DNA of 64,000 nt from a bacterium. Its GTDB lineage: Bacteria > SAR324 > XYD2-FULL-50-16. Position numbers and translations under genes: made by a program. The notes beneath the pieces were generated by a model. That model saw nothing but the letters and a program-made list of their open reading frames with translations. It searched no databases and was not told the origin of the DNA. Positions within the stretch are counted from its first letter, which is position 1. The number at the start of each line of letters is the position of its first letter. The DNA lies in assembly GCA_024275165.1 (NCBI GenBank), contig JAJRZQ010000006.1, positions 1 through 64,000 on the forward strand, read 5' to 3'. Positions 1 to 64,000 of this stretch are shown piece by piece.

Positions 1-2093
1 ATGGCGATGTCTTTCGGTTGCCAGCCCTGATCCAAGGCTTTTTCGAGCAGTTGCAGACAGGCCGCCAACTCCCCTTCATTAATCCAGGAGCCGCCATAAC
101 GGCTTTCGGGACCATCAACCACCTTATACCACAGAGCCGGTTCCGCACCCCATTCCCCCAGCAGTTCCAAATCATAATCACAAAGCTCCCTGCTCACTCC
201 GATAATCTCCGGATGACAACGAAAATGCTCCCGCAAGCTCAAGGGACCGGGCCCAATCGCCTCCCCCACCGCTTGGGCCGAAAGCGGCACATCAATACTG
301 GAGGTAAAAAAAGCGACTTGCTCCGGCCCTAAACGCACCTTTCGCCGCTCCCGCAAAGCCTCGATTTCCTCCGCCCTCAGGCGCGCAATCGGCTCCAACT
401 GCCGCGCGTCCCCCAAGATCACCGCTTGACGCGCCCGCAACAGAGCGGGCAACACATAAGCGGGGTTGCATTGCCCCGCCTCGTCTAAAACCAACATCCC
501 CACAGACTCCGGATCCAGCTCAAAAAGATTGCGCAGGCTCAACAGCGTGCAGCCCACTAAAGGAAAAGCCGAAAGCAGCAGTTCTAAGTTTTTTCTCTTT
601 TTTAAACTGCGGAAGCCTCGCTTTTCTTCAATCTCCTCGGCAAACTCCCCCATCACCTCGATCAATCGGTTTTTGTTGGCCCCCAGCCAATGGAAATGCA
701 GTTTGCGCGCGAGCAGGTAGTTCTGCCGGCGTTGCTCTGGGGTCGGTTTTTTTTCTTCCAGAGCGGTCCGCAACGCCCCCCGACCTAATTTAAAGGCCTC
801 TCGGCTCTCCTCGGGGGAGAGAGGCTCCAACAGGGTAAGAAATTTTCTCAAAAACCCCAAGGTGGAGCGTTGCAGCACCAGCCGACTCCCCAAGCGCAGG
901 GCCACCGGCGGGTGCCCTGCCAAGTCCAACCCCTCCAAGGCGTTGTCTACCGCTCGGTTGTTGGTGCTGGTCACCAAGGTGACATGGCCCAAGTGAAAAC
1001 CTCGGTCTTCGGGCCCCCGCAAACGCCGCGCGAACTCTACAAAACGATGCGCCAAGAGGCTGCGGATCAAATGGGTCTTGCCCGTTCCCGGCGGACCAGA
1101 AACAATGCTCAAGGGCTGCCCTAGGCAATGCCCCAAAGCGGCCTCTTGGCTTACCGTAAGAGGGTCCGCGCTGGGCTGCCCCAAAATGGGTTTTGTTTCC
1201 TCTTTTTTTGCCAGGTCGCCCGTTAAAAAAGCGAGGGCAGGATGATGCGGCCCGACCTCCGCTAAAAGCCCATTGCTCAAAATCTCGTCTAAATCGTTTT
1301 GCAGTTGGCGGGTGGGCTGATTGGCTTCGAGTTCATACAACAAACCATAGGGCCAAACCTCAACCCGAGCAGGGGAATTGTTTTTTTGCAAATGCCCCTG
1401 CAAGCTGGATACAAGGCCTAAAAAGGGGTTTTCGTCACTGAGCGCCTGGCCGAGCAGCAAGTCGCAGGCTAAAGACAACATGGCGGCCCCAGAATGCTTC
1501 TTCTGAGCCAAAGCCTCGCGAAACGCCTCGATCCGTTCTTCTTCCACCCCCAACTGCTCACCGCAAAAAAGCTCGTCAAACCAATAGGGAAAATCTCCTT
1601 TTTTGGGAAGAAACTCCTCTTGGATAAGCTTTAAAGATTCAGGGGCCAATTCGAGTTGAGCCAAAAGCTCTGCGGGTCGCCCCCCAACAAGATTGGGAAA
1701 ACTCAATTCCGCCAAAGGAAATTTAAACAAGCCGGTGAGTTGCTTTTTACCCTGTCGATCCGTAAACAACAGGGCGGGGAACCCAACCAAAAATTCGCGT
1801 TCGCTGCTTGCTCCAAAGCGTTTGCGCCGTTTTTCACCTTCAATCAGGTGGGTCGCAAAGGGGGCCTCTTCCTCACCAATGGGGCAAGGGAGTTGCTTGG
1901 CCTCCCGCAAGAGAAATTCACTCCAACCCTCTTTGCTTAAGGCGAACTTGAAATAAGGCCTGCCCTCCAAGGCCGCCACCCTAGGAGCGATGGGGTTTAG
2001 GTTCCGACTTAAGGCCTCTTCGGTTAAAAGCTGCGCCTTCCACAGTTTACAAAGCTGGTGCCCCTCTTGGGAGCCCTTTAAAAAAAAAGACAT
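1..2093 (-). CDS. SF1 (UPF1/DNA2-like) helicase, 3' end cut by window edge
   Basis: The minus strand is open from an ATG at 2093 to the window edge, about 697 codons with no stop. The frame shows the full set of superfamily 1 helicase motifs: Walker A GPPGTGKT (about residue 330), motif II DEAGQ, motif III LGDARQLEP and motif IV REHFRCHPEI. Spacing and the DEAGQ box fit the UPF1/DNA2-like (AAA_11/AAA_12) group, ATP-driven enzymes that unwind DNA or RNA. The N-terminal 320 residues have no recognised domain and may direct substrate choice. The remaining motifs (V, VI) should lie beyond position 1. The partner substrate (repair, RNA or defence) cannot be told from what is visible. Seen: motifs and open frame. 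Inferred: helicase activity. Confidence 0.9.
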   Translation of the reverse strand, partial: MSFFLKGSQEGHQLCKLWKAQLLTEEALSRNLNPIAPRVAALEGRPYFKFALSKEGWSEFLLREAKQLPCPIGEEEAPFATHLIEGEKRRKRFGASSEREFLVGFPALLFTDRQGKKQLTGLFKFPLAELSFPNLVGGRPAELLAQLELAPESLKLIQEEFLPKKGDFPYWFDELFCGEQLGVEEERIEAFREALAQKKHSGAAMLSLACDLLLGQALSDENPFLGLVSSLQGHLQKNNSPARVEVWPYGLLYELEANQPTRQLQNDLDEILSNGLLAEVGPHHPALAFLTGDLAKKEETKPILGQPSADPLTVSQEAALGHCLGQPLSIVSGPPGTGKTHLIRSLLAHRFVEFARRLRGPEDRGFHLGHVTLVTSTNNRAVDNALEGLDLAGHPPVALRLGSRLVLQRSTLGFLRKFLTLLEPLSPEESREAFKLGRGALRTALEEKKPTPEQRRQNYLLARKLHFHWLGANKNRLIEVMGEFAEEIEEKRGFRSLKKRKNLELLLSAFPLVGCTLLSLRNLFELDPESVGMLVLDEAGQCNPAYVLPALLRARQAVILGDARQLEPIARLRAEEIEALRERRKVRLGPEQVAFFTSSIDVPLSAQAVGEAIGPGPLSLREHFRCHPEIIGVSRELCDYDLELLGEWGAEPALWYKVVDGPESRYGGSWINEGELAACLQLLEKALDQGWQPKDIA

Positions 2094-2155
2094 GGAACCC
2101 TGTTCGATTTGACTCCATGCTAGGCCAATCGGCCCCTTTCGTCTACGCCCGCCCT

Positions 2156-2539
2156 TTAATCTTCAGGAAAAAAGAAAGGATAAAAAAGATAGAAATACTG
2201 TTTGACCAAGTAGGCCTCCAGCAACGCGAGCAACACCGATAAGGGCAGCCCTGCTGGAGCCAGAAAAAAGTGAAACAAATTGATCTGCACCACGATGGGA
2301 AAAAAGAGCAAGACCCCTAAAGGGGCGTAACTCTTCGATAAAAGCAGCAGACCTGCCACCAATTCGGTAAGCTTTAAAAGCGGTAAAAAATAACCGGTCG
2401 CGGCGAAAGCCTCCATCAAATCCGCCCCCGGGCCAGAAAACGGCGGTAGGGGCAAAAAAGGAAAAAAATAATTTAAACTAAACAAGATTAAAATCAAGCT
2501 TAAGCCAAAGCGAGCAAAAAACCGCAATAAGTACCTCAT
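2156..2539 (-). CDS. DoxX-like small membrane protein (copy A)
   Basis: A 127-residue, very hydrophobic protein with about four membrane segments and the DoxX-like layout: an N-terminal helix with FSLN, then GYFLPLLKLTELVAG, then a C-terminal LEAYL stretch. The start at 2539 is chosen over an ATG further upstream because AAGGAGAGG sits directly before it. DoxX-family proteins are inner-membrane proteins of varied and mostly unknown function, some linked to quinones or thiosulfate oxidation. It lies just downstream of a clear paralogue, so the two arose by tandem duplication. No catalytic residues are evident. Confidence 0.75.
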   Translation of the reverse strand: MRYLLRFFARFGLSLILILFSLNYFFPFLPLPPFSGPGADLMEAFAATGYFLPLLKLTELVAGLLLLSKSYAPLGVLLFFPIVVQINLFHFFLAPAGLPLSVLLALLEAYLVKQYFYLFYPFFFPED

Positions 2540-2696
2540 ACCTCTCCTTCGGTTGGGCGGGCGGGGCACCCCCGCTCCCAGCCTTCGCAAATACGATGCC
2601 TAGAGAAGTATTATACCGCTTTTTTGCGCAAAACTTAGATCAAGTAGATTACGAAGAAAACAAAAGAAGTAAAAAAATTCCCTCCCCGAAAACGAC

Positions 2697-3089
2697 TTAC
2701 TCCTGAGCTGTAGGAGAAGAAAAAATAGAGCGAAAGCGCTCAAAATAGACCCAGCCCAAAAAGGACTCTAAAGCAACCAACACAATGGCTACAGGCAAGC
2801 CTTCTGGGGCCAAGATCAGATGAAACAGAAAAATATTTACAATCACGGGGGCTAAAAACAGCAAGCCCAAGGGCGTAAGCTTTCCGCTCAGAACCAAAAG
2901 AGCCCCGGTGAGCTCGGTCAGTTTCACCACCTGCAAAAAGTACCCGCTCATAAAAAGCGCTTTCATCAAATCCCCAGCTGGGCCCTCAGGGCTGGGCATA
3001 GAAAAAAAATGAAAAAAGAAATTCAAACTGAAAACCAAAAAAATCAAACCCAAAAGAGCGCGTGCGCCCAGTGCCAACTTTGCGGTCAT
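2697..3089 (-). CDS. DoxX-like small membrane protein (copy B)
   Basis: A 130-residue membrane protein with about four hydrophobic segments. It shares with its downstream neighbour the same ordered blocks: FSLNFFF, DLMKALFMSGYFL, VKLTELTGALLVLS and FHLILAPEGLP. It is therefore a tandem paralogue of the DoxX family. The start is supported by GGAGG a few bases upstream (TTGGAGGTTCTATG). Both copies are transcribed in the same direction with a gap of about 150 bp that has no obvious terminator. The function of this subfamily is unknown. The gene is followed on its 5' side by a copy of the interspersed 210-bp element. Confidence 0.75.
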   Translation of the reverse strand: MTAKLALGARALLGLIFLVFSLNFFFHFFSMPSPEGPAGDLMKALFMSGYFLQVVKLTELTGALLVLSGKLTPLGLLFLAPVIVNIFLFHLILAPEGLPVAIVLVALESFLGWVYFERFRSIFSSPTAQE

Positions 3090-3113
3090 AGAACCTCCAA
3101 ATTAGAGTTAAAA

Positions 3114-3320
3114 AACCTCTGAAAACTCCTTGCCTACCGCTGTTCAAGCGGTAGGCTCATGCCCTTCGGGCTGATTATAGCCCTGGGGGCGCGTCAAGTT
3201 TTTCCGTCTTTTCGGTTGGGAATGAAATCCACAATCCCAACGCGAATCAATAAGTCGCGCTTTTTGATTTGGCAAGGTATCCCTGCCTTGCTGGGAAACT
3301 CCGCGTTTTTCAGAGTTTCC
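3114..3320 (-). mobile_element. MITE-like 210-bp element, copy 1
   Basis: One of four copies in the window, here in minus orientation and the most diverged. Its left terminal repeat is degraded (AACCTCTGAAAACTCC) and one base is missing from the CCTACCGCT hairpin. Shared internal blocks are the CCTACCGC/GCGGTAGG hairpin, the GCCC/GGGC hairpin, GGGAATGAAATCC, GCGAATCAATAAG, the CAAGG/CCTTG hairpin and the terminal GGAGTTTCC/GGAAACTC inverted repeat. It lies between the DoxX pair and a small acidic gene. No target-site duplication is visible and no transposase is encoded. Confidence 0.8.
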
Positions 3321-3527
3321 TTCATTGCTCCCTGCCAGCAAACGCTGGCTGAGCCATAGGTTTTAATATAACTAATTTAACAGTAAAAATGAAAGCCAAA
3401 AAAATCAAAACCACAAGCCTGCCTTACCAGACCCAATACATGCGCTCTATCTATGGACAAAATAGGGTAACTTAAGGCAAACTGAAAGTTAAAGCACCCC
3501 TAAACTATTACTCAATTTGATTTACTG

Positions 3528-3803
3528 ATGGAAATTAAAGGCTTTGCGCAAAACCTGGCTGAATACATGTCACGGCTCAGCCAAAAATATTACGGCCAAA
3601 CCTGGGTCGAACAGTTCGAGTTCGAACTTTGGCGAGATATCAGAGAAGATGCGGAATTAATTGAAGAAGATGAGATCAAGCGCCTAAATCAACTCTCCGA
3701 GGCATGCCAGGGCTGGGTGCGCATGAACTATCGCACAGACGAGTTGGAGTATATTTCTTTAGCCAATTGGCGGGAGTACTACCATGAAAAAAGCCCTTTC
3801 TAA
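3528..3803 (+). CDS. Small acidic hypothetical protein
   Basis: A 91-residue ORF starting at ATG 3528. It is rich in Glu, Asp, Trp and Tyr, has no signal peptide or membrane segment, and has no family I recognise. The middle (residues about 35-50) is a run of acidic helix-prone sequence (REDAELIEEDE). Coding is supported by sensible composition and a compact position ending 9 bp before the convergent HD-GYP gene. Function unknown. Confidence 0.5.
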   Translation: MEIKGFAQNLAEYMSRLSQKYYGQTWVEQFEFELWRDIREDAELIEEDEIKRLNQLSEACQGWVRMNYRTDELEYISLANWREYYHEKSPF

Positions 3804-3812
3804 CCCTTGATT

Positions 3813-5162
3813 TCAGGTAATATTGATAGTTGAAAAAATATCCAAGGCATCATCTCCAAACACGACTTGGGCATCTAAAACCTGCTTGATTTGAATATCC
3901 CGCTCTACAAAAAGATCGACAAAATCATGATGGGTTAACATTTCCCCCTCCGCATTCTTCAGCACCGCGATCTGAGGCCTCTCTAAATCGACCTCGGGCA
4001 CGGACATCACAAACCCCGCGCGGCCATCATTCAACTGTACCAAGCTGGACTTTGGATATTTCCCCATCACCTTTAAAAACACATTAAAGAGTTCCAAGGG
4101 GTATTCCACCCCGGCTAGGGCATCTAAATACTTAATGGTTTCAAAAGGGGTCCAGGCTTTTTTGTATTTTCGTTTCCCCACCAGGGCTTGATAGATATCC
4201 ACCAAGGCAAGGTAATGGGTCTCGGTCATCACTTCGTTGGGGCTCACCCTAGGATAGCTCGACTTCATTCCCGGGTCGAGCTTGACATGATGATAATGAG
4301 CCATGTTGACAATATGCTTGGGCATGCCCAAATCGCTGAGCAATTGAGCCCCAAAGGTAGGATGGCTCTGCAAAAGGCGCATCTCTTTTGAGTTTCGTTC
4401 AAACTTGGCGGTGGAATCCAAAACATCCTTCGGCACCTTTGATTTGCCGAAATCATGTAAAAAACCACCCAACAGACTATCTTGCGGACCATTAAAGGGG
4501 GTTGGCTGACCTAATTTGGCCATACATTTAAAATAGATATCGGTATAAATCGCGGCGACCTCGACACAATGGGCATAGGTTTGGTCCGACGCCTTGAGGC
4601 TGCTCATGGCGGCAATCGCCTCGGCGCTGCTGTCACTGGTAATGCTCTCGGCATAATGCTGAATCTCGGTTGTCGTAAACGCCCCATCTCTCGCGCTATC
4701 CAACAGGGTTTCTACCGCTTCGCTGGCCTCTTCGTGCGTTTCCACCGACTCTTTGACCTTGGCCGAAAGCTTATTGCAGCGATTTAAGTTTTGCTGTCTT
4801 TTTTGTTGGTCTGGGGAAACGACCCGCACCTTTTTTTCGACTCGAAAGCGTAAAAAACCTCGTTTTTCCAGTTCCTGAACCAACCGGTCCGAAACTTGGG
4901 TGATCTTGGTCAAGTGGCTAGGGAGTTTATAAAGCTTTTGCAGGTTGTCGGCGGGTTGCATGTCATCCACCATCAGTTCGACTTCCTGCTCCCCCCGCAG
5001 CACGGTGACTTGAGAGCCGCGAAAGTTATGCTGCACCCACTTGCAAGTCGCCTCGTCCAGATGATGATATTTGTCGGAAAAACCCAAAAAAGAAAGAATA
5101 TTCATCCCTTTTTTCAGCTCCTTAATACCGACCACAGCCAGTTGAGTGCGGACTTCTGCCAT
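3813..5162 (-). CDS. HD-GYP domain protein with degenerate GYP motif
   Basis: A 449-residue cytoplasmic protein. Residues 1-115 form an N-terminal region resembling the DUF3391-type domain found before HD-GYP modules. Residues about 190-420 are the HD-GYP domain, with His198, the HD pair in FLHDFGKSKVP (about 236-237) and the HH pair in AHYHHVKLD (about 291). HD-GYP enzymes hydrolyse cyclic-di-GMP. The signature HHExxDGxGYP is altered here: HHVKLDPG is followed by SSYP, so the Glu and the GYP glycine are replaced. The metal-binding His and Asp residues look kept, but activity is uncertain; it could be a binding-only receptor. It is the second gene of a two-gene unit behind the 625-residue gene, 113 bp apart. 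Confidence 0.85.
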   Translation of the reverse strand: MAEVRTQLAVVGIKELKKGMNILSFLGFSDKYHHLDEATCKWVQHNFRGSQVTVLRGEQEVELMVDDMQPADNLQKLYKLPSHLTKITQVSDRLVQELEKRGFLRFRVEKKVRVVSPDQQKRQQNLNRCNKLSAKVKESVETHEEASEAVETLLDSARDGAFTTTEIQHYAESITSDSSAEAIAAMSSLKASDQTYAHCVEVAAIYTDIYFKCMAKLGQPTPFNGPQDSLLGGFLHDFGKSKVPKDVLDSTAKFERNSKEMRLLQSHPTFGAQLLSDLGMPKHIVNMAHYHHVKLDPGMKSSYPRVSPNEVMTETHYLALVDIYQALVGKRKYKKAWTPFETIKYLDALAGVEYPLELFNVFLKVMGKYPKSSLVQLNDGRAGFVMSVPEVDLERPQIAVLKNAEGEMLTHHDFVDLFVERDIQIKQVLDAQVVFGDDALDIFSTINIT

Positions 5163-5275
5163 CTTAACCCCTTACCAATAAACACCAATTCATTTGCTTA
5201 TACTCAATCAGCAACTCTTAAAGTAGCTAAGGCTTGATTTTCCCATAAGCTAAAAACAGCCATCATGACTGTATC

Positions 5276-7153
5276 TTAATAACTCCCACCAGGAAAAATG
5301 TCAAAATATTTCCGATAACGATATTTTTCAAATTTCTCTAAATGAGTTTTTATTTTATCATACACAGTGGAGTCGAGCTTTCCCTTCGTCAATAAAGCCT
5401 CTAAATATTTCAGGTGTAGGTCAAACCAGACCTCTTCCGTCTCGGGCCCTCCACGAGGGCCGAGGGGGAACTCAAAAAAATCTTTGATGGGGATGCAGGG
5501 CGCGTTTTCCTCTAGCCCAATGGCAATAGCCTTTACCTTAAGCAAGCTCGTTATATCTTCTTCCTCACTCTTTTTACTCTCAGGTTGATCCAGTTTCTTT
5601 TGCGCGTCCATCAAGGTCACGCCGATATTGCTGACAATATCGGCACGATCTTCCACGCTCGCCGTTTTCAACTCCGCGGTATGTTGCAAAATCTCTTGTT
5701 CATGCTCCACTAAAGAAGCACGGTCTACATTCGCCTCTTTCGCTATATCGTCTAAGAGACCACAGGTACTGGTTTCAAACTCCGTGATCTCATCCTCGGT
5801 GAGGTCTCGATCATGCATAATCTCAATACTCGCTTCCGCGAATTGAGCAAGATATTCAGGAATTTTATCCTTGGTCAGGGCGCCTTCTTTTCTGACTTTG
5901 GCATAAAGCTTTTCCAACCTGCGGCGCAGGTATTCCTCTACATCATTATGACTCATCATATGTCGATTCTTATTGGCGGCAAGATTGCGTTTTGCCTCCA
6001 TCTGGCGAATCGTCCCGAAGCTGGTCAACATCTTTGGCTTTGGGGCCGGGGCATGCCCAGGCCGCACCTTGCCGGTAATGCGGGATAAATAAACCCGCAC
6101 CTCCTCCAACACCTCTTTGGCTTCACTCCCCTGTTGACCAGAAAGGGAGTGATAAAACTTACCGACTCGGTCCGCGCCCGTACGCTGGAGTGAAGAGAGC
6201 AGGGCTTGCAGGTACGCCTTTCCCCGGTATCGTTTGACCACCAGCATGAACAAGGTCAAACGATGATCCGTCATAGCGTGCAGCGCTTCCAACTGGCTGC
6301 GTAAAATTCTCTGCCCGGTTACATTCAGGCTTTGCCCCTTGCCATCGCTAAGCAGGGGGTTGTAATTGACCAGCATCGTAAAAATATGCTTGCGCAACAG
6401 GGGATGGCGCAAATTGGCATCATCTCGTTCGATAATATAATCAAGCTTCCTCTGCGGAATCGGTCCTTTGATGAACATGTTGATTTCAAAACGGCGCAAG
6501 GCCACAAAAAGAATGGAAAAAATCGCCGTCAAATGCTCGGCGATCTGATCTTTAGAAGCATGCAGCAGGGCATTAAAAAAAATCCGGTAATAAATCGCGG
6601 TTAAGGCGCGTAAAAAATACAACGCCTCAATGGCGTCCTGTCGAGTTTTTAGGGTTGGAAAACTCGTTAAAATTCCCGCTAAGGTAAGAAAGTCTTGCCG
6701 TAAAATCCGGGGTAAATAACCTTCATGATTTGAGCTTTCAAGTTTTTCTTTTAACTTCGCCACATTGTCTTCTGGAGACAAAGACTGCAAAATCGGTTGG
6801 TGCAGATTCCCGTTTCCCATGGTGGAATAAATCAAAAAATCACTGCTGGCGCAGAGATAGCGGATCAAAGCCTTGGGCTGATCTTGAAAAGGTATGAGCT
6901 TGCCGGCGAGATTGCACAAAAAAATCGGCATCGCCTCGGCCAAGCTATGGTACTTTGCTCCCAAATCCTTGACCCCAGAAAGGCGGCCTTCTAAGAGGTG
7001 GCATTTGGAATAATCTTGAATGCTCGCATCCAAGCCATCGGCAAGTGCCTTTTCCATTTCAGCATTGAGTTGCCCCAAGGCCAACTTGATGAGAGACTCG
7101 GCAACTTGACTCTGCCCCATAATCCGCTGCAAGGCTTGTAATTCGACTCTCAT
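5276..7153 (-). CDS. Large helical protein of unknown function upstream of the HD-GYP gene
   Basis: A 625-residue ORF with normal codon use, no signal peptide and no convincing membrane span. I recognise no domain. The first 330 residues are Leu-rich and helix-prone. The middle has basic coiled-coil-like stretches (about 400-430), followed by a strongly acidic section (about 445-530). The C-terminus contains FFEFPLGPRGGPETEEVWFD and then a charged tail. It is transcribed just ahead of the HD-GYP gene in the same direction, so a joint role in cyclic-di-GMP signalling is possible but unproven. The conserved-looking C-terminal segment around residue 565 is the best handle for a family search. 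Confidence 0.6.
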   Translation of the reverse strand: MRVELQALQRIMGQSQVAESLIKLALGQLNAEMEKALADGLDASIQDYSKCHLLEGRLSGVKDLGAKYHSLAEAMPIFLCNLAGKLIPFQDQPKALIRYLCASSDFLIYSTMGNGNLHQPILQSLSPEDNVAKLKEKLESSNHEGYLPRILRQDFLTLAGILTSFPTLKTRQDAIEALYFLRALTAIYYRIFFNALLHASKDQIAEHLTAIFSILFVALRRFEINMFIKGPIPQRKLDYIIERDDANLRHPLLRKHIFTMLVNYNPLLSDGKGQSLNVTGQRILRSQLEALHAMTDHRLTLFMLVVKRYRGKAYLQALLSSLQRTGADRVGKFYHSLSGQQGSEAKEVLEEVRVYLSRITGKVRPGHAPAPKPKMLTSFGTIRQMEAKRNLAANKNRHMMSHNDVEEYLRRRLEKLYAKVRKEGALTKDKIPEYLAQFAEASIEIMHDRDLTEDEITEFETSTCGLLDDIAKEANVDRASLVEHEQEILQHTAELKTASVEDRADIVSNIGVTLMDAQKKLDQPESKKSEEEDITSLLKVKAIAIGLEENAPCIPIKDFFEFPLGPRGGPETEEVWFDLHLKYLEALLTKGKLDSTVYDKIKTHLEKFEKYRYRKYFDIFPGGSY

Positions 7154-7363
7154 TGGGCTTTGAACAAAAAAGGTTTCTACAAAAGTGCTTGCCTGGCAAA
7201 CTAGCTTGCCTTAGAATAAAATAAAAACCTTGTATATGCAAAGCTTCTAAGGGTTTCTTCGTTATATTTTTACGAACTTTTACTCACATCTTGGCGCAAT
7301 TAAAAATTTTAGCAAAAATTTTCCCCCAAGACTATATGCTAGATTACCTAATTTGGAACAAAC

Positions 7364-7927
7364 ATGGGTAAAATTTACTCTTCCCTCACCGAGTCCCTGC
7401 AACACTTTGCCCGCGAACAGCATATCTTTTTTGTTGCCACCGCCCCCTTGCAAGGGAGGATCAACCTCTCCCCTAAAGGGTTAGAAAGCTTTTACATCCT
7501 CAGCCCGACCCGGGTACTCTTTTTAAATCTGGTGGGGAGTGGGAATGAAACGGCAGGGCATCTTTTAGAAGAGGACCGCATCACCTTAATGTTTTGCTCC
7601 TTTACCGAGGAACCGCAAATTTTAAGAATCTATGGCCGAGGCAAGGCGATTCACCCCGAAGAGGCGGACTATGAAAAATTAGCCGCTTACTTCACTCCGC
7701 AAAAGGGAATGAGACAGATCATTGATATCGCGGTGGACAGCGCCCAGACCTCTTGCGGTTACGGGGTGCCTTTGTTTGAGTTTCAAACAGAAAGAAAACG
7801 ACTCACACAATGGATTGCGGACAAAACCCCTTTAGGAATCGCCCGCTACCAAGATAAGAACAATCGCTTCACCATTGATGGGAAATCTACGGGGTTGCCC
7901 GCCTCCCCCATCGACCCGAAAACCTGA
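7364..7927 (+). CDS. Pyridoxamine 5'-phosphate oxidase-like (FMN split-barrel) protein
   Basis: A 187-residue protein of the PNPOx-like flavin split-barrel superfamily. Recognisable blocks are FVATAPLQGRINLSPKG near residue 25, VLFLNLVGSGNETAGHLLE around 55-73, and RITLMFCSFTEEPQILRIYG around 77-96, where the FMN phosphate site is expected. Length and the C-terminal NRFTIDG suit a stand-alone flavoprotein of the group often annotated 'pyridoxamine 5'-phosphate oxidase family'. The actual substrate is unknown, and it is not the biosynthetic PdxH. It is divergent from the 625-residue gene. Its TGA stop (7925-7927) directly abuts copy 2 of the 210-bp element. Confidence 0.8.
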   Translation: MGKIYSSLTESLQHFAREQHIFFVATAPLQGRINLSPKGLESFYILSPTRVLFLNLVGSGNETAGHLLEEDRITLMFCSFTEEPQILRIYGRGKAIHPEEADYEKLAAYFTPQKGMRQIIDIAVDSAQTSCGYGVPLFEFQTERKRLTQWIADKTPLGIARYQDKNNRFTIDGKSTGLPASPIDPKT

Positions 7928-8138
7928 GGAAACTCTGAAAAACGCGGAGTTTCCCGGCAAGGCAGGGATGCCTTGCCAAATCAAAAAGCGCGACTTATTG
8001 ATTCGCGTTGGGATTGTGGATTTCATTCCCCACCGAAAAGAGGAAAAAATTCGACGCGCCCCAAGGGCTGTAATCAGCCCGAAGGGCATGAGCCTACCGC
8101 TTGAACAAGCGGTAGGCAAGGAGTTTTTCAGAGGTTCC
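7928..8138 (+). mobile_element. MITE-like 210-bp element, copy 2
   Basis: A 211-bp copy with 16-bp terminal inverted repeats GGAAACTCTGAAAAAC and, at the other end read inward, GGAACCTCTGAAAAAC (one mismatch). Internally it has a series of hairpins: GGAAACTC/GAGTTTCC, GGCAAGGCA-GGGA-TGCCTTGCC, GGGCTG-TAAT-CAGCCC and CCTACCGCTTG-AA-CAAGCGGTAGG. It lies exactly between two convergent genes: its left edge touches the TGA of the split-barrel gene and its right edge touches the TAG that would end the M28/QC gene. Flanks CTGA and CTAA could be an imperfect 4-bp target duplication. No protein is encoded. Confidence 0.85.
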
Positions 8139-9047
8139 CTAAGGAGCCTCTCTCTGATCTAGGCGCAACAGGTAAAGCCATAAGGTTTCACCAACCCCCT
8201 GTAGGCTTCGCGCCGAGCATTGATCGGGCAAATCCTTTTGGGTATGGAAAGCGGGGTAATCAAAATCAATCAGCACCACAGCGGGAACCCCTTGACGGTT
8301 CAAGGCGCTGTGGTCGTCATAAATCTAATATTTGGGTTCTTTCAAAAACCCGGGATGTACCGACGCGCCGATCTCCCACAATTCCTTCACCGCCCAGGGG
8401 GCTGCTTCCAAACTGAAATGGTCGGGGTGCAGTTGCAAATCCCGATCACAAATCAAATCTGGAACGAGCGCCAAAAAAGGCTTTCCCAAGGGATAAAAAC
8501 GGCCCAACTCCTGAGCAAAGCGGTAGCTCCCTAAGGGATACCAAGCCCTTTTTTGCTTCGGCTCCCCCTCTTCTCCATCAAAAAAAACCAAATCAACCCC
8601 GATATTCTTTAAAGGATACCGGTTAAAGAGCCGCCCCAACTCCAACAGAGCCGCTACCCCGCTCGCCCCGTCATTGGCGCCGGGCATCGCCGCTCGAGGG
8701 TCAACCGGGTCTTTATCCGCCCAAGCGCGAGTGTCGTAATGACTCCCCAGCAAAACCCGCCTCGTTCGCTCAGGATAAAAGCGATACATGAGGTTATAGA
8801 GCCGGTAACTCTTTCCACTGCCTGCCTTCAAGTCCCAACTCTGAATCACCCATTCCCCCCCCTGGAGTTGGCTTTTAAAATAAGCCCTCGCCTTTTTGTG
8901 TCCCGGGCTGCCCATAACCCGCGGCCCTCCATCCACCAACGCCTGAATATGTCTCAAGGCGTTTTCCCCGGAAAAACGGCCTTCCTTTGCCAGGGCCAAG
9001 CTAGGCAAAAACAAGACCCAAAAAAGGACAACCATAAATCGAGGCAT
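8139..9047 (-). pseudogene. M28 / glutaminyl-peptide cyclotransferase-like enzyme with in-frame TAG
   Basis: The gene starts at ATG 9047 with a signal peptide (LFWVLFLPSLALA). It encodes a zinc-dependent M28-fold enzyme resembling bacterial glutaminyl cyclase: GSHYDTRAW, GANDGASGVA and FFDGEEGE carry metal or catalytic residues. Codon 241 is TAG (8325-8327). The same frame then continues with IYDDHSALNRQGVPAVVL and DFDYPAFHTQKD to a natural TAG at 8139-8141, 302 codons in all. In this family the last zinc-ligand His lies in the WHT/FHT motif, downstream of the internal stop, so the short product should be inactive unless the stop is read through. GAG to TAG would restore Glu. It sits 3 bp after the AGCS symporter gene, as one operon. 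Confidence 0.8.
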
Positions 9048-9050
9048 TTT

Positions 9051-10388
9051 TTAAGCTTTAGAGAAGTGTTCACGCACGAGGCGAAAAACCACGGGGCTGA
9101 GCAGCAGCAAGGCGATGAGGTTGGGAATGGCCATCAGGGCATTGAGGGTATCTGCTAAGAGCCAGATAAACTCAAGCTTAGCCATGGCCCCCAAGGGAAC
9201 CGCAATAACCCAACAAACACGAAAGGGAAGAATGGCAGAGCGCCCCAAGAGGTACTGCACACAGCGCTCACCATAATGACTCCAACCTAAAATCGTGGAA
9301 AAGGCAAATAAGACCAACCCCAAGGCAACCAGTTGCCCCCCCCAAAAGGGAAATAATTGGTTGAACGCCGCTGCCGACAAGCCGGCACCCGTTACCCCGC
9401 TCGTCCACAACCCACTGAGCAAAATCACCAAACCAGTAATCGTACAAATCAATAGGGTATCAATCAAGGTTCCCAGCATGGCAACCAGCCCCTGCTCAAC
9501 GGGACTACCAACCGCGGCAGAGGCATGGGCGATGGGGGCACTGCCCAAACCGGCCTCATTGGAAAAAACCCCTCTCGCCACCCCAAAACGCAGCGCAAGC
9601 CAGAGGCTCGAACCGGCAAAGCCGCCCACCGCCGCATGGGGGGTAAAGGCATGGGTAAAAATCAAAGCAAATACCTCGGGCAACTTAGAAGCTTCCAAAA
9701 CAATCAAGCTTAAGCCGCCCACAAAATAAAGCAAGGCCATGACAGGCACCAAGCGGCCCGCGACCTCGCCGATGCGCTGAATCCCCCCCAAAAGCACTAA
9801 AGCGACCAACCCCCCCATGACCCAACCCGAAACCAGGGGGGAAAGATCATAACGACTCGCCAAAACATGCGCGACCGAATTGGATTGAACCATATTCCCA
9901 ATCCCAAAACCGGCAAGGGCGCCGCAAAAGGCGAATACCCCCCCGAGCCAAGCCCATTTAGGGCCTAAGCCGTTGCGGATATAATACATGGGGCCGCCTA
10001 CATGCAGCCCGGCCTTGTCGGTTTCCCGATAATGCACCGCCAGCGCCGCTTCGGCGAATTTAGTCGCCATACCCACCAAAGCGGTGCACCACATCCAAAA
10101 CAAAGCACCGGGCCCCCCCAAAAAAATGGCGGTAGCCACTCCAGCAATATTTCCGGTGCCTACGGTCGCGGCTAAGGCGGTCATCAAGGCATTAAAGGGG
10201 GTGATGTCGCCCACTCCTTTTTTTTCTCGTCCCGCAAACAAAAGGCGAAAGCCCGCGCGGATCCGCAGGAGGGGCAGCAGTTTCAGCCCCGCCATGAGAT
10301 AAAGCCCCGTCCCCCCAATCAAGAGCAACATCAAAGGCCCCCATAACAGACCATTGACCGCTGTCAACCCAGATTGAATCTGCTCCAT
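9051..10388 (-). CDS. AGCS-family amino-acid:cation symporter
   Basis: A 445-residue integral membrane protein with about eleven hydrophobic segments. It carries the marks of the alanine/glycine:cation symporter family: ATVGTGNIAGVATAI near residue 75, GGPGALFWMW near 92, the HVGGPMYYI block near 130, and GVFSNEAGLGSAPIAHA near 275. These carriers import alanine, glycine or related amino acids with Na+ or H+ across the inner membrane. Length matches the family. The M28/QC-like gene follows 3 bp downstream, suggesting joint expression of an exported peptide-processing enzyme with an amino-acid importer. Confidence 0.93.
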   Translation of the reverse strand: MEQIQSGLTAVNGLLWGPLMLLLIGGTGLYLMAGLKLLPLLRIRAGFRLLFAGREKKGVGDITPFNALMTALAATVGTGNIAGVATAIFLGGPGALFWMWCTALVGMATKFAEAALAVHYRETDKAGLHVGGPMYYIRNGLGPKWAWLGGVFAFCGALAGFGIGNMVQSNSVAHVLASRYDLSPLVSGWVMGGLVALVLLGGIQRIGEVAGRLVPVMALLYFVGGLSLIVLEASKLPEVFALIFTHAFTPHAAVGGFAGSSLWLALRFGVARGVFSNEAGLGSAPIAHASAAVGSPVEQGLVAMLGTLIDTLLICTITGLVILLSGLWTSGVTGAGLSAAAFNQLFPFWGGQLVALGLVLFAFSTILGWSHYGERCVQYLLGRSAILPFRVCWVIAVPLGAMAKLEFIWLLADTLNALMAIPNLIALLLLSPVVFRLVREHFSKA

Positions 10389-11016
10389 GCTTCTCCTTAA
10401 AATTCAGTGAACCTCTTTTCCAAACCAGGTCGCTTTTTCATTTCTAATGATTCAGCCTCATTTGCGCAAGGCTCTAGCTCCAAGCAAAACCCAAGACCCC
10501 TACAATCTTAACGGCGCCTAAGCTTGTTCTTACGCAAACTAACCTAAGCTAGGCGCAGCCTACAGCCCGCTGCCGCAACCGGCGGGGCATCAGCGCCCCC
10601 GCAATTTAAACATGCTCCGCGGGCTGGGGCTGAAAGCCCCAGACCCCAATGCTTTTTTACATTGGAAATTATAATAGGAAACTCTGAAAAACGCGGAGTT
10701 TCCCAGCAAGGCAGGGATGCCTTGCCAAATCAAAAAGCGGAACTTATTGATTCGCGTTGGGATTGTGGATTTCATTCCCAACCGAAAAAACGGAAAAACT
10801 TGACGCGCCCCCAGGGCTATAATCAGCCCGAAGGGCACAAACCTACCGCTTGAACAAGCGGTAGGCAAGGAGTTTTTCAGAGGTTCCTTTACACGCCGGA
10901 TTAATAACGAAAATATAGAGGGACAGGCAAGGAGCAAGAAGACCCCCCCCGAAAAAACAGCGCGCTGTGCCGGTAAAAGCTTCGGCAAGACCAAAAAACG
11001 CGTTCAAACAACCAAC
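10389..11016. other. Long gene-free stretch with hairpins and element copy 3
   Basis: This 628-bp gap separates two minus-strand genes. It holds a GC-rich tract (10555-10620), a perfect hairpin CTGGGGC-TGAAA-GCCCCAG at 10624-10642, a second hairpin CCAATG...CATTGG at 10646-10665, and element copy 3 at 10677-10887. The rest (10888-11016) shows nothing I can name. The short open frames here lie inside the repeated element and are not genes. No clear U-tract terminator was found. Confidence 0.6.
10677..10887 (+). mobile_element. MITE-like 210-bp element, copy 3
   Basis: A 211-bp copy in the same orientation as copy 2, with terminal repeats GGAAACTCTGAAAAAC and the inward-reading GGAACCTCTGAAAAAC. 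All internal hairpins are present, including GCAAGGCA-GGGA-TGCCTTGC and CCTACCGCTTG-AA-CAAGCGGTAGG. Scattered substitutions distinguish it from copy 2. The flanks (AATA and TTTA) show no target duplication. It sits in a long intergenic gap directly after two other short hairpins, so this stretch is repeat-rich. Confidence 0.85.
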
Positions 11017-12522
11017 TCAAGGCCCTACGGGGGTCGGTTTTTCACCTTTCAAATCGTTTTGTGAAAGGTTGTTGTCCCACTGGCCATAACGAGAAATCCT
11101 TAACCCCTCTTGCCCTTGAAGAAAAAACAAGGGAGTCGGCTTTTGCCACACCAAGTAATCGGCGAACTCACCGGCAAAGCTTAATTCAACCTTTTGCGTA
11201 AGCTTGCCGCTTGTGGTTCCCAATAAACTACCCAAGGCAATATCGGGCACCGCGAGGCGGAGATCGGTAAAATCAAAATGGCGAACCTCCTCTAAGGAGA
11301 CCGAAACCCCTTGTTCTGCCGTGTTCAACGCCAAATCATAAAGAGGGTTTAAACTCGGTTGATGCAAAGCCAGCACTGGTTTGATCGGGGCTGTTTTTAA
11401 AACTGCGCCCAAGGGCATGGCGTCGATCAAGAAACTCCCCATGCAACGCTGGTCCCCCTCGCAAGCCTCCAAAGAGGCCGACCCCCCCAAGCCATGCCCC
11501 ATGAGAATGATTTTCGACAAATCAAGCTTTTGGGTAAACAGACTGCTGATGCTTCCCTTTTGCAGCTTTTCCAGTTCATCAAAAACAAACCAAATATCAT
11601 TTGTCCGCATTTTGAAGCTCTTGGCCAGTTCGGTCTGCTTACCCCAATACCCAGAGAGTAACTTTTTCTTTTTTACGGCTCCTTTCACGGCCCGCAGCTT
11701 TTTCAAAGGGACATTGGCTAAGGATTCGCTCACCACCATTGCCCAGGTTTGGGCAAATCCGGTGCGTTCCCCCTTGGGCATTCCGGCATAAAGCGCCTCA
11801 TAGGGGTGAGCGATACTAACAACCAGATATCCTCGGCTGGCAAACTCCATAAAAAGTTGCGTGTTTTGGGAGCTGACCGAGCCGATTTCATGGCTGAACA
11901 CAATCAGGGGCAATAGCTCCAGAGTATCGGCCAGGCCCGCGTTGGCCACGGCACCCGTATCAATCAAACGCAGATGATTTAAATACCATGGGGGATCAGA
12001 GGCAAAAGGCAGGTTCGGCATGCCCGTGCTGTCGTCGCTCCTAGGGTACCATAGAGTCAGGTATAAAGCTCTCGGTTCCTGAGGTGCCCCATAAATTGCG
12101 TTTGTTCTCTCCAGATCAACCACCTTCAGCCAACTGACCCCCACAAGAAACTTCCCCGAAGGCGCGGGCAGTCGAAACACGGGGAATAAAAAAGGCGGCA
12201 AGGCGGCAAGGGCGATGAGCGAAAATACCGCAACGCTCCAACTGACTCGGCGCAGCTTTACATTCACGCCCGTAGCGGCACGAACCAAATAAAACCTCTT
12301 TTGAGTCAAGCGATAGAGCGTGCCTAAAACCGCTAAAGCAATAAAAAAGTAGACCGGCAGCATTTGCCAGCGCCAGCCCTCAAAAAACCAATGCGCCCCC
12401 AGCAAGGCCAATAAGATAAGCAGAGTCACCCCGCCGCGGCGGCGGTGCCCCTTGCCTGCGTAAATCACCGTCCAGGCCTGCCAAACAAGCAACAGAATTA
12501 AAAGAATTTCAAATAATCTCAT
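11017..12522 (-). CDS. Membrane-anchored alpha/beta-hydrolase (PAF-acetylhydrolase-like) without catalytic Ser
   Basis: A 501-residue protein. The first 125 residues contain about four membrane segments, and the rest resembles the platelet-activating-factor acetylhydrolase/dienelactone hydrolase-like alpha/beta fold: LYLTLWYPRSDDSTG, PLIVFSHEIGS (oxyanion region) and YLVVSIAHPYE. The nucleophile elbow, normally GHSxGG, reads MGHGLGGSAS (codons GGC instead of AGC), so the expected catalytic Ser is Gly. Either the enzyme is inactive, or the next Ser has taken over, or the protein has a non-enzymatic role. A possible acid and His (DAMPLG, VRHFDFTD) remain. It is a single-gene unit upstream of the repeat-rich gap. 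Confidence 0.75.
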   Translation of the reverse strand: MRLFEILLILLLVWQAWTVIYAGKGHRRRGGVTLLILLALLGAHWFFEGWRWQMLPVYFFIALAVLGTLYRLTQKRFYLVRAATGVNVKLRRVSWSVAVFSLIALAALPPFLFPVFRLPAPSGKFLVGVSWLKVVDLERTNAIYGAPQEPRALYLTLWYPRSDDSTGMPNLPFASDPPWYLNHLRLIDTGAVANAGLADTLELLPLIVFSHEIGSVSSQNTQLFMEFASRGYLVVSIAHPYEALYAGMPKGERTGFAQTWAMVVSESLANVPLKKLRAVKGAVKKKKLLSGYWGKQTELAKSFKMRTNDIWFVFDELEKLQKGSISSLFTQKLDLSKIILMGHGLGGSASLEACEGDQRCMGSFLIDAMPLGAVLKTAPIKPVLALHQPSLNPLYDLALNTAEQGVSVSLEEVRHFDFTDLRLAVPDIALGSLLGTTSGKLTQKVELSFAGEFADYLVWQKPTPLFFLQGQEGLRISRYGQWDNNLSQNDLKGEKPTPVGP

Positions 12523-12551
12523 GTGATTTTACAGGCTTAAAAGAAAAATGA

Positions 12552-12580
12552 TTGACAAAAAATAATTTTTACGCTAAATC
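12552..12580 (+). promoter_or_regulatory. Candidate sigma70-type promoter
   Basis: TTGACA at 12552-12557, a 17-bp AT-rich spacer and TAAATC at 12575-12580. The -35 box is perfect and the -10 is weak (3 of 6). It lies in the AT-rich divergent gap between the membrane hydrolase and the bacteriohemerythrin genes. It would give a leader of about 170 bases for the latter. Confidence 0.3.
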
Positions 12581-12613
12581 TAACAATTAATTTTCATATA
12601 CTGCGATAGTCCA

Positions 12614-12627
12614 TTGTATATATACAA
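12614..12627. promoter_or_regulatory. Perfect palindrome TTGTATATATACAA, candidate operator
   Basis: A 14-bp perfect inverted repeat with half-sites TTGTA and TACAA, 133-146 bases before the chosen hemerythrin start. The half-site pattern is like those of dimeric regulators of the CRP/FNR type (TTGAT-N4-ATCAA), but not identical. Its site between two divergent genes fits an operator. The protein that binds is unknown. Confidence 0.3.
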
Positions 12628-12759
12628 GAATCAGTTTATTTTAAGCCCCCGCCCCGAATAAAATCTACAACTGTAGCTTGTTTCTTAGCTTTGCATTCGC
12701 TATGCTGGCTCAACATTGAGCTTAAGACCATTCAACCTAAAAATACCCCTAAAGATACA

Positions 12760-13170
12760 ATGGCCCACTTGATCTGGACAGATGACCTCGCAATCGGCAT
12801 CGACTCCATTGACGACCAGCACATGGTCCTCTTCAACTTAATTGACCAACTCCAAGACGCGATGAGCCGCGGCGAATCGCGTTCTATCCTCCAGGATATC
12901 TTTCGCGGACTCATCGACTACACAGAAAAGCATTTTCAGTTTGAAGAAGATATCTTTAAAAAAATCAACTATCCTGAAACCGAAGCCCATTTAGAAAAAC
13001 ACCGCCAGTTCATCGCCAACATGGAAGACCTACGCAGTCAGTTCCAAGAAAACACCAACTTCATGATCGGGGTGGATGTGATGAAGTTTTTAACCGACTG
13101 GCTGGTGACCCATATTCAAGGGACAGATCGCCAATATATCCAGTTCTTTAAATCAAATGGAATTACCTAA
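12760..13170 (+). CDS. Bacteriohemerythrin
   Basis: A 136-residue non-heme di-iron O2-binding protein of the hemerythrin family. The start at 12760 (MAHLIWTDDLAIGI) matches family N-termini; an upstream in-frame ATG at 12691 would add 23 unlikely residues. Iron ligands expected for the fold are visible: the His in DDQHMVLF, His and Glu in EKHFQFEE, the two His of HLEKHRQF, and the His and Asp in VTHIQGTDRQY. Such proteins carry or sense oxygen in the cytoplasm of motile, often microaerophilic bacteria. The adjacent response regulators fit oxygen-linked behaviour, but that link is inferred. Confidence 0.93.
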   Translation: MAHLIWTDDLAIGIDSIDDQHMVLFNLIDQLQDAMSRGESRSILQDIFRGLIDYTEKHFQFEEDIFKKINYPETEAHLEKHRQFIANMEDLRSQFQENTNFMIGVDVMKFLTDWLVTHIQGTDRQYIQFFKSNGIT

Positions 13171-13317
13171 AATCTCGGGATACCCAACCCCAACCCTCTA
13201 ATCGCGATTAGTCTGTTCGCGACCGCCAGAACGAGTCTTTCACAGGACTCCTTTTCCAAACCGAGGAGTTCACCTAAAACCAGCTGACGGCTCCCCCTCT
13301 ACTTCAAGCCAACTCCA

Positions 13318-13965
13318 CTAGCTTAAATCCACGATTCCCCGCTGAATAGCGTAGCGGGTCAAGCCAGCGATATTGTGTAAATCCAGCTTCTTCATTAGAT
13401 TTTCTCGATGAGCCCCAATGGTCTTTGCGCTAATTTTCAACTTATTGGCGATCTCCTTGCTGGAGTAGCCCTCGGCAATGAGTTTGAGTACTTCCCGCTC
13501 GCGAGAGGTGAGGTTGTCCGAAAAGGCGGTAATGATCGGCTTATTGCTCACCACAAAATTCTCAATCACGCTGCCCGTCAAGGCTTCGGAAACATAATAG
13601 CGATTGTGCAAGGCCGAATCAATCGCCAGACTCAACTCCTGGGGCTTGCAATTTTTTACCAAAAAAGCCAAGGCCCCGGCGCTAAACATGTCTTGAATCA
13701 TATTCGCCTGGGTGTGGCTGGTTAAGGCAATGACCTTCGCCTCGGGGTTTTCGCTCAAGATCGCTTTCGTGGCTTCAATCCCATTCATCACCGGCATGAC
13801 AATATCCATAAAAACCACCTCAGGGTGCAGCTTTGCGGAAAACTCCACGGCTTCCTTCCCGTTGGAGGCCGAGCCAATGACCTTCATCCCCTCAATCTTT
13901 TCGGCCATTTTAGAAAGTGTTTCTCTTGTAATTTCATGATCTTCTGCAAATAAAATTGTTGTCAT
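13318..13965 (-). CDS. NarL/FixJ-type response regulator
   Basis: A 215-residue two-component regulator. Residues 1-120 are a receiver domain with acidic residues in FAEDHE, the phosphoacceptor Asp in VVFMDIVMPVMNG (about residue 54), ALTSH and the Lys in FLVKN. Residues about 148-210 are a LuxR-type helix-turn-helix with LTSREREVLKLIAEG, SSKEIANKL and KTIGAHRENLMKKL. It should bind DNA when phosphorylated. It lies 24 bp downstream of the cheY-like gene in the same direction, so both may answer to the same kinase. No cognate kinase is adjacent; the hybrid kinase at 24 kb is one candidate. Confidence 0.93.
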   Translation of the reverse strand: MTTILFAEDHEITRETLSKMAEKIEGMKVIGSASNGKEAVEFSAKLHPEVVFMDIVMPVMNGIEATKAILSENPEAKVIALTSHTQANMIQDMFSAGALAFLVKNCKPQELSLAIDSALHNRYYVSEALTGSVIENFVVSNKPIITAFSDNLTSREREVLKLIAEGYSSKEIANKLKISAKTIGAHRENLMKKLDLHNIAGLTRYAIQRGIVDLS

Positions 13966-13989
13966 AATTCATTTAGGAAAGAGTGCTCA

Positions 13990-14373
13990 TTAAAGTTCGT
14001 CAAAAATCTTGTGCATTTTTTCTCGCAGGCTATCCACATCAATCGGCTTCACGATATAGTTATTCACCCCTGCGCGAATCGCCTCAATAATATTATCTTG
14101 CAACCCTTCTGCGGTAACCATCATCACCGGAATATGCTGTAACGCTTCCTCGGAGCGAATTTTTCGCAACAATTCGATCCCATTCATATTCGGCATTTCC
14201 CAATCGGTAATGACAAAGCCAACCCCCCCTTGGTGCAATTTTTCCAAGGCTTCGACCCCATCGGCCGCTTCTTCGATATGAGCGCAATTCAATTGAGTCA
14301 AACAGGTTTTAACCACCTTTCTCATAACTTGAAAGTCATCGACCACTAAAATTTTCATCTCTGGATTAAACAT
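13990..14373 (-). CDS. CheY-like single-domain response regulator
   Basis: A 127-residue stand-alone receiver. It has the acidic pair in ILVVDDF, phosphoacceptor Asp in FVITDWEMPNMNG (about residue 59), Thr/Ala in MVTAEG and the conserved Lys in YIVKPID. The FQVMRKVVKTCL helix closely resembles chemotaxis CheY, which when phosphorylated binds the flagellar switch. It has no output domain. It precedes the NarL-type regulator in a probable two-gene unit. A FliN/FliM-like pair lies 7 kb away, which agrees with a role in flagellar switching. Confidence 0.92.
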   Translation of the reverse strand: MFNPEMKILVVDDFQVMRKVVKTCLTQLNCAHIEEAADGVEALEKLHQGGVGFVITDWEMPNMNGIELLRKIRSEEALQHIPVMMVTAEGLQDNIIEAIRAGVNNYIVKPIDVDSLREKMHKIFDEL

Positions 14374-14427
14374 TTCACCCCTTTGGCTGCTCGAATTCTA
14401 GCGCTACCTTACATAAAAAGTAAAAAA

Positions 14428-15402
14428 TCAACTGATCGGGCAATAACTCCAGCGTTTCCCCTGGCATTCTTCAATGTGCCTTCGCAAGGCCTCGTTCACC
14501 GCGATATGCAACGGGCTCAACTCCTCTAAAGAGGTCAGTTTGCAACGCCCTTGCGTCACCAAATCCTGCACGATCAAATTCGTCACCACCCCTTTGCTCG
14601 GAGGCCTCAAATCAAAGGGTTCGGCTTTAAAGTCCGTCGCCGCTTGGCTCCAGATTACCTGTCCTTCATCCTCCTTAATGATGAAACGGTAATTTCTATC
14701 CTGCACCTGCACCACCAAGGGGCTGTTTCCCTCATATTCCAAAAGCTGAAAGCGACTTTTATTGGCTCCCTTGCCGGTCAGGGAGCCTTTCAACTCCATG
14801 CTGCCCCGTCGATAATTGTAGTTCACCGTCTTGTTCATCTGGCTTGCGTCTAAATCCCAGGAAAAACTTCCCTGCAAGCGGGAAAACAAATCCGCGAAAT
14901 CAATCGCTCTCGCCGCCACCCCCCAATTACCGCCATGGGCTTGAAACTCGATGGTCGCCTGGGGCTTAAAAAACTTTCGCACCTCGTCATAAATCGGATA
15001 ATACAGCCTCGGATTCATCACCCAGGTTTGGATCTGATGCCGGGCCAAAAGGGGCAACATCTCGATAAAATCCTTCTTGGCCTGAAAAACCACCGGGTCG
15101 ATCAAGAGGTGCTTGACCAAGGTTTGGCGCATCAACTGTTCTACAATCCCTCGCTTTGCGTCCGCGTGGGTCGCGATGAGCGCCACATCAATGGTATCGT
15201 CAAGGTCAACCATGCTGTGAAAAAGCCGTACCTCTTTGACCTTCCCCTCAAAGGAGAACTGCTTATAACAAGCGCTGGCAGAAAAAAGGGCCTGATCCGA
15301 GGGATCCACTACAGAAATCCGCAAAGGCTCTTGTATCTTCATCAAACTTTCTAAGTGGCGAACCCCTTGATTCCCCGCGCCAAATAACACGACATGATGC
15401 AT
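14428..15402 (-). CDS. Gfo/Idh/MocA-type oxidoreductase
   Basis: A 324-residue protein with an N-terminal Rossmann fold (VVLFGAGNQGVRHLESL, residues 4-20, then VVDPSD at the end of beta-2). It has the LIATHADAKRGIVEQLM segment typical of the Gfo/Idh/MocA family, followed by a C-terminal alpha/beta domain. Members are NAD(P)-dependent dehydrogenases acting on sugars or other polyols, often in surface polysaccharide synthesis. The usual EKP motif after beta-5 is replaced by LIDPVV, so the family assignment is sound but activity is uncertain. It stands alone. Its 5' end is 19 bp from copy 4 of the repeated element, which therefore lies in its upstream region. Confidence 0.75.
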   Translation of the reverse strand: MHHVVLFGAGNQGVRHLESLMKIQEPLRISVVDPSDQALFSASACYKQFSFEGKVKEVRLFHSMVDLDDTIDVALIATHADAKRGIVEQLMRQTLVKHLLIDPVVFQAKKDFIEMLPLLARHQIQTWVMNPRLYYPIYDEVRKFFKPQATIEFQAHGGNWGVAARAIDFADLFSRLQGSFSWDLDASQMNKTVNYNYRRGSMELKGSLTGKGANKSRFQLLEYEGNSPLVVQVQDRNYRFIIKEDEGQVIWSQAATDFKAEPFDLRPPSKGVVTNLIVQDLVTQGRCKLTSLEELSPLHIAVNEALRRHIEECQGKRWSYCPIS

Positions 15403-15421
15403 TCCACCTTCCTACACTAAG

Positions 15422-15631
15422 GGAACCTCTGAAAAACTCCTTGCCTACCGCTTGTTCAAGCGGTAGGCTCATGCCCTTCGGGCTGATTATAGCCCTGGGG
15501 CGCGTCGAGTTTTTCGGTCTTTTCGGTTGGGAATGAAATCCACAACCTCAACGCGAATCAATAAGTACCACTTTTTTATTTGGCAAGGCATCCCTGCCTT
15601 GCTGGGAAACTCCGCGTTTTTCAGAGTTTCC
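15422..15631 (-). mobile_element. MITE-like 210-bp element, copy 4
   Basis: A 210-bp copy in minus orientation, bounded by GGAACCTCTGAAAAAC on the left and the complement of GGAAACTCTGAAAAAC on the right. It is flanked on both sides by TAAG (15418-15421 and 15632-15635), the best target-site duplication among the four copies. The CCTACCGCTTG/CAAGCGGTAGG and GGCAAGGCA/TGCCTTGC hairpins are kept. A one-base deletion in the CCCTGGGGCGCG tract breaks the open frame that crosses the other copies, so that frame is not under selection. Confidence 0.85.
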
Positions 15632-15657
15632 TAAGGTAAATACCCTATTCTTTTCCG

Positions 15658-15891
15658 TCAACGACCAGATAGCAAGCTTTTTTTTCCTCTTTTGGACTTT
15701 TCAAGCTGCTTGTTGCGAGTTTTTACATAAAGCCTTAGCGCCATTGTCGTCTGAAAAAAGGGATCAAAATAAGATTTGACATCCTCATCCGATATCCCGT
15801 TCTCCCCCACCAAGGCATAGACCACATCCAATACTTGATCTAAGTTCGTCTGCAATTGCGATAAAAGCTCTTGTTCCTGCGTCTCTTTCAT
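15658..15891 (-). CDS. Small hypothetical protein
   Basis: A 77-residue ORF with an acidic, helix-prone N-terminal half (QEQELLSQLQTNLDQVLDVV) and a strongly basic tail (KTRNKQLEKSKRGKKSL). No signal peptide, membrane span or known motif. An ATG start and sensible composition support coding, but the evidence is thin. It stands alone between element copy 4 and the divergent pentapeptide gene. Confidence 0.45.
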   Translation of the reverse strand: MKETQEQELLSQLQTNLDQVLDVVYALVGENGISDEDVKSYFDPFFQTTMALRLYVKTRNKQLEKSKRGKKSLLSGR

Positions 15892-16008
15892 AAAAATTAA
15901 CGATAAAATAAGTTCAGGTTATCTTTAATTTTTAAAAGGATAAAGACTCACTGGATATTTTCTTTTTTTCCTCTTAAGATTCAATCAAAGTCTGCAAGGA
16001 GAAAAAAA

Positions 16009-16398
16009 ATGAAATTAAGTCAAATCCTTCGCCCCTTCCTCATCGGGGGGCTCTTCACCCTCTTCAGCCCCCTTGGGGCGGCCCTCCCCCTGGCCTACCT
16101 CGGCCTACCGAGCGAACTCATGGCCTACAGCCCCGAAGAACAGGTCATTCACCTTAAAAAGTGCAAAGGTTGCTATTTGCGCAACGCTAAGTTTGCCGAG
16201 CTGAACCTCTCCCAGGTGGATTTAACCGGCAGCAACCTCAGCTACGCCAACCTGCGCGGCGCCACCCTAACCGGGGCCAAACTAGAGGGTTGCGACCTCA
16301 CCGGCGCCAATCTCACCGGGGCCTTATGGATAGACGGGGTCACCATTTGCCAAAAAGGTTCCATTGGTTTTTGCAACCCTGAAAAACCCAAACCCTAA
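16009..16398 (+). CDS. Exported pentapeptide-repeat protein
   Basis: A 129-residue protein. It starts at ATG 16009 after AAGGAGAAAAAAA. An N-terminal hydrophobic segment (residues 8-28) looks like a signal peptide. Residues about 48-110 consist of roughly a dozen pentapeptide repeats of the A(D/N)LxX type (for example LTGSNLSYANLRGATLTGA) forming a right-handed beta-helix. Four Cys residues (CKGCYL and ICQ...FC) flank or precede the repeats and may form disulfides in the periplasm. The family has no single function. It converges on the thioredoxin-fold gene 4 bp away. Confidence 0.85.
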   Translation: MKLSQILRPFLIGGLFTLFSPLGAALPLAYLGLPSELMAYSPEEQVIHLKKCKGCYLRNAKFAELNLSQVDLTGSNLSYANLRGATLTGAKLEGCDLTGANLTGALWIDGVTICQKGSIGFCNPEKPKP

Positions 16399-16401
16399 AT
16401 T

Positions 16402-16887
16402 TCAGGGCAGCCCTTCGCGAATAATTTCCGCCCGCAATAGCTTTACATCATCCAAAAATTGGATGTTGATCACCTTGTTTTTTTCAATATGCACCAGGGT
16501 GACCTTTTTTTCCCGCGAGGGGATGCGCGCCGTGGCCTTCCCCGTATAATCCAACAGCATGGGATAGTTGAAACCCCGCATTTTAGGCAGGGCAAACAAC
16601 TTGGTGATCAAGCTGGGCATCCCGCTGATATCTGCGATATACAAAGCCTGATGCTGGCTTAAGAAGTCTCCATCTTCCCCGCTGAGCAATTCATCAATGA
16701 GGTCTTTGCTCTCCATCCCTCGAGCAAAAATAACCAATCGAACCGTTTGATCCAGCTGCCCGGTTTGATCAAATTGGTCTTGTAATTTAAAGGCGGGCAA
16801 GGTTTCGTTGACCTGCCAAAATTTTTCCTGCCCCCATAGTAAAGAGGGGAGCAACAAACAGGCCAACAAAATCTTAAACTTTTTCAT
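16402..16887 (-). CDS. Exported thioredoxin-fold-like protein
   Basis: A 161-residue protein with a clear signal peptide (MKKFKILLACLLLPSLLWG). The mature part begins with a segment typical of peroxiredoxin/YtfJ-type thioredoxin folds: LPAFKLQDQFDQTGQL, then VRLVIFARGMESKDL where CxxC would lie. There is no Cys at that position, so it cannot act as a CxxC oxidoreductase. Later it has YPMLLDYTGKATARIP and VTLVHIEKNKV, the last strands of such a fold. It is probably a periplasmic protein of unknown role. Confidence 0.6.
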   Translation of the reverse strand: MKKFKILLACLLLPSLLWGQEKFWQVNETLPAFKLQDQFDQTGQLDQTVRLVIFARGMESKDLIDELLSGEDGDFLSQHQALYIADISGMPSLITKLFALPKMRGFNYPMLLDYTGKATARIPSREKKVTLVHIEKNKVINIQFLDDVKLLRAEIIREGLP

Positions 16888-17070
16888 GTCCTTCTCACTA
16901 GGGTGCTTCCCCTATATATCTGTCTTTAATCCTTAAAGCAAGGGATTCTACAGAAGAAAAACACACTCCCGGCCAAATTCCATCCCCTTATACAAGCAAG
17001 GCGACTTGAGCCCCTTGGCAATTGGCCACGCATTGGTTATCGTATTCTTTCAGCTTACAGGAAAAAACCC

Positions 17071-18546
17071 ATGCTACCCATTCAGCCGACTCTAACGACT
17101 TACCAAGACCTCAGCCCCCAGCAAGACTTTGTGCCGCTCTTTGCCCAAATCTTGGGCGATGGCTTGACCCCGGTCATGGTCTATCAAAAACTCAGGGAAC
17201 TGAGCCCCTACTCTTACCTCTTAGAATCGGTACAACAAAATGAAAAACTGGGCCGCTTCAGCTTAGTGGGGGTGGATTACTGCCTTAAAATCTCTTCTCA
17301 AGGCGAGCAAATCACCATGGAGCGACCCAATGAGCCCATAAAAACTCAACAAGGCAACCCCTTTCGCCTGATCATGGAACTCACCGAGCAGATCAAAATT
17401 GCCCAACCTGAGGGATTAGATCACTACAAAGGCAGCTTGGTCGGCTATTTTGGTTATGACTGCATCCGCCATATCGAACGCATCCCCGACCAAAACCCCG
17501 ACCCCTTAGAGCTTCCCGAAAGTCTATTTATCCTGCCGCGCCGCTTGGTGATTTTCGACAACCTCAGCCAATCCGTAACCCTCATCGAACTGGCTAAAGC
17601 CGGTAGCGAGGCAAACTACCTGCAAGCCAAAACAGGTCTAGAGGAGCTGGCCGCCACACTAGCTGAGCCCTGGTCGCCGGCGGTGACCCCCCTCCCCCAA
17701 AAGCAGGCGGCGGCGGATTTTCGTTCCAACATGAGCGAGGCGGACTATTGCAAAATGGTAGAGCAGGGCAAACATTACATTAAAGAAGGGGATATCTTCC
17801 AAGTGGTTTTATCCCAACGATTTGAGACCGATTACCCCGGGGATTCGTTTGAGATCTACCGCAGCCTGCGGCGAGTCAACCCCAGCCCGTACCTTTTTTA
17901 TCTCCATTACCCCGACTTTTCCATTGCCGGGTCGAGCCCGGAGATTCTGGTCAAAAAAGAAGGCCCCACCTTGACCCTCCGCCCCATTGCGGGCACCCGC
18001 AAACGAGGCGTCAACAAAGAAGAAGACCTCGCCTTGCAAAAAGAACTGCTGGCAGACCCCAAGGAAGTGGCCGAACACATGATGCTCGTTGATTTAGGAC
18101 GCAATGACCTCGGGCGAGTTTGCCGCTTTGGCAGCGTGCGGCCCACCCACTTTAAGTTTGTTGAAAATTATTCCCATGTCATGCACATCGTCACCAATTT
18201 AGAAGGGCAGATCGCCCCAGGTATGGATAATCACGCCGTGTTGATGTCCTCCTTCCCCGCCGGTACCTTGACCGGCGCCCCGAAAATTCGCGCCATGGAG
18301 ATCATCGACGAGTTGGAAGTCTCCCGCCGCGGCTTTTATGGCGGCACCGTGGTGGCTTTGGATTTCAACGGCGACTTTGATTCTTGTATCGGAATTCGCA
18401 GTGTGGTGATCCAAGATCAAAAGGCCTTTGTCCAAGCCGGGGCGGGAATCGTAGCCGATTCCGTACCTGCCGCGGAATACCAAGAATGCCTCAGCAAGGC
18501 CAGAGCGGTTTTCACCGCGATTGCCCAAGCGCAGGAGAAGCAATGA
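17071..18546 (+). CDS. trpE: Anthranilate synthase component I
   Basis: A 491-residue chorismate-binding enzyme. With TrpG it converts chorismate and glutamine to anthranilate, the first step of tryptophan synthesis. The N-terminal YLLESVQQNEKLGRFSLVG holds the LLES feedback site for tryptophan. The C-terminal catalytic domain shows RPIAGTRKRG and SFPAGTLTGAPKIRAMEIID. It overlaps trpG by ATGA. No trpD, trpC or trpBA follows; instead metF does. Keeping the LLES site favours TrpE over the folate enzyme PabB. The leader (16888-17070) has no evident Trp-rich peptide or attenuator. Confidence 0.95.
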   Translation: MLPIQPTLTTYQDLSPQQDFVPLFAQILGDGLTPVMVYQKLRELSPYSYLLESVQQNEKLGRFSLVGVDYCLKISSQGEQITMERPNEPIKTQQGNPFRLIMELTEQIKIAQPEGLDHYKGSLVGYFGYDCIRHIERIPDQNPDPLELPESLFILPRRLVIFDNLSQSVTLIELAKAGSEANYLQAKTGLEELAATLAEPWSPAVTPLPQKQAAADFRSNMSEADYCKMVEQGKHYIKEGDIFQVVLSQRFETDYPGDSFEIYRSLRRVNPSPYLFYLHYPDFSIAGSSPEILVKKEGPTLTLRPIAGTRKRGVNKEEDLALQKELLADPKEVAEHMMLVDLGRNDLGRVCRFGSVRPTHFKFVENYSHVMHIVTNLEGQIAPGMDNHAVLMSSFPAGTLTGAPKIRAMEIIDELEVSRRGFYGGTVVALDFNGDFDSCIGIRSVVIQDQKAFVQAGAGIVADSVPAAEYQECLSKARAVFTAIAQAQEKQ

Positions 18547-19112
18547 TTCTGCTCCTCGACAATTACGATTCCTTTACCTTCAACCTCTACCAATATCTAG
18601 GTGAATTAGGGGCAGAGCTGAGCGTCAAGAGAAACGACGAACTCACCCCCCAAGAAGCCGCGAAACTCAACCCCAGCCATCTTGTGCTTTCCCCCGGCCC
18701 GGGCCGCCCTGAAAAAGCGGGTTACCTGCTCGAATATATTCAGGAGTTTCACGGCAAAATCCCTATCTTAGGCATCTGCCTAGGCCATCAGGCCATTGCC
18801 CAGGCCTTTCAGGGTCAGGTAACCTACGCCCCCGAACTCTTCCACGGGAAAACCAGCGTGATTGAACACGATGAAAAAGGGGTCTTTACCGGGCTCCCCC
18901 AAAAGCTGCAAGTGGCCCGCTACCACAGCTTGGTGGTGGAAGAAAAAAACCTTCCCCCCAAACTGATCGCCACCGCCCACAGCCAAGATGGAGTGCTGAT
19001 GGGATTGAGGCACAGATCCGCCCCCACCGAGGGAATCCAGTTCCACCCCGAATCCATCCTCACCCCGCAGGGAAAGGAAATGCTCAAAAACTTTATAACC
19101 TATTCCTCATGA
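18543..19112 (+). CDS. trpG: Anthranilate synthase component II (glutamine amidotransferase)
   Basis: A 189-residue class I glutamine amidotransferase that supplies ammonia to TrpE. It may also serve PabB for folate. Seen: DNYDSFTFNLYQYL at the N-terminus, SPGPGRPEKAG, the nucleophile Cys in GICLGHQAIAQAF, the HGK loop, and the catalytic His-x-Glu in FHPESI. The start at 18543 is set by the 4-bp ATGA overlap with trpE; the frame is open further upstream inside trpE but without family similarity. Its end overlaps the metF start by 4 bp, giving translational coupling of three genes. Confidence 0.95.
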   Translation: MILLLDNYDSFTFNLYQYLGELGAELSVKRNDELTPQEAAKLNPSHLVLSPGPGRPEKAGYLLEYIQEFHGKIPILGICLGHQAIAQAFQGQVTYAPELFHGKTSVIEHDEKGVFTGLPQKLQVARYHSLVVEEKNLPPKLIATAHSQDGVLMGLRHRSAPTEGIQFHPESILTPQGKEMLKNFITYSS

Positions 19113-20008
19113 CCCATTTAAAACGCATCTCTGAAATTTTTGGAAAAAACAACCATGTCTCCTTTGAGGTCTTCCCCCCCAAAACAGCCCAGGGCTTACG
19201 ACAAATCTACCAAACCATCGCCCGTTTGAGCCGCCTCAACCCGGATTTTTTTAGCGTCACCTATGGGGCCGGAGGCAGTACGGCAGAAAAGTCTCTGGAA
19301 ATCGCCTCGGCCATCACCAACTTAGCCCAGGTGACCTGCGTGGCGCACTTTACCTGTGTGGGCATGGACCAAGATCAGGTTTTAGAACTCCTCAACAAAT
19401 TAGAAGGTCAAGGGATTCAAAATGTTTTGGCTCTGCGCGGCGACCCGCCGCAGGGGCAGGAGAAATTCGAGCGGCCCCGCAACGGCTTTGGCTATGCCAA
19501 TGAGTTGGTTGCCTACATCCGGAGAAAAAAACCGGAATTGGGCATCTTGGTGGCGGGCAACCCCGAAGGGCATATGGAAAACCCGGATAAGAACAACGAC
19601 TTTCAACGCCAAGTGACCAAAGTTCAAGCCGGCGCTGATGGGATCGTCACCCAGGCCTTTTTCGACAATCACTATCTTTTGACCTACCGAGATAAACTGA
19701 TCCAAGCAGGGGTTACCCAACCCTTGATCTGCGGCATCTTCCCCCTCTCCAACGCAAAACAGGCAAAACGCATCTTTGAGTTGAGCGGATCGAGTTCTCC
19801 TCGCGACTTGCTCGAAAAAATCGAAAAATACCAAAACGACCCCCTCAGCATGGAAAAGGCGGGCACCGAATTTGCCACAAGACAGGTGGAAGAGCTTTTA
19901 AACGCCGGCGTCAACGCCTTTCATTTTTACACCATGAACCGCTCGAAACAAACCCTGGATATCTTAAACAACCTGCAAACTCACTTCCCCCGGTTGCAGT
20001 TTGATTAA
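19109..20008 (+). CDS. metF: 5,10-methylenetetrahydrofolate reductase
   Basis: A 299-residue flavoenzyme that reduces 5,10-methylene-THF to 5-methyl-THF for methionine synthesis. Family blocks visible are SFEVFPPK near residue 18, SVTYGAGGS near 50, ALRGDPP near 111, AGNPEGH near 149, QAGADGIVTQAFFDNHYL near 173 and the C-terminal GVNAFHFYTMNRS. Length matches bacterial MetF. Its ATG overlaps the trpG stop by 4 bp, an unusual partner for trp genes. It ends in TAA at 20006-20008. Confidence 0.95.
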   Translation: MTHLKRISEIFGKNNHVSFEVFPPKTAQGLRQIYQTIARLSRLNPDFFSVTYGAGGSTAEKSLEIASAITNLAQVTCVAHFTCVGMDQDQVLELLNKLEGQGIQNVLALRGDPPQGQEKFERPRNGFGYANELVAYIRRKKPELGILVAGNPEGHMENPDKNNDFQRQVTKVQAGADGIVTQAFFDNHYLLTYRDKLIQAGVTQPLICGIFPLSNAKQAKRIFELSGSSSPRDLLEKIEKYQNDPLSMEKAGTEFATRQVEELLNAGVNAFHFYTMNRSKQTLDILNNLQTHFPRLQFD

Positions 20009-20293
20009 AACGCCTTTACCCCACCCGACTATTCATCCGGCGCATCAATAAATCAAATGTTTCGGGGGCATTGGGTTTATATGCGGGCAGGCCTCTGCCG
20101 GCGAGCAAATATCGGATCATAACTCCAGGCCATCCCTTTTTCCAATGGGACTCAAGCGAAGCGAGCCGACAACCGAGAGATTTCAATCACGAGCTTTCAG
20201 CTCTTTACCCACTTCCAGCAGGATCAATCCCCATTTGGTAGGTAAAGCGCTCCTAGACTCAAGAAGTGATCGGTACTCTCAGCCCCGTAAGGA
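20009..20293. other. Gene-free gap, possible coding remnant on the minus strand
   Basis: A 285-bp gap between convergent metF and rsmG. On the minus strand a 28-codon open stretch ends at TGA 20183-20185 and reads protein-like (RSALPTKWGLILLEVGKEL...). A second protein-like stretch lies downstream of it (LLAGRGLPAYKPNAPETFDL). Neither has a credible start or full length and I do not recognise the family, so this may be decayed gene sequence or chance. No RNA gene or terminator was seen. Confidence 0.25.
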
Positions 20294-20926
20294 TCACGCT
20301 GTTTCGGTTTGCAGTTGGTACAGCAGCAGGGTCCCCTTGCCCTCGCCGTACTCCCGCTTTTCCACCAGTCGAAACGCCTCCGCTAGGGAAGGGTGGACGC
20401 TCTTTTCTTCCTCCTTCCAATTTTGCCCTTTCCAGAGTAGAATGTATCCTTGAGGCGCCAGCAATTTCTTACCCAAGGCCAAGAGGTGAGCCGTTTTATC
20501 CAAGGCACGCGCCATTACGAGACCAAAGCGTTCTCCCTGGGCAAAAAGGTCTTCATAACGGAGGTTTCTTGCCTCGAAGTTCGACAAACCGAGGTGGGCC
20601 TTACAAAAACTTTGAAAGGCGCTTTTCTTCCCTACCCGCTCCACGGCGTGGATTTCCACCCTGGGCAAGGCAATGGCCAAGGGAATCGCCGGCAAGCCCG
20701 CCCCGCTGCCTAAATCGACCCAAGCAAGCCCTGGGCTGATCTCGGCAAAATGCTCTAGGTTTAAAGCTTGGAGGCTGTCACAGAGATGTCTGTTGAAAAT
20801 ATCCTCTTGAGTGGAGTTCGCGATCAGGTTCACCCTGCGGTTCCAATCCAGCAGGTAGGCACTAAAATCTTTAAGCTTTTTTATTTGCCCCTCATGGAGG
20901 GGAAAGCTTTCAAAACAATTTTTCAC
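20294..20926 (-). CDS. rsmG: 16S rRNA m7G527 methyltransferase
   Basis: A 210-residue SAM-dependent methyltransferase of the GidB family that modifies G527 of 16S rRNA. Seen: NRRVNLIANSTQEDIFNRH near the N-terminus, SAM-binding VDLGSGAGLPAIPLAIALP, the VERVGKKSAF acidic-loop region, and the VMARAL motif. Length fits the family. In many bacteria it lies beside mnmG or parAB; here it is alone, convergent with metF and divergent from the fliN-like gene. Confidence 0.93.
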   Translation of the reverse strand: MKNCFESFPLHEGQIKKLKDFSAYLLDWNRRVNLIANSTQEDIFNRHLCDSLQALNLEHFAEISPGLAWVDLGSGAGLPAIPLAIALPRVEIHAVERVGKKSAFQSFCKAHLGLSNFEARNLRYEDLFAQGERFGLVMARALDKTAHLLALGKKLLAPQGYILLWKGQNWKEEEKSVHPSLAEAFRLVEKREYGEGKGTLLLYQLQTETA

Positions 20927-21049
20927 AAGCTTTTAAAGTTTGGTTTGATTTTAGCATAGACTCAAGCAAAATTCTCCCTTTGCATGGGAGAACCCTAAAA
21001 CACGGGGCTGGATCGGGCAAGTAAGATTCAGCTGTAACGGAGGAAAAAC

Positions 21050-22297
21050 ATGGCTGAAATGGATGATTTGAATCTCGATGAAGAGATAGATCTGGGCAGC
21101 CTTGACGATTTGGATTCAGGCGACGACTTCAACCTCGACGATGACCTGGATACGGGCCTGGATGATGACCTCAACATGAACCTCGGAGACGACCTGGACG
21201 CAGACCTCGACAGCAATGACGATCTCGGTAGCGACCTGGACCTCGGTGACGACCTGGACGCAGACCTCGACAGCAATGACGATCTCGGTAGCGACCTGGA
21301 CCTCGGTGACGACCTGGACGCAGACCTCGATAGCGACCTGGAAGCAGACCTCGACAGCAATGACGATCTCAACCCAGCTATAGAAGAAGAGGAGAAGGAC
21401 ATCGACTTTTCCGGCTTAGAGACCGAATTGGGCGATGAAGCCTCCGTCGATACCCCCGAAGTTGCCGAGATTGAAGATTTAGACGACTCCAGCCTAGATG
21501 ACGAACTCGCCAGTTTTAGCGCGGAGGCCAAAGGCTCCGCTTCCTCCAAGCCGGACACAAGCCCTCAGGTGGAACTCGACCAAAGCATGCAGGTCCCAGA
21601 GCAGATGCTCGACGCAGAAGGCTTGGCCAAAAACCCCGATACGACAGAGCCCCTCGAGCTTGCCGAGGATTCCGCGCTGGATGAAGAGCTTGCGCCCCTC
21701 CCCCTAGACGACGACCTCGAGGCGGAAGGCGCGGCTCACTTTGAAGAAGAAATCACCGACGAACTAGAAGATAGCGACAGCCCCTTTTCCCTACCCACAA
21801 CCGATCTAGAAGATGAAGACGACTTTGCGGAACCAGCGGAACTGGTGGAAATCAACAGCGCGGACAATGACTTTGATCTCGGTGACGACCTCATCGAAGA
21901 CGAGCCGAGCTTAGAAGAAGAAGATTTTTCTTTTGAAGAACCAGAAGAAAATGAAAGCAAAATGGATGTCGACCTTTCCGAGCAGGCCTTCGACTACGGC
22001 GCCCCCTTTGAAGAAGCCCCCAGCACCAGCTATCAAGTCACCGAGGAGGAACAAGGCGGCTTGATGGAAAAAAGCCTGCTCTTTAAGCTGCCTCACCTGC
22101 TGAAAGTCGAAGTGGGTCACGCCAGTTTAAAGGGCGAAGACATCACCAACCTCACCTACGGCAGCATCATCGAACTGGACCTAAAAACAGGGGACCCCGT
22201 GGATATCCTTCTCGGCGGCGAAGTGATCGCCAAGGGAGAAGTGATACGCATCAACGAAGACCAATTAGGGGTACGCATTACCCGCATCAACCATTAG
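21050..22297 (+). CDS. fliN: FliN-like switch protein with very long acidic repeat region
   Basis: A 415-residue protein. The last 75 residues (LLFKLPHLLKVEVGHASL...) are a SpoA/FliN C-terminal domain, with the TYGSIIELD, DPVDILLGGEVIAKGEV and GVRITRI strands found in the flagellar switch. Normal FliN is about 80-140 residues. Here an N-terminal region of some 330 residues is almost wholly Asp, Glu, Leu, Ser and Asn, including a 60-bp tandem repeat. That region must be very acidic and probably disordered. A FliM-like gene follows 10 bp downstream, so the pair likely forms a C-ring. RBS: GGAGG before ATG 21050. A role in a type III secretion C-ring instead of a flagellar one cannot be excluded. 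Confidence 0.75.
   Translation: MAEMDDLNLDEEIDLGSLDDLDSGDDFNLDDDLDTGLDDDLNMNLGDDLDADLDSNDDLGSDLDLGDDLDADLDSNDDLGSDLDLGDDLDADLDSDLEADLDSNDDLNPAIEEEEKDIDFSGLETELGDEASVDTPEVAEIEDLDDSSLDDELASFSAEAKGSASSKPDTSPQVELDQSMQVPEQMLDAEGLAKNPDTTEPLELAEDSALDEELAPLPLDDDLEAEGAAHFEEEITDELEDSDSPFSLPTTDLEDEDDFAEPAELVEINSADNDFDLGDDLIEDEPSLEEEDFSFEEPEENESKMDVDLSEQAFDYGAPFEEAPSTSYQVTEEEQGGLMEKSLLFKLPHLLKVEVGHASLKGEDITNLTYGSIIELDLKTGDPVDILLGGEVIAKGEVIRINEDQLGVRITRINH
21181..21330 (+). repeat. 60-bp tandem repeat inside the fliN-like gene
   Basis: Bases 21181-21240 and 21241-21300 are identical except one base (GGAGAC versus GGTGAC), followed by about 30 bp of a third copy and a further partial copy. Each unit encodes the 20 residues LGDDLDADLDSNDDLGSDLD. 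The period keeps the reading frame, so copy-number change would vary the protein length without a frameshift. Confidence 0.9.
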
Positions 22298-22307
22298 GCA
22301 AGCTCCG

Positions 22308-23270
22308 ATGAATCAGGCGATTTGGGAAAATTACGACCTCACCCGAGGGGAACAGATCCAACAGGGCTATTTTGCCGCCTTAGAAGTGGTCATGCGCCGC
22401 TTTGTCTCCGAGATGGAATCCTTCTTCTTCGATCAGCTTAAAATTCATTGCGAGTTCGACTACAGCATCAACTCCAACCGGCAGTTTCGCCAAATCTTAG
22501 CCGACATCCCTCAGCCCTGCCCTATCTTTCGCTTTCAATTTTCTCCCTGGCGGGGAGAGAGTTTGCTCATCATGGACAACGCCTTAGCCAACCTGTTTTT
22601 ACAACAAAAAGAACTGGTCGATACAGGCCGGGTTTTGATTCAAAATGAGTTTCAGGTCACCAAACAAAACTTCGGCCCCTTGGAGCGGGCAGCAAAAACC
22701 ATGCTGAACGCCTTTGCCAAATCTTGGCGGAAACTAGCCCCTGCCGAGGCTCAAGTCACCACCTTGGTGGCCAACCGGCTTAAGGCTAAGGTTTTGGCCC
22801 CCACCGAATCCACCGTGATGGTCAAGGTAGGCCTCCGGTACAAAAAATTTCAGAGCCATTGGGATTTTTGTTTCTCTGCCTACGAGTTGGACCCGCTTTT
22901 AAAAAAATACGGAAAAAAAGCCTTGCTCACCGGCTATTGCGAAACCGAGCCCCGCAAAGAGGAAAAAAGTCACTTAGAGCAATCCCTATTGACCCAATCC
23001 TGCTACCAGATTCAGGCCCTCGCGGGAGAACTCACCCTCTCCCCCGCTCAATTAAAAGAAGCTTTGAAGCAAAAAACAATCCTCCCCTTTAAGGCTTACT
23101 TAAATGGGGATTTGGTCGTCCATCTCAACGGTCAGCCGCAATTGAGCGCCTGCTTGGGTGAAACCCACGGCCAATTGGCCTTGCAGATCAACGGGCGCTA
23201 TCAAGTCAAAAAAGAACAGGTCAAGCAAAAACCCGTTTCCTTCAAACCCTTAAACTTCCCTACAAGCTAA
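22308..23270 (+). CDS. fliM: Divergent FliM-like flagellar switch protein
   Basis: A 320-residue protein that starts 10 bp after the fliN-like gene. Residues about 60-210 resemble the FliM middle (CheC-like) domain: PCPIFRFQFSPWRGESLLIMDN and then a long helix pair. The C-terminal about 80 residues (CYQIQALAGELTLSPAQLK...) form a SpoA-type domain that would pair with FliN. The N-terminal CheY-binding EIDAL motif of classical FliM is not evident, and the GGxG motif in the middle domain is missing, so it is a divergent member. Probable role: flagellar C-ring, taking the CheY signal. Its TAA overlaps the TAG of convergent thiE. Confidence 0.6.
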   Translation: MNQAIWENYDLTRGEQIQQGYFAALEVVMRRFVSEMESFFFDQLKIHCEFDYSINSNRQFRQILADIPQPCPIFRFQFSPWRGESLLIMDNALANLFLQQKELVDTGRVLIQNEFQVTKQNFGPLERAAKTMLNAFAKSWRKLAPAEAQVTTLVANRLKAKVLAPTESTVMVKVGLRYKKFQSHWDFCFSAYELDPLLKKYGKKALLTGYCETEPRKEEKSHLEQSLLTQSCYQIQALAGELTLSPAQLKEALKQKTILPFKAYLNGDLVVHLNGQPQLSACLGETHGQLALQINGRYQVKKEQVKQKPVSFKPLNFPTS

Positions 23271-23914
23271 GCGCGCAAAATCCGCTCTACACGGCGGATT
23301 TTCTCCGCTACATCAGCGGCTTGGGCCAACTCCCCGATCATGGCGCAAGCCCGTACCCCCTGTCGAGCCACCTCAGCGCAGTTAGCCTCGTCAATCCCCC
23401 CAATCGCCACCAAGGGCAAAGGGAGGTGGCCGGCTGCCCAAGCCACATAGGCTAAACCGGCTAACTGCTTAAATTCTTTGCTTTGAGTCGGGAACACAGG
23501 CCCCACCCCTAGATAATCCACCGGTTCACTCAAAGCTCGGTTCCCTTCCCTTGGGTTGTGGGTCGAAAGGCCGATGATCGCCCCCTCTCCGAGTATCTTT
23601 CGGGCCTGCTTTGGGGGCATATCCTCTTGCCCTAAATGAACCCCGTCGGCCTTTACCTCCTGGGCGAGAACAGGGTCATCATTGACCAGCAAAAAAATAT
23701 TCTCCCGCCCGGGCAATGCGTTGATTTGCTCCAACTCGGCCCTTTTTTGCTCTCTTTGTAAGCCCTTGGCGCGATATTGCAGAATTTTTACCCCCGCGGC
23801 AAGCAAGCCTTTCGTCTGCCTAACCCCATCCGGCAATTCGCTTGGCTCTGACAAAATCGCGTAGACCACCCCCTGACGAAGGCACTCCCTAAATTTTTTT
23901 CTTTCTTCTCTCAT
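23267..23914 (-). CDS. thiE: Thiamine-phosphate synthase
   Basis: A 215-residue TIM-barrel enzyme joining hydroxymethylpyrimidine diphosphate and thiazole phosphate into thiamine phosphate. Family blocks: KILQYRAKG, FLLVNDDPVLAQEVKADGVHLGQEDMP (substrate and Mg2+ site), IIGLSTHNPREG, DYLGVGPVFPTQSK and LVAIGGIDEANCAEV. Length fits. No thi-box riboswitch was found upstream, and no other thiamine gene is adjacent. Confidence 0.94.
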   Translation of the reverse strand: MREERKKFRECLRQGVVYAILSEPSELPDGVRQTKGLLAAGVKILQYRAKGLQREQKRAELEQINALPGRENIFLLVNDDPVLAQEVKADGVHLGQEDMPPKQARKILGEGAIIGLSTHNPREGNRALSEPVDYLGVGPVFPTQSKEFKQLAGLAYVAWAAGHLPLPLVAIGGIDEANCAEVARQGVRACAMIGELAQAADVAEKIRRVERILRA

Positions 23915-24001
23915 CAGTTAATTTGAAGGCAAAATCCTTCCCCTTTTCCATCATTTCGAGTATGATTAGCTCAAAAAATCAAGCCTCCGAATTGACTAAA
24001 C

Positions 24002-26212
24002 ATGAGCGAACCCAATCTTTTCGAGCAGGAACAAAAAGTCATTGAGGCGGCCCAAACTCTGTTGCGCGACCCCGAAGCAACAAAGGACGCGGCTAGCTAT
24101 GGCCAATTGCTCCACCAATACACTAAGCTTTTCAAGCAATTCAACCGCATCGTCAAGATCAATGACCTACAGCAAAAGGCCTTAAAAAATTCCGAAGCGA
24201 AACTGCTTACAGAAATCGAGAAACGAAAAGAAATTGAAGCCCGTTTGCGGGAAAACGAGATTCAATTGGTTGCCGCCAAAGACATTGCCGAGCAAGCCTT
24301 AGAAGACAAAGCCCGCTTTTTCGCCAGCATGAGCCATGAGATCCGTACCCCTTTAAACGGGGTTTTAGGGAGCGCGCAACTCCTGCAAACCACTTCTTTA
24401 TTACCAAAACAACAAGAATATATCGAGACCATCCTCTCTTGCGGGCGCATCTTGATGGTGGTGATCAACGATATCCTAGACCTCTCTAAAATCGAATCGG
24501 GCAAGCTGGAACTCGAACACACCCCCTTCGACTTAGAAGAACTGATGGAAAAAGCGGTGGACCTGCTCTCCATCTCCGCGGCGGAAAAAGGGCTGGAATT
24601 AATCTTTCAATCCCCCACCTTAGAAAAACAACTCTATGGCGACCCCACTCGATTAATCCAGGTCTTGGTTAATTTAGTCAATAATTCCATTAAATTTACC
24701 TCCACAGGCACGATCAAAATTACCGCCGAAGTGGTGCCCGGCAAGCAGGGGGGCAAAGAACTCCTTTTTTGCGTGCAGGATACAGGAATTGGGATTCCCA
24801 AAGAAAAACAAAATCACCTCTTTCACGCCTTTAGCCAAGTCGATGTATCCACCACCCGCAAATACGGGGGCACGGGTTTAGGTCTTTCCATCTGCCAAAA
24901 GCTGACCGAATTGTGGAACGGCGCAATCTGGGTGGAAAGCGAAGAGGGCCAAGGCAGTAGCTTTTATTTTACCCTGCCCCTGCAAATCAGCGATGAAGCG
25001 GTACGAGCCAACCCCTCTTTTGAGGCTTTAGGAGGTAAAAAAATCGTGATCGCCTTGGGGCATAAGCTAGCCCAAGGCAAGGTTCACCGTTACGCCCAAA
25101 TGGCCGGCATGGAAGCGCAAAGGGCAAACACCCCCCAAGAGGCCGCCCAGGCCATGCAAAGCCGACCCGATTTATTATTGATCGACTGGGAGCATCCCAA
25201 TGCCCCGGGCTGGGATTTTGTCACCGCTTGCAAAAAAACCGGCTACCTCCCCCCCACTTTACTCCTAGGCCGCAAGGGCACGGTGCTGTCTCCCGGGCAA
25301 CTCAATCAATTTCGCGGCGGCATGCTGCACAAGCCCATCAAGCGTCTGAGCTTTTTCCAAGCCCTCACGCAATTAATCCAAGGTTTGAACTTAATTGAGG
25401 TCGATGGCCGCTCTCAGGCAGTAACCTATGAAAAAGTGGCTCAAATTCTACCTTTGTCCATCTTGTTGGTCGAAGACAACCTCGTCAATCAACGAATCAC
25501 CCAAGGGGCTTTAGAGGTCTTAGGGTATCAAATCGACATTGCCGAAAACGGTCAAATCGCGATAGAAAAATGTAAAGAGCGGGAATATCAACTCCTCTTT
25601 ATGGATATGCAAATGCCCGTCATGGGGGGGCTAGAGGCAACTCGTGAGATTCGCAAACTCTTTGGGGAAGAAACCCCCGTTATTTTGGCCATGACCGCCA
25701 ACGCCTCGGCGGAAGACATCACCGCCTGCGAGCGGGCGGGAATGCAGGGGCACTTGGCCAAACCCATCTCCATCGAGCAGGTGATCCATGCCTTGCACCG
25801 CTACGCGCCCGCTGGGGTCGTACTCAAGGGGATGGAGGCGGAAGAAAGCAAAGAAAAAGAAGAAGCATTAGACGATACCCTCTTTGACCCCTGCTTAATG
25901 CGCAGCATCAAGCAAAACTATCCGACCAACCTCTTAGCCGACCTCACCGAGTTTTATACTCAAGAATTGGATGACACCCTCAGCGAAATGCAATCCACCC
26001 TTGGATCTCAAGATTACAGCCGAGTACAGCACCTAGCCCACAAACTCAAAGGGGCCAGCATGAATATGGGAATCCGGCAGATTGCCCAATTGTTTGAGCA
26101 GATCGAAAAAGACGCGCACCAGCAAACCTTGACCCACTTAGCCCAACAACTCGATCAATTGCAACAAATCAAAGCCCCTACCCTAGAGGGACTACGCCAT
26201 TATATTCTTTAA
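24002..26212 (+). CDS. Hybrid sensor histidine kinase with two receivers and HPt
   Basis: A 736-residue cytoplasmic protein with no membrane span. An N-terminal coiled region (residues 1-100) leads to HisKA with phospho-His112 in FASMSHEIRTPLNG. The ATPase domain has NLVNNSIKFT (N box), QDTGIGIP and GGTGLGLSICQ. A first receiver-like domain (about 345-460) keeps an Asp in LLIDWEHP but lacks the usual acidic pair. A second, complete receiver follows (LVEDNLVNQRIT, Asp535 in FMDMQMPVMGG, KPIS). A C-terminal HPt domain has His680 in AHKLKGASMN. This suits a His-Asp-His phosphorelay. The input signal is unknown; a soluble partner may bind the N-terminus. Confidence 0.93.
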   Translation: MSEPNLFEQEQKVIEAAQTLLRDPEATKDAASYGQLLHQYTKLFKQFNRIVKINDLQQKALKNSEAKLLTEIEKRKEIEARLRENEIQLVAAKDIAEQALEDKARFFASMSHEIRTPLNGVLGSAQLLQTTSLLPKQQEYIETILSCGRILMVVINDILDLSKIESGKLELEHTPFDLEELMEKAVDLLSISAAEKGLELIFQSPTLEKQLYGDPTRLIQVLVNLVNNSIKFTSTGTIKITAEVVPGKQGGKELLFCVQDTGIGIPKEKQNHLFHAFSQVDVSTTRKYGGTGLGLSICQKLTELWNGAIWVESEEGQGSSFYFTLPLQISDEAVRANPSFEALGGKKIVIALGHKLAQGKVHRYAQMAGMEAQRANTPQEAAQAMQSRPDLLLIDWEHPNAPGWDFVTACKKTGYLPPTLLLGRKGTVLSPGQLNQFRGGMLHKPIKRLSFFQALTQLIQGLNLIEVDGRSQAVTYEKVAQILPLSILLVEDNLVNQRITQGALEVLGYQIDIAENGQIAIEKCKEREYQLLFMDMQMPVMGGLEATREIRKLFGEETPVILAMTANASAEDITACERAGMQGHLAKPISIEQVIHALHRYAPAGVVLKGMEAEESKEKEEALDDTLFDPCLMRSIKQNYPTNLLADLTEFYTQELDDTLSEMQSTLGSQDYSRVQHLAHKLKGASMNMGIRQIAQLFEQIEKDAHQQTLTHLAQQLDQLQQIKAPTLEGLRHYIL

Positions 26213-26224
26213 CCAGATCAAGCC

Positions 26225-26650
26225 ATGCATAACCTACGAACCTTCTTTTTCCTTCTTTTCTTCGGTTTCTTGCCCAACTTCACCTTTGCGCTTGGCGGAG
26301 ACGCAGGGCAAACCCGCAGCATCCCCCTGCCAGAAAAAAACTACTCCGTGGTAATCACCGATGTGCAAAATATCCAAACCTCGGCCGATCGCGTGAGTTG
26401 GGAGGGAAAGGTCTACCTGCAAGGCCGCCGGGGAGAAGCGCTAACCACCATCCCCTTTGAAAAAATCAGTCAAATCGAGATGATTCCCCAAACCACCGCC
26501 CCTCCGGGCAGCATCGCCACCAAGGTCACCCTGCGTAGTGGGGAATCGGTGCAACTCCATGTCAAGGGCACTTCAAAAGCCTATGGGGAAACAAGTTTCG
26601 GCAAATTCGAGATCTATTTGCAAGATGTGCGAAAAATCCTTTTCAATTAA
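26225..26650 (+). CDS. Exported hypothetical protein
   Basis: A 141-residue ORF 12 bp after the hybrid kinase, with a signal peptide (FFFLLFFGFLPNFTFALG). The mature part, about 115 residues, is beta-rich with TSADRVSWEGKVYLQG, KISQIEMIPQ and VTLRSGESVQLHVKG, and ends in FGKFEIYLQDVRKILFN. This resembles small periplasmic beta-sandwich proteins, but I recognise no family. It could be periplasmic or surface-exposed. Confidence 0.6.
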   Translation: MHNLRTFFFLLFFGFLPNFTFALGGDAGQTRSIPLPEKNYSVVITDVQNIQTSADRVSWEGKVYLQGRRGEALTTIPFEKISQIEMIPQTTAPPGSIATKVTLRSGESVQLHVKGTSKAYGETSFGKFEIYLQDVRKILFN

Positions 26651-26755
26651 GGCCCCCCTGAACAGGCAAAGGATTCCGCCAAGGCAAAAACGACAACTCC
26701 CTTGGCATGAACCGGTTCCGCGGTTCTTCCCCGAACTTTTTCCTCAAGAAGGAAC

Positions 26756-27562
26756 ATGGTAAACGACTTTTCCCACCCTCATGCCAACTCCCTTCCCCCC
26801 TTAGGAGAAGAGGGCGAAAAAAAACCCCGCGGCCCCTGGCGCATTGCCCAGGGGTTGACCGGCATCTTGGCTTTCCTGCTGATCCTTGGTGGCTTGGGGC
26901 TCTTGCCTTTGTATCTCACCTCCGCGCCGCGGTTTTTTCTGGTGGAGGGGAACGAGGTTTTAAAAGCGAAGGAAATCAAAAATCAAGTCCTCTTTGACCC
27001 CGAACAGAGTTGGTTCAGTTTAGACGCCTATATTCTTAGCTCCCAACTTCTCTCCCATCCTTGGATCAAGTCGGCGACAATCCATAAAACCCCAAGCCTC
27101 GGCCTCGTGGCCCAAATTGAGGAATATCGACCCATCGCCTATTACCGTGCGGGCACCCGGCTGTTTTTATTGAGTTCAAACCATAAGCTTTTACCGATGC
27201 GCCAAGGGAAAACCCCCTGGGACTTACCCGTACTCAGTGATCGGGCCAACCCCAACTTGCAAGCGGGCATGCGACCCGACTTCTTTCATTTGGAACGGGG
27301 TTTAAGACTGCTCCATTTACTCAAAAACTTTGCGCCCCTGCCCCTTTCGGCCATCAGCGAGATTCGCCTGCAAGACCCTTTAGACATCCAAGTCATTACG
27401 GTTATGGGGGGCAAACTGATCCACTTTGGTGACCGCGACTGGCCCAAAAAACTAACCCGCCTCAAAAAGGCTTTGCCACAAATCGCAAAACGCTTTAAGC
27501 AAATTGAACAGATTGATCTTAGAAACTTCCAAGGAGTGGCGATAAAGCTTACAGCCAGATGA
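26756..27562 (+). CDS. ftsQ: FtsQ-type cell division protein
   Basis: A 268-residue bitopic membrane protein. It has a short cytoplasmic N-terminus (residues 1-37), one membrane segment (GILAFLLILGGLGLLPLYL) and then a POTRA domain starting FFLVEGNEVLKAKEIKNQV. The FtsQ beta-domain follows (YRPIAYYRAGTRLFLLSSN, ending in FQGVAIKL). FtsQ links early and late divisome proteins in the periplasm. Unusually it is not in a dcw cluster but overlaps argD by ATGA (27559-27562). It is distant from the E. coli type, so a general POTRA-containing FtsQ-like role is the safe claim. Confidence 0.8.
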   Translation: MVNDFSHPHANSLPPLGEEGEKKPRGPWRIAQGLTGILAFLLILGGLGLLPLYLTSAPRFFLVEGNEVLKAKEIKNQVLFDPEQSWFSLDAYILSSQLLSHPWIKSATIHKTPSLGLVAQIEEYRPIAYYRAGTRLFLLSSNHKLLPMRQGKTPWDLPVLSDRANPNLQAGMRPDFFHLERGLRLLHLLKNFAPLPLSAISEIRLQDPLDIQVITVMGGKLIHFGDRDWPKKLTRLKKALPQIAKRFKQIEQIDLRNFQGVAIKLTAR

Positions 27563-28776
27563 CCAACCAAGAACTGCTTGCGCGATATAAACAAGTCATG
27601 GTGCCCAACTATGCCCCCCTCCCTTGCGTTCCCACCCGCGGCAAGGGGGTTTGGCTTTGGGACGCCGAAGATAAAAAATACCTCGACTTGACTGGCGGAA
27701 TCGCCGTTACCGGCTTAGGTCATGGACACCCGGAAGTTTTACGGGCGCTCCGGGAACAGGCCGATCAGGTCTGGCATTTGAGCAATTATTTTGCCAATGT
27801 GCCGGTCATCGAATTGGCGTAGCTTTTCTGCCAACTCACCTTTGCCCAGCGATGCTTTTTTGCCAATTCCGGCGCAGAGGTGAACGAAGCGGCCTTAAAG
27901 CTTGCCCGACGCTACGCCATTGAAACCAATCAGCACGAAAAGCATAAGATCATCGCCTTCCACAAGGCCTTTCACGGGCGAACCCTCTTTTCGGTCACCG
28001 CCGGGGGAACCGAGGCATACAAAACCAACTTTGGCCCTCTTCCCGCCCAGTTAGCGCATACAACCCACAACAACCTGGAGGCGCTGAGTCAAATCATGGG
28101 GAAAGATAGCTGCGCGGTGATCCTAGAACCCATTATGGGCGAAGGGGGCATCCACCAAATGGACCTTGAATTTGCCCAAGGGGTGAGGGCGCTTTGCGAC
28201 CAACACCAAGCCCTGCTGATTTTTGACGAAGTGCAAACGGGCATGGGCCGCACCGGCGACCTCTTTTGTTACCAGGGTTTAGGGGTAACCCCCGATATAT
28301 TAACCACTGCCAAGGCCTTAGGGAACGGGTTTCCCATTGGGGCCATGCTGACAACCGAAAAAATCGCCCAGGTTTTTCAACCCGGGGTTCACGGCACGAC
28401 TTTTGGGGGCAACCCCTTGGCCGCGGCAGTGGCCAAAAAGGTCTTGGAACTGGTGAGCGCTCCGGAAACCTTGGCAGGGGTTCGGGCCAGGGGGGAGCAA
28501 TTCGTTCAGGGGCTCAATGACTTAAACCAAAAATTTGACCTCTTTTGCGAGGTACGGGGGCGGGGGCTGCTCATCGGCGCCCAGTTAAAAGGCCCCCACC
28601 AGCAAAAAGCCAAAGACATCTTACTGCAAGCCTCGCAAAAGGGGCTTTTGATCCTGCAAGCGGGCCCGGATGTCTTGCGCTTCGCTCCCAGCTTGTTCAT
28701 CACCGAAACCGAGGTGGAACAAGCGTTGAACCTGCTCCAACAAACCTTTACCTCCTATCTGCATGAACACCGCTAA
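27559..28776 (+). pseudogene. argD: Acetylornithine aminotransferase interrupted by one TAG
   Basis: The 406-codon frame matches acetylornithine/succinyl-diaminopimelate aminotransferase over its whole length: LDLTGGIAVTGLGHGHPEV, FANSGAEVNEAALKLARR, FHGRTLFS, IFDEVQTGMGRTG, PLP Lys252 in TAKALGNGFP and GTTFGGNPL. The only fault is TAG at codon 88 (27820-27822), between VIELA and LFCQLTFAQR. Homologues usually carry E, K, R or Q at that place; GAG to TAG gives Glu. Both sides keep perfect frame and motifs. Arginine synthesis depends on this enzyme, so loss would matter unless a paralogue exists. It overlaps ftsQ upstream and prfB downstream. Confidence 0.85.
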
Positions 28777-29909
28777 TTTCGCCTTCGATCAGGCCAAACG
28801 ACTCCTGCAAAACCGCAGGGAGCGCCTCGCCGCTGTCGAAGGCTTTCTTTGACAAGACAAAACAAACCGCGCGACTTGAAGAGTTGGAGTTTCAAACCCA
28901 ACGAAGCTCATTTTGGTCCCAAGCTCAAGAAAAACAAACCCTGGTTTTAAAAGAGATCGCGGGGATCAAAGAGATTCTAGAGCGCATCGCCAAGGCAGAC
29001 CAAATCTTAGAGAACATGACGACCGCTTTAGAGCTTTTAGAAACGGAAGAAGACCCTGAACTCATCCAAGAATGGCAACGCTTGGACAAAGAAGGCGAGA
29101 AGCTCTTACGCCTCTTTGAGCTCAACCACCTGCTCGGTGCCCCTCACGACAAGGCAGGGGCGATTTTAATGATCAATTCGGGGGCAGGGGGCACCGAATC
29201 CATGGACTGGGCAGGCATGCTGCTGCGCATGTATACCCGCTGGGCAGAGGCCCAAGGGGCGAAAGTCACCCTCTTAGACCTGCAACCGGGAGAAGAGGCC
29301 GGGATTAAGTCCGCCACCTTGTCGATTGCGCTGGATTACGCCTATGGGAAACTCAAAACCGAGATGGGAGTGCATCGCTTGGTGCGCATCTCCCCCTTTG
29401 ACGCCAATCGACGAAGGCATACCAGCTTTGCTTCGGTCGCGGTTTACCCCGATTTAGACGAAGAAATCGAAATTGAGATTAAAGAATCCGACCTCCGCGT
29501 TGATACCTATCGCGCTAGCGGGGCCGGGGGCCAACATATCAATAAAACCGACTCGGCGATTCGCATCACCCACCAACCCACCGGAATTGTGGTGCAATGC
29601 CAAAATGAACGCAGCCAGCACAAAAACCGCGCCACGGCCATGAAGCTCTTAAAGGCCGCTTTATATCAGTTGGAAGAGCAAAAACAAGAGGACGAACGAG
29701 CCCAAGAAGAAGCGCAAAAGTCCGATATCGCCTGGGGCAGCCAAATCCGCTCTTATGTTTTGCACCCCTACCAACTCTGTAAGGATTACCGCTCCGATTG
29801 GGAAAGCGGCAATGTCGCCGCGGTACTGGACGGGAATTTAGACGACTTGATCGAAGCGAACCTAGCCGCCGCGGCAGAAGGAGAAAAGGGAAAATCCGCC
29901 CAGACTTAA
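28763..29909 (+). CDS. prfB: Peptide chain release factor 2 with programmed +1 frameshift
   Basis: RF2 ends translation at UGA and UAA. The gene starts at ATG 28763 (inside the argD end), reads 29 codons to CTT-TGA-C at 28847-28853, then shifts +1 and continues to TAA at 29907-29909. Product about 381 residues. The frame-0 part ends in RLAAVEGFL and the +1 part begins [14 protein letters not shown], aligning with E. coli RF2 RGYL/DYDAKKERLEE. The SPF anticodon-like tripeptide ([11 protein letters not shown]) and the catalytic GGQ in [12 protein letters not shown] are present. Autoregulation: high RF2 favours stopping at UGA, low RF2 favours the shift. Its stop overlaps the convergent lipoprotein gene. 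Confidence 0.95.
28847..28853 (+). promoter_or_regulatory. RF2 programmed frameshift site CTTTGAC
   Basis: The slippery CTT codon is followed by in-frame TGA and then C, the weak-termination context typical of prfB. A purine stretch GAAGG sits upstream in the spot of the internal Shine-Dalgarno element that stimulates shifting, though it is weaker than E. coli AGGGGG. Confidence 0.92.
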
Positions 29910-30928
29910 CCCTTCAACTTCACAAAGGGGAAAGCCCCCTCGCGAAACTCAAAAAAGGGCTTGAGCAAGATGTTTTTTTGCAACGCCGCCAGATAGTCGC
30001 GTTCTAAGGTCAATTTACGGCGAAAACGCCATAACCCGCCCACCTCTTTCTGCTGGAGTTGCAGTTGCCCGAAATCCAATAAAATACGGTGATCCGCCTG
30101 ATTGAGGTAAAGCATTTGCGGCAAAAAGTCGATTTCTGCGGCTCTGGTAATCAGAATCTTGGACCCTGCAAGCTGAACCCCGTATTCCACCGCTTGTTGG
30201 GGGAACCAAAAGTTTTCGCTCCGCCCCTGGGTTAGAGCCTTAAAGGGGAAAGCCTGAGCAATCGGGGTCAACGCGGAGGCATTGGGCTCCAACCCCCCCT
30301 CCACCCCGATGATGACAGGGCGTTTAAAATCAACGAACTTCTGAAAGCGTTCACTTTTTGGTTTGAATTTGACGAGCTTCACCCCAATGGCATGAATGGA
30401 ATAGGTCATCAAATATTGCACATTGGCATTATAAATATGATCTTCCACGCTAAATACCTGGCTTTGCGGGTCCACCTTGGCATAAAGCAACGCATTGGGG
30501 TTAGGGCTGTTGATGACCACCTGCAAGGTCATCTCATCACTCAAGGGAACTTGATGCTTTAAAGATTGAAAACGCAAATCCAATTTCCCGATGATCAAGA
30601 CCTGCGTCCACTTGCGCAACTCCGTTTGAATTGCCGTATTTTCGGGGTCTAAAGCCCTCGCTTTGGTTAAGCGGTCATAAGCTAAAGCAAATTTGCCCAG
30701 GTATAAAAACCCCTGATAGCGCTCTAACAAATCCACTGCCGTCTTTTTCGCGGTGCGGTCAAAGGCCTCGCGGTAGGCATCAATGCTGGGGCTGGCCGTG
30801 TGGGCCCGATGGTATTCGATGTTCGCTTCTTCAAAGCGACCCTCCTCTTCCAACTCCTTGCCCCGCCAATAATTATAATTGCAGGAAACTAAAAAAAGGC
30901 AGAAAAAAACTAAGGCGGTCCGTCTCAT
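29906..30928 (-). CDS. TPR-containing lipoprotein
   Basis: A 340-residue lipoprotein precursor: [16 protein letters not shown], with the lipobox Cys at residue 16. Residues about 20-115 are tetratricopeptide-like ([21 protein letters not shown] and [19 protein letters not shown]). The remaining 220 residues form a mixed beta region with no recognised family. It should be anchored in the inner or outer membrane facing the periplasm. It is last in a run of minus-strand genes (PpiD, coiled-coil, membrane or secreted protein, this one) with overlapping ends, suggesting an envelope-assembly unit. Confidence 0.75.
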
Positions 30929-31950
30929 AAAATAGGCAATTTCGGGTTTTTGACTTCTTCTAATCGCAAGGCCGCTTGCTGGAGTTCCGACAACAGCAGG
31001 CCCTGAAAATACTCTTTTTTTGCTTTCGCTTCGCTAAAAAGCCAAGGATTTTGCTTCTCCAGCCGCAACAAGGCCTCCCTGCCGCCTCCGGTAGAAAACC
31101 CTTTCGCCCAAGCGAGCAAAATCCAACCGAGTTCGTTGTCGGGGGCGTAATGGGTTGCCTCCCCCGCGGTTTTTTCCACCCAACTCGGATAGGCTTTCAT
31201 CAAGTGGTAAGTCAGGGCCAGCAAGGCATAAAGGTTCCCCTGTTGTGGCTCTTGCTGCAAGGCCTCTTGCAGCAAAGACTCAATTTGGCGAAAATAGCGC
31301 TTTGTCTCTTGCTTGCGCTGGGGGCTGGCCAGCAACATTAAACGAGCGAGCTTTTCTGCCATGACCGGCTCTCGGCTTTCTTGAACCAAAGGATAGAGGG
31401 CCAAGAGTTCTACAGGCCGCAAGGCCTTAGCCGCGTGCTTGGACTGAAACCGCAGCAAGCTTACATATAAGGGGTCGCTCAAATCAGGAAAAAACGGTTT
31501 TTTTTCCAGCCTGTAATCGGCTTTTACAAGCGCTCCGACTTGATCGGCCCATTGGTCCAACTCGTTCATCAATTGAGTCTGGTTCCACCTCCCCTTGAGT
31601 TGCAACCCCCCAGGGCCTTTCAGATGCAAAAAAACCTGGCCCGCCACCGCTAAATATTGCCCCTGGATTTGCAAGCCCTCCCAATCAACAGGGAGGACCC
31701 GACCCCCGTCTAAGCTGTACAGCGATAGGCCCCCGGCACGCATACGGGTATAGAGCCGTTCTTCCAGGTAGAGCCCCAACCAAGCGTGGGCTTGCGAAGG
31801 CCGCAGGTTGACCCAAGGGCGCAACAGCAAGGATTCCCCAGCCATCAAAAAAGGAGCGAAAAGCAAAAAAAAGCCCAACAGAGCCCCGTAAGTTGCCTTA
31901 ACTACGATAGAACCCAAAGGGGTTTGAACTGGGGTGTTCTTCATCGTCAT
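30925..31950 (-). CDS. Exported protein with helical repeats, unknown function
   Basis: About 341 residues from the ATG at 31950, with an N-terminal hydrophobic segment (YGALLGFFLLFAPFLMAG) as signal peptide or anchor. The next 110 residues are beta-rich (GLYLEERLYTRMRAGGLSL...). The C-terminal 180 residues look like TPR-type helical repeats (QQEPQQGNLYALLALTYHLMKAYPSW). The start is uncertain: an Arg-rich extension up to 32058 lies inside the coiled-coil gene and is unlikely. It overlaps both neighbours. No family recognised. Confidence 0.6.
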   Translation of the reverse strand: MTMKNTPVQTPLGSIVVKATYGALLGFFLLFAPFLMAGESLLLRPWVNLRPSQAHAWLGLYLEERLYTRMRAGGLSLYSLDGGRVLPVDWEGLQIQGQYLAVAGQVFLHLKGPGGLQLKGRWNQTQLMNELDQWADQVGALVKADYRLEKKPFFPDLSDPLYVSLLRFQSKHAAKALRPVELLALYPLVQESREPVMAEKLARLMLLASPQRKQETKRYFRQIESLLQEALQQEPQQGNLYALLALTYHLMKAYPSWVEKTAGEATHYAPDNELGWILLAWAKGFSTGGGREALLRLEKQNPWLFSEAKAKKEYFQGLLLSELQQAALRLEEVKNPKLPIL

Positions 31951-32257
31951 GGCGCTCTGGAGTAGAAGGTTCCTCAAGGGGGGCGGAATTTTCCGTCGAA
32001 GTCTGCGCCGGAGGCTCCCGCGGTGTTTGCGGCGCGATGGGCGCCCCCTCCTTTTCAATCATGGCTGTATCGAAATGATCCTCCACCTGCTCCAACTCCC
32101 CGAGCATCTCTGTAAGCTTTACTTGATGCTCCTGCTCTGTCTCACGAAGTTGACGGTTTTCCTCTTCCAACTCCTGAACTCTTTTTCGCAACTGGATGAT
32201 GGTGTTCATCGCCTGGCGAATTTTGCTTTCAATTTGCGCAAGAATATCCAAATTCAT
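31898..32257 (-). CDS. ZapB-like coiled-coil protein
   Basis: A 119-residue protein whose first 70 residues are one long coiled coil (IIQLRKRVQELEEENRQLRE...). An acidic, Pro/Ser/Thr-rich tail follows (EEPSTPERHDDEEHP). Size and heptad pattern resemble ZapB/YiiU-type cell-division coiled coils, though the tail is unusual and the assignment is by shape only. It lies between ppiD and an exported protein gene whose 5' end it overlaps by about 50 bp. Confidence 0.6.
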   Translation of the reverse strand: MNLDILAQIESKIRQAMNTIIQLRKRVQELEEENRQLRETEQEHQVKLTEMLGELEQVEDHFDTAMIEKEGAPIAPQTPREPPAQTSTENSAPLEEPSTPERHDDEEHPSSNPFGFYRS

Positions 32258-32292
32258 CCCCCTTCATCAAAGGTTTATGGTTTCCGACTCTT

Positions 32293-34188
32293 TTATATAG
32301 CTAAATCCAAGGCCTTGGCCAGCTTTTGATTGTAATGCACTTCCGAGCTTTTTTTATACTCTTCTACCAAACCGCTCAATAAAACCTGTGCTTTTTCTTC
32401 TTTGAGCTTAGTTTCTAATTGGGATACTTCAATCTCTGCCGCATGGCCAGGAGTTTTCTTTTTCAAATAGAGCAACAGGGCACGGTCTCGAGTCGGCAAG
32501 ACCGTAACCTCCCCCGCTTGCGACGCATAGAGTTTTACCGCCACCGCGCGCGCGTTGGGGATCCCCTCAACGCGTTGGTCACGATAGAATATTTGATACT
32601 TCTTCGGGGTTTGGCGCAGTTCCTTGGCCAACTCCGCAAAGCCCTTGGCATCCGTTGCTTTTTGGGCCACTTGCGCCATTTTTTCTTGGGCCAAGCGGGC
32701 TGATTTTTCCATTTCCGCCAATTGTTTTGCCTTTTCTGTTACCTCGGCATAAGGCTGAGTCGAGGCTTCTTGAATCTCGGTCACCTCGTAGATCAACCGA
32801 TCCTCGCTAAGTACAAAGCTCCCCTTCCCCCCTAAGGGTTTGCCCTGCAAGGCCTGATATAGCTGATGGGTCATGCCCAATTGAGGGAGCAGGCCTTTTT
32901 GATCAAAAAAGGGACTTTTTTCCAACGGTCTCCCCGCTTGCTTGGCCGCCTCTTGCATCCCTTGATTGCGCGCTATATTCAAAAACTTAGCCGCCAAGTT
33001 CGACTGCCGCCTTTGCCCCTTTTTCCGCTTTACCTGAAGTTCGATCTGCTCTTTTGCTTCTGCAAAAGTTAAGCTCTTTCCCGCTTTTTTTTCGATCAGT
33101 TGAATCACATGGTAACCAAACTGGGTGAGTATCGGAGCGGAAATCTCTCCTGGGCTCAAGGTCTTCAAGGCCTTTTCAAAGGGGCCGAGCAACTGACCTG
33201 ATCGCGACCAACCCAAATCACCGCCTTTATTTTTACTGCCTTGATCCGCAGAAAACGCCTTGGCCTTGGCGGCAAATAAAGCCGGATTTTTACGCAACTC
33301 CAAACTGAGTCGCTCCGCCTTTTTCCTCGCTTTTTCGATCCCCGCCTGGTTGCCGTCTTGAGGGACCTCAATTAAAATATGACGGCTGTGCCAACTGGGT
33401 TTAGCCTCAAACTCCGCCTTATTTCTTTGGTAATATTTTTCCAATTCCTTAAGCTTAACCCGAACCTTACCTTTTGCCTCCTCTCCTTTTAAGAGAATAT
33501 ACTGAATCGCATAACGCCGCGGCTGGTGAAAGCGAATCGAATTCTTCTCGTAATAGTCCCTTGCTTCTTCTTCTGTTACGGTCGCGTTGGTGAAAAATTC
33601 CGCCGCGTTGAGTTCCAGCGTTTGAAACTCCAGCCTGGTTGCCCCCCGATCCGCCAAGGCTCGCACATAGTTGCGACTCACCGAATGTCCGGCCATGACC
33701 AGGCCGATAAACTTTTGCGCGGTGAGGTTTTTTCTCAGGTCTTCTTCAAAAATTCGACTGGTGATGCGATTTTGATCCAGCAGGCGTTGATATTTTTCCC
33801 CATCAAAACGGCCATCTGTTGCCAGATAAGAAATAGCGCGAATCGCCTCGGCCACTTCCAAATCGGTCACCACAATCCCACTCTCCTTAGCGGCTTGTAC
33901 CAATAAGGCATCGTTGATCAAGCGGGCGAGGGTCTCTCGTTTTAGATCAAACCGCTTCATCACCTCACCGGCTTTCGCCCCAAAACGATTGCGCATTTCC
34001 GCTTCTGCCGATTGATAGGCCCGTTGGTACTGGGTTAAATAAATTTCTTCTTGGTTGACCGTAGCCAAAACATTGGCCCCTTCTTGATTGAAGGCGTCGA
34101 TACCAAAAAACCCCATCACCACCACCACCAGCAAGATTACGGTTTTGACAAAAAAAGACTGAACATTGGAGCGAATAAAAGTGAGCAT
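32293..34188 (-). CDS. ppiD: PpiD-type periplasmic chaperone / peptidyl-prolyl isomerase
   Basis: A 631-residue protein. One N-terminal membrane anchor (TVILLVVVVMGFFGIDAF, about residues 16-33) is followed by a SurA-like N-terminal chaperone domain (LARLINDALLVQAAKESGI). A parvulin domain (about 265-365) reads SRHILIEVPQ, FSADQGSKNKGGDLGW and QFGYHVIQLIEKK, and a C-terminal SurA/PpiD-like domain follows. It acts at the periplasmic face of the inner membrane on newly exported proteins. Length matches PpiD. First gene of the minus-strand envelope cluster and divergent from pheA. Confidence 0.92.
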   Translation of the reverse strand: MLTFIRSNVQSFFVKTVILLVVVVMGFFGIDAFNQEGANVLATVNQEEIYLTQYQRAYQSAEAEMRNRFGAKAGEVMKRFDLKRETLARLINDALLVQAAKESGIVVTDLEVAEAIRAISYLATDGRFDGEKYQRLLDQNRITSRIFEEDLRKNLTAQKFIGLVMAGHSVSRNYVRALADRGATRLEFQTLELNAAEFFTNATVTEEEARDYYEKNSIRFHQPRRYAIQYILLKGEEAKGKVRVKLKELEKYYQRNKAEFEAKPSWHSRHILIEVPQDGNQAGIEKARKKAERLSLELRKNPALFAAKAKAFSADQGSKNKGGDLGWSRSGQLLGPFEKALKTLSPGEISAPILTQFGYHVIQLIEKKAGKSLTFAEAKEQIELQVKRKKGQRRQSNLAAKFLNIARNQGMQEAAKQAGRPLEKSPFFDQKGLLPQLGMTHQLYQALQGKPLGGKGSFVLSEDRLIYEVTEIQEASTQPYAEVTEKAKQLAEMEKSARLAQEKMAQVAQKATDAKGFAELAKELRQTPKKYQIFYRDQRVEGIPNARAVAVKLYASQAGEVTVLPTRDRALLLYLKKKTPGHAAEIEVSQLETKLKEEKAQVLLSGLVEEYKKSSEVHYNQKLAKALDLAI

Positions 34189-34479
34189 AATATAAAGCCG
34201 AATCGGTTAAGGTTTAAAATTAACCGCAAGCCCGGCGTTCCGTCAACGATGGAAGCCCTCTTTATCACTTCAAGCCAAGGCTCCACCCGAAGAGGAAGCA
34301 GCCCCGATCCCCTAAAGGGCTCTTGAGCTCAACTTGTGCTTGGGTTTTTTAATCGACTCGCTCCTCCCTCCCCCCGTAAATGAGAATTAGACTTGCTCGA
34401 ACGCTGGATTCCTACTATTTTAAGGATCTTAACCCCCTAGGGAGAAGGGGAAACCTTTTCCCTCTCAAAATGACTCTCC

Positions 34480-35334
34480 ATGCCTCTAACTGGCTTCAAA
34501 TTTAAGCGTATTTACACTCTCGGCCCAGAGGGAACCTTTTCAAATCAGGCGGCAACACGAGTAGGCGGCCTTGATTTTTCCCACATCACCTACTGTACCA
34601 CCCTGCCTCAAATCACCGAGGCCGTGGCCCAAGACGAAGACTCCATAGGGGTATTGCCCATTGAAAATTCCATTGGCGGCACCGTAGCCCCGGCCCAAGA
34701 CAGCCTGATCCTGCAACCGGTCATCGCCACCGCGGAACTCTATATTGATGTACATTACGCCTTGATCTCCGCAGTGCCCATCAAAACAGTGCAACGCTAT
34801 TTCTGCCACTCCGTAGCCTTTAACCAATGCCAAAACTATTTGGGCAAGCAATTGGGCCAGGCTCAAGTGATCTATACCAATTCCAATATCCATTCCGCTG
34901 AGCTTTTTTTAAGCGAAAAACATACCCCGGTGGCGGGAATCGTCCCCTTGCAACGGGCCCAGGCAGACCCACAACTCGCGCCTTTGATTCAAGCGAAAAA
35001 TGTACAGGATGTGCCCCACAACCAAACCCGCTTTTTGGTGATTCGCAAAAAACCGGCGGTTTATACCCCTGACTTTTCCAAAGAAAAAACCAGTATCTAT
35101 ATTGAACTCCATGAAGATCGGCACAGCTTGCTCTTTGACCTCTTAGGCGAGTTTCATGTTTTTTCCATCAACCTGTGCCGCTTAGAATCTCGCCCCTCTA
35201 AAATAAAGAGCTGGCAATACGGGTTCTTTATTGATTTTTATAATAATAACCGTACCGGAGCTTGTTTGGAGTCTTTGCGCAAGCTCAAGATCGACTTTCA
35301 AATTCTCGGCAGCTTCAACCCCTTAGCCTCATGA
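34480..35334 (+). CDS. pheA: Prephenate dehydratase (monofunctional, with ACT domain)
   Basis: A 284-residue enzyme converting prephenate to phenylpyruvate in phenylalanine synthesis. Seen: YTLGPEGTFSNQAA at the N-terminus, GVLPIENSIGGTV, the catalytic TRF motif in HNQTRFLVI, and a C-terminal ACT domain with the ESRP motif (CRLESRPSKI) for phenylalanine feedback. No chorismate mutase domain is fused. A hairpin (about AGGGGAAA...TTTTCCCT) lies just before the start, but no T-run follows it. The stop overlaps lgt by ATGA. Confidence 0.94.
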   Translation: MPLTGFKFKRIYTLGPEGTFSNQAATRVGGLDFSHITYCTTLPQITEAVAQDEDSIGVLPIENSIGGTVAPAQDSLILQPVIATAELYIDVHYALISAVPIKTVQRYFCHSVAFNQCQNYLGKQLGQAQVIYTNSNIHSAELFLSEKHTPVAGIVPLQRAQADPQLAPLIQAKNVQDVPHNQTRFLVIRKKPAVYTPDFSKEKTSIYIELHEDRHSLLFDLLGEFHVFSINLCRLESRPSKIKSWQYGFFIDFYNNNRTGACLESLRKLKIDFQILGSFNPLAS

Positions 35335-36104
35335 TTTACTACTGGAACGCAGACCCTATTTTACTCTCCTTTGGCCCCTTGACGATTCGCTGGTATGGGT
35401 TGTTCTTCGCGGGGGGGTTTTTAGCCGGTTTGCGGGTCATGCAGGGGATATTTCGCCAAGAAAAAATCTCTCCTAAACTCTTAGACCCCCTCTTGGTTCA
35501 CATCATGCTCGGCACGGTCATCGGAGCGCGCTTAGGGCATTGTTTATTCTATGAACCCGCTTACTATTTAAGCCACCCCATACAAATCCTTTTTGTCTGG
35601 GAAGGGGGCCTAGCCAGTCACGGCGGGGGCTTAGGCGTACTCTTCGCCCTCTGGCTCTTTGCCAAAAAACACCCCGCGACCCCTTATCTATGGCTTTTAG
35701 ATCGGGTCGCCATCCTTACCGCCTTGGCAGGAGGGATGATCCGTATGGGGAATTTCCTCAACTCTGAAATCATCGGCAAACCCACCGACGGTTCTTGGGG
35801 CGTGGTTTTTGTACCCATTGACAACTTGCCCCGACACCCGAGCCAACTCTATGAATCCTTTTTCTACCTCTCCCTTGCCTGCCTGCTGTGGGCTCTTTGG
35901 AAAAAAGGACTCGCTCAAGCCCCGGGCCGCTTGGTCGGCCTTTTTCTGCTCGCCACCTTTACCTTTCGATTTTTCATTGAATTCATTAAGGAAAACCAAA
36001 CCTTGGCAGAGCAGGATTTAGCCCTTAATATAGGGCAGATTCTCAGCCTTCCGCTGATCCTTTTGGGAATCTTTTTCATCCTACGCAGCCGGAGGGCAGC
36101 ATGA
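35331..36104 (+). CDS. lgt: Prolipoprotein diacylglyceryl transferase
   Basis: A 257-residue inner-membrane enzyme with about seven hydrophobic segments that attaches diacylglycerol to the lipobox Cys of prolipoproteins. Seen: IRWYGLFFAGGF near the N-terminus, ARLGHCLFYEP, the EGGLASHGGGLG block, RMGNFLNSEIIGKPT (Lgt signature) and the RHPSQLYE motif. The start at 35331 is fixed by overlap with the pheA stop; the frame is open upstream within pheA. Its stop overlaps metA. Confidence 0.95.
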   Translation: MIYYWNADPILLSFGPLTIRWYGLFFAGGFLAGLRVMQGIFRQEKISPKLLDPLLVHIMLGTVIGARLGHCLFYEPAYYLSHPIQILFVWEGGLASHGGGLGVLFALWLFAKKHPATPYLWLLDRVAILTALAGGMIRMGNFLNSEIIGKPTDGSWGVVFVPIDNLPRHPSQLYESFFYLSLACLLWALWKKGLAQAPGRLVGLFLLATFTFRFFIEFIKENQTLAEQDLALNIGQILSLPLILLGIFFILRSRRAA

Positions 36105-36994
36105 CCGTCATCGTACCCGATCTCTACCACGCCAAGGATGCCTTGGTAGAACACAACATTACCTGCATCAGCAAAGACGCAGCGCAAAAACAAGATATTC
36201 GCCCCCTGCGCATTGGCATTCTCAATATTATGCCCAATGTGCAAAACTACGAATTCAACCTGCTCTACCCATTAGGGAAATCCATCCTGCAAATCTACCC
36301 GGTGTGGATTAAGTTGGATACCCATGCCTACGCCAGCTCCGCGGGAAAACACATGGATACCTTCTACATCTCTTTTGCAGAAGCGATTCGCGAAAAACCT
36401 CTGGACGGCTTGATCCTCACCGGTGCCCCCGTTGAAGAGCTGAGTTTTGACGAGATCAATTACTGGGATGAAATTACCGACATTCTCAACTATGCCCAAA
36501 GCCATTTTGCCAGCACTTTGGGAATTTGCTGGGGGGCGATGGCCTTAGCCAAGGTGTTGAACATCGACAAGGTCAACTTTGAAAAAAAGCTCTTTGGGGT
36601 TTACCGCACCCGCAACCTCAACAGCCACCACCCCATTACCGGCGACCTGGACGATTATTTCAACTGCCCCCAGAGCCGCCATGCCGGTTATTCCGATGAG
36701 CTATTGGAAAAAGCGCGCGACAGCGGACAGGTCAACCTTTTGGCTCACTCGGTAGAAACCGGGTACACCATTATAGAAAGCATCGACAAAAAGTTCTTGA
36801 TGCACTTAGGTCACCCGGAATACAATTCCGGTCGCCTCGTTGAAGAATATTGGCGAGATAAAAAATCAGGCCGCACCGATGTCAACGAGCCCGTCAATTT
36901 TAATGTAGAAAACCCGGTCAACACCTGGAGGAGCCACCGCAACGAATTTTTTAGCCAGTGGCTCAAGTATATCTACTTAACCACCTCCTACTAG
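36101..36994 (+). CDS. metA: Homoserine O-acyltransferase (MetA type), likely acetyl-CoA specific
   Basis: A 297-residue enzyme that activates homoserine for methionine synthesis. Nucleophile Cys143 is in LGICWGAMA, and His-Glu catalytic residues lie in LGHPEYNS. Acyl choice in this family depends on a residue after TGAP: Gly goes with succinyl-CoA (E. coli), Glu with acetyl-CoA. Here the segment is TGAPVEELSFDEINYW, with Glu about residue 112, so acetyl-CoA use is inferred. It overlaps lgt by ATGA. Third gene of a pheA-lgt-metA operon. Confidence 0.93.
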   Translation: MTVIVPDLYHAKDALVEHNITCISKDAAQKQDIRPLRIGILNIMPNVQNYEFNLLYPLGKSILQIYPVWIKLDTHAYASSAGKHMDTFYISFAEAIREKPLDGLILTGAPVEELSFDEINYWDEITDILNYAQSHFASTLGICWGAMALAKVLNIDKVNFEKKLFGVYRTRNLNSHHPITGDLDDYFNCPQSRHAGYSDELLEKARDSGQVNLLAHSVETGYTIIESIDKKFLMHLGHPEYNSGRLVEEYWRDKKSGRTDVNEPVNFNVENPVNTWRSHRNEFFSQWLKYIYLTTSY

Positions 36995-36996
36995 GC

Positions 36997-37659
36997 TTAC
37001 AGCTTTTTAACCCGAGCTTGTTTGATCCACCCTCGCCCCGGTATCAGCAACCAGCCCGCCAAGGTTGTTGTGCCCTCTACCGAGGTTCCCGGGCGGAGGG
37101 TTTCTCCCTCCGCGAAACTCATCCCCGGCCCCATGCGAAACCTAGCCTCCACCATCACCTGCCAAACAGAGACAGGCCGCATCCAAAACCAGGCCCCAAG
37201 CAGCAGCGACCCCAACGACAGAGCCGCCAAAAGCTTCCCCCCCCGCGACCACCATGGGTTGTGGCGCGAATAGCTCCCCCCCCAGAGCAACCCGGCTACC
37301 ATGGCGACCAACCAAACCAGCAACAGCCCCTGCGCCGGGGTTAAGGAAAAAGCCCTCGGTTCATGGGGGAGCGCTAATTTTTCAAGCATCCGCCGCACAC
37401 CCTCTTGGGGCAAAACTTCCCCCGGCAAAGCGGCCGCGGAACGACGATAGTGATAAAGCGCCTGGAGCCATTCCTCTTGCTGTTCATAGAGCTGCGCCAA
37501 GTCATGCTCTAGATAGGGATTGGGCTGCTCGGCCAAACGCCGCTCCAGTAAGCTTCTCGCTGAAGGCTGGGACAAAACCCCAGACCAGTCCCCGCCCAGG
37601 GCCGCCCAGGGCCAACATAGCCCCAGCAGCCCACAAAAAACCCATAGCTTAACCCCCAC
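36997..37659 (-). CDS. Membrane protein with TPR and SH3-like regions
   Basis: A 220-residue protein starting at GTG 37659 (GAGG nearby). It has a signal-like N-terminus (VFCGLLGLCWPWAALGG), TPR-like helices (LEHDLAQLYEQQEEWLQALYHYRR), two membrane segments (about 110-130 and 142-160) and a C-terminal bacterial SH3-like region (VMVEARFRMGPGMSFAEGETLRPG). This order resembles BatE-type proteins of bat operons, but no bat genes are here. It overlaps the 3' end of holB. Confidence 0.65.
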   Translation of the reverse strand: MGVKLWVFCGLLGLCWPWAALGGDWSGVLSQPSARSLLERRLAEQPNPYLEHDLAQLYEQQEEWLQALYHYRRSAAALPGEVLPQEGVRRMLEKLALPHEPRAFSLTPAQGLLLVWLVAMVAGLLWGGSYSRHNPWWSRGGKLLAALSLGSLLLGAWFWMRPVSVWQVMVEARFRMGPGMSFAEGETLRPGTSVEGTTTLAGWLLIPGRGWIKQARVKKL

Positions 37660-38629
37660 TGCCCAACCTCATCTTTAAATCCACGATCAAGGCCTCCAGA
37701 CCCAAACCTTTTGCCGCAAAAGCCAGCAGATTGATTTCCGTCGCGATCACCTTCAAAAAGGCTTGTTCCAACAACTCGGCCGGCCACCGCTCCGCCTGCT
37801 CTCGCAAGACCTGCAAAAGATCACGATTCACGATTCGCTCTGAAAAGCCCAATTGCAGCGACAGCAAATCTTTCAGCAACTGAGCCAAAAATTCCAAAAA
37901 ATAACTAAAAAGATTTTGACTCACCACCCCTTCGAGCTGCTTAAAATGGCCTTCCATCTCTGTTGCATGAAGGTTCAACAGCATGTGCAAGGCTTGGGAG
38001 CGCAGGCTCAACAACCTCCCCCCCTTGGCAATAAACTCCCGCCGCAAGCAACCTTGGGAATACCGCAATACCAGGGCTCTACAATCCTCAGCAAGATGAA
38101 AGTCCTTTTGTAAAATCGCGTCGATCTCTTGCTGCCCCAAGGGAGCGAAAGAAATTTTTTGACAACGAGAGAGCAGGGTTTCGAGCATCAAGCTCTCTTC
38201 AACAGCGGTTAAGATCAAGAGGGTATCTAAGGGGGGCTCTTCTAAAATCTTCAAAAAGGCGTTTGCCGACTCCGCGTTCATCTTATCAGCGTGCTTGAGC
38301 AGGACCACCCGCTTGGTAGCGAGGCTCGGCTTCAACGAGAGTTGAGCGATCAGTTCTTGAATTTGAGAGATTTTAATGAACTTGCCCTGGGGGCAGAGAA
38401 GATGAAAGTCAGGGTGTTCGCCCCGCAACAGAAGCCGACAAGAAGGGCAATGGCCGCAATTGTTGTGGCTCCGGCAATTGAGCATTTGGGCCAAGGCCTT
38501 GGCCACCACCCCCTTGCCCACACCCTGCGGCCCCCGAAAGAGGTAGGCTGTGGGAAGGTGGTCCCGTCGAAAGGCCTCCTCCAATTTATGGATCACCTCC
38601 CCATGACCAAAAATACTAGAAAAGGGCAT
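37649..38629 (-). CDS. holB: DNA polymerase III delta' subunit
   Basis: A 326-residue AAA+ clamp-loader subunit. Walker A-like GPQGVGKGVVAKAL, a four-Cys zinc module (CRSHNNCGHCPSC), LLKHADKMNAESANAFLKILEEPP and the SRC motif in LLSRCQKISF are visible. Delta' opens and loads the sliding clamp with gamma/tau and delta. The conserved Walker A Thr/Ser after GK is Gly, as often in delta', which does not hydrolyse ATP. It overlaps tmk by 14 bp, a common pairing. Confidence 0.92.
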   Translation of the reverse strand: MPFSSIFGHGEVIHKLEEAFRRDHLPTAYLFRGPQGVGKGVVAKALAQMLNCRSHNNCGHCPSCRLLLRGEHPDFHLLCPQGKFIKISQIQELIAQLSLKPSLATKRVVLLKHADKMNAESANAFLKILEEPPLDTLLILTAVEESLMLETLLSRCQKISFAPLGQQEIDAILQKDFHLAEDCRALVLRYSQGCLRREFIAKGGRLLSLRSQALHMLLNLHATEMEGHFKQLEGVVSQNLFSYFLEFLAQLLKDLLSLQLGFSERIVNRDLLQVLREQAERWPAELLEQAFLKVIATEINLLAFAAKGLGLEALIVDLKMRLGSGG

Positions 38630-39248
38630 GCTCCCCCTCGACCCGCAGCCGAGCCCGTACTTCTGCCTCTACAAGCTCTGGCCTTTGATCCGCCTCAATA
38701 CGCACAAAGCGCTGGGGCTCGGCTTGGGCCAGAGCTTGGTAGCTTTGCCGAATCCGCGTAAAAAAGGCCAGGTCTTCTTGCTCCAAGCGGCACAGGGGCT
38801 CACTCTGTTCTTTTGCTCGTGACTCCAGCCTTTGGCGGGCAAGACTCGGGTCTAAGTCAAACCACAGGGTTAAATCGGGCTTTAAAATCTCTTTTTTTGC
38901 AAAGGGCTTCACCCAAGCGAGGTCTAAGCCTCGGCCCCCGCCCTGATAGGCTAAGGTGGCATCGTGGTAGCGGTCGCACAACACCAAGCGCCCCGCCGCC
39001 AAAGCGGGGCGAATCACCTCTTGCAAGTGCTGGATCCGATCCGCCAGGTAGAGCAGCAACTCCGCTTGCGGAGCGAGCCGGTGGTTATTGGGGTCGAGCA
39101 GAATCTGCCGTAAACTTGAGCCAATAGCGCTCCCCCCCGGCTCTTTCGTCAACAAGAACTCTCGCCCCTGAGCGGTCAAATACTCGGCAAGGCGCTGAAT
39201 CTGGGTTGATTTTCCCGAGGCATCAATTCCTTCAAAGGTAATAAACAT
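38616..39248 (-). CDS. tmk: Thymidylate kinase
   Basis: A 210-residue kinase that phosphorylates dTMP to dTDP. Seen: FEGIDASGKSTQIQRL (P-loop), TKEPGGSAIGSSLRQILLD, LLYLADRIQHLQ, the DRYHDATLAYQGGGRGLD block and WFDLDPSLARQRLESR. Its ATG overlaps the murA stop (TGATG) and its end overlaps holB, so murA-tmk-holB is one transcription unit. Confidence 0.95.
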   Translation of the reverse strand: MFITFEGIDASGKSTQIQRLAEYLTAQGREFLLTKEPGGSAIGSSLRQILLDPNNHRLAPQAELLLYLADRIQHLQEVIRPALAAGRLVLCDRYHDATLAYQGGGRGLDLAWVKPFAKKEILKPDLTLWFDLDPSLARQRLESRAKEQSEPLCRLEQEDLAFFTRIRQSYQALAQAEPQRFVRIEADQRPELVEAEVRARLRVEGEHALF

Positions 39249-40531
39249 CAGACTCTTTTAATATCCGCGCCCAGCAGATTGAGCCGTTGATCAATCGCCT
39301 CATAGCCCCGGTCGATTTGTACGATATTGTGGATTTCGCTGGTCCCCTCGGCGCATAAAGCGGCGATTAAAAGCGCCATGCCCGCGCGAATGTCGGGGCT
39401 GGATAGAGTCATCCCCTTTAATTTCGCCGGCCCGCTGACCACGGCACGATGCGGGTCGCACAACACAATACGGGCCCCCATGCGAATCAACTTGTCCACC
39501 CAAAAAAGTCGCGATTCAAAAAGCTTTTCAAAAATCAGCACATTCCCCTCGCACTGGGTGGCCACTACCGTCATGATACTCGTTAAATCCGCGGGAAAGC
39601 CCGGCCAGGGCGCGTCATCAATTTTTGGAATGGAATCGTCCAGGTCGTATTGCACCCGCAATTCTTGCTCGGCGGGGATGAACATATCCTCACCCCGTTG
39701 CTCGACCTGAATCCCCAAGCGCCCAAAAAATGGGAGGATCTGACCTATGTTTTCAAAGGCGGGGTTTTTGATGGTGATCTCGCTCCTCGTAACCGCCGCC
39801 AACCCGATCAAACTCCCGATTTCGGTATGATCGGGGGAGACGCGATGCTCCGCGCCGCCTAAACGCCCTACCCCTTCGATGGTCAAAAGATTGCTCCCCA
39901 CCCCTTGAATCTTCGCCCCCATGGCGAGCAGCAAACGGCAAAGCCCCTGTACATGAGGCTCACAAGCGGCATTATAAAGTACCGTTGTGCCTTTGGCCAA
40001 ACAAGCGGCCATGATCAAATGCTCGGTAGCCATCACGCTGGCTTCATCCAACAGCAAATATTGCCCCTGGAGCCCCCCGGGCTCCAATTCCGTGTCGTAG
40101 TGACTCCCTTGATAACTAAAGCGCATCCCCATTTTTTTTAAAGGGAGAATGTGGGAATCCAGCCGCCGTTTGCCGATGCTGTCCCCACCGGGGACAAAGG
40201 CCTTGGAATGGCCAAAGCGCAAGGTTAACGGCGCGGTGAGCAAAAAACTACCCCGAATGGCGCAGCTTAAAGCCTCATCCGGCGCAGAATCAATCAACTT
40301 GCCGGCGTCAAACTCCCAACTCGAGCCGCCAAGACTGCGCACCGCCACGCCTAGGCCTTCTAAAATCTGCTTCATGCTGGCAATATCGCCAATCACCGGC
40401 AGATTATGCAGCACAATCGGCTCTTCGCTCAGCAAAATCGCGGCGAGCAGAGGCAAGGCCTCGTTCTTGTTCCCTGCCGGGGTGATCTCCCCTGCCAAAC
40501 GCTTGCCCCCGGTTACAATAAATTTTTCCAT
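39248..40531 (-). CDS. murA: UDP-GlcNAc 1-carboxyvinyltransferase with Cys-to-Asp active site
   Basis: A 427-residue enzyme that transfers enolpyruvate from PEP to UDP-GlcNAc, the first committed step of peptidoglycan synthesis. N-terminal IVTGGKRLAGEITPAGNKNEALP, PDHTEIGSLIGLAAVT and the C-terminal DIRAGMALLIAAL, then GYE, are typical. The start at 40531 is preceded by GGAGAAGG. The loop that normally reads PGGC(T/S)IG reads PGGDSIGKRRLD, so the usual nucleophile Cys115 is Asp117. Known Cys-to-Asp MurA enzymes (Mycobacterium, Chlamydia, Borrelia) stay active and are insensitive to fosfomycin; the same is inferred here. Confidence 0.95.
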   Translation of the reverse strand: MEKFIVTGGKRLAGEITPAGNKNEALPLLAAILLSEEPIVLHNLPVIGDIASMKQILEGLGVAVRSLGGSSWEFDAGKLIDSAPDEALSCAIRGSFLLTAPLTLRFGHSKAFVPGGDSIGKRRLDSHILPLKKMGMRFSYQGSHYDTELEPGGLQGQYLLLDEASVMATEHLIMAACLAKGTTVLYNAACEPHVQGLCRLLLAMGAKIQGVGSNLLTIEGVGRLGGAEHRVSPDHTEIGSLIGLAAVTRSEITIKNPAFENIGQILPFFGRLGIQVEQRGEDMFIPAEQELRVQYDLDDSIPKIDDAPWPGFPADLTSIMTVVATQCEGNVLIFEKLFESRLFWVDKLIRMGARIVLCDPHRAVVSGPAKLKGMTLSSPDIRAGMALLIAALCAEGTSEIHNIVQIDRGYEAIDQRLNLLGADIKRV

Positions 40532-40719
40532 GAATCCTTCTCCCCTATTGCCTAGGAGAATAGAGCAGCTTGGGGCAAAGGGCAAGAGTCGGATCAGGCC
40601 GCGTCCAACCAACCCAACAAACGCTACTCCAGCTTGCATTCACCTTGGAGCAGATTTTCTCTCAGGGGGTTTTTTTTTAGCCTAAAAAAACTTAATTTCT
40701 CTCCCTCGACCCAGCAAAA

Positions 40720-41745
40720 TCAAGCGGCGCTGAAACAACCGGGGATTTTCTCCCCGCAATAGCCGCAAGCAGAGCCTTTGAGTCGATAATCCACAATGCG
40801 ATACCAATCCCGTTGGATCACGGTTCGGTGACAATGGGGGCAACGGGTGCGGTCTCCTTCTGGGTCATGCACATTCCCGGTATAAACAAAGCGCAACCCC
40901 GCCTCCTGAGCGATGTCGAAAGCTCTGCGCAGGGTACTAAAGGGGGTAGGGGGTGCCTCCGCCATTTTATAGGCGGGGTGAAAGGCACTTAAATGCAAGG
41001 GCGTATCCGGGCCTAAGTTCTCCACGATCCAGTCGCACATCGCTTTGGTTTCCTTTGGATCGTCGTTCCAACCGGTGATCAGCAAATGGGTGAGTTCCAG
41101 CCAGAGAGTCGTGAAATTGCGCACAAAGCAAAGGGTATCCAAAACAGGTTGCAGACGCCCTTTACAGAGTTTTTTATAAAAGGCGTCGTGAAAAGCTTTT
41201 AAGTCGATATTGGCGGCGTCCACCTGGGCAAAGTATTCCGCCCTGGCCTCGGGGTTGATATAACCGGCAGTGACCAAAACCACCTTCAACCCAGCCTGCT
41301 GACAGGCTGCCGCTACCTCCGCGCCGAACTCCAGATTGGGCACCGGATCATTATAGGTCATGGCCACCGAGGCGGCCCCCTTGGACTGAGCGAGCCTCAC
41401 GATATCTTGAGGGCTATGGGATTCCACTAGGCCTGAAAATTCTTCCGCTTTGCTCAACGACCAATTCTGGCAAAACTTACAGCCGAGGTTGCAACCGGGG
41501 TGCCCAAAGGAAAGCACCTGAGAGCCCGGCAAAAAATGATGGAGCGGTTTTTTTTCAATGGGGTCGAGTCGCGGAGGAGTGCTGAGCCCAAAGGTAGTAA
41601 GCCACATCGCCCCATCTTTGGCCTGGCGCGCTTGACAAAAGCCCTTTACCCCCTCTGCCAGTTTGCAGCCTCTAGGACACAGGTCGCATTGCAGCTTTCC
41701 GCTGGGAAGTTGATGCCAATATCTGGCCGGATAGAGCCCACTCAT
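40720..41745 (-). CDS. amrS: AmmeMemoRadiSam-type radical SAM protein
   Basis: A 341-residue radical SAM enzyme, start at 41745 set by the ATGA overlap with selD. N-terminal CDLCPRGCKLAEGVKGFC carries extra Cys. The cluster-binding motif is CNLGCKFC in GHPGCNLGCKFCQNWSLS. A C-terminal Cys pair set (CPHC and CGYC) suggests a zinc or iron site. This matches the radical SAM member of the AmmeMemoRadiSam set, resembling pyruvate formate-lyase activating enzymes; its substrate is not known. The other two partners of that set are not in view. Confidence 0.85.
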   Translation of the reverse strand: MSGLYPARYWHQLPSGKLQCDLCPRGCKLAEGVKGFCQARQAKDGAMWLTTFGLSTPPRLDPIEKKPLHHFLPGSQVLSFGHPGCNLGCKFCQNWSLSKAEEFSGLVESHSPQDIVRLAQSKGAASVAMTYNDPVPNLEFGAEVAAACQQAGLKVVLVTAGYINPEARAEYFAQVDAANIDLKAFHDAFYKKLCKGRLQPVLDTLCFVRNFTTLWLELTHLLITGWNDDPKETKAMCDWIVENLGPDTPLHLSAFHPAYKMAEAPPTPFSTLRRAFDIAQEAGLRFVYTGNVHDPEGDRTRCPHCHRTVIQRDWYRIVDYRLKGSACGYCGEKIPGCFSAA

Positions 41746-42797
41746 AAAACCTGAATTGAAGCAGCCCCCTCCTCGGTCACTTCCCCCACTCGGCAAGCTG
41801 TTGTCATACCGCTTGCCTGTAGGCGTTGGAGCAATTGAGGCGCCTCAAGAGCCGGCAAGGCAAAGAGCAAGCCGCCTGAGGTCTGGGGGTCAAACAGCAT
41901 CTCCTCTTCTGCTCGGCTCAAGGGGGCTTGGATTTGCAATTTCCCCTCCAGCATCTTCCGGTTTGCCTTGTTCGACCCCGTGGTTTGGCGTTTTTTGTAC
42001 ATTTCCAAAACCCCATCAAACCAAGGGAGAGCCGTGAAATCAAAGCTCAAATTCCGTTGCGCCCCCTGGGCCATTTCCAAACCATGCCCTAAGATGCCAA
42101 ATCCGGTCACATCGGTGCAGGCGTGGATTTCAAAACCCTGCGCCGCTTCCCTTGCCGCTTTGTTCAAACTGCCAATCACCGGCAAAACCTCTTTTTCCAG
42201 CTGTCCGTAGGGAAACTTCCCCCCCCGCACGGCGTTGAACAACACCCCCGTGCCCAAAGGCTTGGTTAATATCAGGGCATCCCCCGTTTGGGCTCCGCTA
42301 TTGCGCCATATTTGCTTCGGGGTTACCCGTCCTGAGACGCTCAAGCCATACTTCGGCTCGTCATCTTCTACAGAATGCCCCCCCACCAAACAGGCCCCCG
42401 CTTCTTTGATCTTATCAAATCCACCGCGTAAAATCTCTTGTAAAACACCTAAATCCAGCACCTTGGCGGGAAACATAACCAGGTTCATTGCCGTTACGGG
42501 CTCGCCGTTCATGCAATAGACATCACTCAGCGAATTGGCGGCGGCGATTTGCCCAAACCAATAGGGATCATCTACCGGCGGGGTAATGAAATCCACGGTG
42601 TTGACCAATCCCAAGCCCTCGTTTAAAAGATACACGCCTGCGTCATCCATCGCCTCTAATCCCACTAAAAGGTTTGGATCTGAGTTGTGTTCCAGTTTCG
42701 CCAATACAGCCGACAGACCTGTCGGGCCAAGCTTAGCAGCTCAACCGCAGGTTTTTGCCAGCTTGGTCAAGCGGTTTTCTTTACGAAAGAGTCTCAT
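41742..42797 (-). CDS. selD: Selenide, water dikinase, itself a selenoprotein (UGA = Sec19)
   Basis: A 351-residue enzyme making selenophosphate from selenide and ATP. The true start is ATG 42797. Codon 19 is TGA (42741-42743) within LAKTCG-U-AAKLGPTGL, where SelD proteins have an active-site Cys or Sec. The frame continues uninterrupted with VDFITPPVDDPYWFGQIAAA, VGGHSVEDDEPKYGLSV, TDVTGFGILGHGLEM and DPQTSGGLLFA. A bacterial SECIS hairpin with a GGTC apical loop lies right after the UGA. A conventional annotation would wrongly start at the ATG/TTG about 30 codons downstream. Next gene amrS overlaps by 4 bp. Confidence 0.95.
42710..42743 (-). promoter_or_regulatory. Sec UGA codon and bacterial SECIS hairpin in selD
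   Basis: UGA is at 42741-42743. Downstream on the minus strand CCGACAGGTCTGTCGG (42725-42710) folds as a 6-bp stem with apical loop GGTC. The sequence AGGTCTG at the apex is the same as in the E. coli fdhF SECIS that SelB binds. The loop starts 21 bases after the UGA, within the range that works in E. coli. Confidence 0.9.
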
Positions 42798-42874
42798 CCT
42801 TAAATTTGCCTAAGAAAGGGTTCGGGTGTATAGTTGATTCTAGCTGAGGCGCAACGACCTGGCAAGTAAGGAGC

Positions 42875-43855
42875 ATGATGAGCGTGACGACCGAATTGGG
42901 TGGAGGGATATGGCAGATCGCCTTGGTGGGAACCGACGACCTGTCTTATACCACCGGCTATCTGATCTTGGAGGATAAAAAAGTTCTACTTGAAACCGGA
43001 GCCAGTTCCTCCAATCCGGTGATCCACCAAGCTTTCAGCGAGGTGGGCCTCAAGGCCGCCGACCTCGACGCGATTATCGTTACCCATGCCCACTTGGACC
43101 ATTCCGGCGGGGCGGGGTTGCTGATGAAACAATGCCCTCAAGCGATTTTACTGGCCCACCCCAAAGCGGCCCCCCATTTAAGCAACAGCTCCAAACTGGA
43201 AGCAGCGGCGCGAAACCTATACGGAGAAGCCTTTGATTCCCTTTTTGCCCCCATCGAGGATGTAGACCCGACCCGCTTGCAAAGCATGCAAGATGGCGAA
43301 TCCTTTGAGCTTTCTCCCCAGCGCAAGCTGACCTTTCATTTTGCCGAGGGGCACGCCCTGCATCATTTCGTGGTCTTTGATAGCCAAACGGGCAGCCTCT
43401 TTACGGGCGACGCGGCGGGGATGAGCTACCCCATCTTGAAAGAACATTACAATGTGGACTTGGTACTCCCGGCCACCACCCCCAGCCAGTACGATCCTAA
43501 AGCCTTGGAGGCCTTTTTGGCTCGGCTCTTAGAGCTTCGCCCCCAACAAATCTGCTTTACCCATTACGGTACCCACCCCAACCCGGAGTGGGTGGTAAAG
43601 GAACTAAAAGGCTGGCTTCCCCTCTTTGCGAAAAAAGCGATAAAGCAATATAAGCAGCACCCCCGTCTGGAGGCCTTAAAAAAATTTTTGTTAGACGCGA
43701 TCTTAGACGAGTTGCAACTCAGAGGGGTACCCCGCGACAACGAGGCCTTAAACAAACTGATCATCGACACGGACTTAAACGCCCAGGGGATCATCGCTTA
43801 TGTCAAACGCCTGGAAAAAGCCAAACATCACCGCTCGAAGCGACTTACAAATTAG
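42875..43855 (+). CDS. Metallo-beta-lactamase-fold hydrolase
   Basis: A 326-residue protein starting at ATG 42875 after AAGGAG. The metal-binding signature THAHLDHSGG (about residue 69) and later ligands GHALHHF, FTGDAAG and CFTHYGTHPNP identify a glyoxalase II/MBL-fold hydrolase. A C-terminal helical tail of some 90 residues follows. Substrate unknown; candidates are thioesters or phosphodiesters. It is divergent from selD and overlaps the convergent CBS gene by 11 bp. Confidence 0.88.
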   Translation: MMSVTTELGGGIWQIALVGTDDLSYTTGYLILEDKKVLLETGASSSNPVIHQAFSEVGLKAADLDAIIVTHAHLDHSGGAGLLMKQCPQAILLAHPKAAPHLSNSSKLEAAARNLYGEAFDSLFAPIEDVDPTRLQSMQDGESFELSPQRKLTFHFAEGHALHHFVVFDSQTGSLFTGDAAGMSYPILKEHYNVDLVLPATTPSQYDPKALEAFLARLLELRPQQICFTHYGTHPNPEWVVKELKGWLPLFAKKAIKQYKQHPRLEALKKFLLDAILDELQLRGVPRDNEALNKLIIDTDLNAQGIIAYVKRLEKAKHHRSKRLTN

Positions 43856-44288
43856 AGGGCAAGAGATCAAAAAGAGTCAAGTCGGCAATGATTCGCCGCG
43901 CCTCATCCAACACCGCGATTTCTTTGATATTATCCCGCACCATTTTTTTGATCACTTGACCCACCTCCTCGGTTGGATCCGTCGTCAGGGGATGGCGGCA
44001 CATGATATCTTCGGCTCGCTCAACGGTGATTAAAGACAAGGCATGGCGCACCAGCAGGCCCACTTCATGACTGGGGGCAAAAAGATGCCGCACCAGATCA
44101 CCCAAAGAAATAAAACCCAAAAGCCGTTTCTCTTCATCGACCACATACAAAACCCGGCAATGACGATGCCGCTGCAAACAGGTAATGATCTCCGCGGTTT
44201 TTGCCTTGGGACCGATTAAAGGCAAATCTCGCATCGGCAGGGTGGCCAATAGGTCTTTTATTTTAGCTCGTTGTATTTTTTCACTCAT
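43845..44288 (-). CDS. CBS-domain-pair protein
   Basis: A 147-residue protein from ATG 44288 (MSEKIQRAKIKDLLATLP); a TTG at 44315 is a less likely start. It consists of two CBS motifs: LIGPKAKTAEIITCLQRHRHCRVLYVVDEEKRLLGFISLGDL and a second ending IKEIAVLDEARRIIADLTLFDLL. CBS pairs bind adenosine nucleotides and regulate partner proteins. It follows directly after the CPA2 antiporter gene (about 24-bp gap or 4-bp overlap), so it may sense nucleotides to control that transporter. Confidence 0.85.
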   Translation of the reverse strand: MSEKIQRAKIKDLLATLPMRDLPLIGPKAKTAEIITCLQRHRHCRVLYVVDEEKRLLGFISLGDLVRHLFAPSHEVGLLVRHALSLITVERAEDIMCRHPLTTDPTEEVGQVIKKMVRDNIKEIAVLDEARRIIADLTLFDLLPSNL

Positions 44289-44311
44289 TTTGCCTTTTTT
44301 TTGCGTCCCCT

Positions 44312-45556
44312 TCAACCCCGGCGCGCTTCACCGGAACGAATCAAGGCGTCACGGGTCAGAAAAGGAGAAATCAATTCATTGACAATCACAGCAACCAAAA
44401 CCCCGCTTAAAAGTAAATCGGTCAAAGACCCAGGCCCCAACAACTTAGCCCCTGCCATGGCCAGCCCCAAAGAAACCCCTTCTTGGGGCATCAAAGCCCA
44501 ACCGAAATAGCGCCGCACGGGGGGAGAAGCTCCGGCAATACTCGCCCCAACCCAAGCCCCGCCAACTTTGCCCAACAACCTCCCCCCCACCAAAAGCAAA
44601 CCTAAAACCCCTGCCGCTTTTAATTGCGTTAAGTCTAAATGCGCCCCGGCGAGAAGAAAAAACAACCCGTAAAGAGGCTCTTCCAAGACCTCTAAACTTT
44701 CAAAAATATCGCTGTGAAGGCGAATAAAGTTGGCCACCACAGCCCCCATGACCATATTGGTTAAAAGGGAAGAAATCCCAATTTGGCTGGCGAATCCTCC
44801 GACCAACAACACCAACGCCAAGGTCAACACCAAAAGAGCCCGGTGATGAGAGGAGTATTCCACCAGCAAAATCATGACCAAGGCCCCCAGTCCCCCTAAA
44901 ACAAAAGCCCCCAAGATATCGAACAGGGGATTGAGCAGGTAGACCGCCCAACCGGCCCCGCCGCCTTGCAACTGGGCCACCGACAAGGCGGCGGCAAAGG
45001 CAAAAAGGATGATGGCCAAGGCATCGTCTAAAGCAACGACCCCTAATAGGCAGTTGGTAAACTCCCCCTGGGCCCGACATTCATGGATGGTGGCCAAGGT
45101 GGTCGCCGGAGCCGTGGCGGAATTTAAAGCCCCCATCAACAAAGCAAAGGGCAACCAACTCGCCGCGCTTTGATCCAACCCTTCAACCCAGCCGCTGCCC
45201 AACCAAAGGGCCGCGATCACCAGCAACATTGCCCCCACCCCTTGGCTACAGGTGATCCAACCGATCTCTTTGCCCAACTTCTTCATTTTGGACCATTCTA
45301 AACTACCGCCAATCAAAAAGGCGATCACCGCCAAGGTGAAATCGGTAACCAGACTAAACTCCCGCTGCACCCAATGCTCGGCCATCCAGCCCGTGACATG
45401 GGGGCTGATCAACATTCCCACCACCAAGTAGCCGGTGATCTTCGGCGCGCCCAAAAACTGCGCCAGCTTACCGGCCCCATAGCTGAGCAGCAAAAGCCCC
45501 CCCAGCATCGTCAGGTTGGTTGGATGAAGCCAAAAAGAAGACATCTCGTCATACAT
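44312..45556 (-). CDS. CPA2-type Na+(K+)/H+ antiporter
   Basis: A 414-residue membrane protein with about 12 hydrophobic segments, starting at ATG 45556. It has the KefB/NapA-like fold: GYLVVGMLISPHVTGWM, a long TFAL-type helix, GALNSATAPATTLATIHE and VVALDDALAIILFAFAA (the ion-site Asp pair region, LDDA), and GAHLDLTQLK. No C-terminal nucleotide-binding TrkA-N domain is fused; a separate CBS protein is encoded just downstream and may replace that function. Ion choice (Na+ or K+) cannot be read from the sequence. Confidence 0.88.
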   Translation of the reverse strand: MYDEMSSFWLHPTNLTMLGGLLLLSYGAGKLAQFLGAPKITGYLVVGMLISPHVTGWMAEHWVQREFSLVTDFTLAVIAFLIGGSLEWSKMKKLGKEIGWITCSQGVGAMLLVIAALWLGSGWVEGLDQSAASWLPFALLMGALNSATAPATTLATIHECRAQGEFTNCLLGVVALDDALAIILFAFAAALSVAQLQGGGAGWAVYLLNPLFDILGAFVLGGLGALVMILLVEYSSHHRALLVLTLALVLLVGGFASQIGISSLLTNMVMGAVVANFIRLHSDIFESLEVLEEPLYGLFFLLAGAHLDLTQLKAAGVLGLLLVGGRLLGKVGGAWVGASIAGASPPVRRYFGWALMPQEGVSLGLAMAGAKLLGPGSLTDLLLSGVLVAVIVNELISPFLTRDALIRSGEARRG

Positions 45557-45728
45557 AAACCACCAAAAAAATCAGGTTGGGTTTAGGTTAACAGATTTCA
45601 GGGAGAAGAGGTAGAGGGGAAACTTGTCAATCAACAGCGACCACCAAGCGAAAGACATTGAAAAAACTTCAGCCTCCTAAAGGGCAAATCAATGCTCATC
45701 GAGCCCAAGAGATGGCGCTGAGGAATGA

Positions 45729-45773
45729 AAAAAACAAAAACCCCAGCCCCCCTGAGAATCAGAGGAACTGGGG
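45729..45773 (-). terminator. Rho-independent terminator after the Hsp20 genes
   Basis: On the minus strand CCCCAG...CTGGGG (45773-45741) with inner CCTCTGA/TCAG pairing is followed by TTTTTGTTTTTTTT. It lies 27 bp after the second Hsp20 gene. Confidence 0.8.
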
Positions 45774-45799
45774 TGAGAATGGGCCGCGCCAGAGATCGG

Positions 45800-46201
45800 T
45801 CAACTGATCTGAATCGTCCTCGGTTTGGCCTCTTCCGCTTTCGGCAGGGTGAGAACCAAAGTCCCCGCTTCCATCTTCGCAGAGATTCGCTTTTGGTCAA
45901 TCGCGCTCGAAAGCTGAAAGCTCCGACGAAAATGCCCTACATTATACTCTGCGTACACTGCCTTTAAGGACTCGTAGCGGGCAAAATCAATCTTGCCTTC
46001 CAAAGTGAGTTGATCTTGATCCAGCTTGACCTCAACCCCGCTTTTGGCTACGCCGGGCATATCCAAATAGAGGGTCAATTCATGCTCTGTTTCGATGATG
46101 TCGGCAGCGGGTTTATAAAACCTAGCTTGCTCGGTTTTTTCGACCTTGGTTTCCAGTTCGTGCTTCATCCCGGGAACCATCTCTTTTGTTTTACTGCTCA
46201 T
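45800..46201 (-). CDS. Small heat-shock protein (Hsp20), copy B
   Basis: A 133-residue alpha-crystallin-domain chaperone: an N-terminal arm, then ADIIETEHELTLYLDMPGVAKSGVEVKLDQDQLTLEGK, and the C-terminal AGTLVLTLPKAEEAKPRTIQI with an IxI-like tail. It binds unfolding proteins without ATP. AAGGAGGTTGTT precedes the ATG. It lies 26 bp after its paralogue and is followed by a strong terminator, so the two form one operon. Two different Hsp20 proteins often co-assemble. Confidence 0.93.
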   Translation of the reverse strand: MSSKTKEMVPGMKHELETKVEKTEQARFYKPAADIIETEHELTLYLDMPGVAKSGVEVKLDQDQLTLEGKIDFARYESLKAVYAEYNVGHFRRSFQLSSAIDQKRISAKMEAGTLVLTLPKAEEAKPRTIQIS

Positions 46202-46227
46202 AACAACCTCCTTGATCCATTGATGGG

Positions 46228-46647
46228 TTAGTGAATGGTAATGCTTTTCGCTTTTTGATCCTCTGCAGGGGGCAACAAAATTGCCAAAACCCCGTCCTTC
46301 AATTCCGCCTTAATGTTTTTTTCATCCACCGCTTGATCTAAGAGAATACTGCGATCAAACTTGTAACTCTGCCGTTCTCTGCGGTGCAGGCTCGCCTTTT
46401 CGGGGAATTCGACCTTGCGTTCTCCGCTCAGGCGTAAGCGCTTCCCTTTCACCTCTAAATGGACATCTTCTTTTTTGACTCCCGGCAGTTCCAAGGTCAC
46501 CAGGGTATTATCACCTTCTTTAAAAATATTTAAAGCCGGGGTAGAGCGAGAAACGGTAGAATAGCCGAAATAATCGTTTTCCATGGCATCATCCATCGCC
46601 CTTTGCAAATTCCAAAGGGTATCTAAAGCTTGCGTGAGTCCGAACAT
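46228..46647 (-). CDS. Small heat-shock protein (Hsp20), copy A
   Basis: A 139-residue alpha-crystallin-domain protein with NIFKEGDNTLVTLELPGVKKEDVHLEVKGKRLRLSGERK, the insertion FPEKASLHRRERQSYKFDRSILL typical of the longer Hsp20 group, and a C-terminal AILLPPAEDQKAKSITIH. First of the two-gene operon. Its leader holds a strong AAAGGAGG site and a hairpin that may shut it (see the leader entry). Confidence 0.94.
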   Translation of the reverse strand: MFGLTQALDTLWNLQRAMDDAMENDYFGYSTVSRSTPALNIFKEGDNTLVTLELPGVKKEDVHLEVKGKRLRLSGERKVEFPEKASLHRRERQSYKFDRSILLDQAVDEKNIKAELKDGVLAILLPPAEDQKAKSITIH

Positions 46648-46651
46648 AATA

Positions 46652-46700
46652 ACCTCCTTTGCATTGGGTTGACTTGAGAGGTGGGGTTTTGCCCCGACCT
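46652..46700 (-). promoter_or_regulatory. Hsp20 leader with possible SD-masking structure
   Basis: On the minus strand the leader has AGGTCGGGG-CAAAA-CCCC-ACCT (46700-46679), then ACCTC just before GTCAACCC, and then the SD AAAGGAGGT (about 46659-46652). The ACCTC (46682-46678) can pair with GAGGT of the SD, so two mutually exclusive folds are possible. This is consistent with an RNA thermometer. It does not match ROSE or fourU by obvious sequence. Confidence 0.35.
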
Positions 46701-46927
46701 GCCTCTTTTATTGCAGCCCCTATGCCACTTCTGTTTGAATATAATTTCAAAAAGATAACCGTTACCCCCTGCCTAATCGGCCATTTAGCCCGAGCCAAAA
46801 AAAACCAGTTGGGCCAATTTGGCCGAGTGAGCCAGAAGGTTCACGCAGCCAAAATCATTTGCTCCCTTCCCAAACCGGCCAGCAATCGCTAACCTTAGGC
46901 TTTGATTCCCTGCAAGCTTAAAAGACC

Positions 46928-48511
46928 ATGACCCCATTGGAAAAAGAGGTACAGCGCCGCCGCACCTTCGCCATCATCAGCCACCCCGACGCGGGGAAAA
47001 CAACCATTACTGAAAAAATCCTCCTCTTTGGGGGGGCCATCCAAATGGCGGGAACCGTCAAGGCCCGTAAAGCGGCCCGTTACGCTACCTCGGATTGGAT
47101 GGAGATTGAAAAGCAACGAGGCATTTCCGTCACCAGTTCGGTGATGCAGTTCGATTACCAACAACATGTGATCACCCTCTTAGATACCCCGGGCCACCAG
47201 GACTTTTCCGAAGATACCTACCGCACCCTCACCGCGGTGGATTCTGCCTTGATGCTGCTGGACGGGGCCAAGGGGGTAGAGGCGCAAACCAAAAAACTCT
47301 TAGAGGTCTGCCGCATGCGGCAAACCCCGGTCATCACCTTCATGAACAAGTTCGACCGGGAATGCCATACCCCCTTTGAGCTCATGGACGAGGTGGAAAA
47401 GGTCTTAAAAATCAAATGCAGCCCCGTCACCTGGCCCATTGGCATGGGCAAAGAATTTAAGGGAATTTATCACCTGCAAAACAAGGAACTCTGTTTGTTC
47501 GCAAAGGGCAGCAAAGATTTTGAGCGCCTCCTGGTTAGCGGCCCTACCGACCCCTTGATTGAACAACGGGTCGGCCACTTTTGGTACCAGCAATTCTTAG
47601 AAGAGATTGAGTTGGCCCTGGGCGCGGGCCACCCCTATAACCTCGAAGAATACCTTAAAGGGGAACAAACCCCCGTGTTTTTCGGTTCAGCCATGAATAA
47701 CTTTGGGGTGCAAGAGTTTTTAGATGGTTTTTTAGCCATCGCCCCCCCGCCCCAAGCCCGTGCGACCACCAGCCGCGAGATCTTACCAACGGAGAAAGCC
47801 TTAACGGGCTTTGTCTTTAAGATTCAAGCGAACATGGACCCCGCCCACCGTGATCGCCTCGCCTTTTTTAAGGTCTGCTCGGGCCAGTGGAAAAGAGGAA
47901 TGAAAATTTACCACAGCCGCCTCAAAAGACAAATCAAACCCAGTGGAGTGGTCACCTTTTTAGCTCAAGAGCGAGAAGCGGCTGAAGAAGCTTGGCCCGG
48001 TGAGATCATCGGGATTCACGACACCGGGTTATTAAAGATCGGGGATAGCTTTTCTACAGGGGAAGACCTTCAATTTACGGGCATCCCTCACTTTAGCCCA
48101 GAACACTTCATGCGGGTGCGCCTCGCCAACCCCCTAAAGTCGAAACAGCTCGACAAAGGCTTGACCCAACTGACCGAGGAAGGGGCGACCCAGGTCTTCC
48201 GCGCCATTGGCAGCAACACCCATATCTTAGGGGTGGTGGGGGCCTTGCAGTTTGAAGTCATTAAATACCGCCTCCAACATGAATACGGCGTTGAAGGAAT
48301 CTTTGAGCCCGTACCCTATGCCATGGCCCGCTGGTACCATGGAGAAGGCAACAACCTCAAAGAGTTCGAGGCACGCTACGCCGGGCAAATCGCCTTGGAT
48401 GTGGACGAAAAAAAGACCTTTTTGTGCAATTCCGACTGGGATTTGGAGTATGCGAGCCAGAAATTCAAAGGCATTCAATTTTTTCAAAACAGTGATCATT
48501 TACCGGTCTGA
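46928..48511 (+). CDS. prfC: Peptide chain release factor 3
   Basis: A 527-residue translational GTPase that removes RF1 or RF2 from the ribosome after termination. Seen: ISHPDAGKTTITEKILLFGG (G1), RGISVTSSVMQF (G2), LLDTPGHQDFSEDTYRTL (G3), NKFDRE (G4) and the EF-G-like later domains with VVGALQFEV and KIGDSFSTGE. Length matches RF3. Its stop overlaps the next ATG (TGATG). Confidence 0.96.
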   Translation: MTPLEKEVQRRRTFAIISHPDAGKTTITEKILLFGGAIQMAGTVKARKAARYATSDWMEIEKQRGISVTSSVMQFDYQQHVITLLDTPGHQDFSEDTYRTLTAVDSALMLLDGAKGVEAQTKKLLEVCRMRQTPVITFMNKFDRECHTPFELMDEVEKVLKIKCSPVTWPIGMGKEFKGIYHLQNKELCLFAKGSKDFERLLVSGPTDPLIEQRVGHFWYQQFLEEIELALGAGHPYNLEEYLKGEQTPVFFGSAMNNFGVQEFLDGFLAIAPPPQARATTSREILPTEKALTGFVFKIQANMDPAHRDRLAFFKVCSGQWKRGMKIYHSRLKRQIKPSGVVTFLAQEREAAEEAWPGEIIGIHDTGLLKIGDSFSTGEDLQFTGIPHFSPEHFMRVRLANPLKSKQLDKGLTQLTEEGATQVFRAIGSNTHILGVVGALQFEVIKYRLQHEYGVEGIFEPVPYAMARWYHGEGNNLKEFEARYAGQIALDVDEKKTFLCNSDWDLEYASQKFKGIQFFQNSDHLPV

Positions 48512-49053
48512 TGGAGTTTACCCTCTATTATCACGGGGAATTGCTCTCTAACGGCAGCCCCAAGCACAAGCATGCCATCCGCAAGGTATTCCACCGGCAA
48601 TTGCGGGTCTTGTGGCAGCAACGGCCCCTGAGCCAATACGCGGACTACCTGAGCGAAAAAGGTGAAATCAGTCTGTTGGCCCCCCAGGGAAACTATCAAT
48701 TTGCCTCTTTGGTCTGCGAGAAGCTGCACCTGGTAGCGGAGTTGGAAATCTTTTTGTTGCAGCCCTCCGAGCCGGGCAAGATCATCACCCAAGGGGCGGA
48801 TATCGACAACCGCCTCAAGACCCTCTTTGACGCGCCGCAAAAACCCGACAACAACCAAACCCCAGACGATAGCCCCCAAGAAGACGAGCAACCCTTTTTA
48901 TGCGCCTTGGAAAACGATCGCCTGATCACGGCGGTCAATATCCGCACGGGCAGGCTCTTAGAGTCGGTGGAAAAAAGCAACGAGGTGCGCCTCTTCATCA
49001 CGGTCCAACTCAAAACCGCGCAGACCATTTGGCACAATATCGGTTTAGGTTAA
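48511..49053 (+). CDS. RusA-like hypothetical protein
   Basis: A 180-residue protein overlapping prfC by one base. It has GADIDNRLKTLFDA at about residue 108, similar to the active-site motif (D/G)xDNxxKxxxDAL of RusA-type Holliday junction resolvases, including Asp pairs that bind Mg2+. Other family traits are not clear. The N-terminus (MEFTLYYHGELLSNGSP) and a Cys-containing FLCALENDRLITAV follow a beta/alpha pattern. Often such genes are listed only as hypothetical. A nuclease role is a guess from one motif. It is co-transcribed with prfC and perhaps serC (16-bp gap). Confidence 0.55.
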   Translation: MEFTLYYHGELLSNGSPKHKHAIRKVFHRQLRVLWQQRPLSQYADYLSEKGEISLLAPQGNYQFASLVCEKLHLVAELEIFLLQPSEPGKIITQGADIDNRLKTLFDAPQKPDNNQTPDDSPQEDEQPFLCALENDRLITAVNIRTGRLLESVEKSNEVRLFITVQLKTAQTIWHNIGLG

Positions 49054-49069
49054 CTCAATCAGGAGAAAT

Positions 49070-50155
49070 ATGACGGTTTACAATTTCGCGGCAGGGCCGG
49101 CCATGTTGCCCCTCCCTGTGATGCGACAGATCCAAAAGGAATTTTTAGATTGGCGGGGCTTAGGGATTTCGGTCATTGAAATCAGCCATCGCTCCAAAGA
49201 GTTTATCGCCTTGCTGGCGGAAACGGATGAACTCTTTCGCCAAGTATCCGGAGTGCCTGAGAATTTTGCCATTCTTTATTGCCACGGCGGGGCGCAGATG
49301 CAATTTTCAATGGTGCCGATGAACCTCATCGGGTTACGGCCCGCGCGCAAAGCCTTGTATGTTGAAACAGGAAACTTTGCCCAACGAGCCCGCCAGGAAG
49401 CGGAAAAATTCGGTGAGATTGAAGTAGTTGCCAGCGGAGAAGCGGGAAACTTTGCCCGCCTGCCTGATTTGCGAAGCCTCACCCTCGACAAAACAGCAAG
49501 CTATATCCATCTCACCAGCAACAACACCCTCTACGGCACCCAATGGACAAGCTACCCGGACACCCAAGGCATCCCCTTGGTGGTGGACGCGACCAGCGAT
49601 ATCCTCAGCCGCCCGATGGACTGGAACCAAATCGGGGTATTGTACGCGGGAGCGCAAAAAAACCTAGGCCCTGCCGGAATTGCCATGGCTATCGTAAGAA
49701 AAGACCTCCTCGGCCATGCGGGCCCCCATTGCCCTAGACTGATGGACTACCAAACCTATGCCCAAAACCAGTCCATGGCCAACACTCCCAACACCTTTGC
49801 CATGTATGCCATCAATCTGGTCTTAAAATGGCAACTGCAAGAGGGGGGGCTTAAAGTCATGCAACAGCGCAGCCTGGAAAAAGCGCGCCTACTCTATGAA
49901 ACCCTAGATCAATCCTCCTTCTATCAAGGCACGGCGGACCCGCAACACCGCAGCTTAATGAATGTCACCTTCGTTCTTCCCAATGAGGCGCTTTTAGAGT
50001 TATTCTTAAGCGAGGCTTTAGCCAACGGACTCGTTGCCTTAAAAGGGCACCGCGCCGTGGGCGGGGTGCGAGCGAGTATCTACAACCCCATGCCTTTAGC
50101 GGGAGTGCGGGTTTTAGCCGACTTCATGCAGCAATTTGAAAAAACCAGGGGGTAA
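49070..50155 (+). CDS. serC: Phosphoserine aminotransferase
   Basis: A 361-residue PLP enzyme converting 3-phosphohydroxypyruvate and glutamate to phosphoserine in serine (and possibly vitamin B6) synthesis. Seen: NFAAGPAMLPLPVM at the N-terminus, EISHRSKEF, HGGAQMQFSMVPMNL, DATSDILSRP, PLP Lys about 197 in YAGAQKNLGPAGI and the C-terminal RASIYNPMP. Length matches SerC. SD: TCAGGAGAAAT before ATG 49070. Confidence 0.96.
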   Translation: MTVYNFAAGPAMLPLPVMRQIQKEFLDWRGLGISVIEISHRSKEFIALLAETDELFRQVSGVPENFAILYCHGGAQMQFSMVPMNLIGLRPARKALYVETGNFAQRARQEAEKFGEIEVVASGEAGNFARLPDLRSLTLDKTASYIHLTSNNTLYGTQWTSYPDTQGIPLVVDATSDILSRPMDWNQIGVLYAGAQKNLGPAGIAMAIVRKDLLGHAGPHCPRLMDYQTYAQNQSMANTPNTFAMYAINLVLKWQLQEGGLKVMQQRSLEKARLLYETLDQSSFYQGTADPQHRSLMNVTFVLPNEALLELFLSEALANGLVALKGHRAVGGVRASIYNPMPLAGVRVLADFMQQFEKTRG

Positions 50156-50157
50156 CC

Positions 50158-50967
50158 ATGAATACAGGTGTTTTGCTTTGCGGATGCGGCAACATGGGCG
50201 GAGCGATCTTAAAAGGAGCCTTTGCCCAGGGGGTGTTGTGGCCTAAAGAAACCCTAATTTTAGAAAAACAAACCAACGACTACACCGAAGCCTTTCAGGC
50301 CCAGGGCTGCCCCAGGATCAAAGACCTTTCCCGGCTCAAGGAAAAAGTTCAACTGGCTATCTTAGCGGTGAAACCGCAAGATTCCCTCCCCCTCTTTCAC
50401 CAGCTCTACCCCCACTTCGCCCCCGAGGGCACCTTGATCTCGATCATGGCGGGGGTCTCGATGGAAACCATCTCCACTCACTTCCCCCTCGCCAGCGTGA
50501 TCCGCGCCATGCCCAACACCCCCGCTGCCATCGGCCGGGGAATGACGGTCTTTGTGGGCAACGATAAAGCCGATGAAATCGACTTAGACCTCACAAAGCG
50601 GATTTTTGACTGCCTAGGCCAAAGCATGGAAATCAAAGATGAAGCAATGATGGATGGGGTTACCGCCCTTTCCGGTTCCGGCCCGGCCTACCTGTTTTAT
50701 CTCGCCGAAGCCATGATGGAGGCGGCGGCTAAATTGGGCTTCAGCACAGATCAAGCCCGCCTGTTGGTCAACCAGACCCTGATTGGGGCCTCCCACTTAA
50801 TTAAAGAAAGCGGCGAACCCCCCTCTAGCCTACGCGCCAAGGTAACCAGCAAGGGGGGTACTACCGCGGCGGCCTTAGGCGTTTTTCAAGAAGCGAGAAT
50901 AAAAGAGGCGCTTATCGCGGGAATTCAAGCGGCGCAGGCGCGTTCTAAAGAGTTGGGAAAAAAGTAG
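50158..50967 (+). CDS. proC: Pyrroline-5-carboxylate reductase
   Basis: A 269-residue NAD(P)H enzyme for the last step of proline synthesis. The Rossmann motif LCGCGNMGGAIL, then ILAVKPQD, VIRAMPNTPAAIG and the family signature GVTALSGSGPAYLFYLAEAM with KVTSKGGTTAAAL near the C-terminus are all present. It begins 2 bp after serC ends, so serC and proC are one unit. Confidence 0.96.
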   Translation: MNTGVLLCGCGNMGGAILKGAFAQGVLWPKETLILEKQTNDYTEAFQAQGCPRIKDLSRLKEKVQLAILAVKPQDSLPLFHQLYPHFAPEGTLISIMAGVSMETISTHFPLASVIRAMPNTPAAIGRGMTVFVGNDKADEIDLDLTKRIFDCLGQSMEIKDEAMMDGVTALSGSGPAYLFYLAEAMMEAAAKLGFSTDQARLLVNQTLIGASHLIKESGEPPSSLRAKVTSKGGTTAAALGVFQEARIKEALIAGIQAAQARSKELGKK

Positions 50968-51059
50968 TTTATTTTTTTTTGCATTATTTTGTATTTGCAA
51001 CTACACTAATCCCAGCCTTACACAAGCATGTACCAAACAACAGCCCCTATGGAGGTTCC

Positions 51060-51539
51060 ATGTCTAAAATTTATTTATTTTTTACGCTCATCGCCCTGTC
51101 CTTTGCCATGGTCAGTTGCGCCGGTAAAGCCGTTGTTCCCGATGCGGGGTTGACCCTCAAGGGGGAGATCGGCAAGGGCCTCGAAATGGGAGACGACCGC
51201 GGCACCTTGACCGTGGAAACCAAACGAAACAAATTGGTTCTCACCATTGAAAAAAACAAAGGCACCTGCATTGGAAAATTTAAGTTTGTCGGCTATCCTG
51301 GTGGATTGACCTCCATGATGGCCAACCTGCAAGGGGGTACCCTTGCCGCCTTGTATGAAGGCAGTTTCAGCCAAGTGGAGGAAGGCTGCAAAAGCTATGT
51401 CGAAGGCGAGGGAAACGAAAAGCGCGCAGCGCAATTGATGGATGTCCGCAACCTCAAGCTGAGCAAGGGGATCAGCTTCAACATCTGCACCTTAGAGGGC
51501 AATTGCGTCCTCCCCTACGCCGCTGGTACCGCCTTTTGA
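51060..51539 (+). CDS. Small lipoprotein
   Basis: A 159-residue lipoprotein precursor: MSKIYLFFTLIALSFAMVSC with the lipid-bearing Cys at residue 20. GGAGGTTCC before ATG 51060 fixes the start; an upstream ATG at 50979 gives an unlikely extension. The mature part is beta-rich with RGTLTVETKRNKLVLTI, two Gly-rich turns (GYPGGL, LQGGTL) and four more Cys (TCIGK, GCKSY, ICTLEGNC) that could form disulfides. No family recognised. Confidence 0.7.
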   Translation: MSKIYLFFTLIALSFAMVSCAGKAVVPDAGLTLKGEIGKGLEMGDDRGTLTVETKRNKLVLTIEKNKGTCIGKFKFVGYPGGLTSMMANLQGGTLAALYEGSFSQVEEGCKSYVEGEGNEKRAAQLMDVRNLKLSKGISFNICTLEGNCVLPYAAGTAF

Positions 51540-51540
51540 C

Positions 51541-52404
51541 TTAAAACCATAAAATCAACATCAACCCCGGCAAGGCCAAGGTCAAATCCGCGGCAAGAAA
51601 AAAGGGCAGGTCGGGCTGGCGGTTGAGTTGAAAGCGATGGTTGAGCCATAAAAAGGCCAAGGTTCCCAAACTCAAAGCCCATAGCCAAGCGATATGCCCA
51701 TGCTCTAGCCAGAGCCAGACCAAAAAGAGTTGGGCAAACAGCGTCCCTTGAATCAACCGGTGGGCTCTCTCCTTGCCCAAAGTCATGGCTAAGGTTCGAT
51801 TCCCGGCTTGAGAATCCAAGTCTAAATCCCGAATATCGAAAAAAACCGAGTTGGCAAATATCCAACTAAACCAAATCAGGGTCAGCAATAAAGCTTTTCC
51901 CCCCAGAGCCTCCCCCCCCTCAATCAAAGGGAGCCACAAAGTCAAGGCTACCCAGCAACCGGTCAATAATACCGGCTTCAGCCAGGGCACCTCTTTTAAG
52001 CGCAAACGCCGCCCGTGCCACATAATGGGGAAAAGGCTGTAACTGAGAGCGAGAAGAAAAAAACCGAATAAAAAAACTTGGCTGAAAAAGCGTAAGAAAA
52101 AAAACAAAACCAGCGACCCCACTCCGCTGCACAGCAAAAGCAGGCGGTTTAACCGCGCGTGCTCCGCAATCCATTGGGTTTTACGAGGAAAAATAGACGC
52201 TTCAAAACTCGGTAAGGTGAGGTTTCGTTCTAAACTGTAAAAAAAAAAGGCGGCACAGGCCATGAAAGCGAGCAGAAAATAACTCGTCTCTTGATTTAAG
52301 AGCCTTTGAGCTAAATACCCCAGGCCCAAGGCTACCAAGAGGTTGGAAGTCTCTGAGAAAAGGAAAAAGGAGAAAAGCTTACCCATCCTTCTAACCTGTG
52401 GCAA
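51541..52404 (-). CDS. UbiA-family prenyltransferase-like membrane protein
   Basis: A 287-residue protein with about eight membrane segments. The second Asp-rich motif is present as FFDIRDLDLDSQAGNRTLA (about residue 190), which normally binds Mg2+ and prenyl diphosphate. The first NxxxD motif is replaced by YSLERNLTLPS. UbiA-type enzymes add prenyl chains to aromatic acceptors for quinones, hemes or lipids. Overlap by 14 bp with frdB suggests joint regulation with the respiratory complex, perhaps for a quinone, but the acceptor is unknown. The start may be the inner Met at MGKLFSFF. Confidence 0.7.
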   Translation of the reverse strand: MPQVRRMGKLFSFFLFSETSNLLVALGLGYLAQRLLNQETSYFLLAFMACAAFFFYSLERNLTLPSFEASIFPRKTQWIAEHARLNRLLLLCSGVGSLVLFFFLRFFSQVFLFGFFLLALSYSLFPIMWHGRRLRLKEVPWLKPVLLTGCWVALTLWLPLIEGGEALGGKALLLTLIWFSWIFANSVFFDIRDLDLDSQAGNRTLAMTLGKERAHRLIQGTLFAQLFLVWLWLEHGHIAWLWALSLGTLAFLWLNHRFQLNRQPDLPFFLAADLTLALPGLMLILWF

Positions 52405-53131
52405 AAAGTATCTTCCGGCGAATGTAGGCGATTTGCTGCTGATGGGGTAATTCTTTGGGACAAAAGTCCTCGCACCCCATAAGGCTCATGCAGCCAAAAA
52501 CCCCCTTGTCGTTTCCTAAAAGATCATAGAAGTCATCCTCTTCACGATGATCCCGCGGATCGGCCAAAAAGCGGGCCACCTTCATAAAACCCACAGCGCC
52601 CAAAAAATCTTCCCGCATCCGCTTGGTGCCGCAGGCAGCCAAGCAAATCCCGCATTCAATACAGCGGTCGAGTTCATAGATTTGATCGGCCAACTCAGGC
52701 TCCATTTTTTCTTCCAATCGAGTGATATCGACCCAATCTTGTCGTTTGTCATGGACCCAGGTTTCCACCTTTTCTGCCATCTCTCGCATCGCCTTCCCCG
52801 TATTGACCGATAGATCGCCGATCAATTCAAAAACGGGCATGGGCATCAGGGTAATTTTAGGATGCTCAAAGGTTTTGGTCTGGGTGCGACAGGCGAGCAT
52901 GGGTTTGCCGTTGATGACCATCGCGCAACTCCCGCAAATTCCGGCGCGGCAGACAAAATCAAACTGTAGACTGGGCTCTTGCTTTTCTCGAATCTCGTTT
53001 AAGGCGATGAAAATGCTCATCCCCGGGGTTTCTTCAAGTTGGTAGCAGACGACCTTGGGTTTAGATTGTGGGTTTTGCGGGTTAAAGCGTAGAATTTCAA
53101 AGGTTAAGATGCGTCCGGTACTGTGCTGCAT
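52391..53131 (-). CDS. frdB: Succinate dehydrogenase/fumarate reductase iron-sulfur subunit
   Basis: A 246-residue subunit with three FeS clusters: CRAGICGSC...C for the 2Fe-2S cluster, CIECGICLAACG for the 4Fe-4S cluster, and CMSLMGCEDFCPKELP contributing to the 3Fe-4S. It carries electrons between the flavin subunit and the di-heme anchor. The order C-A-B on the minus strand equals the Wolinella-type frdCAB operon. Direction (fumarate reduction or succinate oxidation) cannot be read from the sequence. It starts one base after the flavoprotein stop. Confidence 0.95.
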   Translation of the reverse strand: MQHSTGRILTFEILRFNPQNPQSKPKVVCYQLEETPGMSIFIALNEIREKQEPSLQFDFVCRAGICGSCAMVINGKPMLACRTQTKTFEHPKITLMPMPVFELIGDLSVNTGKAMREMAEKVETWVHDKRQDWVDITRLEEKMEPELADQIYELDRCIECGICLAACGTKRMREDFLGAVGFMKVARFLADPRDHREEDDFYDLLGNDKGVFGCMSLMGCEDFCPKELPHQQQIAYIRRKILFATG

Positions 53132-55095
53132 TAGTTCAATCCCTTTAGATAGCGCTCGTTTTTCCCTTGGTAACGGGAAGGTAATTCAATCGGCATCAAG
53201 GCCTGTTGCAACTCATGACGATCCGCATGAGCGGCCTGGGCCTGGGCCACCTGAGCCTCTCGTTTTGCCGTATCGGGGTGGGGGGAAATATTCTTTTTGC
53301 CATAACCGCGAAAACCGGGAGGAAGCTCCATCGAGGAAATATCCAAGTCCTCATAAGCAAGGGTGGGCAAGTCGTCCGCGGGAGTTTCCCAATAGGTTAA
53401 GGTGCGTTTGAGCCAATGGACATCATCGCGCTGGGGGAAGTCTTCGCGCGCATGCGCCCCCCGGCTCTCGGTGCGTTTTGCCGCCCCCACCGTAACACAG
53501 AGGGCAAGCTTAATTTGCTTTTCCAGCTTCAGGGCCTCGGTCAACTCAGGGTTGCCCCCTAGCTGTTTGGTCTTCACCCCCACCTTGCGAGCCCGCGCGA
53601 GCAGCAGGGTCAGCTTGTTGACCGCCTCTTCCAAATGGGGCCCCTTGCGGAAAATACCGACATTCTCCATCATGATTTCTTGCATCTCTTTACGAATCGC
53701 AAAGGCGCTTTCCCCCGTGGGGCGATGGAGAAGGGTATCCATTTTTTGTTGCTCTTGCCGCAAAAACTCTTTGATCAAGCCACTGGGAATATACAGGTCG
53801 GTTTCATCAATATAATCGGCCACATATTCCCCGATGATCATGCCTGCCACCACGGTTTCGGCAACCGAATTGCCCCCTAGGCGATTGAAACCGTGTAAAT
53901 CCCAGCAGGCCGCTTCTCCGGCAGAAAACAACCCCTTTAAACCGGGGCTCATCCCCTTTTCATTGGTGCGAATCCCCCCCATGGAATAATGCTGGGTGGG
54001 CCGTACGGGGATCCATTCCTCAGCAGGGTCAATTCCCAAAAAGGATTCACAAATATCTTTGACTTCCCTTAGGTTTTTTTCAATATGCGCCCGCCCCAAA
54101 AGGGTGATATCCAGCCAAAGGTGGTCTCCATAGGGGCTGGGAACTCCTTTGCCCTTGCGCATATGCTCGGTCATCCGGCGACTCACCACATCACGACTCG
54201 CCAATTCCTTTTTATCCGGTTCATAATCGGGCATAAAGCGATAGCCGTCCACATCACGCAAAACCCCGCCATCGCCACGGCAACCCTCGGTGACTAAAAT
54301 CCCCACCGTAACAATGGCAGTGGGGTGAAACTGCACTGCCTCCATGTTGCCCAAGGGGGCCTTGCCCGTTTCCAATACCAAGGCCTGCCCCGTCCCCTCG
54401 CAGATAATCGCGTTGGTGGTGATGCTGTACAATCTACCGTATCCGCCGGTGGCGACCGTAGTCGCCTTGGCCACATAGGCAATCAATTCACCGGTGATCA
54501 AGTCGCGCACAATCGCCCCATAACATTGATCCCCCTCGTGGATTAAGGCAATGGCCTCTTTGCGATCTTGGATATCAATCCCCTCTTGAATGGCGCGATT
54601 GTCCATAGCGTACAACATAGAATGCCCGGTGCCATCGGAGGTATAACAGGTGCGCCATTTCTTGGTGCCCCCGAAATCTCTCGCCGTAATCAACCCGTGG
54701 GACTCTTGCGACTCGGTGACCGTCACCTTTTCGGCATTGACCACCACCTGTCGATCCCCGCCGGTGACCCGGCTCCAAGGCACGCCCCAGGCGGCCAACT
54801 GACGAATTGCCTTGGGTGCGGTATGGACAAACATTCGGGCGACCTTCTGGTCGCAACCCCAATCCGACCCCTTAACGGTGTCTTCAAAGTGAACATCCTC
54901 ATTATCCCCCAAGCCCTTAAAACTGTTGGCCAAGCTCGCCTGCATGCCCCCCTGGGCCGCGGCGGAATGGCTCCGTTTCGCGGGAATCAGCGATAACACA
55001 ATCGAGTCCAGCCCTCGCTCCTTACAGGCAATCGCCACCCTCAAGCCCGCCAAACCGCCACCGATCACTAAACTATCTGTATAAACTACCTTCAT
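53131..55095 (-). CDS. frdA: Succinate dehydrogenase/fumarate reductase flavoprotein
   Basis: A 654-residue flavoprotein. [14 protein letters not shown] is the FAD Rossmann motif, and His43 in [16 protein letters not shown] is the covalent FAD attachment site. Catalytic blocks [16 protein letters not shown] and [10 protein letters not shown] are seen, and [12 protein letters not shown] is present as [14 protein letters not shown]. Length is close to the Wolinella FrdA. It oxidises succinate or reduces fumarate in the membrane complex. Overlaps frdC by 4 bp. Confidence 0.96.
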
Positions 55096-55856
55096 GGTTG
55101 AACCTCCAGTTTTGCGTGCGCCTCTGGTTGAAAGCGTTCCCCCGGGGGGGCGTTCTTTCGTTCATAACCGAGCTTGCCATAAGCTAATAGAGCTAAGGTG
55201 CCTAAGATCAGAAAAAAAGCACTGAAGGCGCGAAAGGTATTTTTTAAAATCACCCGCCCATGGCGAGGGTTCTTTTGACAAAAAAGGCCCCATTTGATGC
55301 CGACTCGGTACAGACCCGCTGCGGCGTGAATCACCACGGCAAAAAGCAGGATCAGATAAAAAAAGAACATCCCCTGGCCATAGATACGCTCAGCGGTTAA
55401 AAAGGGGCCAATGCCGCCGGGGAAAAAAACCATGTACAACAGGTGGGCAGAGCCAAAGAAAAACATGATGAAACCGGTAATCACCTGGGCGAGCCAAGCG
55501 CTGCTCTCGGCATGCTGCATGCGGTGCATATGAGTGGCAAAGGCCTTGTATTGCCGCCAACTGGCGGGGAACTTGCGCAAAGCCAACCCCGCGTGCGCCA
55601 TAAATACGAGCAAAATCCCCAAGGCGGCAAGGCTGACTAAAATCGGCCAGCCCTTGCCCTCCGGGTCTAAAAATTGCCCTTCCAAGCCCTTGGAAACTCG
55701 ATACATGGCCTGGGGCCCTAAGAGAATACTGGAATCAAAAAAAAGATGAACCCCAATAAAAAGGCCTAATATTCCCCCCGTCACCGATTGCCAGAGGTCT
55801 AATCGCGCGGGAATTCGATCTTTTAATATTTCGTCGGCATTGATTTGTTCTTCCAT
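55092..55856 (-). CDS. frdC: Di-heme cytochrome b anchor subunit (FrdC/SdhC type B)
   Basis: A 254-residue membrane subunit from ATG 55856 ([11 protein letters not shown]), with five membrane helices. Four His lie at positions suited to two b hemes: GVHLFFD (about 37), FMAHAGLAL (about 90), GSAHLLYM (about 139) and [10 protein letters not shown] (about 179). This is the single-chain, five-helix, di-heme type found in Wolinella and Bacillus, which works with menaquinone. A longer ATG at 55976 is open but lacks similarity. First gene of frdCAB. Confidence 0.93.
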
Positions 55857-56072
55857 AATCGACAAGGGGAGGGAGGTTTTAATTTTTATACTATCTAATC
55901 CTTGCAAACTTGTGCAAGGGGGAATTCGCCCTATGGTAAGCAAGGGGCCGCCCATCGCATAGGCTTGCCAAAACATACAGGGTAAGACCTTGATCTAGAA
56001 TAAGAATACAAATTTTATTCCCCCCTCCCTTGCCCCCAAAATCTCGAGCCAAGGCAACCTATCCCCCTAATC

Positions 56073-57005
56073 TTATAACCGAATCACTGAGCCCGATGGG
56101 GAAAAAGCCTTCCCAGGGTATAAGCACAAGGCAATGGGTTGGTAAGGGTCGTGAAAATGCACCAAGGCCTTTGCCCGATCCCACTCCACCCCAGATTGAG
56201 TCGGGTTGTGCCCTGCAAACCAAAGCCCCGCCGAATGCCCCCAGAACTGTTTTAAGGTCCCCCTAATCGCCTTTTTGGAAACCTCTAGAGGCCTAGTCCA
56301 GGTCAAGCCCTCAATCGCCTGCTCCGTTTTCTCAATCACCTCTAAAGCCGAAAACACTTGCGCTGGAGGGGCATGACTGGCGGCAAAACGACCACAGACC
56401 AAAGCCAGGGGCAAGGCCCGCTCAAAGCGATCTAAAGCCCTTAGAACCTCGCTTCCCAATTTGACCTCGATCCAGCGTTTCACCATCGCCCCCTCCAAAG
56501 CAAATTTGGAAAAAACACGGTTCCCTTGCCCCCTTTGGTTGGTTACATTCTCATGGTTGCCTTTTAAAAAATGTACCCGCAAAGGGTAACGAAGCTTTAA
56601 TTCACAAAGCGCCCGCCAGCTCAATCGGTTCTCTGTCATTTCTTCATCCATGACCGTTGAAGTGGAAAAATCCTCTCTAAATTCGCTTAAGGCCTTTTGC
56701 CAACGCGCTTGGGTATTCTCTTCACTGTGGGGGTAATCCCCCAAAAAGACGAGTTGGGCCTTTTGCAGGTCTAAAAGGCTCTGTAGGCTCTTGCCTTGCA
56801 AGGGGGAACACAAGAGTTTGGGAATCAATCCATACCTGGCATGCAGATCGGCGACCAAGACCGTAGGCAGGGCGGGGTCTAAGCGCAGCAACCCGCCAGG
56901 GAGGCCTTGTTGGTTATAGGGCCTTAAAAAGGAGGGCTCTTGCGCCAAGACATCCACCGTACGCCGCAAAAGAGTCAAAAAATCTTTTTTATTCCAGTCC
57001 ATCAC
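56073..57005 (-). CDS. Calcineurin-like metallophosphoesterase
   Basis: A 310-residue enzyme of the calcineurin-like phosphoesterase fold. Metal-ligand motifs are in order: VADLHARYG (D-x-H), VFLGDYPHS (GD), FLKGNHENV (GNHE), SHAPPA and AGHNPT (GH). Substrate may be a phosphoprotein or nucleotide; unknown. It overlaps the upstream alpha/beta-hydrolase gene by 17 bp. Position in the operon gives no clue to the substrate. Confidence 0.9.
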   Translation of the reverse strand: MMDWNKKDFLTLLRRTVDVLAQEPSFLRPYNQQGLPGGLLRLDPALPTVLVADLHARYGLIPKLLCSPLQGKSLQSLLDLQKAQLVFLGDYPHSEENTQARWQKALSEFREDFSTSTVMDEEMTENRLSWRALCELKLRYPLRVHFLKGNHENVTNQRGQGNRVFSKFALEGAMVKRWIEVKLGSEVLRALDRFERALPLALVCGRFAASHAPPAQVFSALEVIEKTEQAIEGLTWTRPLEVSKKAIRGTLKQFWGHSAGLWFAGHNPTQSGVEWDRAKALVHFHDPYQPIALCLYPGKAFSPSGSVIRL

Positions 57006-57504
57006 ACAACCTTTGGTAGGCCCCCCAAATCGCCTCCAAGTGAGAATTCATCGAATGATCACTCTGGAATACCTCCAAGCGCGCTCTTGCCTCTGGGCTC
57101 TGCCGCACTAAATCCTCCACCGCCTGGAGAGGGATCACTTTATCTTGACGACCCGCTAAAATTTCAATGGGAATCCGGCCCGGCAACCGAAGCCCCGCCA
57201 AAAGAGCCCGCTCCCTTTCATTCCCCATCAAAGGATCGTAAAACCCCACCGCCGGGGCGATGAGCAACAGCCCTTTGACCTTGCTCGGAACCTCTAAAGC
57301 ATACAATAAGGCGGTCAAACCACCGAGGCTGGAACCGATTAAAAGACTCGGCTCCTGGATCAATCCCCGCACCAGTTCCAAACGCTGGAATAAAGAAGGA
57401 GGCAAAAGAGGAACCAGCACCTCTGGCGCCCGCTCTTGAAAAAACTTTGCCTTCACTCCCTGCGGGCTACCCTGCAAACCGTGAAAAAAATAGACTGGGA
57501 TCAT
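56989..57504 (-). CDS. Small alpha/beta-hydrolase (esterase, YqiA/UPF0227-like)
   Basis: A 171-residue alpha/beta-hydrolase: oxyanion-hole motif YFFHGLQGSP (residues 5-14), nucleophile elbow IGSSLGGLTALL with Ser about 59, Asp in AGRQDKVIP and His in SDHSMNSH. Catalytic triad complete. Size and motifs resemble the YqiA-type esterases. It overlaps the phosphoesterase gene downstream. Confidence 0.85.
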   Translation of the reverse strand: MIPVYFFHGLQGSPQGVKAKFFQERAPEVLVPLLPPSLFQRLELVRGLIQEPSLLIGSSLGGLTALLYALEVPSKVKGLLLIAPAVGFYDPLMGNERERALLAGLRLPGRIPIEILAGRQDKVIPLQAVEDLVRQSPEARARLEVFQSDHSMNSHLEAIWGAYQRLCDGLE

Positions 57505-57564
57505 GACGCTTTACGGTTTAGGCTAAATCTGGAAGGTTGAACAAGTCTTAAATATAAAGCCATT

Positions 57565-58719
57565 ATGCAAGATTTTACCTTCATCAAGCAAGCCTTGAAA
57601 GACGCCGCCGCCCGGGGCCGACAGCGAGAACTGCGCCCCTTAACCCCCCTAAAGGGTTCTAGGGTACGCTGGCAGGGCAAAGAGTTGGTGAATTTAAGTT
57701 CCAACGATTACCTGGGTCTGGCAGAACACCCCCTCTTAGCCCAAAGGGCGGCGGAATACGCCGCCCAATACGGTGCCGGCTCCAAGGCAAGCCGTTTGGT
57801 CTGCGCCGAGATTCCCCCCTTTGCCGCCTTAGAGGCCAAATTGGCGAATTTAAAGGGGCAAGAGGCGGCCTTGATCTTCAATTCCGGCTTTCAGGCCAAT
57901 TGCAGCCTACCGGGGTTGTTTGCGCAAAAAGGCGATTTGATTCTCTGTGATCGGCTCATCCACAACAGCTTGATCCAAGGAAGCCTGTTGAGCGGCGCCC
58001 GCATGCGCCGATTTGCCCACAATGATTTGGCGGACTTGGAAAACAAATTAGCAGAGGCCCAAACAAAAGGCTATGGCCGCCTTTTAGTCCTCACCGAGTC
58101 GGTATTCAGCATGGACGGCGACCGGGCCGACCTGGAAGGAATCAAAAACCTCACCGATCAAGCCAACGCCCTTTTATTGGTCGATGAAGCCCATGCCACC
58201 GGGGTCTTGGGGCCACAGGGCATGGGGCTGGCAACGGGGTTGGGGATTGATTTGGTCATGGGCACCTTTGGCAAAGGGCTCGGCGGCTTTGGGGCTTACT
58301 TCGCCTGCCCCAAAATCGTGCGGGACTACGCCCTCAACTTCGCCCCCGGATTCATCTATACCACCGCCCTGCCTCCCTCGGTCTTGGGCGCCATGGACGC
58401 CGCCTTGGAGCTGGCCCCGCAAATGGGGGAAAAACGCAAGAAACTGCACGCTCTGGCAACGAACTTCCGCAAGGAGGCGAGTCGCATGGGCTACGACTGC
58501 CTGAACTCTTCTACCCAAATCGTCCCCCTGTGGATGGGCAGCGAAGAACGGGCCATCGCCTGCATGAACCACCTCTTGCGACAAGGCTTTTTGGCCGTCG
58601 CCATCCGCCCCCCCACGGTGGCACCGGGCCAATCTCGCTTGCGCCTCGCCTTCAACGCCGCCTTGGAAGAAAAAGACATTCACCGCTTACTAGGGGCCTT
58701 GCATGATTTTAAAGGCTGA
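57565..58719 (+). CDS. bioF: 8-amino-7-oxononanoate synthase
   Basis: A 384-residue PLP enzyme that condenses pimeloyl thioester with alanine, the first ring-building step of biotin synthesis. Seen: NLSSNDYLGLAEHP, GSKASRLVCAEIPPFAALE, VFSMDGDRADL, VDEAHATGVLG, PLP Lys237 in GTFGKGLGGFGAY and RPPTVAPGQSRLRLAF. First of five overlapping bio genes. No BirA-type operator is obvious upstream. Confidence 0.96.
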   Translation: MQDFTFIKQALKDAAARGRQRELRPLTPLKGSRVRWQGKELVNLSSNDYLGLAEHPLLAQRAAEYAAQYGAGSKASRLVCAEIPPFAALEAKLANLKGQEAALIFNSGFQANCSLPGLFAQKGDLILCDRLIHNSLIQGSLLSGARMRRFAHNDLADLENKLAEAQTKGYGRLLVLTESVFSMDGDRADLEGIKNLTDQANALLLVDEAHATGVLGPQGMGLATGLGIDLVMGTFGKGLGGFGAYFACPKIVRDYALNFAPGFIYTTALPPSVLGAMDAALELAPQMGEKRKKLHALATNFRKEASRMGYDCLNSSTQIVPLWMGSEERAIACMNHLLRQGFLAVAIRPPTVAPGQSRLRLAFNAALEEKDIHRLLGALHDFKG

Positions 58720-59326
58720 TTGGACCTTCATCCACGGCTGGGGCTTGGGCGGGTTTTTTTTCCATCCCCTGCAAGCCCTGCTGCCCCAAGCCAAGCTATG
58801 GGAACGAGGCTATTTCGGCCCCGCTACCCGCCGCCCCATCCCCCCAAGGAGTTGGGTCATGGCCCACTCCTTAGGGCTCCACTGGTTGGGGCCCGAAGAC
58901 GCAAATAACCTAGAGGGGTTGGTGATCCTCGCCGGCTTTGCCGATTTTCTACCCGGGCGGGCCCAAGTCAAGGCCATGGGGCGCAAGCTGCGCCAAGACC
59001 CCCAAGCCCTACTGCGAGACTTCTACCGGCAACTCTTCGCCCCCGCCCCCTGCCCCCTCACCCCGCCGAGGGTGACGGATCAGGCCTTGCTCGCCCAGGA
59101 CTTAGAAAGCCTTTTATCTCTCTCTTTACCCTTAGAGAGCTTGGCCCCCATCCCGCGCGTCTACATCCTCCAAGGAGAGGCCGACCACATCAGCCCCTTA
59201 AGCCAAGCCAAAGCCCTAGCGACCATACTGCCCCAAGCCAAACTAAAGGTCTTTTCCCAAGGGGGCCACGCCTTTGCCCAGGTAAACCCCCAGGCCTGCC
59301 TGGATTGGTTGCGAGAGGTGGCATGA
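58703..59326 (+). CDS. bioH: BioH-like pimeloyl-ACP methyl ester esterase
   Basis: A 207-residue alpha/beta-hydrolase inside the bio operon. Nucleophile Ser in VMAHSLGLHWLG, an Asp in LQGEADHISPLS, and His in FSQGGHAFAQVNP. By context and motifs it frees pimeloyl-ACP from its methyl ester before BioF acts, as BioH or BioG do. It overlaps bioF by 17 bp and bioC by 4 bp. Short length (207) is closer to BioG; the symbol is by role. Confidence 0.82.
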   Translation: MILKADWTFIHGWGLGGFFFHPLQALLPQAKLWERGYFGPATRRPIPPRSWVMAHSLGLHWLGPEDANNLEGLVILAGFADFLPGRAQVKAMGRKLRQDPQALLRDFYRQLFAPAPCPLTPPRVTDQALLAQDLESLLSLSLPLESLAPIPRVYILQGEADHISPLSQAKALATILPQAKLKVFSQGGHAFAQVNPQACLDWLREVA

Positions 59327-60075
59327 GCGTGAGCCAAAACATTTGCCGCAATTTCAGCCGCAAGGTAGACAGCTACGATCAGGCCGCAGAGGTTCAAGCC
59401 AGAGCGGCCAAGCAACTGGCCAAAAGGCTGAGCCCAAAACTCCCACCGGGCCCAATCTTAGAAATAGGCTGCGGGACCGGGCTCTTGAGCCAACACTTGG
59501 CTCAACTCTACCCAGAGCGGGAAATCCACTTCACCGACCTTTCCCCCGCCATGGTGGAAGCGACCCAACAACGCCTCGGCAAGCGGGCCAGCTCCTATTT
59601 CTACTGCTTAAACGGGGAGGAATTACAACAAAAAGCCCAATTTTCGGGAATTTTTTCCAGCTTTACCCTCCAGTGGTTCACCGACTTAAAAAAGGGCCTA
59701 AAGGGCATGCAACAAGCGCTGCTTCCAGGGGGGCACTTAGGCTTAGCCCTTCAAGGGGAGGGAAGCTACAGGGAATGGCGTTCCGCCTGTAAGAGCCTGG
59801 GCCTGCCTTTTGCGGGCAACCCCCTGCCCTCGCTGGATCAAATCGCCCTTTTGCTGGACCAATGGACTTGGCATTTTCACCGCACCCAATGGGAGAACCA
59901 CTACCCCCGAGCAATTGATTTTTTTAACAACATCAAACAACTTGGAGCCAACACCCCCTTGAGCGGAAAGCGGCTGACCTTCGGCCAATTCAAAGCCCTG
60001 CTCCACGAATTGGACCAAAACCGACCCTGCGCCTTCAGCACCGAGGTCTTATTGATCGAGGCAATCAAACCATGA
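59323..60075 (+). CDS. bioC: Malonyl-ACP O-methyltransferase
   Basis: A 250-residue SAM-dependent methyltransferase that methylates malonyl-ACP to start pimelate synthesis. RKVDSYDQAAEVQARAAKQL near the N-terminus is a BioC trait. SAM motif LEIGCGTGLLSQHLA, then FTDLSPAMVEATQQRL, and SSFTLQWFTDL agree. Start 59323 is by the 4-bp overlap with bioH. Its end overlaps bioD by 4 bp. Confidence 0.93.
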   Translation: MSVSQNICRNFSRKVDSYDQAAEVQARAAKQLAKRLSPKLPPGPILEIGCGTGLLSQHLAQLYPEREIHFTDLSPAMVEATQQRLGKRASSYFYCLNGEELQQKAQFSGIFSSFTLQWFTDLKKGLKGMQQALLPGGHLGLALQGEGSYREWRSACKSLGLPFAGNPLPSLDQIALLLDQWTWHFHRTQWENHYPRAIDFFNNIKQLGANTPLSGKRLTFGQFKALLHELDQNRPCAFSTEVLLIEAIKP

Positions 60076-60698
60076 GCGACTTGACTTTCCCGAAAGCCTT
60101 TTGGGTCTTGGGCACCGATACGGGAATCGGCAAGACCCTGACCAGCGCCCTTTTAGCCTTGAAACTAAAGGCCCACTACTGGAAACCCATCCAAACCGGT
60201 TACAAAACCGAGCGAGACAGCCTTTTTGTCCGCCAAGCCACGGGCCTGCCGACCCGTCATTTTTTCCCGGAACGCTTCTTGCTCAAAGAACCCCTCTCCC
60301 CCTACCAAGCGGCGAAACTGGAAGGACTACGCATTGATTTGGAGGATTTTTCCCCGCCCCCAGGCGAGTATAAACATTTAATCATCGAGGCCGCCGGAGG
60401 GGTCATGGTACCCCTCAATGAAAGAGACCTCTTTATCGACCTCATCCAAGGTTTCGGCCTGCCCACCCTCTTGGTGGCCAAAAGCGGGCTGGGAACCCTC
60501 AACCACAGTCTGCTCACCATCGAAGCCTTACGCAACCGGGGTATCGAGATCTTAGGCTTGGTACTCAACGGCCCTAAAAACAGGGCAAACAAAAAAACCT
60601 TGGAACTCTTTTCCGGGCTGCCCGTATTGTTTGAAATCGAGCCCCTGCCCGGCCTGACCCCTAAAAACCTCCAACAAGAAATCGACCGATGGGAATAA
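60072..60698 (+). CDS. bioD: Dethiobiotin synthetase
   Basis: A 208-residue ATP-dependent enzyme that closes the ureido ring to give dethiobiotin. P-loop VLGTDTGIGKTLTSALLAL, YWKPIQTGYK, EPLSPYQAAKLEG and IEAAGGVMVPLN are family signatures. Length fits. The end overlaps bioA by 10 bp. bioB, which makes biotin from dethiobiotin, is not in the window. Confidence 0.95.
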   Translation: MSDLTFPKAFWVLGTDTGIGKTLTSALLALKLKAHYWKPIQTGYKTERDSLFVRQATGLPTRHFFPERFLLKEPLSPYQAAKLEGLRIDLEDFSPPPGEYKHLIIEAAGGVMVPLNERDLFIDLIQGFGLPTLLVAKSGLGTLNHSLLTIEALRNRGIEILGLVLNGPKNRANKKTLELFSGLPVLFEIEPLPGLTPKNLQQEIDRWE

Positions 60699-61975
60699 AA
60701 ATCGTACCCGGAAGGGTTTGGATGCCCTACAGCCAAATGAAGGAGGCGAACCCTCTCGCGATCACCAGGGGAAAGGGGGTCTGGCTGGAAACCGAAGGAG
60801 GGGGCAAACTCCTTGACGCTATTTCCAGTTGGTGGGTCAACCTGCACGGCCACGCCCGCCCCGAAATCGCCGAGGCCATCTACCAGCAGGCCTTGAAACT
60901 CTAACAGGTCATCGCGGCGGGATACACCCACCAGCCGGCCCAGGAATTGGCCGACCGCCTCATCGCCTTGACCCCAAAACCCCTCCACCACCTCTTTTAC
61001 AGCGACAACGGGAGTACAGCGGTAGAGGTGGGCCTGAAAATGGCCTTTCAGTTTTGGCGCAACCAAAAGGCCAAGGGAAGAAACCGCTTTTTGGCCCTCC
61101 AGGGGGCCTATCACGGCGATACCTTAGGAACCATGTCAATCGGTGAACGGGGGTTGTTCAACGACCTCTTCGGCGAACTGCTCTTTCAAGCCAAGCTCCT
61201 GCCCCTACCCTACAGCTATTGGGAAAAAAAAGACCTCGAAGCGGAAGAAGACCGCCTGCTGGCCCAAACAGCCCAACACTTAGCCCAAGAAGGAGAAAAC
61301 TACGCCGCCTTGATCGTAGAACCCCTGATTCAAGGGGCCGCGGGAATGAAGCTTTACAGCGCCCGCTATTTAAAGGGACTGGTGGAGTTAGTTCGGAGCC
61401 AGGGCATCTTGGTGATCTTTGACGAGGTGATGACCGGCTTTGGCCGCACCGGGGAATGGTTCGCCGCCGACAAGGCCGGAGTCGCGCCCGATATTCTCTG
61501 CGTTTCCAAGGGGATCACCGGGGGAACCATGCCCCTAGCCGCTACCTTGTGCGATGATTTGGTCTATGAGGCCTTTTTGGGAGACGAGCCCAGCTTAACC
61601 CTGTACCATGGGCATTCCTACACGGCCAACCCCTTAGGATGCGCGGCGGGCCTGGCCAGTTTGAGCATCATGGAAAAAGAGAGCGAAGCCAACTTCCGCC
61701 ATTTAGAGGGGTGGCACACCGAGGAATTGCGCAGTTTGAAAAATAACCCCCGAATCGAGCATTTACGCACCTTAGGCTGCATGGCGGCCATGGAAATCCG
61801 CCCGCAAAAAAAGGCAAGATATACAACCCGCAAGGAACTCATGCACGCCTTTGCCGAAAAAGGGATACTACTGCGGCCCTTGGGCAGCTCGCTGTATGTG
61901 TTGCCGCCCTACTGCATCACCAGAGACGAGTTAGCCCTAGTCTATCAGGTGATTCAAGAGGTTTTAAACGCCTAG
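60689..61975 (+). pseudogene. bioA: Adenosylmethionine-8-amino-7-oxononanoate aminotransferase interrupted by one TAA
   Basis: A 429-codon frame with full BioA similarity: RVWMPYSQMKEANPLAI, LDAISSWWVNLHGHARPEI, SDNGSTAVEVGLKMAFQFW, GAYHGDTLGTMS, DEVMTGFGRTG, PLP Lys274 in CVSKGITGGTMPLA and GHSYTANPLGCAA. Codon 72 is TAA (60902-60904), between AIYQQALKL and QVIAAGYTHQ. Relatives commonly have Glu there (KLEQV), so GAA to TAA is the simplest cause. No other defect is seen. If real, biotin synthesis stops here unless a second bioA exists. Confidence 0.87.
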
Positions 61976-62667
61976 ACCCCCTCCCGCGCCATCTCGATCA
62001 ACAACAGATGCGCCCCGGGCTCGGTTCGCAGGTCGATTTCTTCTGCGATGATCTCTGCGGCGTCGCCATGGCGCATTGCAGCGCCATTTAAAAGCGCCTG
62101 CCCCTCAATGAGTTTCAAGTAGGCCTGCCGCCCTGCCGCCAAGGGGAAGCGGATGGATTTACCGGCGGTCAGCTCCGTGACATAGAGGTTCACATCTTGA
62201 CAGACGGCAATTTCTTCTCGCGGCCCCACCAAATGCAACCATTGATTGAGACGCTCCGACTCTAAAAAGCGTTTTGATCCATAATTCGGGGTTAAATCCT
62301 TTTGCTCGGGAAAAATCCAAATTTGCAAAAATCGACAGGTCTCCTCTCCCTCGTTCATCTCCGAATGAGTGATCCCCGTTCCGGCAGAGAGATATTGAAT
62401 ATCACCGCGGCCTAGAGTTTCTTTATTTTGCATACTGTCTTGATGGGTCAACCCCCCGGCGACCACATAAGAAATAATTTCCATATCTTGATGCGGATGT
62501 CGCCCAAACCCTTGGCGCGGCTGGACCAGATCATCATTTAAAACCCGCAGAACACCAAAATTCAAATTATCTGGATTTCGATATTCGGCAAAAGAAAAAT
62601 GAAACCTGCTTTTCAACCAACCTAAATCGCTGACAAAAAGATCGTTAAAGCGAAGGATGCGAATCAT
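61972..62667 (-). CDS. Pirin-family protein
   Basis: A 231-residue bicupin of the pirin family (YhhW-like). FGRHPHQDMEIISYVVAGGLTHQDS holds the metal-binding His residues (HPHxDMEI and H near GLTHQDS), and AGTGITHSEMNE the final ligands; the start at 62667 is supported by AAAGGA. Members bind Fe or Cu and some show quercetinase activity; the role in bacteria is mostly unclear. It ends overlapping the convergent bioA stop. Confidence 0.92.
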   Translation of the reverse strand: MIRILRFNDLFVSDLGWLKSRFHFSFAEYRNPDNLNFGVLRVLNDDLVQPRQGFGRHPHQDMEIISYVVAGGLTHQDSMQNKETLGRGDIQYLSAGTGITHSEMNEGEETCRFLQIWIFPEQKDLTPNYGSKRFLESERLNQWLHLVGPREEIAVCQDVNLYVTELTAGKSIRFPLAAGRQAYLKLIEGQALLNGAAMRHGDAAEIIAEEIDLRTEPGAHLLLIEMAREGV

Positions 62668-62780
62668 GTTGTTCCTTTTGCTTGAAATTGAAAAGCGTCG
62701 CCCTGCCCCCTGGCCGCCCTTCCAAAGGCAACCAGGGGCGCCTTGTGGGGTTCCCTCTTTCCTGCCCAAGCTAGGCGGGT

Positions 62781-63008
62781 TTAAGTTTGTTTATGCGCCC
62801 CATCGCAATAGGGTTTGCCCTTGGATTTTCCACAGCCGCAGGCGTAAATGGTTTTGTCTTCGCTAAATTTTTCCACAAAAGGCTTCCCACCGACGCTTTT
62901 ATGGGTTCCATCACAATAGGGGCCCTTTTTGCTCTCTCCGCAAGCGCATAGATATAAGGTTTCACCGGCTTTCACAGCAATGGAAAAAGGTTCGTTTTGC
63001 CAAGTCAT
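62781..63008 (-). CDS. Tandem CDGSH iron-sulfur protein
   Basis: A 75-residue protein with two CDGSH modules: CACGESKKGPYCDGTH and CGCGKSKGKPYCDGAH. Each has three Cys and one His that bind a 2Fe-2S cluster. Bacterial members are thought to act in redox or iron-sulfur handling. It is upstream of pirin in the same direction (113-bp gap) and divergent from the LysR gene. Confidence 0.92.
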   Translation of the reverse strand: MTWQNEPFSIAVKAGETLYLCACGESKKGPYCDGTHKSVGGKPFVEKFSEDKTIYACGCGKSKGKPYCDGAHKQT

Positions 63009-63157
63009 AATCTCTCCAGGTTAAGATAAAATCGTTCAAACGCATCAAAACGCAAACCTCGCCTTGGCTTGGTTTACCATTCATGTTTACAGGCTAAATG
63101 ATTATTTGATAGATTAATATTATCTTTTTATAAATAACACCATAGTTTTAAACTAAG

Positions 63158-64000
63158 ATGAACCTCGATCAAATTCGTATTTTTGTCACCATTGCCGAAA
63201 CCGGTAGCTTAGGCGCCGCGGCCAAGGCCCTTTTTCGCACCCAGCCCACTTTAAGCGTGGCCTTAAAAAAATTGGAAGAGGCTCTAGGAGTCCAACTCTT
63301 TTCCCGCAAGGCCTACCGCATGAGTCTCACCGCCGCGGGCAAGCAGCTCTTGCGAAAAGCCCAATATCTTTTAGAACAGGCCAGGGAATTTGAAAACTTA
63401 GGCCGCTATTTATCCTCCGGCCATGAGCCGGAGCTTCGGGTCGCCTTTGACCCCTTGATCCCCATCCAACCGATCCTCCATATCTTAAAAACCTTTGAGC
63501 AAAAATACTGTCAAACCCAGCTCACCTTGGTTTAACAATACCTTTCCGGGGGAATCGAAAAACTCCTGCAAGATAAGGTGGATTTAGCCTTCATTGCCTG
63601 GCCGAGAATTCCCCCTCAGTTGTCTCATCTCCTGGTGCTGGAAATCGAGATGAGGATGGTCGTAAGCCCTAAATTTCCTTTAACCCAAAAAAAAGGTCCC
63701 ATTACGCAAAATGAGCTGCGCGCCCAAGCGCAAATCATCATTAAAGACAGCTCGTCTCAACCCACCAAAGATCAATTTAATGTACTCAGCGGGGGCCGCC
63801 ATTGGGATGTTACCGATTTCTGGACAAAAAAAGACATTATCTTAGAGGGAATGGGGTGGGGGGCTTTGCCCCTACATGTGGTTGAAGAGGAGTTGGAACA
63901 AGGTGAGTTGGTCAAGCTTGAGGTTGAAGGGCTACCCCAAAAAATTAGTTTGCCCGCCTATTTGGCGCGAAAAAAGGAAGGACAGCTCGGCCCGGTGGCC
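63158..64000 (+). pseudogene. LysR-type regulator with one in-frame TAA, 3' end off the window
   Basis: The N-terminal winged-helix (MNLDQIRIFVTIAETGSLG and FRTQPTLSVALKKLEEALG) is typical of LysR-type regulators. Codon 126 is TAA (63533-63535), after TQLTLV. The frame continues with QYLSGGIEKLLQDKVDLAFI, AQAQIIIKDSS and HWDVTDFWTKKDIILEGMG to the edge, the usual effector-binding domain. Glu at the stop is plausible (xEQYLSGG), via GAA to TAA. The window ends before the natural stop. It is divergent from CDGSH and pirin genes, its likely targets. Confidence 0.82.

Follow-up and report, generated by a model that had tools for sequence, protein, structure and literature searches.

The in-frame stop codons that interrupt four genes in the window, i.e. 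bases 1-64000 of the 156 kb contig 41, are probably single wrong bases in the draft consensus sequence and part of a genome-wide set of such errors. The genome, that of an uncultured bacterium, is a 2.69 Mb draft in 47 contigs. We infer wrong consensus bases from the scatter of such stops over the genome, from the lack of an all-Glu pattern among the residues aligned to them and from the interruption of the essential gene rpsI. A sequence artefact was one of several explanations offered by a sequence-only reading of the window, and it is the one that is best supported.

Interrupted genes in the window

The four genes (Table 1) belong to the Pfam families M28, class-III aminotransferase (both argD and bioA) and LysR. 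Read through the stop, each frame is full length compared with uninterrupted relatives, and no frameshift was found in the 64 kb window. This is in agreement with the sequence-only reading, which described the genes as free of frameshifts and intact apart from one stop each. argD lacks an interruption in 35 of the 36 matching relatives, the exception being G047, which has one TAA. The matches of bioA in named genomes reach an identity of 47% at most. Four stops in 64 kb were also held to be more than expected, and they are indeed dense compared with the 13 in the remaining 992 kb of the sample, although the associated probability [P(≥4) = 0.011] is biased since the window was chosen for containing the stops.

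A genuine bypass of an in-frame stop occurs in the same window at the CTT TGA of prfB, where the ribosome likewise passes a stop codon. prfB uses a conserved slippery motif together with a frameshift, whereas the four stops described here are without such a motif.

Interior stops across the genome

We screened 1.056 Mb of the genome together with 0.71 and 0.77 Mb of two genomes of the same family (G002 and G004, respectively). Each genome was searched with the proteins of the other two, and the genome of the window was additionally scanned for coding potential. Codon-scored reference proteins were used because shadow reading frames dominated a plain homology screen. The sample contains 17 interior stops, including those of the window: nine TAA, six TAG and two TGA. 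Interruptions are thus present genome-wide, a point on which the sequence-only reading had suggested a count of TAA and TAG. Support from sampled homologues is available for 14 of the 17. No interior stop came out of the identical screen of G002 and G004, in which 353 and 363 kb were covered by homology, and the placement of all 14 homology-supported stops in one genome with none in two relatives has a p value of about 2e-6.

Stops that end one gene while the following gene shares its reading frame were discarded on inspection by eye, among them L045+4682, L175+10879, L052-4300 and L050-15777. An apparent stop in G004 (L253:8468) lies outside the gene. Interior stops outnumber frameshifts, of which there are three in 467 kb. 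Three frameshift-like breaks in conserved genes are all of the -1 type, and one -1 frameshift-like gene carries a biotin-carboxylase-like HPGYGFLSE motif.

Table 1. Interrupted genes and other features, with window positions or locus handles.
Feature	Location	Strand	Observation
M28 peptidase gene	8139..9047	-	In-frame TAG 8327..8325; 240 and 61 codons either side; normal end TAG at 8139
argD (acetylornithine aminotransferase type)	27559..28776	+	In-frame TAG 27820-27822
prfB (release factor 2)	28763..29909	+	Overlaps argD end; normal programmed +1 frameshift at CTT TGA 28847-28852
bioA (class-III aminotransferase)	60695..61975	+	In-frame TAA 60902-60904
lysR-family regulator	63158..64000	+	In-frame TAA 63533-63535; gene continues beyond window end
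rpsI (ribosomal protein S9)	L190:8993-8995 (G000 C30:68993-68995)	+	Interrupted by TAG at the stated position, codon 40 of 128
RadC-domain protein	L190		Interior stop
leuA	L167		Interior stop
Nitrite/sulfite reductase-type gene	L165		Interior stop
leuC	L179		Interior stop
Histidine kinase	L179		Interior stop
Sensor kinase	L193		Interior stop
Sugar-transport permease	L045		Interior stop
Uncharacterised protein	L182		Interior stop
Flagellin	L182		Interior stop
Cytochrome c	L178		Interior stop
Small protein	L203		Interior stop
Aldo-keto reductase	L046		Interior stop
Conserved gene	L173:5177		-1 frameshift-like break
Conserved gene	L186:2438		-1 frameshift-like break
Conserved gene	L048:18288		-1 frameshift-like break
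Coding-looking frame	L199:17142-17612	+	Two successive stops in one frame (181 + 155 + 98 codons); gene ends or broken gene
tRNA-Arg(UCG)	L007:1501-1577		G-A mismatch atop anticodon stem

Residues aligned to the stops

It had been proposed that each stop sits where Glu is possible or common in the family and that one G-to-T change in a Glu codon explains all four. The first proposal stands for two of the genes. The 16 sequences closest to bioA carry either Glu or Asp at the site, and its nearest relatives carry Glu, while the relatives of argD mostly have Glu, Lys or Asp (Gln and others also occur) and the nearest sampled one, that in G004, has Glu encoded by GAG. It fails for lysR, where 24 relatives carry Val, Ile, Ser, Ala, Thr, Phe or Leu and none carries Glu; the Glu that is common in these relatives sits one residue after the stop column, at a position occupied by Gln in the window gene. 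For the M28 peptidase it is unsupported, with Arg in the two nearest relatives (L288 and L289) and a gap in the third (L290). A common origin of all four from Glu codons therefore fails at lysR and lacks support at the M28 site.

Over the genome sample as a whole, the residues aligned to the stops are similarly mixed (Glu, Trp, Ser, Leu, Gln, Arg, Asn and others). The stop in leuC aligns to Trp, that in the sensor kinase to Leu and that in cytochrome c to Ser, such that the genome-wide comparison with relatives suggested earlier yields no all-Glu pattern. At the bioA, argD and rpsI sites and at sites in L182 and L203, Glu is either the best or a frequent residue; together with the kinase site this amounts to 6/14 compared with 18% expected (p = 0.03). 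This enrichment is what would favour UAA and UAG being ambiguous codons that mean Glu in this organism, an interpretation that we regard as highly improbable given the residues found in the relatives of lysR, the M28 peptidase and leuC.

tRNAs, release factors and normal terminators

The decoding apparatus also speaks against such a Glu assignment. tRNA-Glu is present as a single species with anticodon UUC and a normal 5 bp anticodon stem. All 42 tRNA genes of the genome, which is estimated to be 98% complete, have ordinary anticodons and none has CUA, UUA or UCA. The search for a CUA or UUA suppressor that the sequence-only reading had recommended is thus negative. No shortened anticodon stem was found in the tRNAs for Glu, Gln, Lys, Tyr and Trp. 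The sole 4 bp anticodon stem among the tRNAs checked is that of tRNA-Arg(UCG). The PAT and GGQ motifs of RF1 and the SPF and GGQ motifs of RF2 are intact.

The 323 homology-supported genes end in TAA (165), TAG (63) or TGA (95). About 17 in-frame stops occur per Mb, yet TAA and TAG terminate 228/323 (71%) of these genes, which bears out the earlier view that a global change of the code is unlikely. Neither a single residue at the stops, nor a cognate tRNA or short stem, nor avoidance of the terminators or loss of a release factor, as would be expected if UAR encoded Glu, is seen.

The nearest known parallel to a Glu assignment is the system of Blastocrithidia, in which in-frame UAA and UAG likewise occur (PMC12153298), often at expected Glu positions, and UAA is also a terminator. 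Blastocrithidia is, however, a eukaryote with extensive reassignment, whereas here the stops are rare and align to a mixture of residues, and the search for a suppressor tRNA was negative. As noted in a published screen of more than 250 000 genomes (PMC8629427), contamination or pseudogenes with in-frame stops can give rise to apparent stop reassignments.

Mutational spectrum and gene decay

A mutator of the mutY or mutM type was another of the proposed origins. Both genes, the status of which had been named as a check, are full length with their conserved motifs present. Missense differences at conserved positions, of which 67 are toward T:A and 89 the opposite way, show no excess of G:C to T:A in two comparisons. 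The 14 nonsense sites do fit a mild G:C-to-T:A excess (2 delta lnL of 4.8 on 1 df). Neither a mutator nor oxidative damage alone is sufficient, since the Trp of leuC and the Leu of the sensor kinase need other changes. A search for an error motif, G to T before ARC, found nothing, this test being of low power.

Recent gene decay, also among the earlier suggestions, is contradicted by the stop in rpsI, for which no second copy was found in this genome. A cell with only a fragment of S9 should not be viable. Natural decay in bacterial pseudogenes leads to many frameshifts and to multiply damaged genes. The lesions described here, with a single stop per gene and few frameshifts, have the profile of base substitutions and not that of aged pseudogenes, and no aged multi-lesion pseudogene was noted in the genome sample. 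Neither a restriction to dispensable genes nor the frameshifts and aged multi-lesion copies that mark natural pseudogenes characterize this set. The stop in single-copy rpsI together with those in leuA, leuC and the nitrite/sulfite reductase-type gene means that ordinary decay cannot account for all of the interruptions.

The stops could also be real and very recent nonsense mutations, in a decaying or mutator lineage favouring G:C to T:A that has been caught as a snapshot. The likelihood fit mildly favours such a bias, and argD, bioA, leuA and leuC are biosynthetic, such that a nutrient-dependent cell could survive their loss. The expected lethality of rpsI loss, the intact mutY and mutM, the missense differences without a G:C-to-T:A excess, the scarcity of frameshifts and the lack of aged pseudogenes in the sample nevertheless make this explanation unlikely.

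The base following the stop

The base at +4, directly after the stop codon, is C at 11 of the 17 in-frame stops. This compares with 21% at codons that lie a single step away from a stop (p of about 1e-4 for a pattern that was noticed post hoc) and with 57/323 (18%) among the regular terminators (Fisher p = 4e-5). Outside the window the proportion is 8/13 (p = 0.0016). Random consensus errors do not predict this excess, and it stands against our preferred explanation. It could be due to chance, to an undetected error motif or to leaky stops that are tolerated. No matching motif was seen among the missense differences, in a test of little power.

As the excess is unlike simple random error, we keep context-dependent read-through as an alternative. 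The nonsense codons would then be real and tolerated through efficient read-through by near-cognate tRNAs that depends on the following C, without a suppressor tRNA, and full-length biosynthetic proteins and even S9 would still be made from scattered in-frame UAA and UAG codons. Apart from the +4 C itself, the interruption of essential rpsI with no second copy agrees with this, as does the large excess of stops over frameshifts, which is expected if stops alone are tolerated. The ordinary anticodons and stems, the intact motifs of RF1 and RF2, the normal use of TAA and TAG as terminators and the post hoc nature of the pattern all argue against it. Furthermore, a large reporter study in E. coli found that G, not C, at +4 increases read-through (PMC11126739). 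We consider such tolerance improbable, both as an account of these stops and as a property of the bacterium.

Discussion

Errors in the draft consensus remain the likeliest explanation that the sequence data offer, as they would account for the mixed codons, the disregard of essentiality and the rarity of frameshifts. The interruptions are specific to one genome, their codon origin is mixed and they strike genes irrespective of essentiality, among them rpsI, leuA, leuC, argD, bioA, the nitrite/sulfite reductase-type gene, flagellin and kinases. The draft was probably assembled from a metagenome. Most errors in such a consensus would be silent or missense and a few would convert sense codons to stops, leaving genes that appear intact but for one stop. 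With about 17 stops per Mb and roughly 4% of random coding substitutions creating a stop, the error rate would be near 4e-4 per base. At conserved sites, this genome shows no visible surplus of missense differences over the relatives, which is a weak test since no more than a few extra sites would be expected.

Consensus errors that fragment genes are known from draft assemblies. In one such account (Kastor; PMC12007338), apparent premature stops likewise occur in otherwise intact genes of one assembly, core genes included. Long-read errors are usually mostly frameshifts, whereas here stops outnumber frameshifts.

Should the stops be real, they would be an unusual instance of stop read-through on a wide scale in which no suppressor tRNA takes part. 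If they are artefacts, a genome with good quality figures (98% complete, 0.3% contamination) seems to have roughly 2% of its genes broken by single false stops, which calls for caution because false stops of this kind mimic recoding, gene decay and auxotrophy.

Follow-up and report, generated by a model that had tools for sequence, protein, structure and literature searches.

An acidic FliN and a divergent FliM form a conserved gene pair in SAR324 bacteria, a possible accessory of the flagellar motor

SAR324 (Candidatus Lambdaproteobacteria), widespread uncultured marine and groundwater bacteria, encode a FliN with a long acidic N-terminal arm, FliN-ac, next to a divergent FliM, which we named FliM2. 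The two genes are adjacent and co-occur, and their products have the FliN and FliM folds. FliM2 has one origin by sequence comparison and has lost the motifs that contact FliG and CheY, while the acidity of the FliN-ac arm is conserved. With somewhat less than even confidence, we propose that the single flagellar motor of SAR324 has these two proteins as a dedicated accessory pair, in which the arm would act as a multivalent docking brush. Among the papers listed by our searches of open-access full text, none described a comparable pair in its title or the beginning of its abstract. The starting point was the window, the whole stretch of 64,000 nucleotides that was analysed, and its features are collected in Table 1.

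Table 1. Position and basis of features of the fliN-ac/fliM2 locus in the window
Feature	Position	Strand	Basis
FliN-ac, 415 aa	21050..22297	+	Open reading frame with ATG and ribosome-binding site, Pfam, relatives
Ribosome-binding site GGAGGA of FliN-ac	21039..21044	+	Sequence
Acidic arm of FliN-ac, aa 1-337, predicted disordered	21050..22060	+	Composition; AlphaFold2 model
Exact 60-bp tandem repeat in the FliN-ac arm, two copies plus 23 bp	21188..21330	+	TRF, self-comparison
Conserved island A of the arm, aa 117-130	21398..21439	+	Alignment of 9 family-f1 members
Conserved island B of the arm, aa 138-156	21461..21517	+	Alignment of 9 family-f1 members; AlphaFold2 model
SpoA (FliMN_C) domain of FliN-ac	22073..22294	+	Pfam and profile matches to FliN structures
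Conserved element TGGTTTGATTTTAGCAT upstream of FliN-ac, at -109 relative to its ATG	20941..20957	+	Conservation in upstream regions of relatives
FliM2, 320 aa, FliM-middle and SpoA, with neither a CheY-docking motif nor a GGxG loop	22308..23270	+	Pfam, alignments, model
FliM2 C-terminal tail	23220..23267	+	Alignment of 25 rows

Composition and repeats of FliN-ac

FliN-ac consists of a long acidic region followed by a short C-terminal SpoA domain, as a first-pass annotation made from the sequence alone had described. The single Pfam domain was FliMN_C/SpoA (PF01052) at residues 350-413 of 415 (E 5.5e-15; 55.5 bits, cut-off 23.8). This domain is FliN-like, in agreement with the name first given to the protein, and in profile searches it matched flagellar FliN from Salmonella (8umd_D) and Thermotoga (1yab) with E-values of 1.8e-18 and 2e-22, respectively. 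Unlike flagellar FliN, FliN-ac carries an acidic arm (211-680 aa across relatives), falls below the TIGR02480 equivalog cut-off (61.6 versus 84.05 bits), and has a polar residue at the position of Salmonella FliN V113 in 25 of 41 sequences (Q in 23, R in 2), including that of the window.

The arm was initially called Asp-rich, which its 79 Asp justify, but the region is really rich in both acidic residues, since residues 1-337 also contain 52 Glu, with only 5 Lys and no Arg, and Asp and Glu together make up 39%. FliN-ac has a computed pI of 4.05, and its net-acid fraction of 0.31 was by far the highest among the window's 52 non-overlapping ORFs with 150 aa or more (runner-up, 0.06). Disorder prediction, proposed earlier as a check, gave the arm a mean pLDDT of 45.8 in an AlphaFold2 model; this points towards disorder but is weak evidence, as the SpoA part was also poorly modelled from an alignment of so few rows (nine). 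The sole predicted helix of the arm in the same model, residues 147-158, overlaps island B.

The exact 60-bp tandem repeat reported at first pass is real. TRF called a repeat at 21180-21334 (2.6 copies, 97%), and bases 21188-21270 are identical to those 60 further on, an 83-bp run without mismatch, compared with a longest 60-offset exact run of 16 bp in 1000 codon shuffles. In-frame change of the repeat in the arm, also suggested at that stage, is plausible in view of the tandem repeats in related arms described below. The first 117 residues, searched against the window's own genome, matched only themselves, so no copy of the arm was found elsewhere in it.

FliM2, the downstream partner

FliM2 starts ten bases 3' of FliN-ac. 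Pfam detected the FliM middle domain (PF02154, 38.6 bits, cut-off 27), and the C-terminal SpoA domain scored 18.8 bits with PF01052, under the 23.8 cut-off, although the modelled domain aligned to 8umd_C and to FliN structures. The AlphaFold2 model, built from 25 rows, had a pLDDT of 80.8. Its top solved structure by Foldseek was the FliM 8umd_C (E 1.5e-22), and a second structure aligner matched it to the FliM 4fhr_A (Z 24.7, rmsd 1.9, 178 aligned residues).

Despite sharing the FliM-middle and SpoA fold with flagellar FliM, FliM2 differs from it in features that define the switch. Excerpts of one study state that in FliM the GGXG motif binds FliG, FliM_C binds FliN, and the N-terminal region binds CheY-P (PMC6700473). 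The GGxG FliG-docking loop was found at the aligned position in 0 of 29 FliM2 versus 21 of 21 ordinary SAR324 FliM, and the N-terminal CheY-docking motif in 0 of 29 versus 19 of 21. FliM2 also misses the TIGR01397 cut-off (66.2 versus 219.6 bits), with fliM_switch as its best NCBIfam family, and has an extra conserved C-terminal tail. This tail contains an invariant Phe followed four or five residues later by W, F, Y or L (25 of 25 rows), and the last 25 residues are net positive in 23 of 25 rows. We rejected the candidate of a CheC/FliY phosphatase, whose active-site motif occurred in 0 of 25 FliM2.

In a tree, FliM2 occupies one side of a branch with 100/100 support that separates it from ordinary FliM, and by this evidence FliM2 is one clade with a single origin. 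With a mean distance of 2.29, versus 0.47 for ordinary FliM, FliM2 is the faster-evolving of the two, and its distances correlate with those of FliN-ac beyond what ordinary FliM accounts for (partial r 0.62, permutation p 0.0005); both comparisons used 13 of the genomes having all three genes. ORFs shorter than 280 aa and three FliM-FliG fusion ORFs (L137-L139) were dropped from FliM comparisons. In two of these fusions, L137:390-1600 (genome G007) and L138:274-1323 (G042), Pfam placed the FliM middle domain together with the FliG middle domain, and the third, L139:1-899 (G009), resembles them by eye.

Distribution of the pair across SAR324

A FliM2 profile matched 40 of 52 SAR324 genomes at 41 loci, all with at least 216 bits. 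Among the 383 genomes searched, the next-best match (141.5 bits) lay in a genome outside the phylum, and the profile search placed FliM2 in 0 of the 331 non-SAR324 genomes. The SpoA profile of FliN-ac recovered the identical 40 genomes and 41 loci (at least 108 bits; next, 70.4). Acidic FliN, which the first-pass annotation proposed to seek in relatives, is thus present in 40 of 52 SAR324 genomes; that annotation would have been contradicted by a long N-terminus that was absent or untranslated in relatives, and every full-length relative has an acidic N-terminus in frame with SpoA.

FliN-ac and FliM2 were adjacent in all 37 loci examined, 35 of them by neighbour clustering and two (L050 and L056) from individual matches, as the ORF picker chose other frames there. 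Neighbour clustering revealed no further near-universal neighbour. Reading from the tables, the pair is present in 14 of the 15 genomes with completeness of at least 90% and contamination of at most 5%; the exception, G014 (93% complete), is one of 12 pair-less genomes among the 52. In another pair-negative genome, G027, a contig breaks off (L174) just after the upstream element and the first part of an acidic, repetitive reading frame, so some of the 12 absences are assembly breaks. A genome-collection scan, with a 9-row alignment as query, gave nine named matches, labelled Candidatus Lambdaproteobacteria (2), SAR324 cluster MAGs (2), Deltaproteobacteria (2), "bacterium" (2), and Cyclobacteriaceae (1).

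Evolution of the arm

The part of FliN-ac preceding SpoA varies widely in length, from 211 to 680 aa, but has a net charge of -60 to -260 in 31 of 31 full-length proteins (31 of 41 rows, the window's included, after truncated or N-containing rows were set aside). The least acidic arms both belong to family f4, with Asp and Glu fractions of 0.19 in L056, whose start was perhaps called too early, and 0.22 in L052. Arm sequence and repeats differ by lineage. Tandem repeats of at least 85% identity occurred in 14 of 39 arms, including that of the window, two of which (L047 and L056) look like frame or non-acidic artefacts.

Short acidic-hydrophobic motifs exceeded shuffles (DLDL alternation, z 17; [LMIFV][DE][LMIFV]G, z 23), with scores that include repeat expansions and related sequences. 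A gapless motif search of 24 arms returned a DLDLG low-complexity pattern with a score of 240 versus 144-153 in eight shuffles, accompanied by zero-background-frequency warnings. Among the nine members of family f1, per-residue conservation was 0.71-0.77 in the bins containing the two islands, compared with 0.28-0.67 in the rest of the arm and 0.76-0.84 in SpoA, and the islands contain invariant columns. These islands fit the early suggestion that the region might bind a partner. An island common to families f1 and f3 is suspected by eye only.

A CheY-docking motif hidden in the arm was considered and rejected: with a matrix of 14 distinct FliM N-terminal motifs, 0 of 39 arms reached p <0.05 against shuffles (median p 0.56). 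Separately, the window's own genome encodes a 345-aa protein (L057:12109-13146, C47) that has a SPOR domain and whose Asp-rich N-terminus resembles the one in FliN-ac; it lies near a FliN with repeated DPFEAAM motifs.

The upstream region

The conserved element upstream of FliN-ac reads GG-N10-GC and resembles the sigma-54 promoter consensus. The site TGGNYTGNTTTTNGCAT, which fits this pattern, had 22 matches in 52 genomes versus 1 for a control pattern. Of these, 16 precede fliN-ac and share its strand, including two at contig breaks. More broadly, a sigma-54-like TGG-N10-GCW was found in 25 of 33 fliN-ac upstream regions (those of the 41 loci with enough N-free sequence) versus 14 of 257 other starts, the sequences being related. 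Only 3 of 21 ordinary fliM had a sigma-54-like site, and a sigma-28 promoter upstream of fliN-ac was not above shuffles. In most of family f1 the sigma-54-like site overlaps the first codons of the divergent rsmG, so its conservation there has two possible causes. We regard a sigma-54-like promoter for the fliN-ac operon as a lead from sequence patterns.

The window's rsmG has an apparent frameshift at its start (20926-20957, minus strand), whether genuine or introduced by assembly. Upstream, a short frame with an ATG looks like the N-termini of relatives; from GTG 20926 the remainder is read in a different frame.

Other motor components

In the window's own genome, FlhA and FliG are each encoded once, as is an ordinary FliM that has a CheY-docking motif, and there are three further FliN of 119, 147 and 167 aa. 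FliN-ac is therefore read as an accessory, not as the motor's only FliN. These other FliN and FliM had been overlooked at first pass, as had the neighbouring co-conserved FliM2, its loss of FliG and CheY motifs, and the phylum-wide conservation. Across SAR324, ordinary FliM was found in 52 of 52 genomes, which makes co-occurrence with flagella uninformative for the pair, and FlhA in 51 of 52, its strong matches being single or split pieces. We rejected a second flagellum or injectisome, given the one FlhA and one FliG of the window's own genome.

FlhF was above cut-off in 50 of 52 SAR324 genomes. In the window's own genome, FlhF (pI 9.0), a MinD-type ATPase that we read as FlhG (pI 9.2), and FliA are neighbours. 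FlhF and FlhG act at the flagellar base in other bacteria, and they also serve flagella in bacteria without an acidic brush, a point against the docking-brush model proposed below. Two further observations concern these genomes: many of family f3 have two ordinary FliM besides FliM2, yet one FlhA, and a 269-aa protein without Pfam or NCBIfam match adjoins flhA in the window's own genome (L150:6716-7525, minus strand).

Proposed role and alternatives

FliM2 keeps a SpoA domain but lacks the FliG contact, and the simplest model is accordingly that FliM2 and FliN-ac assemble through SpoA contacts into an accessory complex. Excerpts of PMC4832279 describe SpoA heterodimers and homodimers as the means by which FliM and FliN associate. 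The complex, its location, its partner and its purpose are steps that we infer. Located on the C-ring or close to it, the complex would present the acidic arms, which if disordered would form a polyanionic brush with repeated DLDLG-type acidic-hydrophobic short motifs and a single helical island in the family of the window's FliN-ac. Such a brush may recruit several basic partners at once. FlhF and FlhG, both basic in the window's own genome, are the first candidates by virtue of their charge, and FlhG is described as binding FliM/FliY in other bacteria (excerpts of PMC7226244). Gain or loss of repeats would lengthen or shorten the brush in frame. The suggestion made at first pass that the arm tunes C-ring assembly is possible, with the direction unspecified.

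Two known systems led us to the docking-brush model. In Campylobacter jejuni, a duplicated FliN/FliY C-ring likewise gives a single motor additional SpoA proteins. There, FliY is the sole binding partner of the additional FliN, and flagellar number control by FlhG is disturbed in C-ring mutants, but the excerpts of this study mention no acidic arm and no degenerate FliM partner (PMC6946799). The arm also resembles, by analogy only, the HubP/FimV landmarks, which in the excerpted accounts have a long, acidic and unstructured region in the cytoplasm that differs in length and in number of repeats even among close species (PMC12918733, PMC7226244). HubP is a hub for ParA-type ATPases, its repeat region binds ParA1, and it anchors FlhG (same sources); however, it sits in the membrane and carries LysM and FimV/TPR domains, whereas FliN-ac has only SpoA by Pfam. 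FimV_core (TIGR03505) matched 0 of 52 SAR324 genomes, with control genomes equally silent.

The loss of GGxG could also mean that the pair never joins the motor. As a cytosolic regulator, it would be a SpoA-based sink for free FliN/FliM or FlhG that sets C-ring number. This fits the lack of GGxG and of the CheY motif in 29 of 29 FliM2 that nonetheless keep SpoA, and the operon is not beside other flagellar genes. Gene position says little, however, since the ordinary FliM of the window's own genome also sits outside any flagellar cluster, and a sink leaves the kept acidity unexplained. We consider this explanation rather unlikely.

That the pair is a redundant old switch paralogue, its arm a product of functionless low-complexity drift, appears distinctly improbable. 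The wide variation in arm length and sequence and the lineage-specific repeats would be expected of drift, but the pair is retained over deep divergence, all 31 full-length arms remain strongly negative, the islands have columns without variation in nine family members, FliM2 preserves its fold, and conservation is high in the SpoA domain of FliN-ac.

We are comparably doubtful of a role in protein export, in which the arm would be a polyanionic platform beneath the export gate that holds either FliH/FliI or basic substrates with their chaperones. FliN is the FliH docking site in Salmonella (excerpts of PMC6700473), and the FliM2 tail is conserved and mostly basic with an invariant Phe. Against this, the FliH-contact position V113 is polar in 25 of 41 FliN-ac and hydrophobic in the six ordinary SAR324 FliN that we read, which makes FliH or CheY binding by the FliN-ac SpoA doubtful. 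In the window's FliN-ac, the hydrophobic FliH/CheY-binding patch (V111-V113) instead reads V-I-R. Membership of a second, SctQ-like type III system is scarcely credible, for although SctQ/HrcQ proteins have SpoA domains too (NCBIfam SpaO_YscQ, 50 bits versus a cut-off of 100.8), the window's own genome has one FlhA, strong FlhA matches across the phylum are single or split pieces, and FliM2 has fliM_switch as best family and flagellar FliM as nearest folds.

Returning to the accessory pair, a more specific version, which we think rather improbable as a whole, is that FliM2 and FliN-ac form a non-torque layer on the C-ring, with the arms making up a polyanionic brush beneath the rotor that is possibly condensate-like. 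HubP's role as a hub would then pass to the flagellar base, which would catch FlhF, FlhG and further basic clients and be tuned by in-frame change of the repeats. The parts of the C-ring rank among the flagellum's most conserved components. If the accessory-pair reading is true, these parts can be reused for recruiting instead of turning, and a FliM without both switch-defining contacts has been kept phylum-wide together with an acidic arm. The pair would offer a clean test of what FliM requires and of disordered acidic repeats as hubs at the flagellar base.
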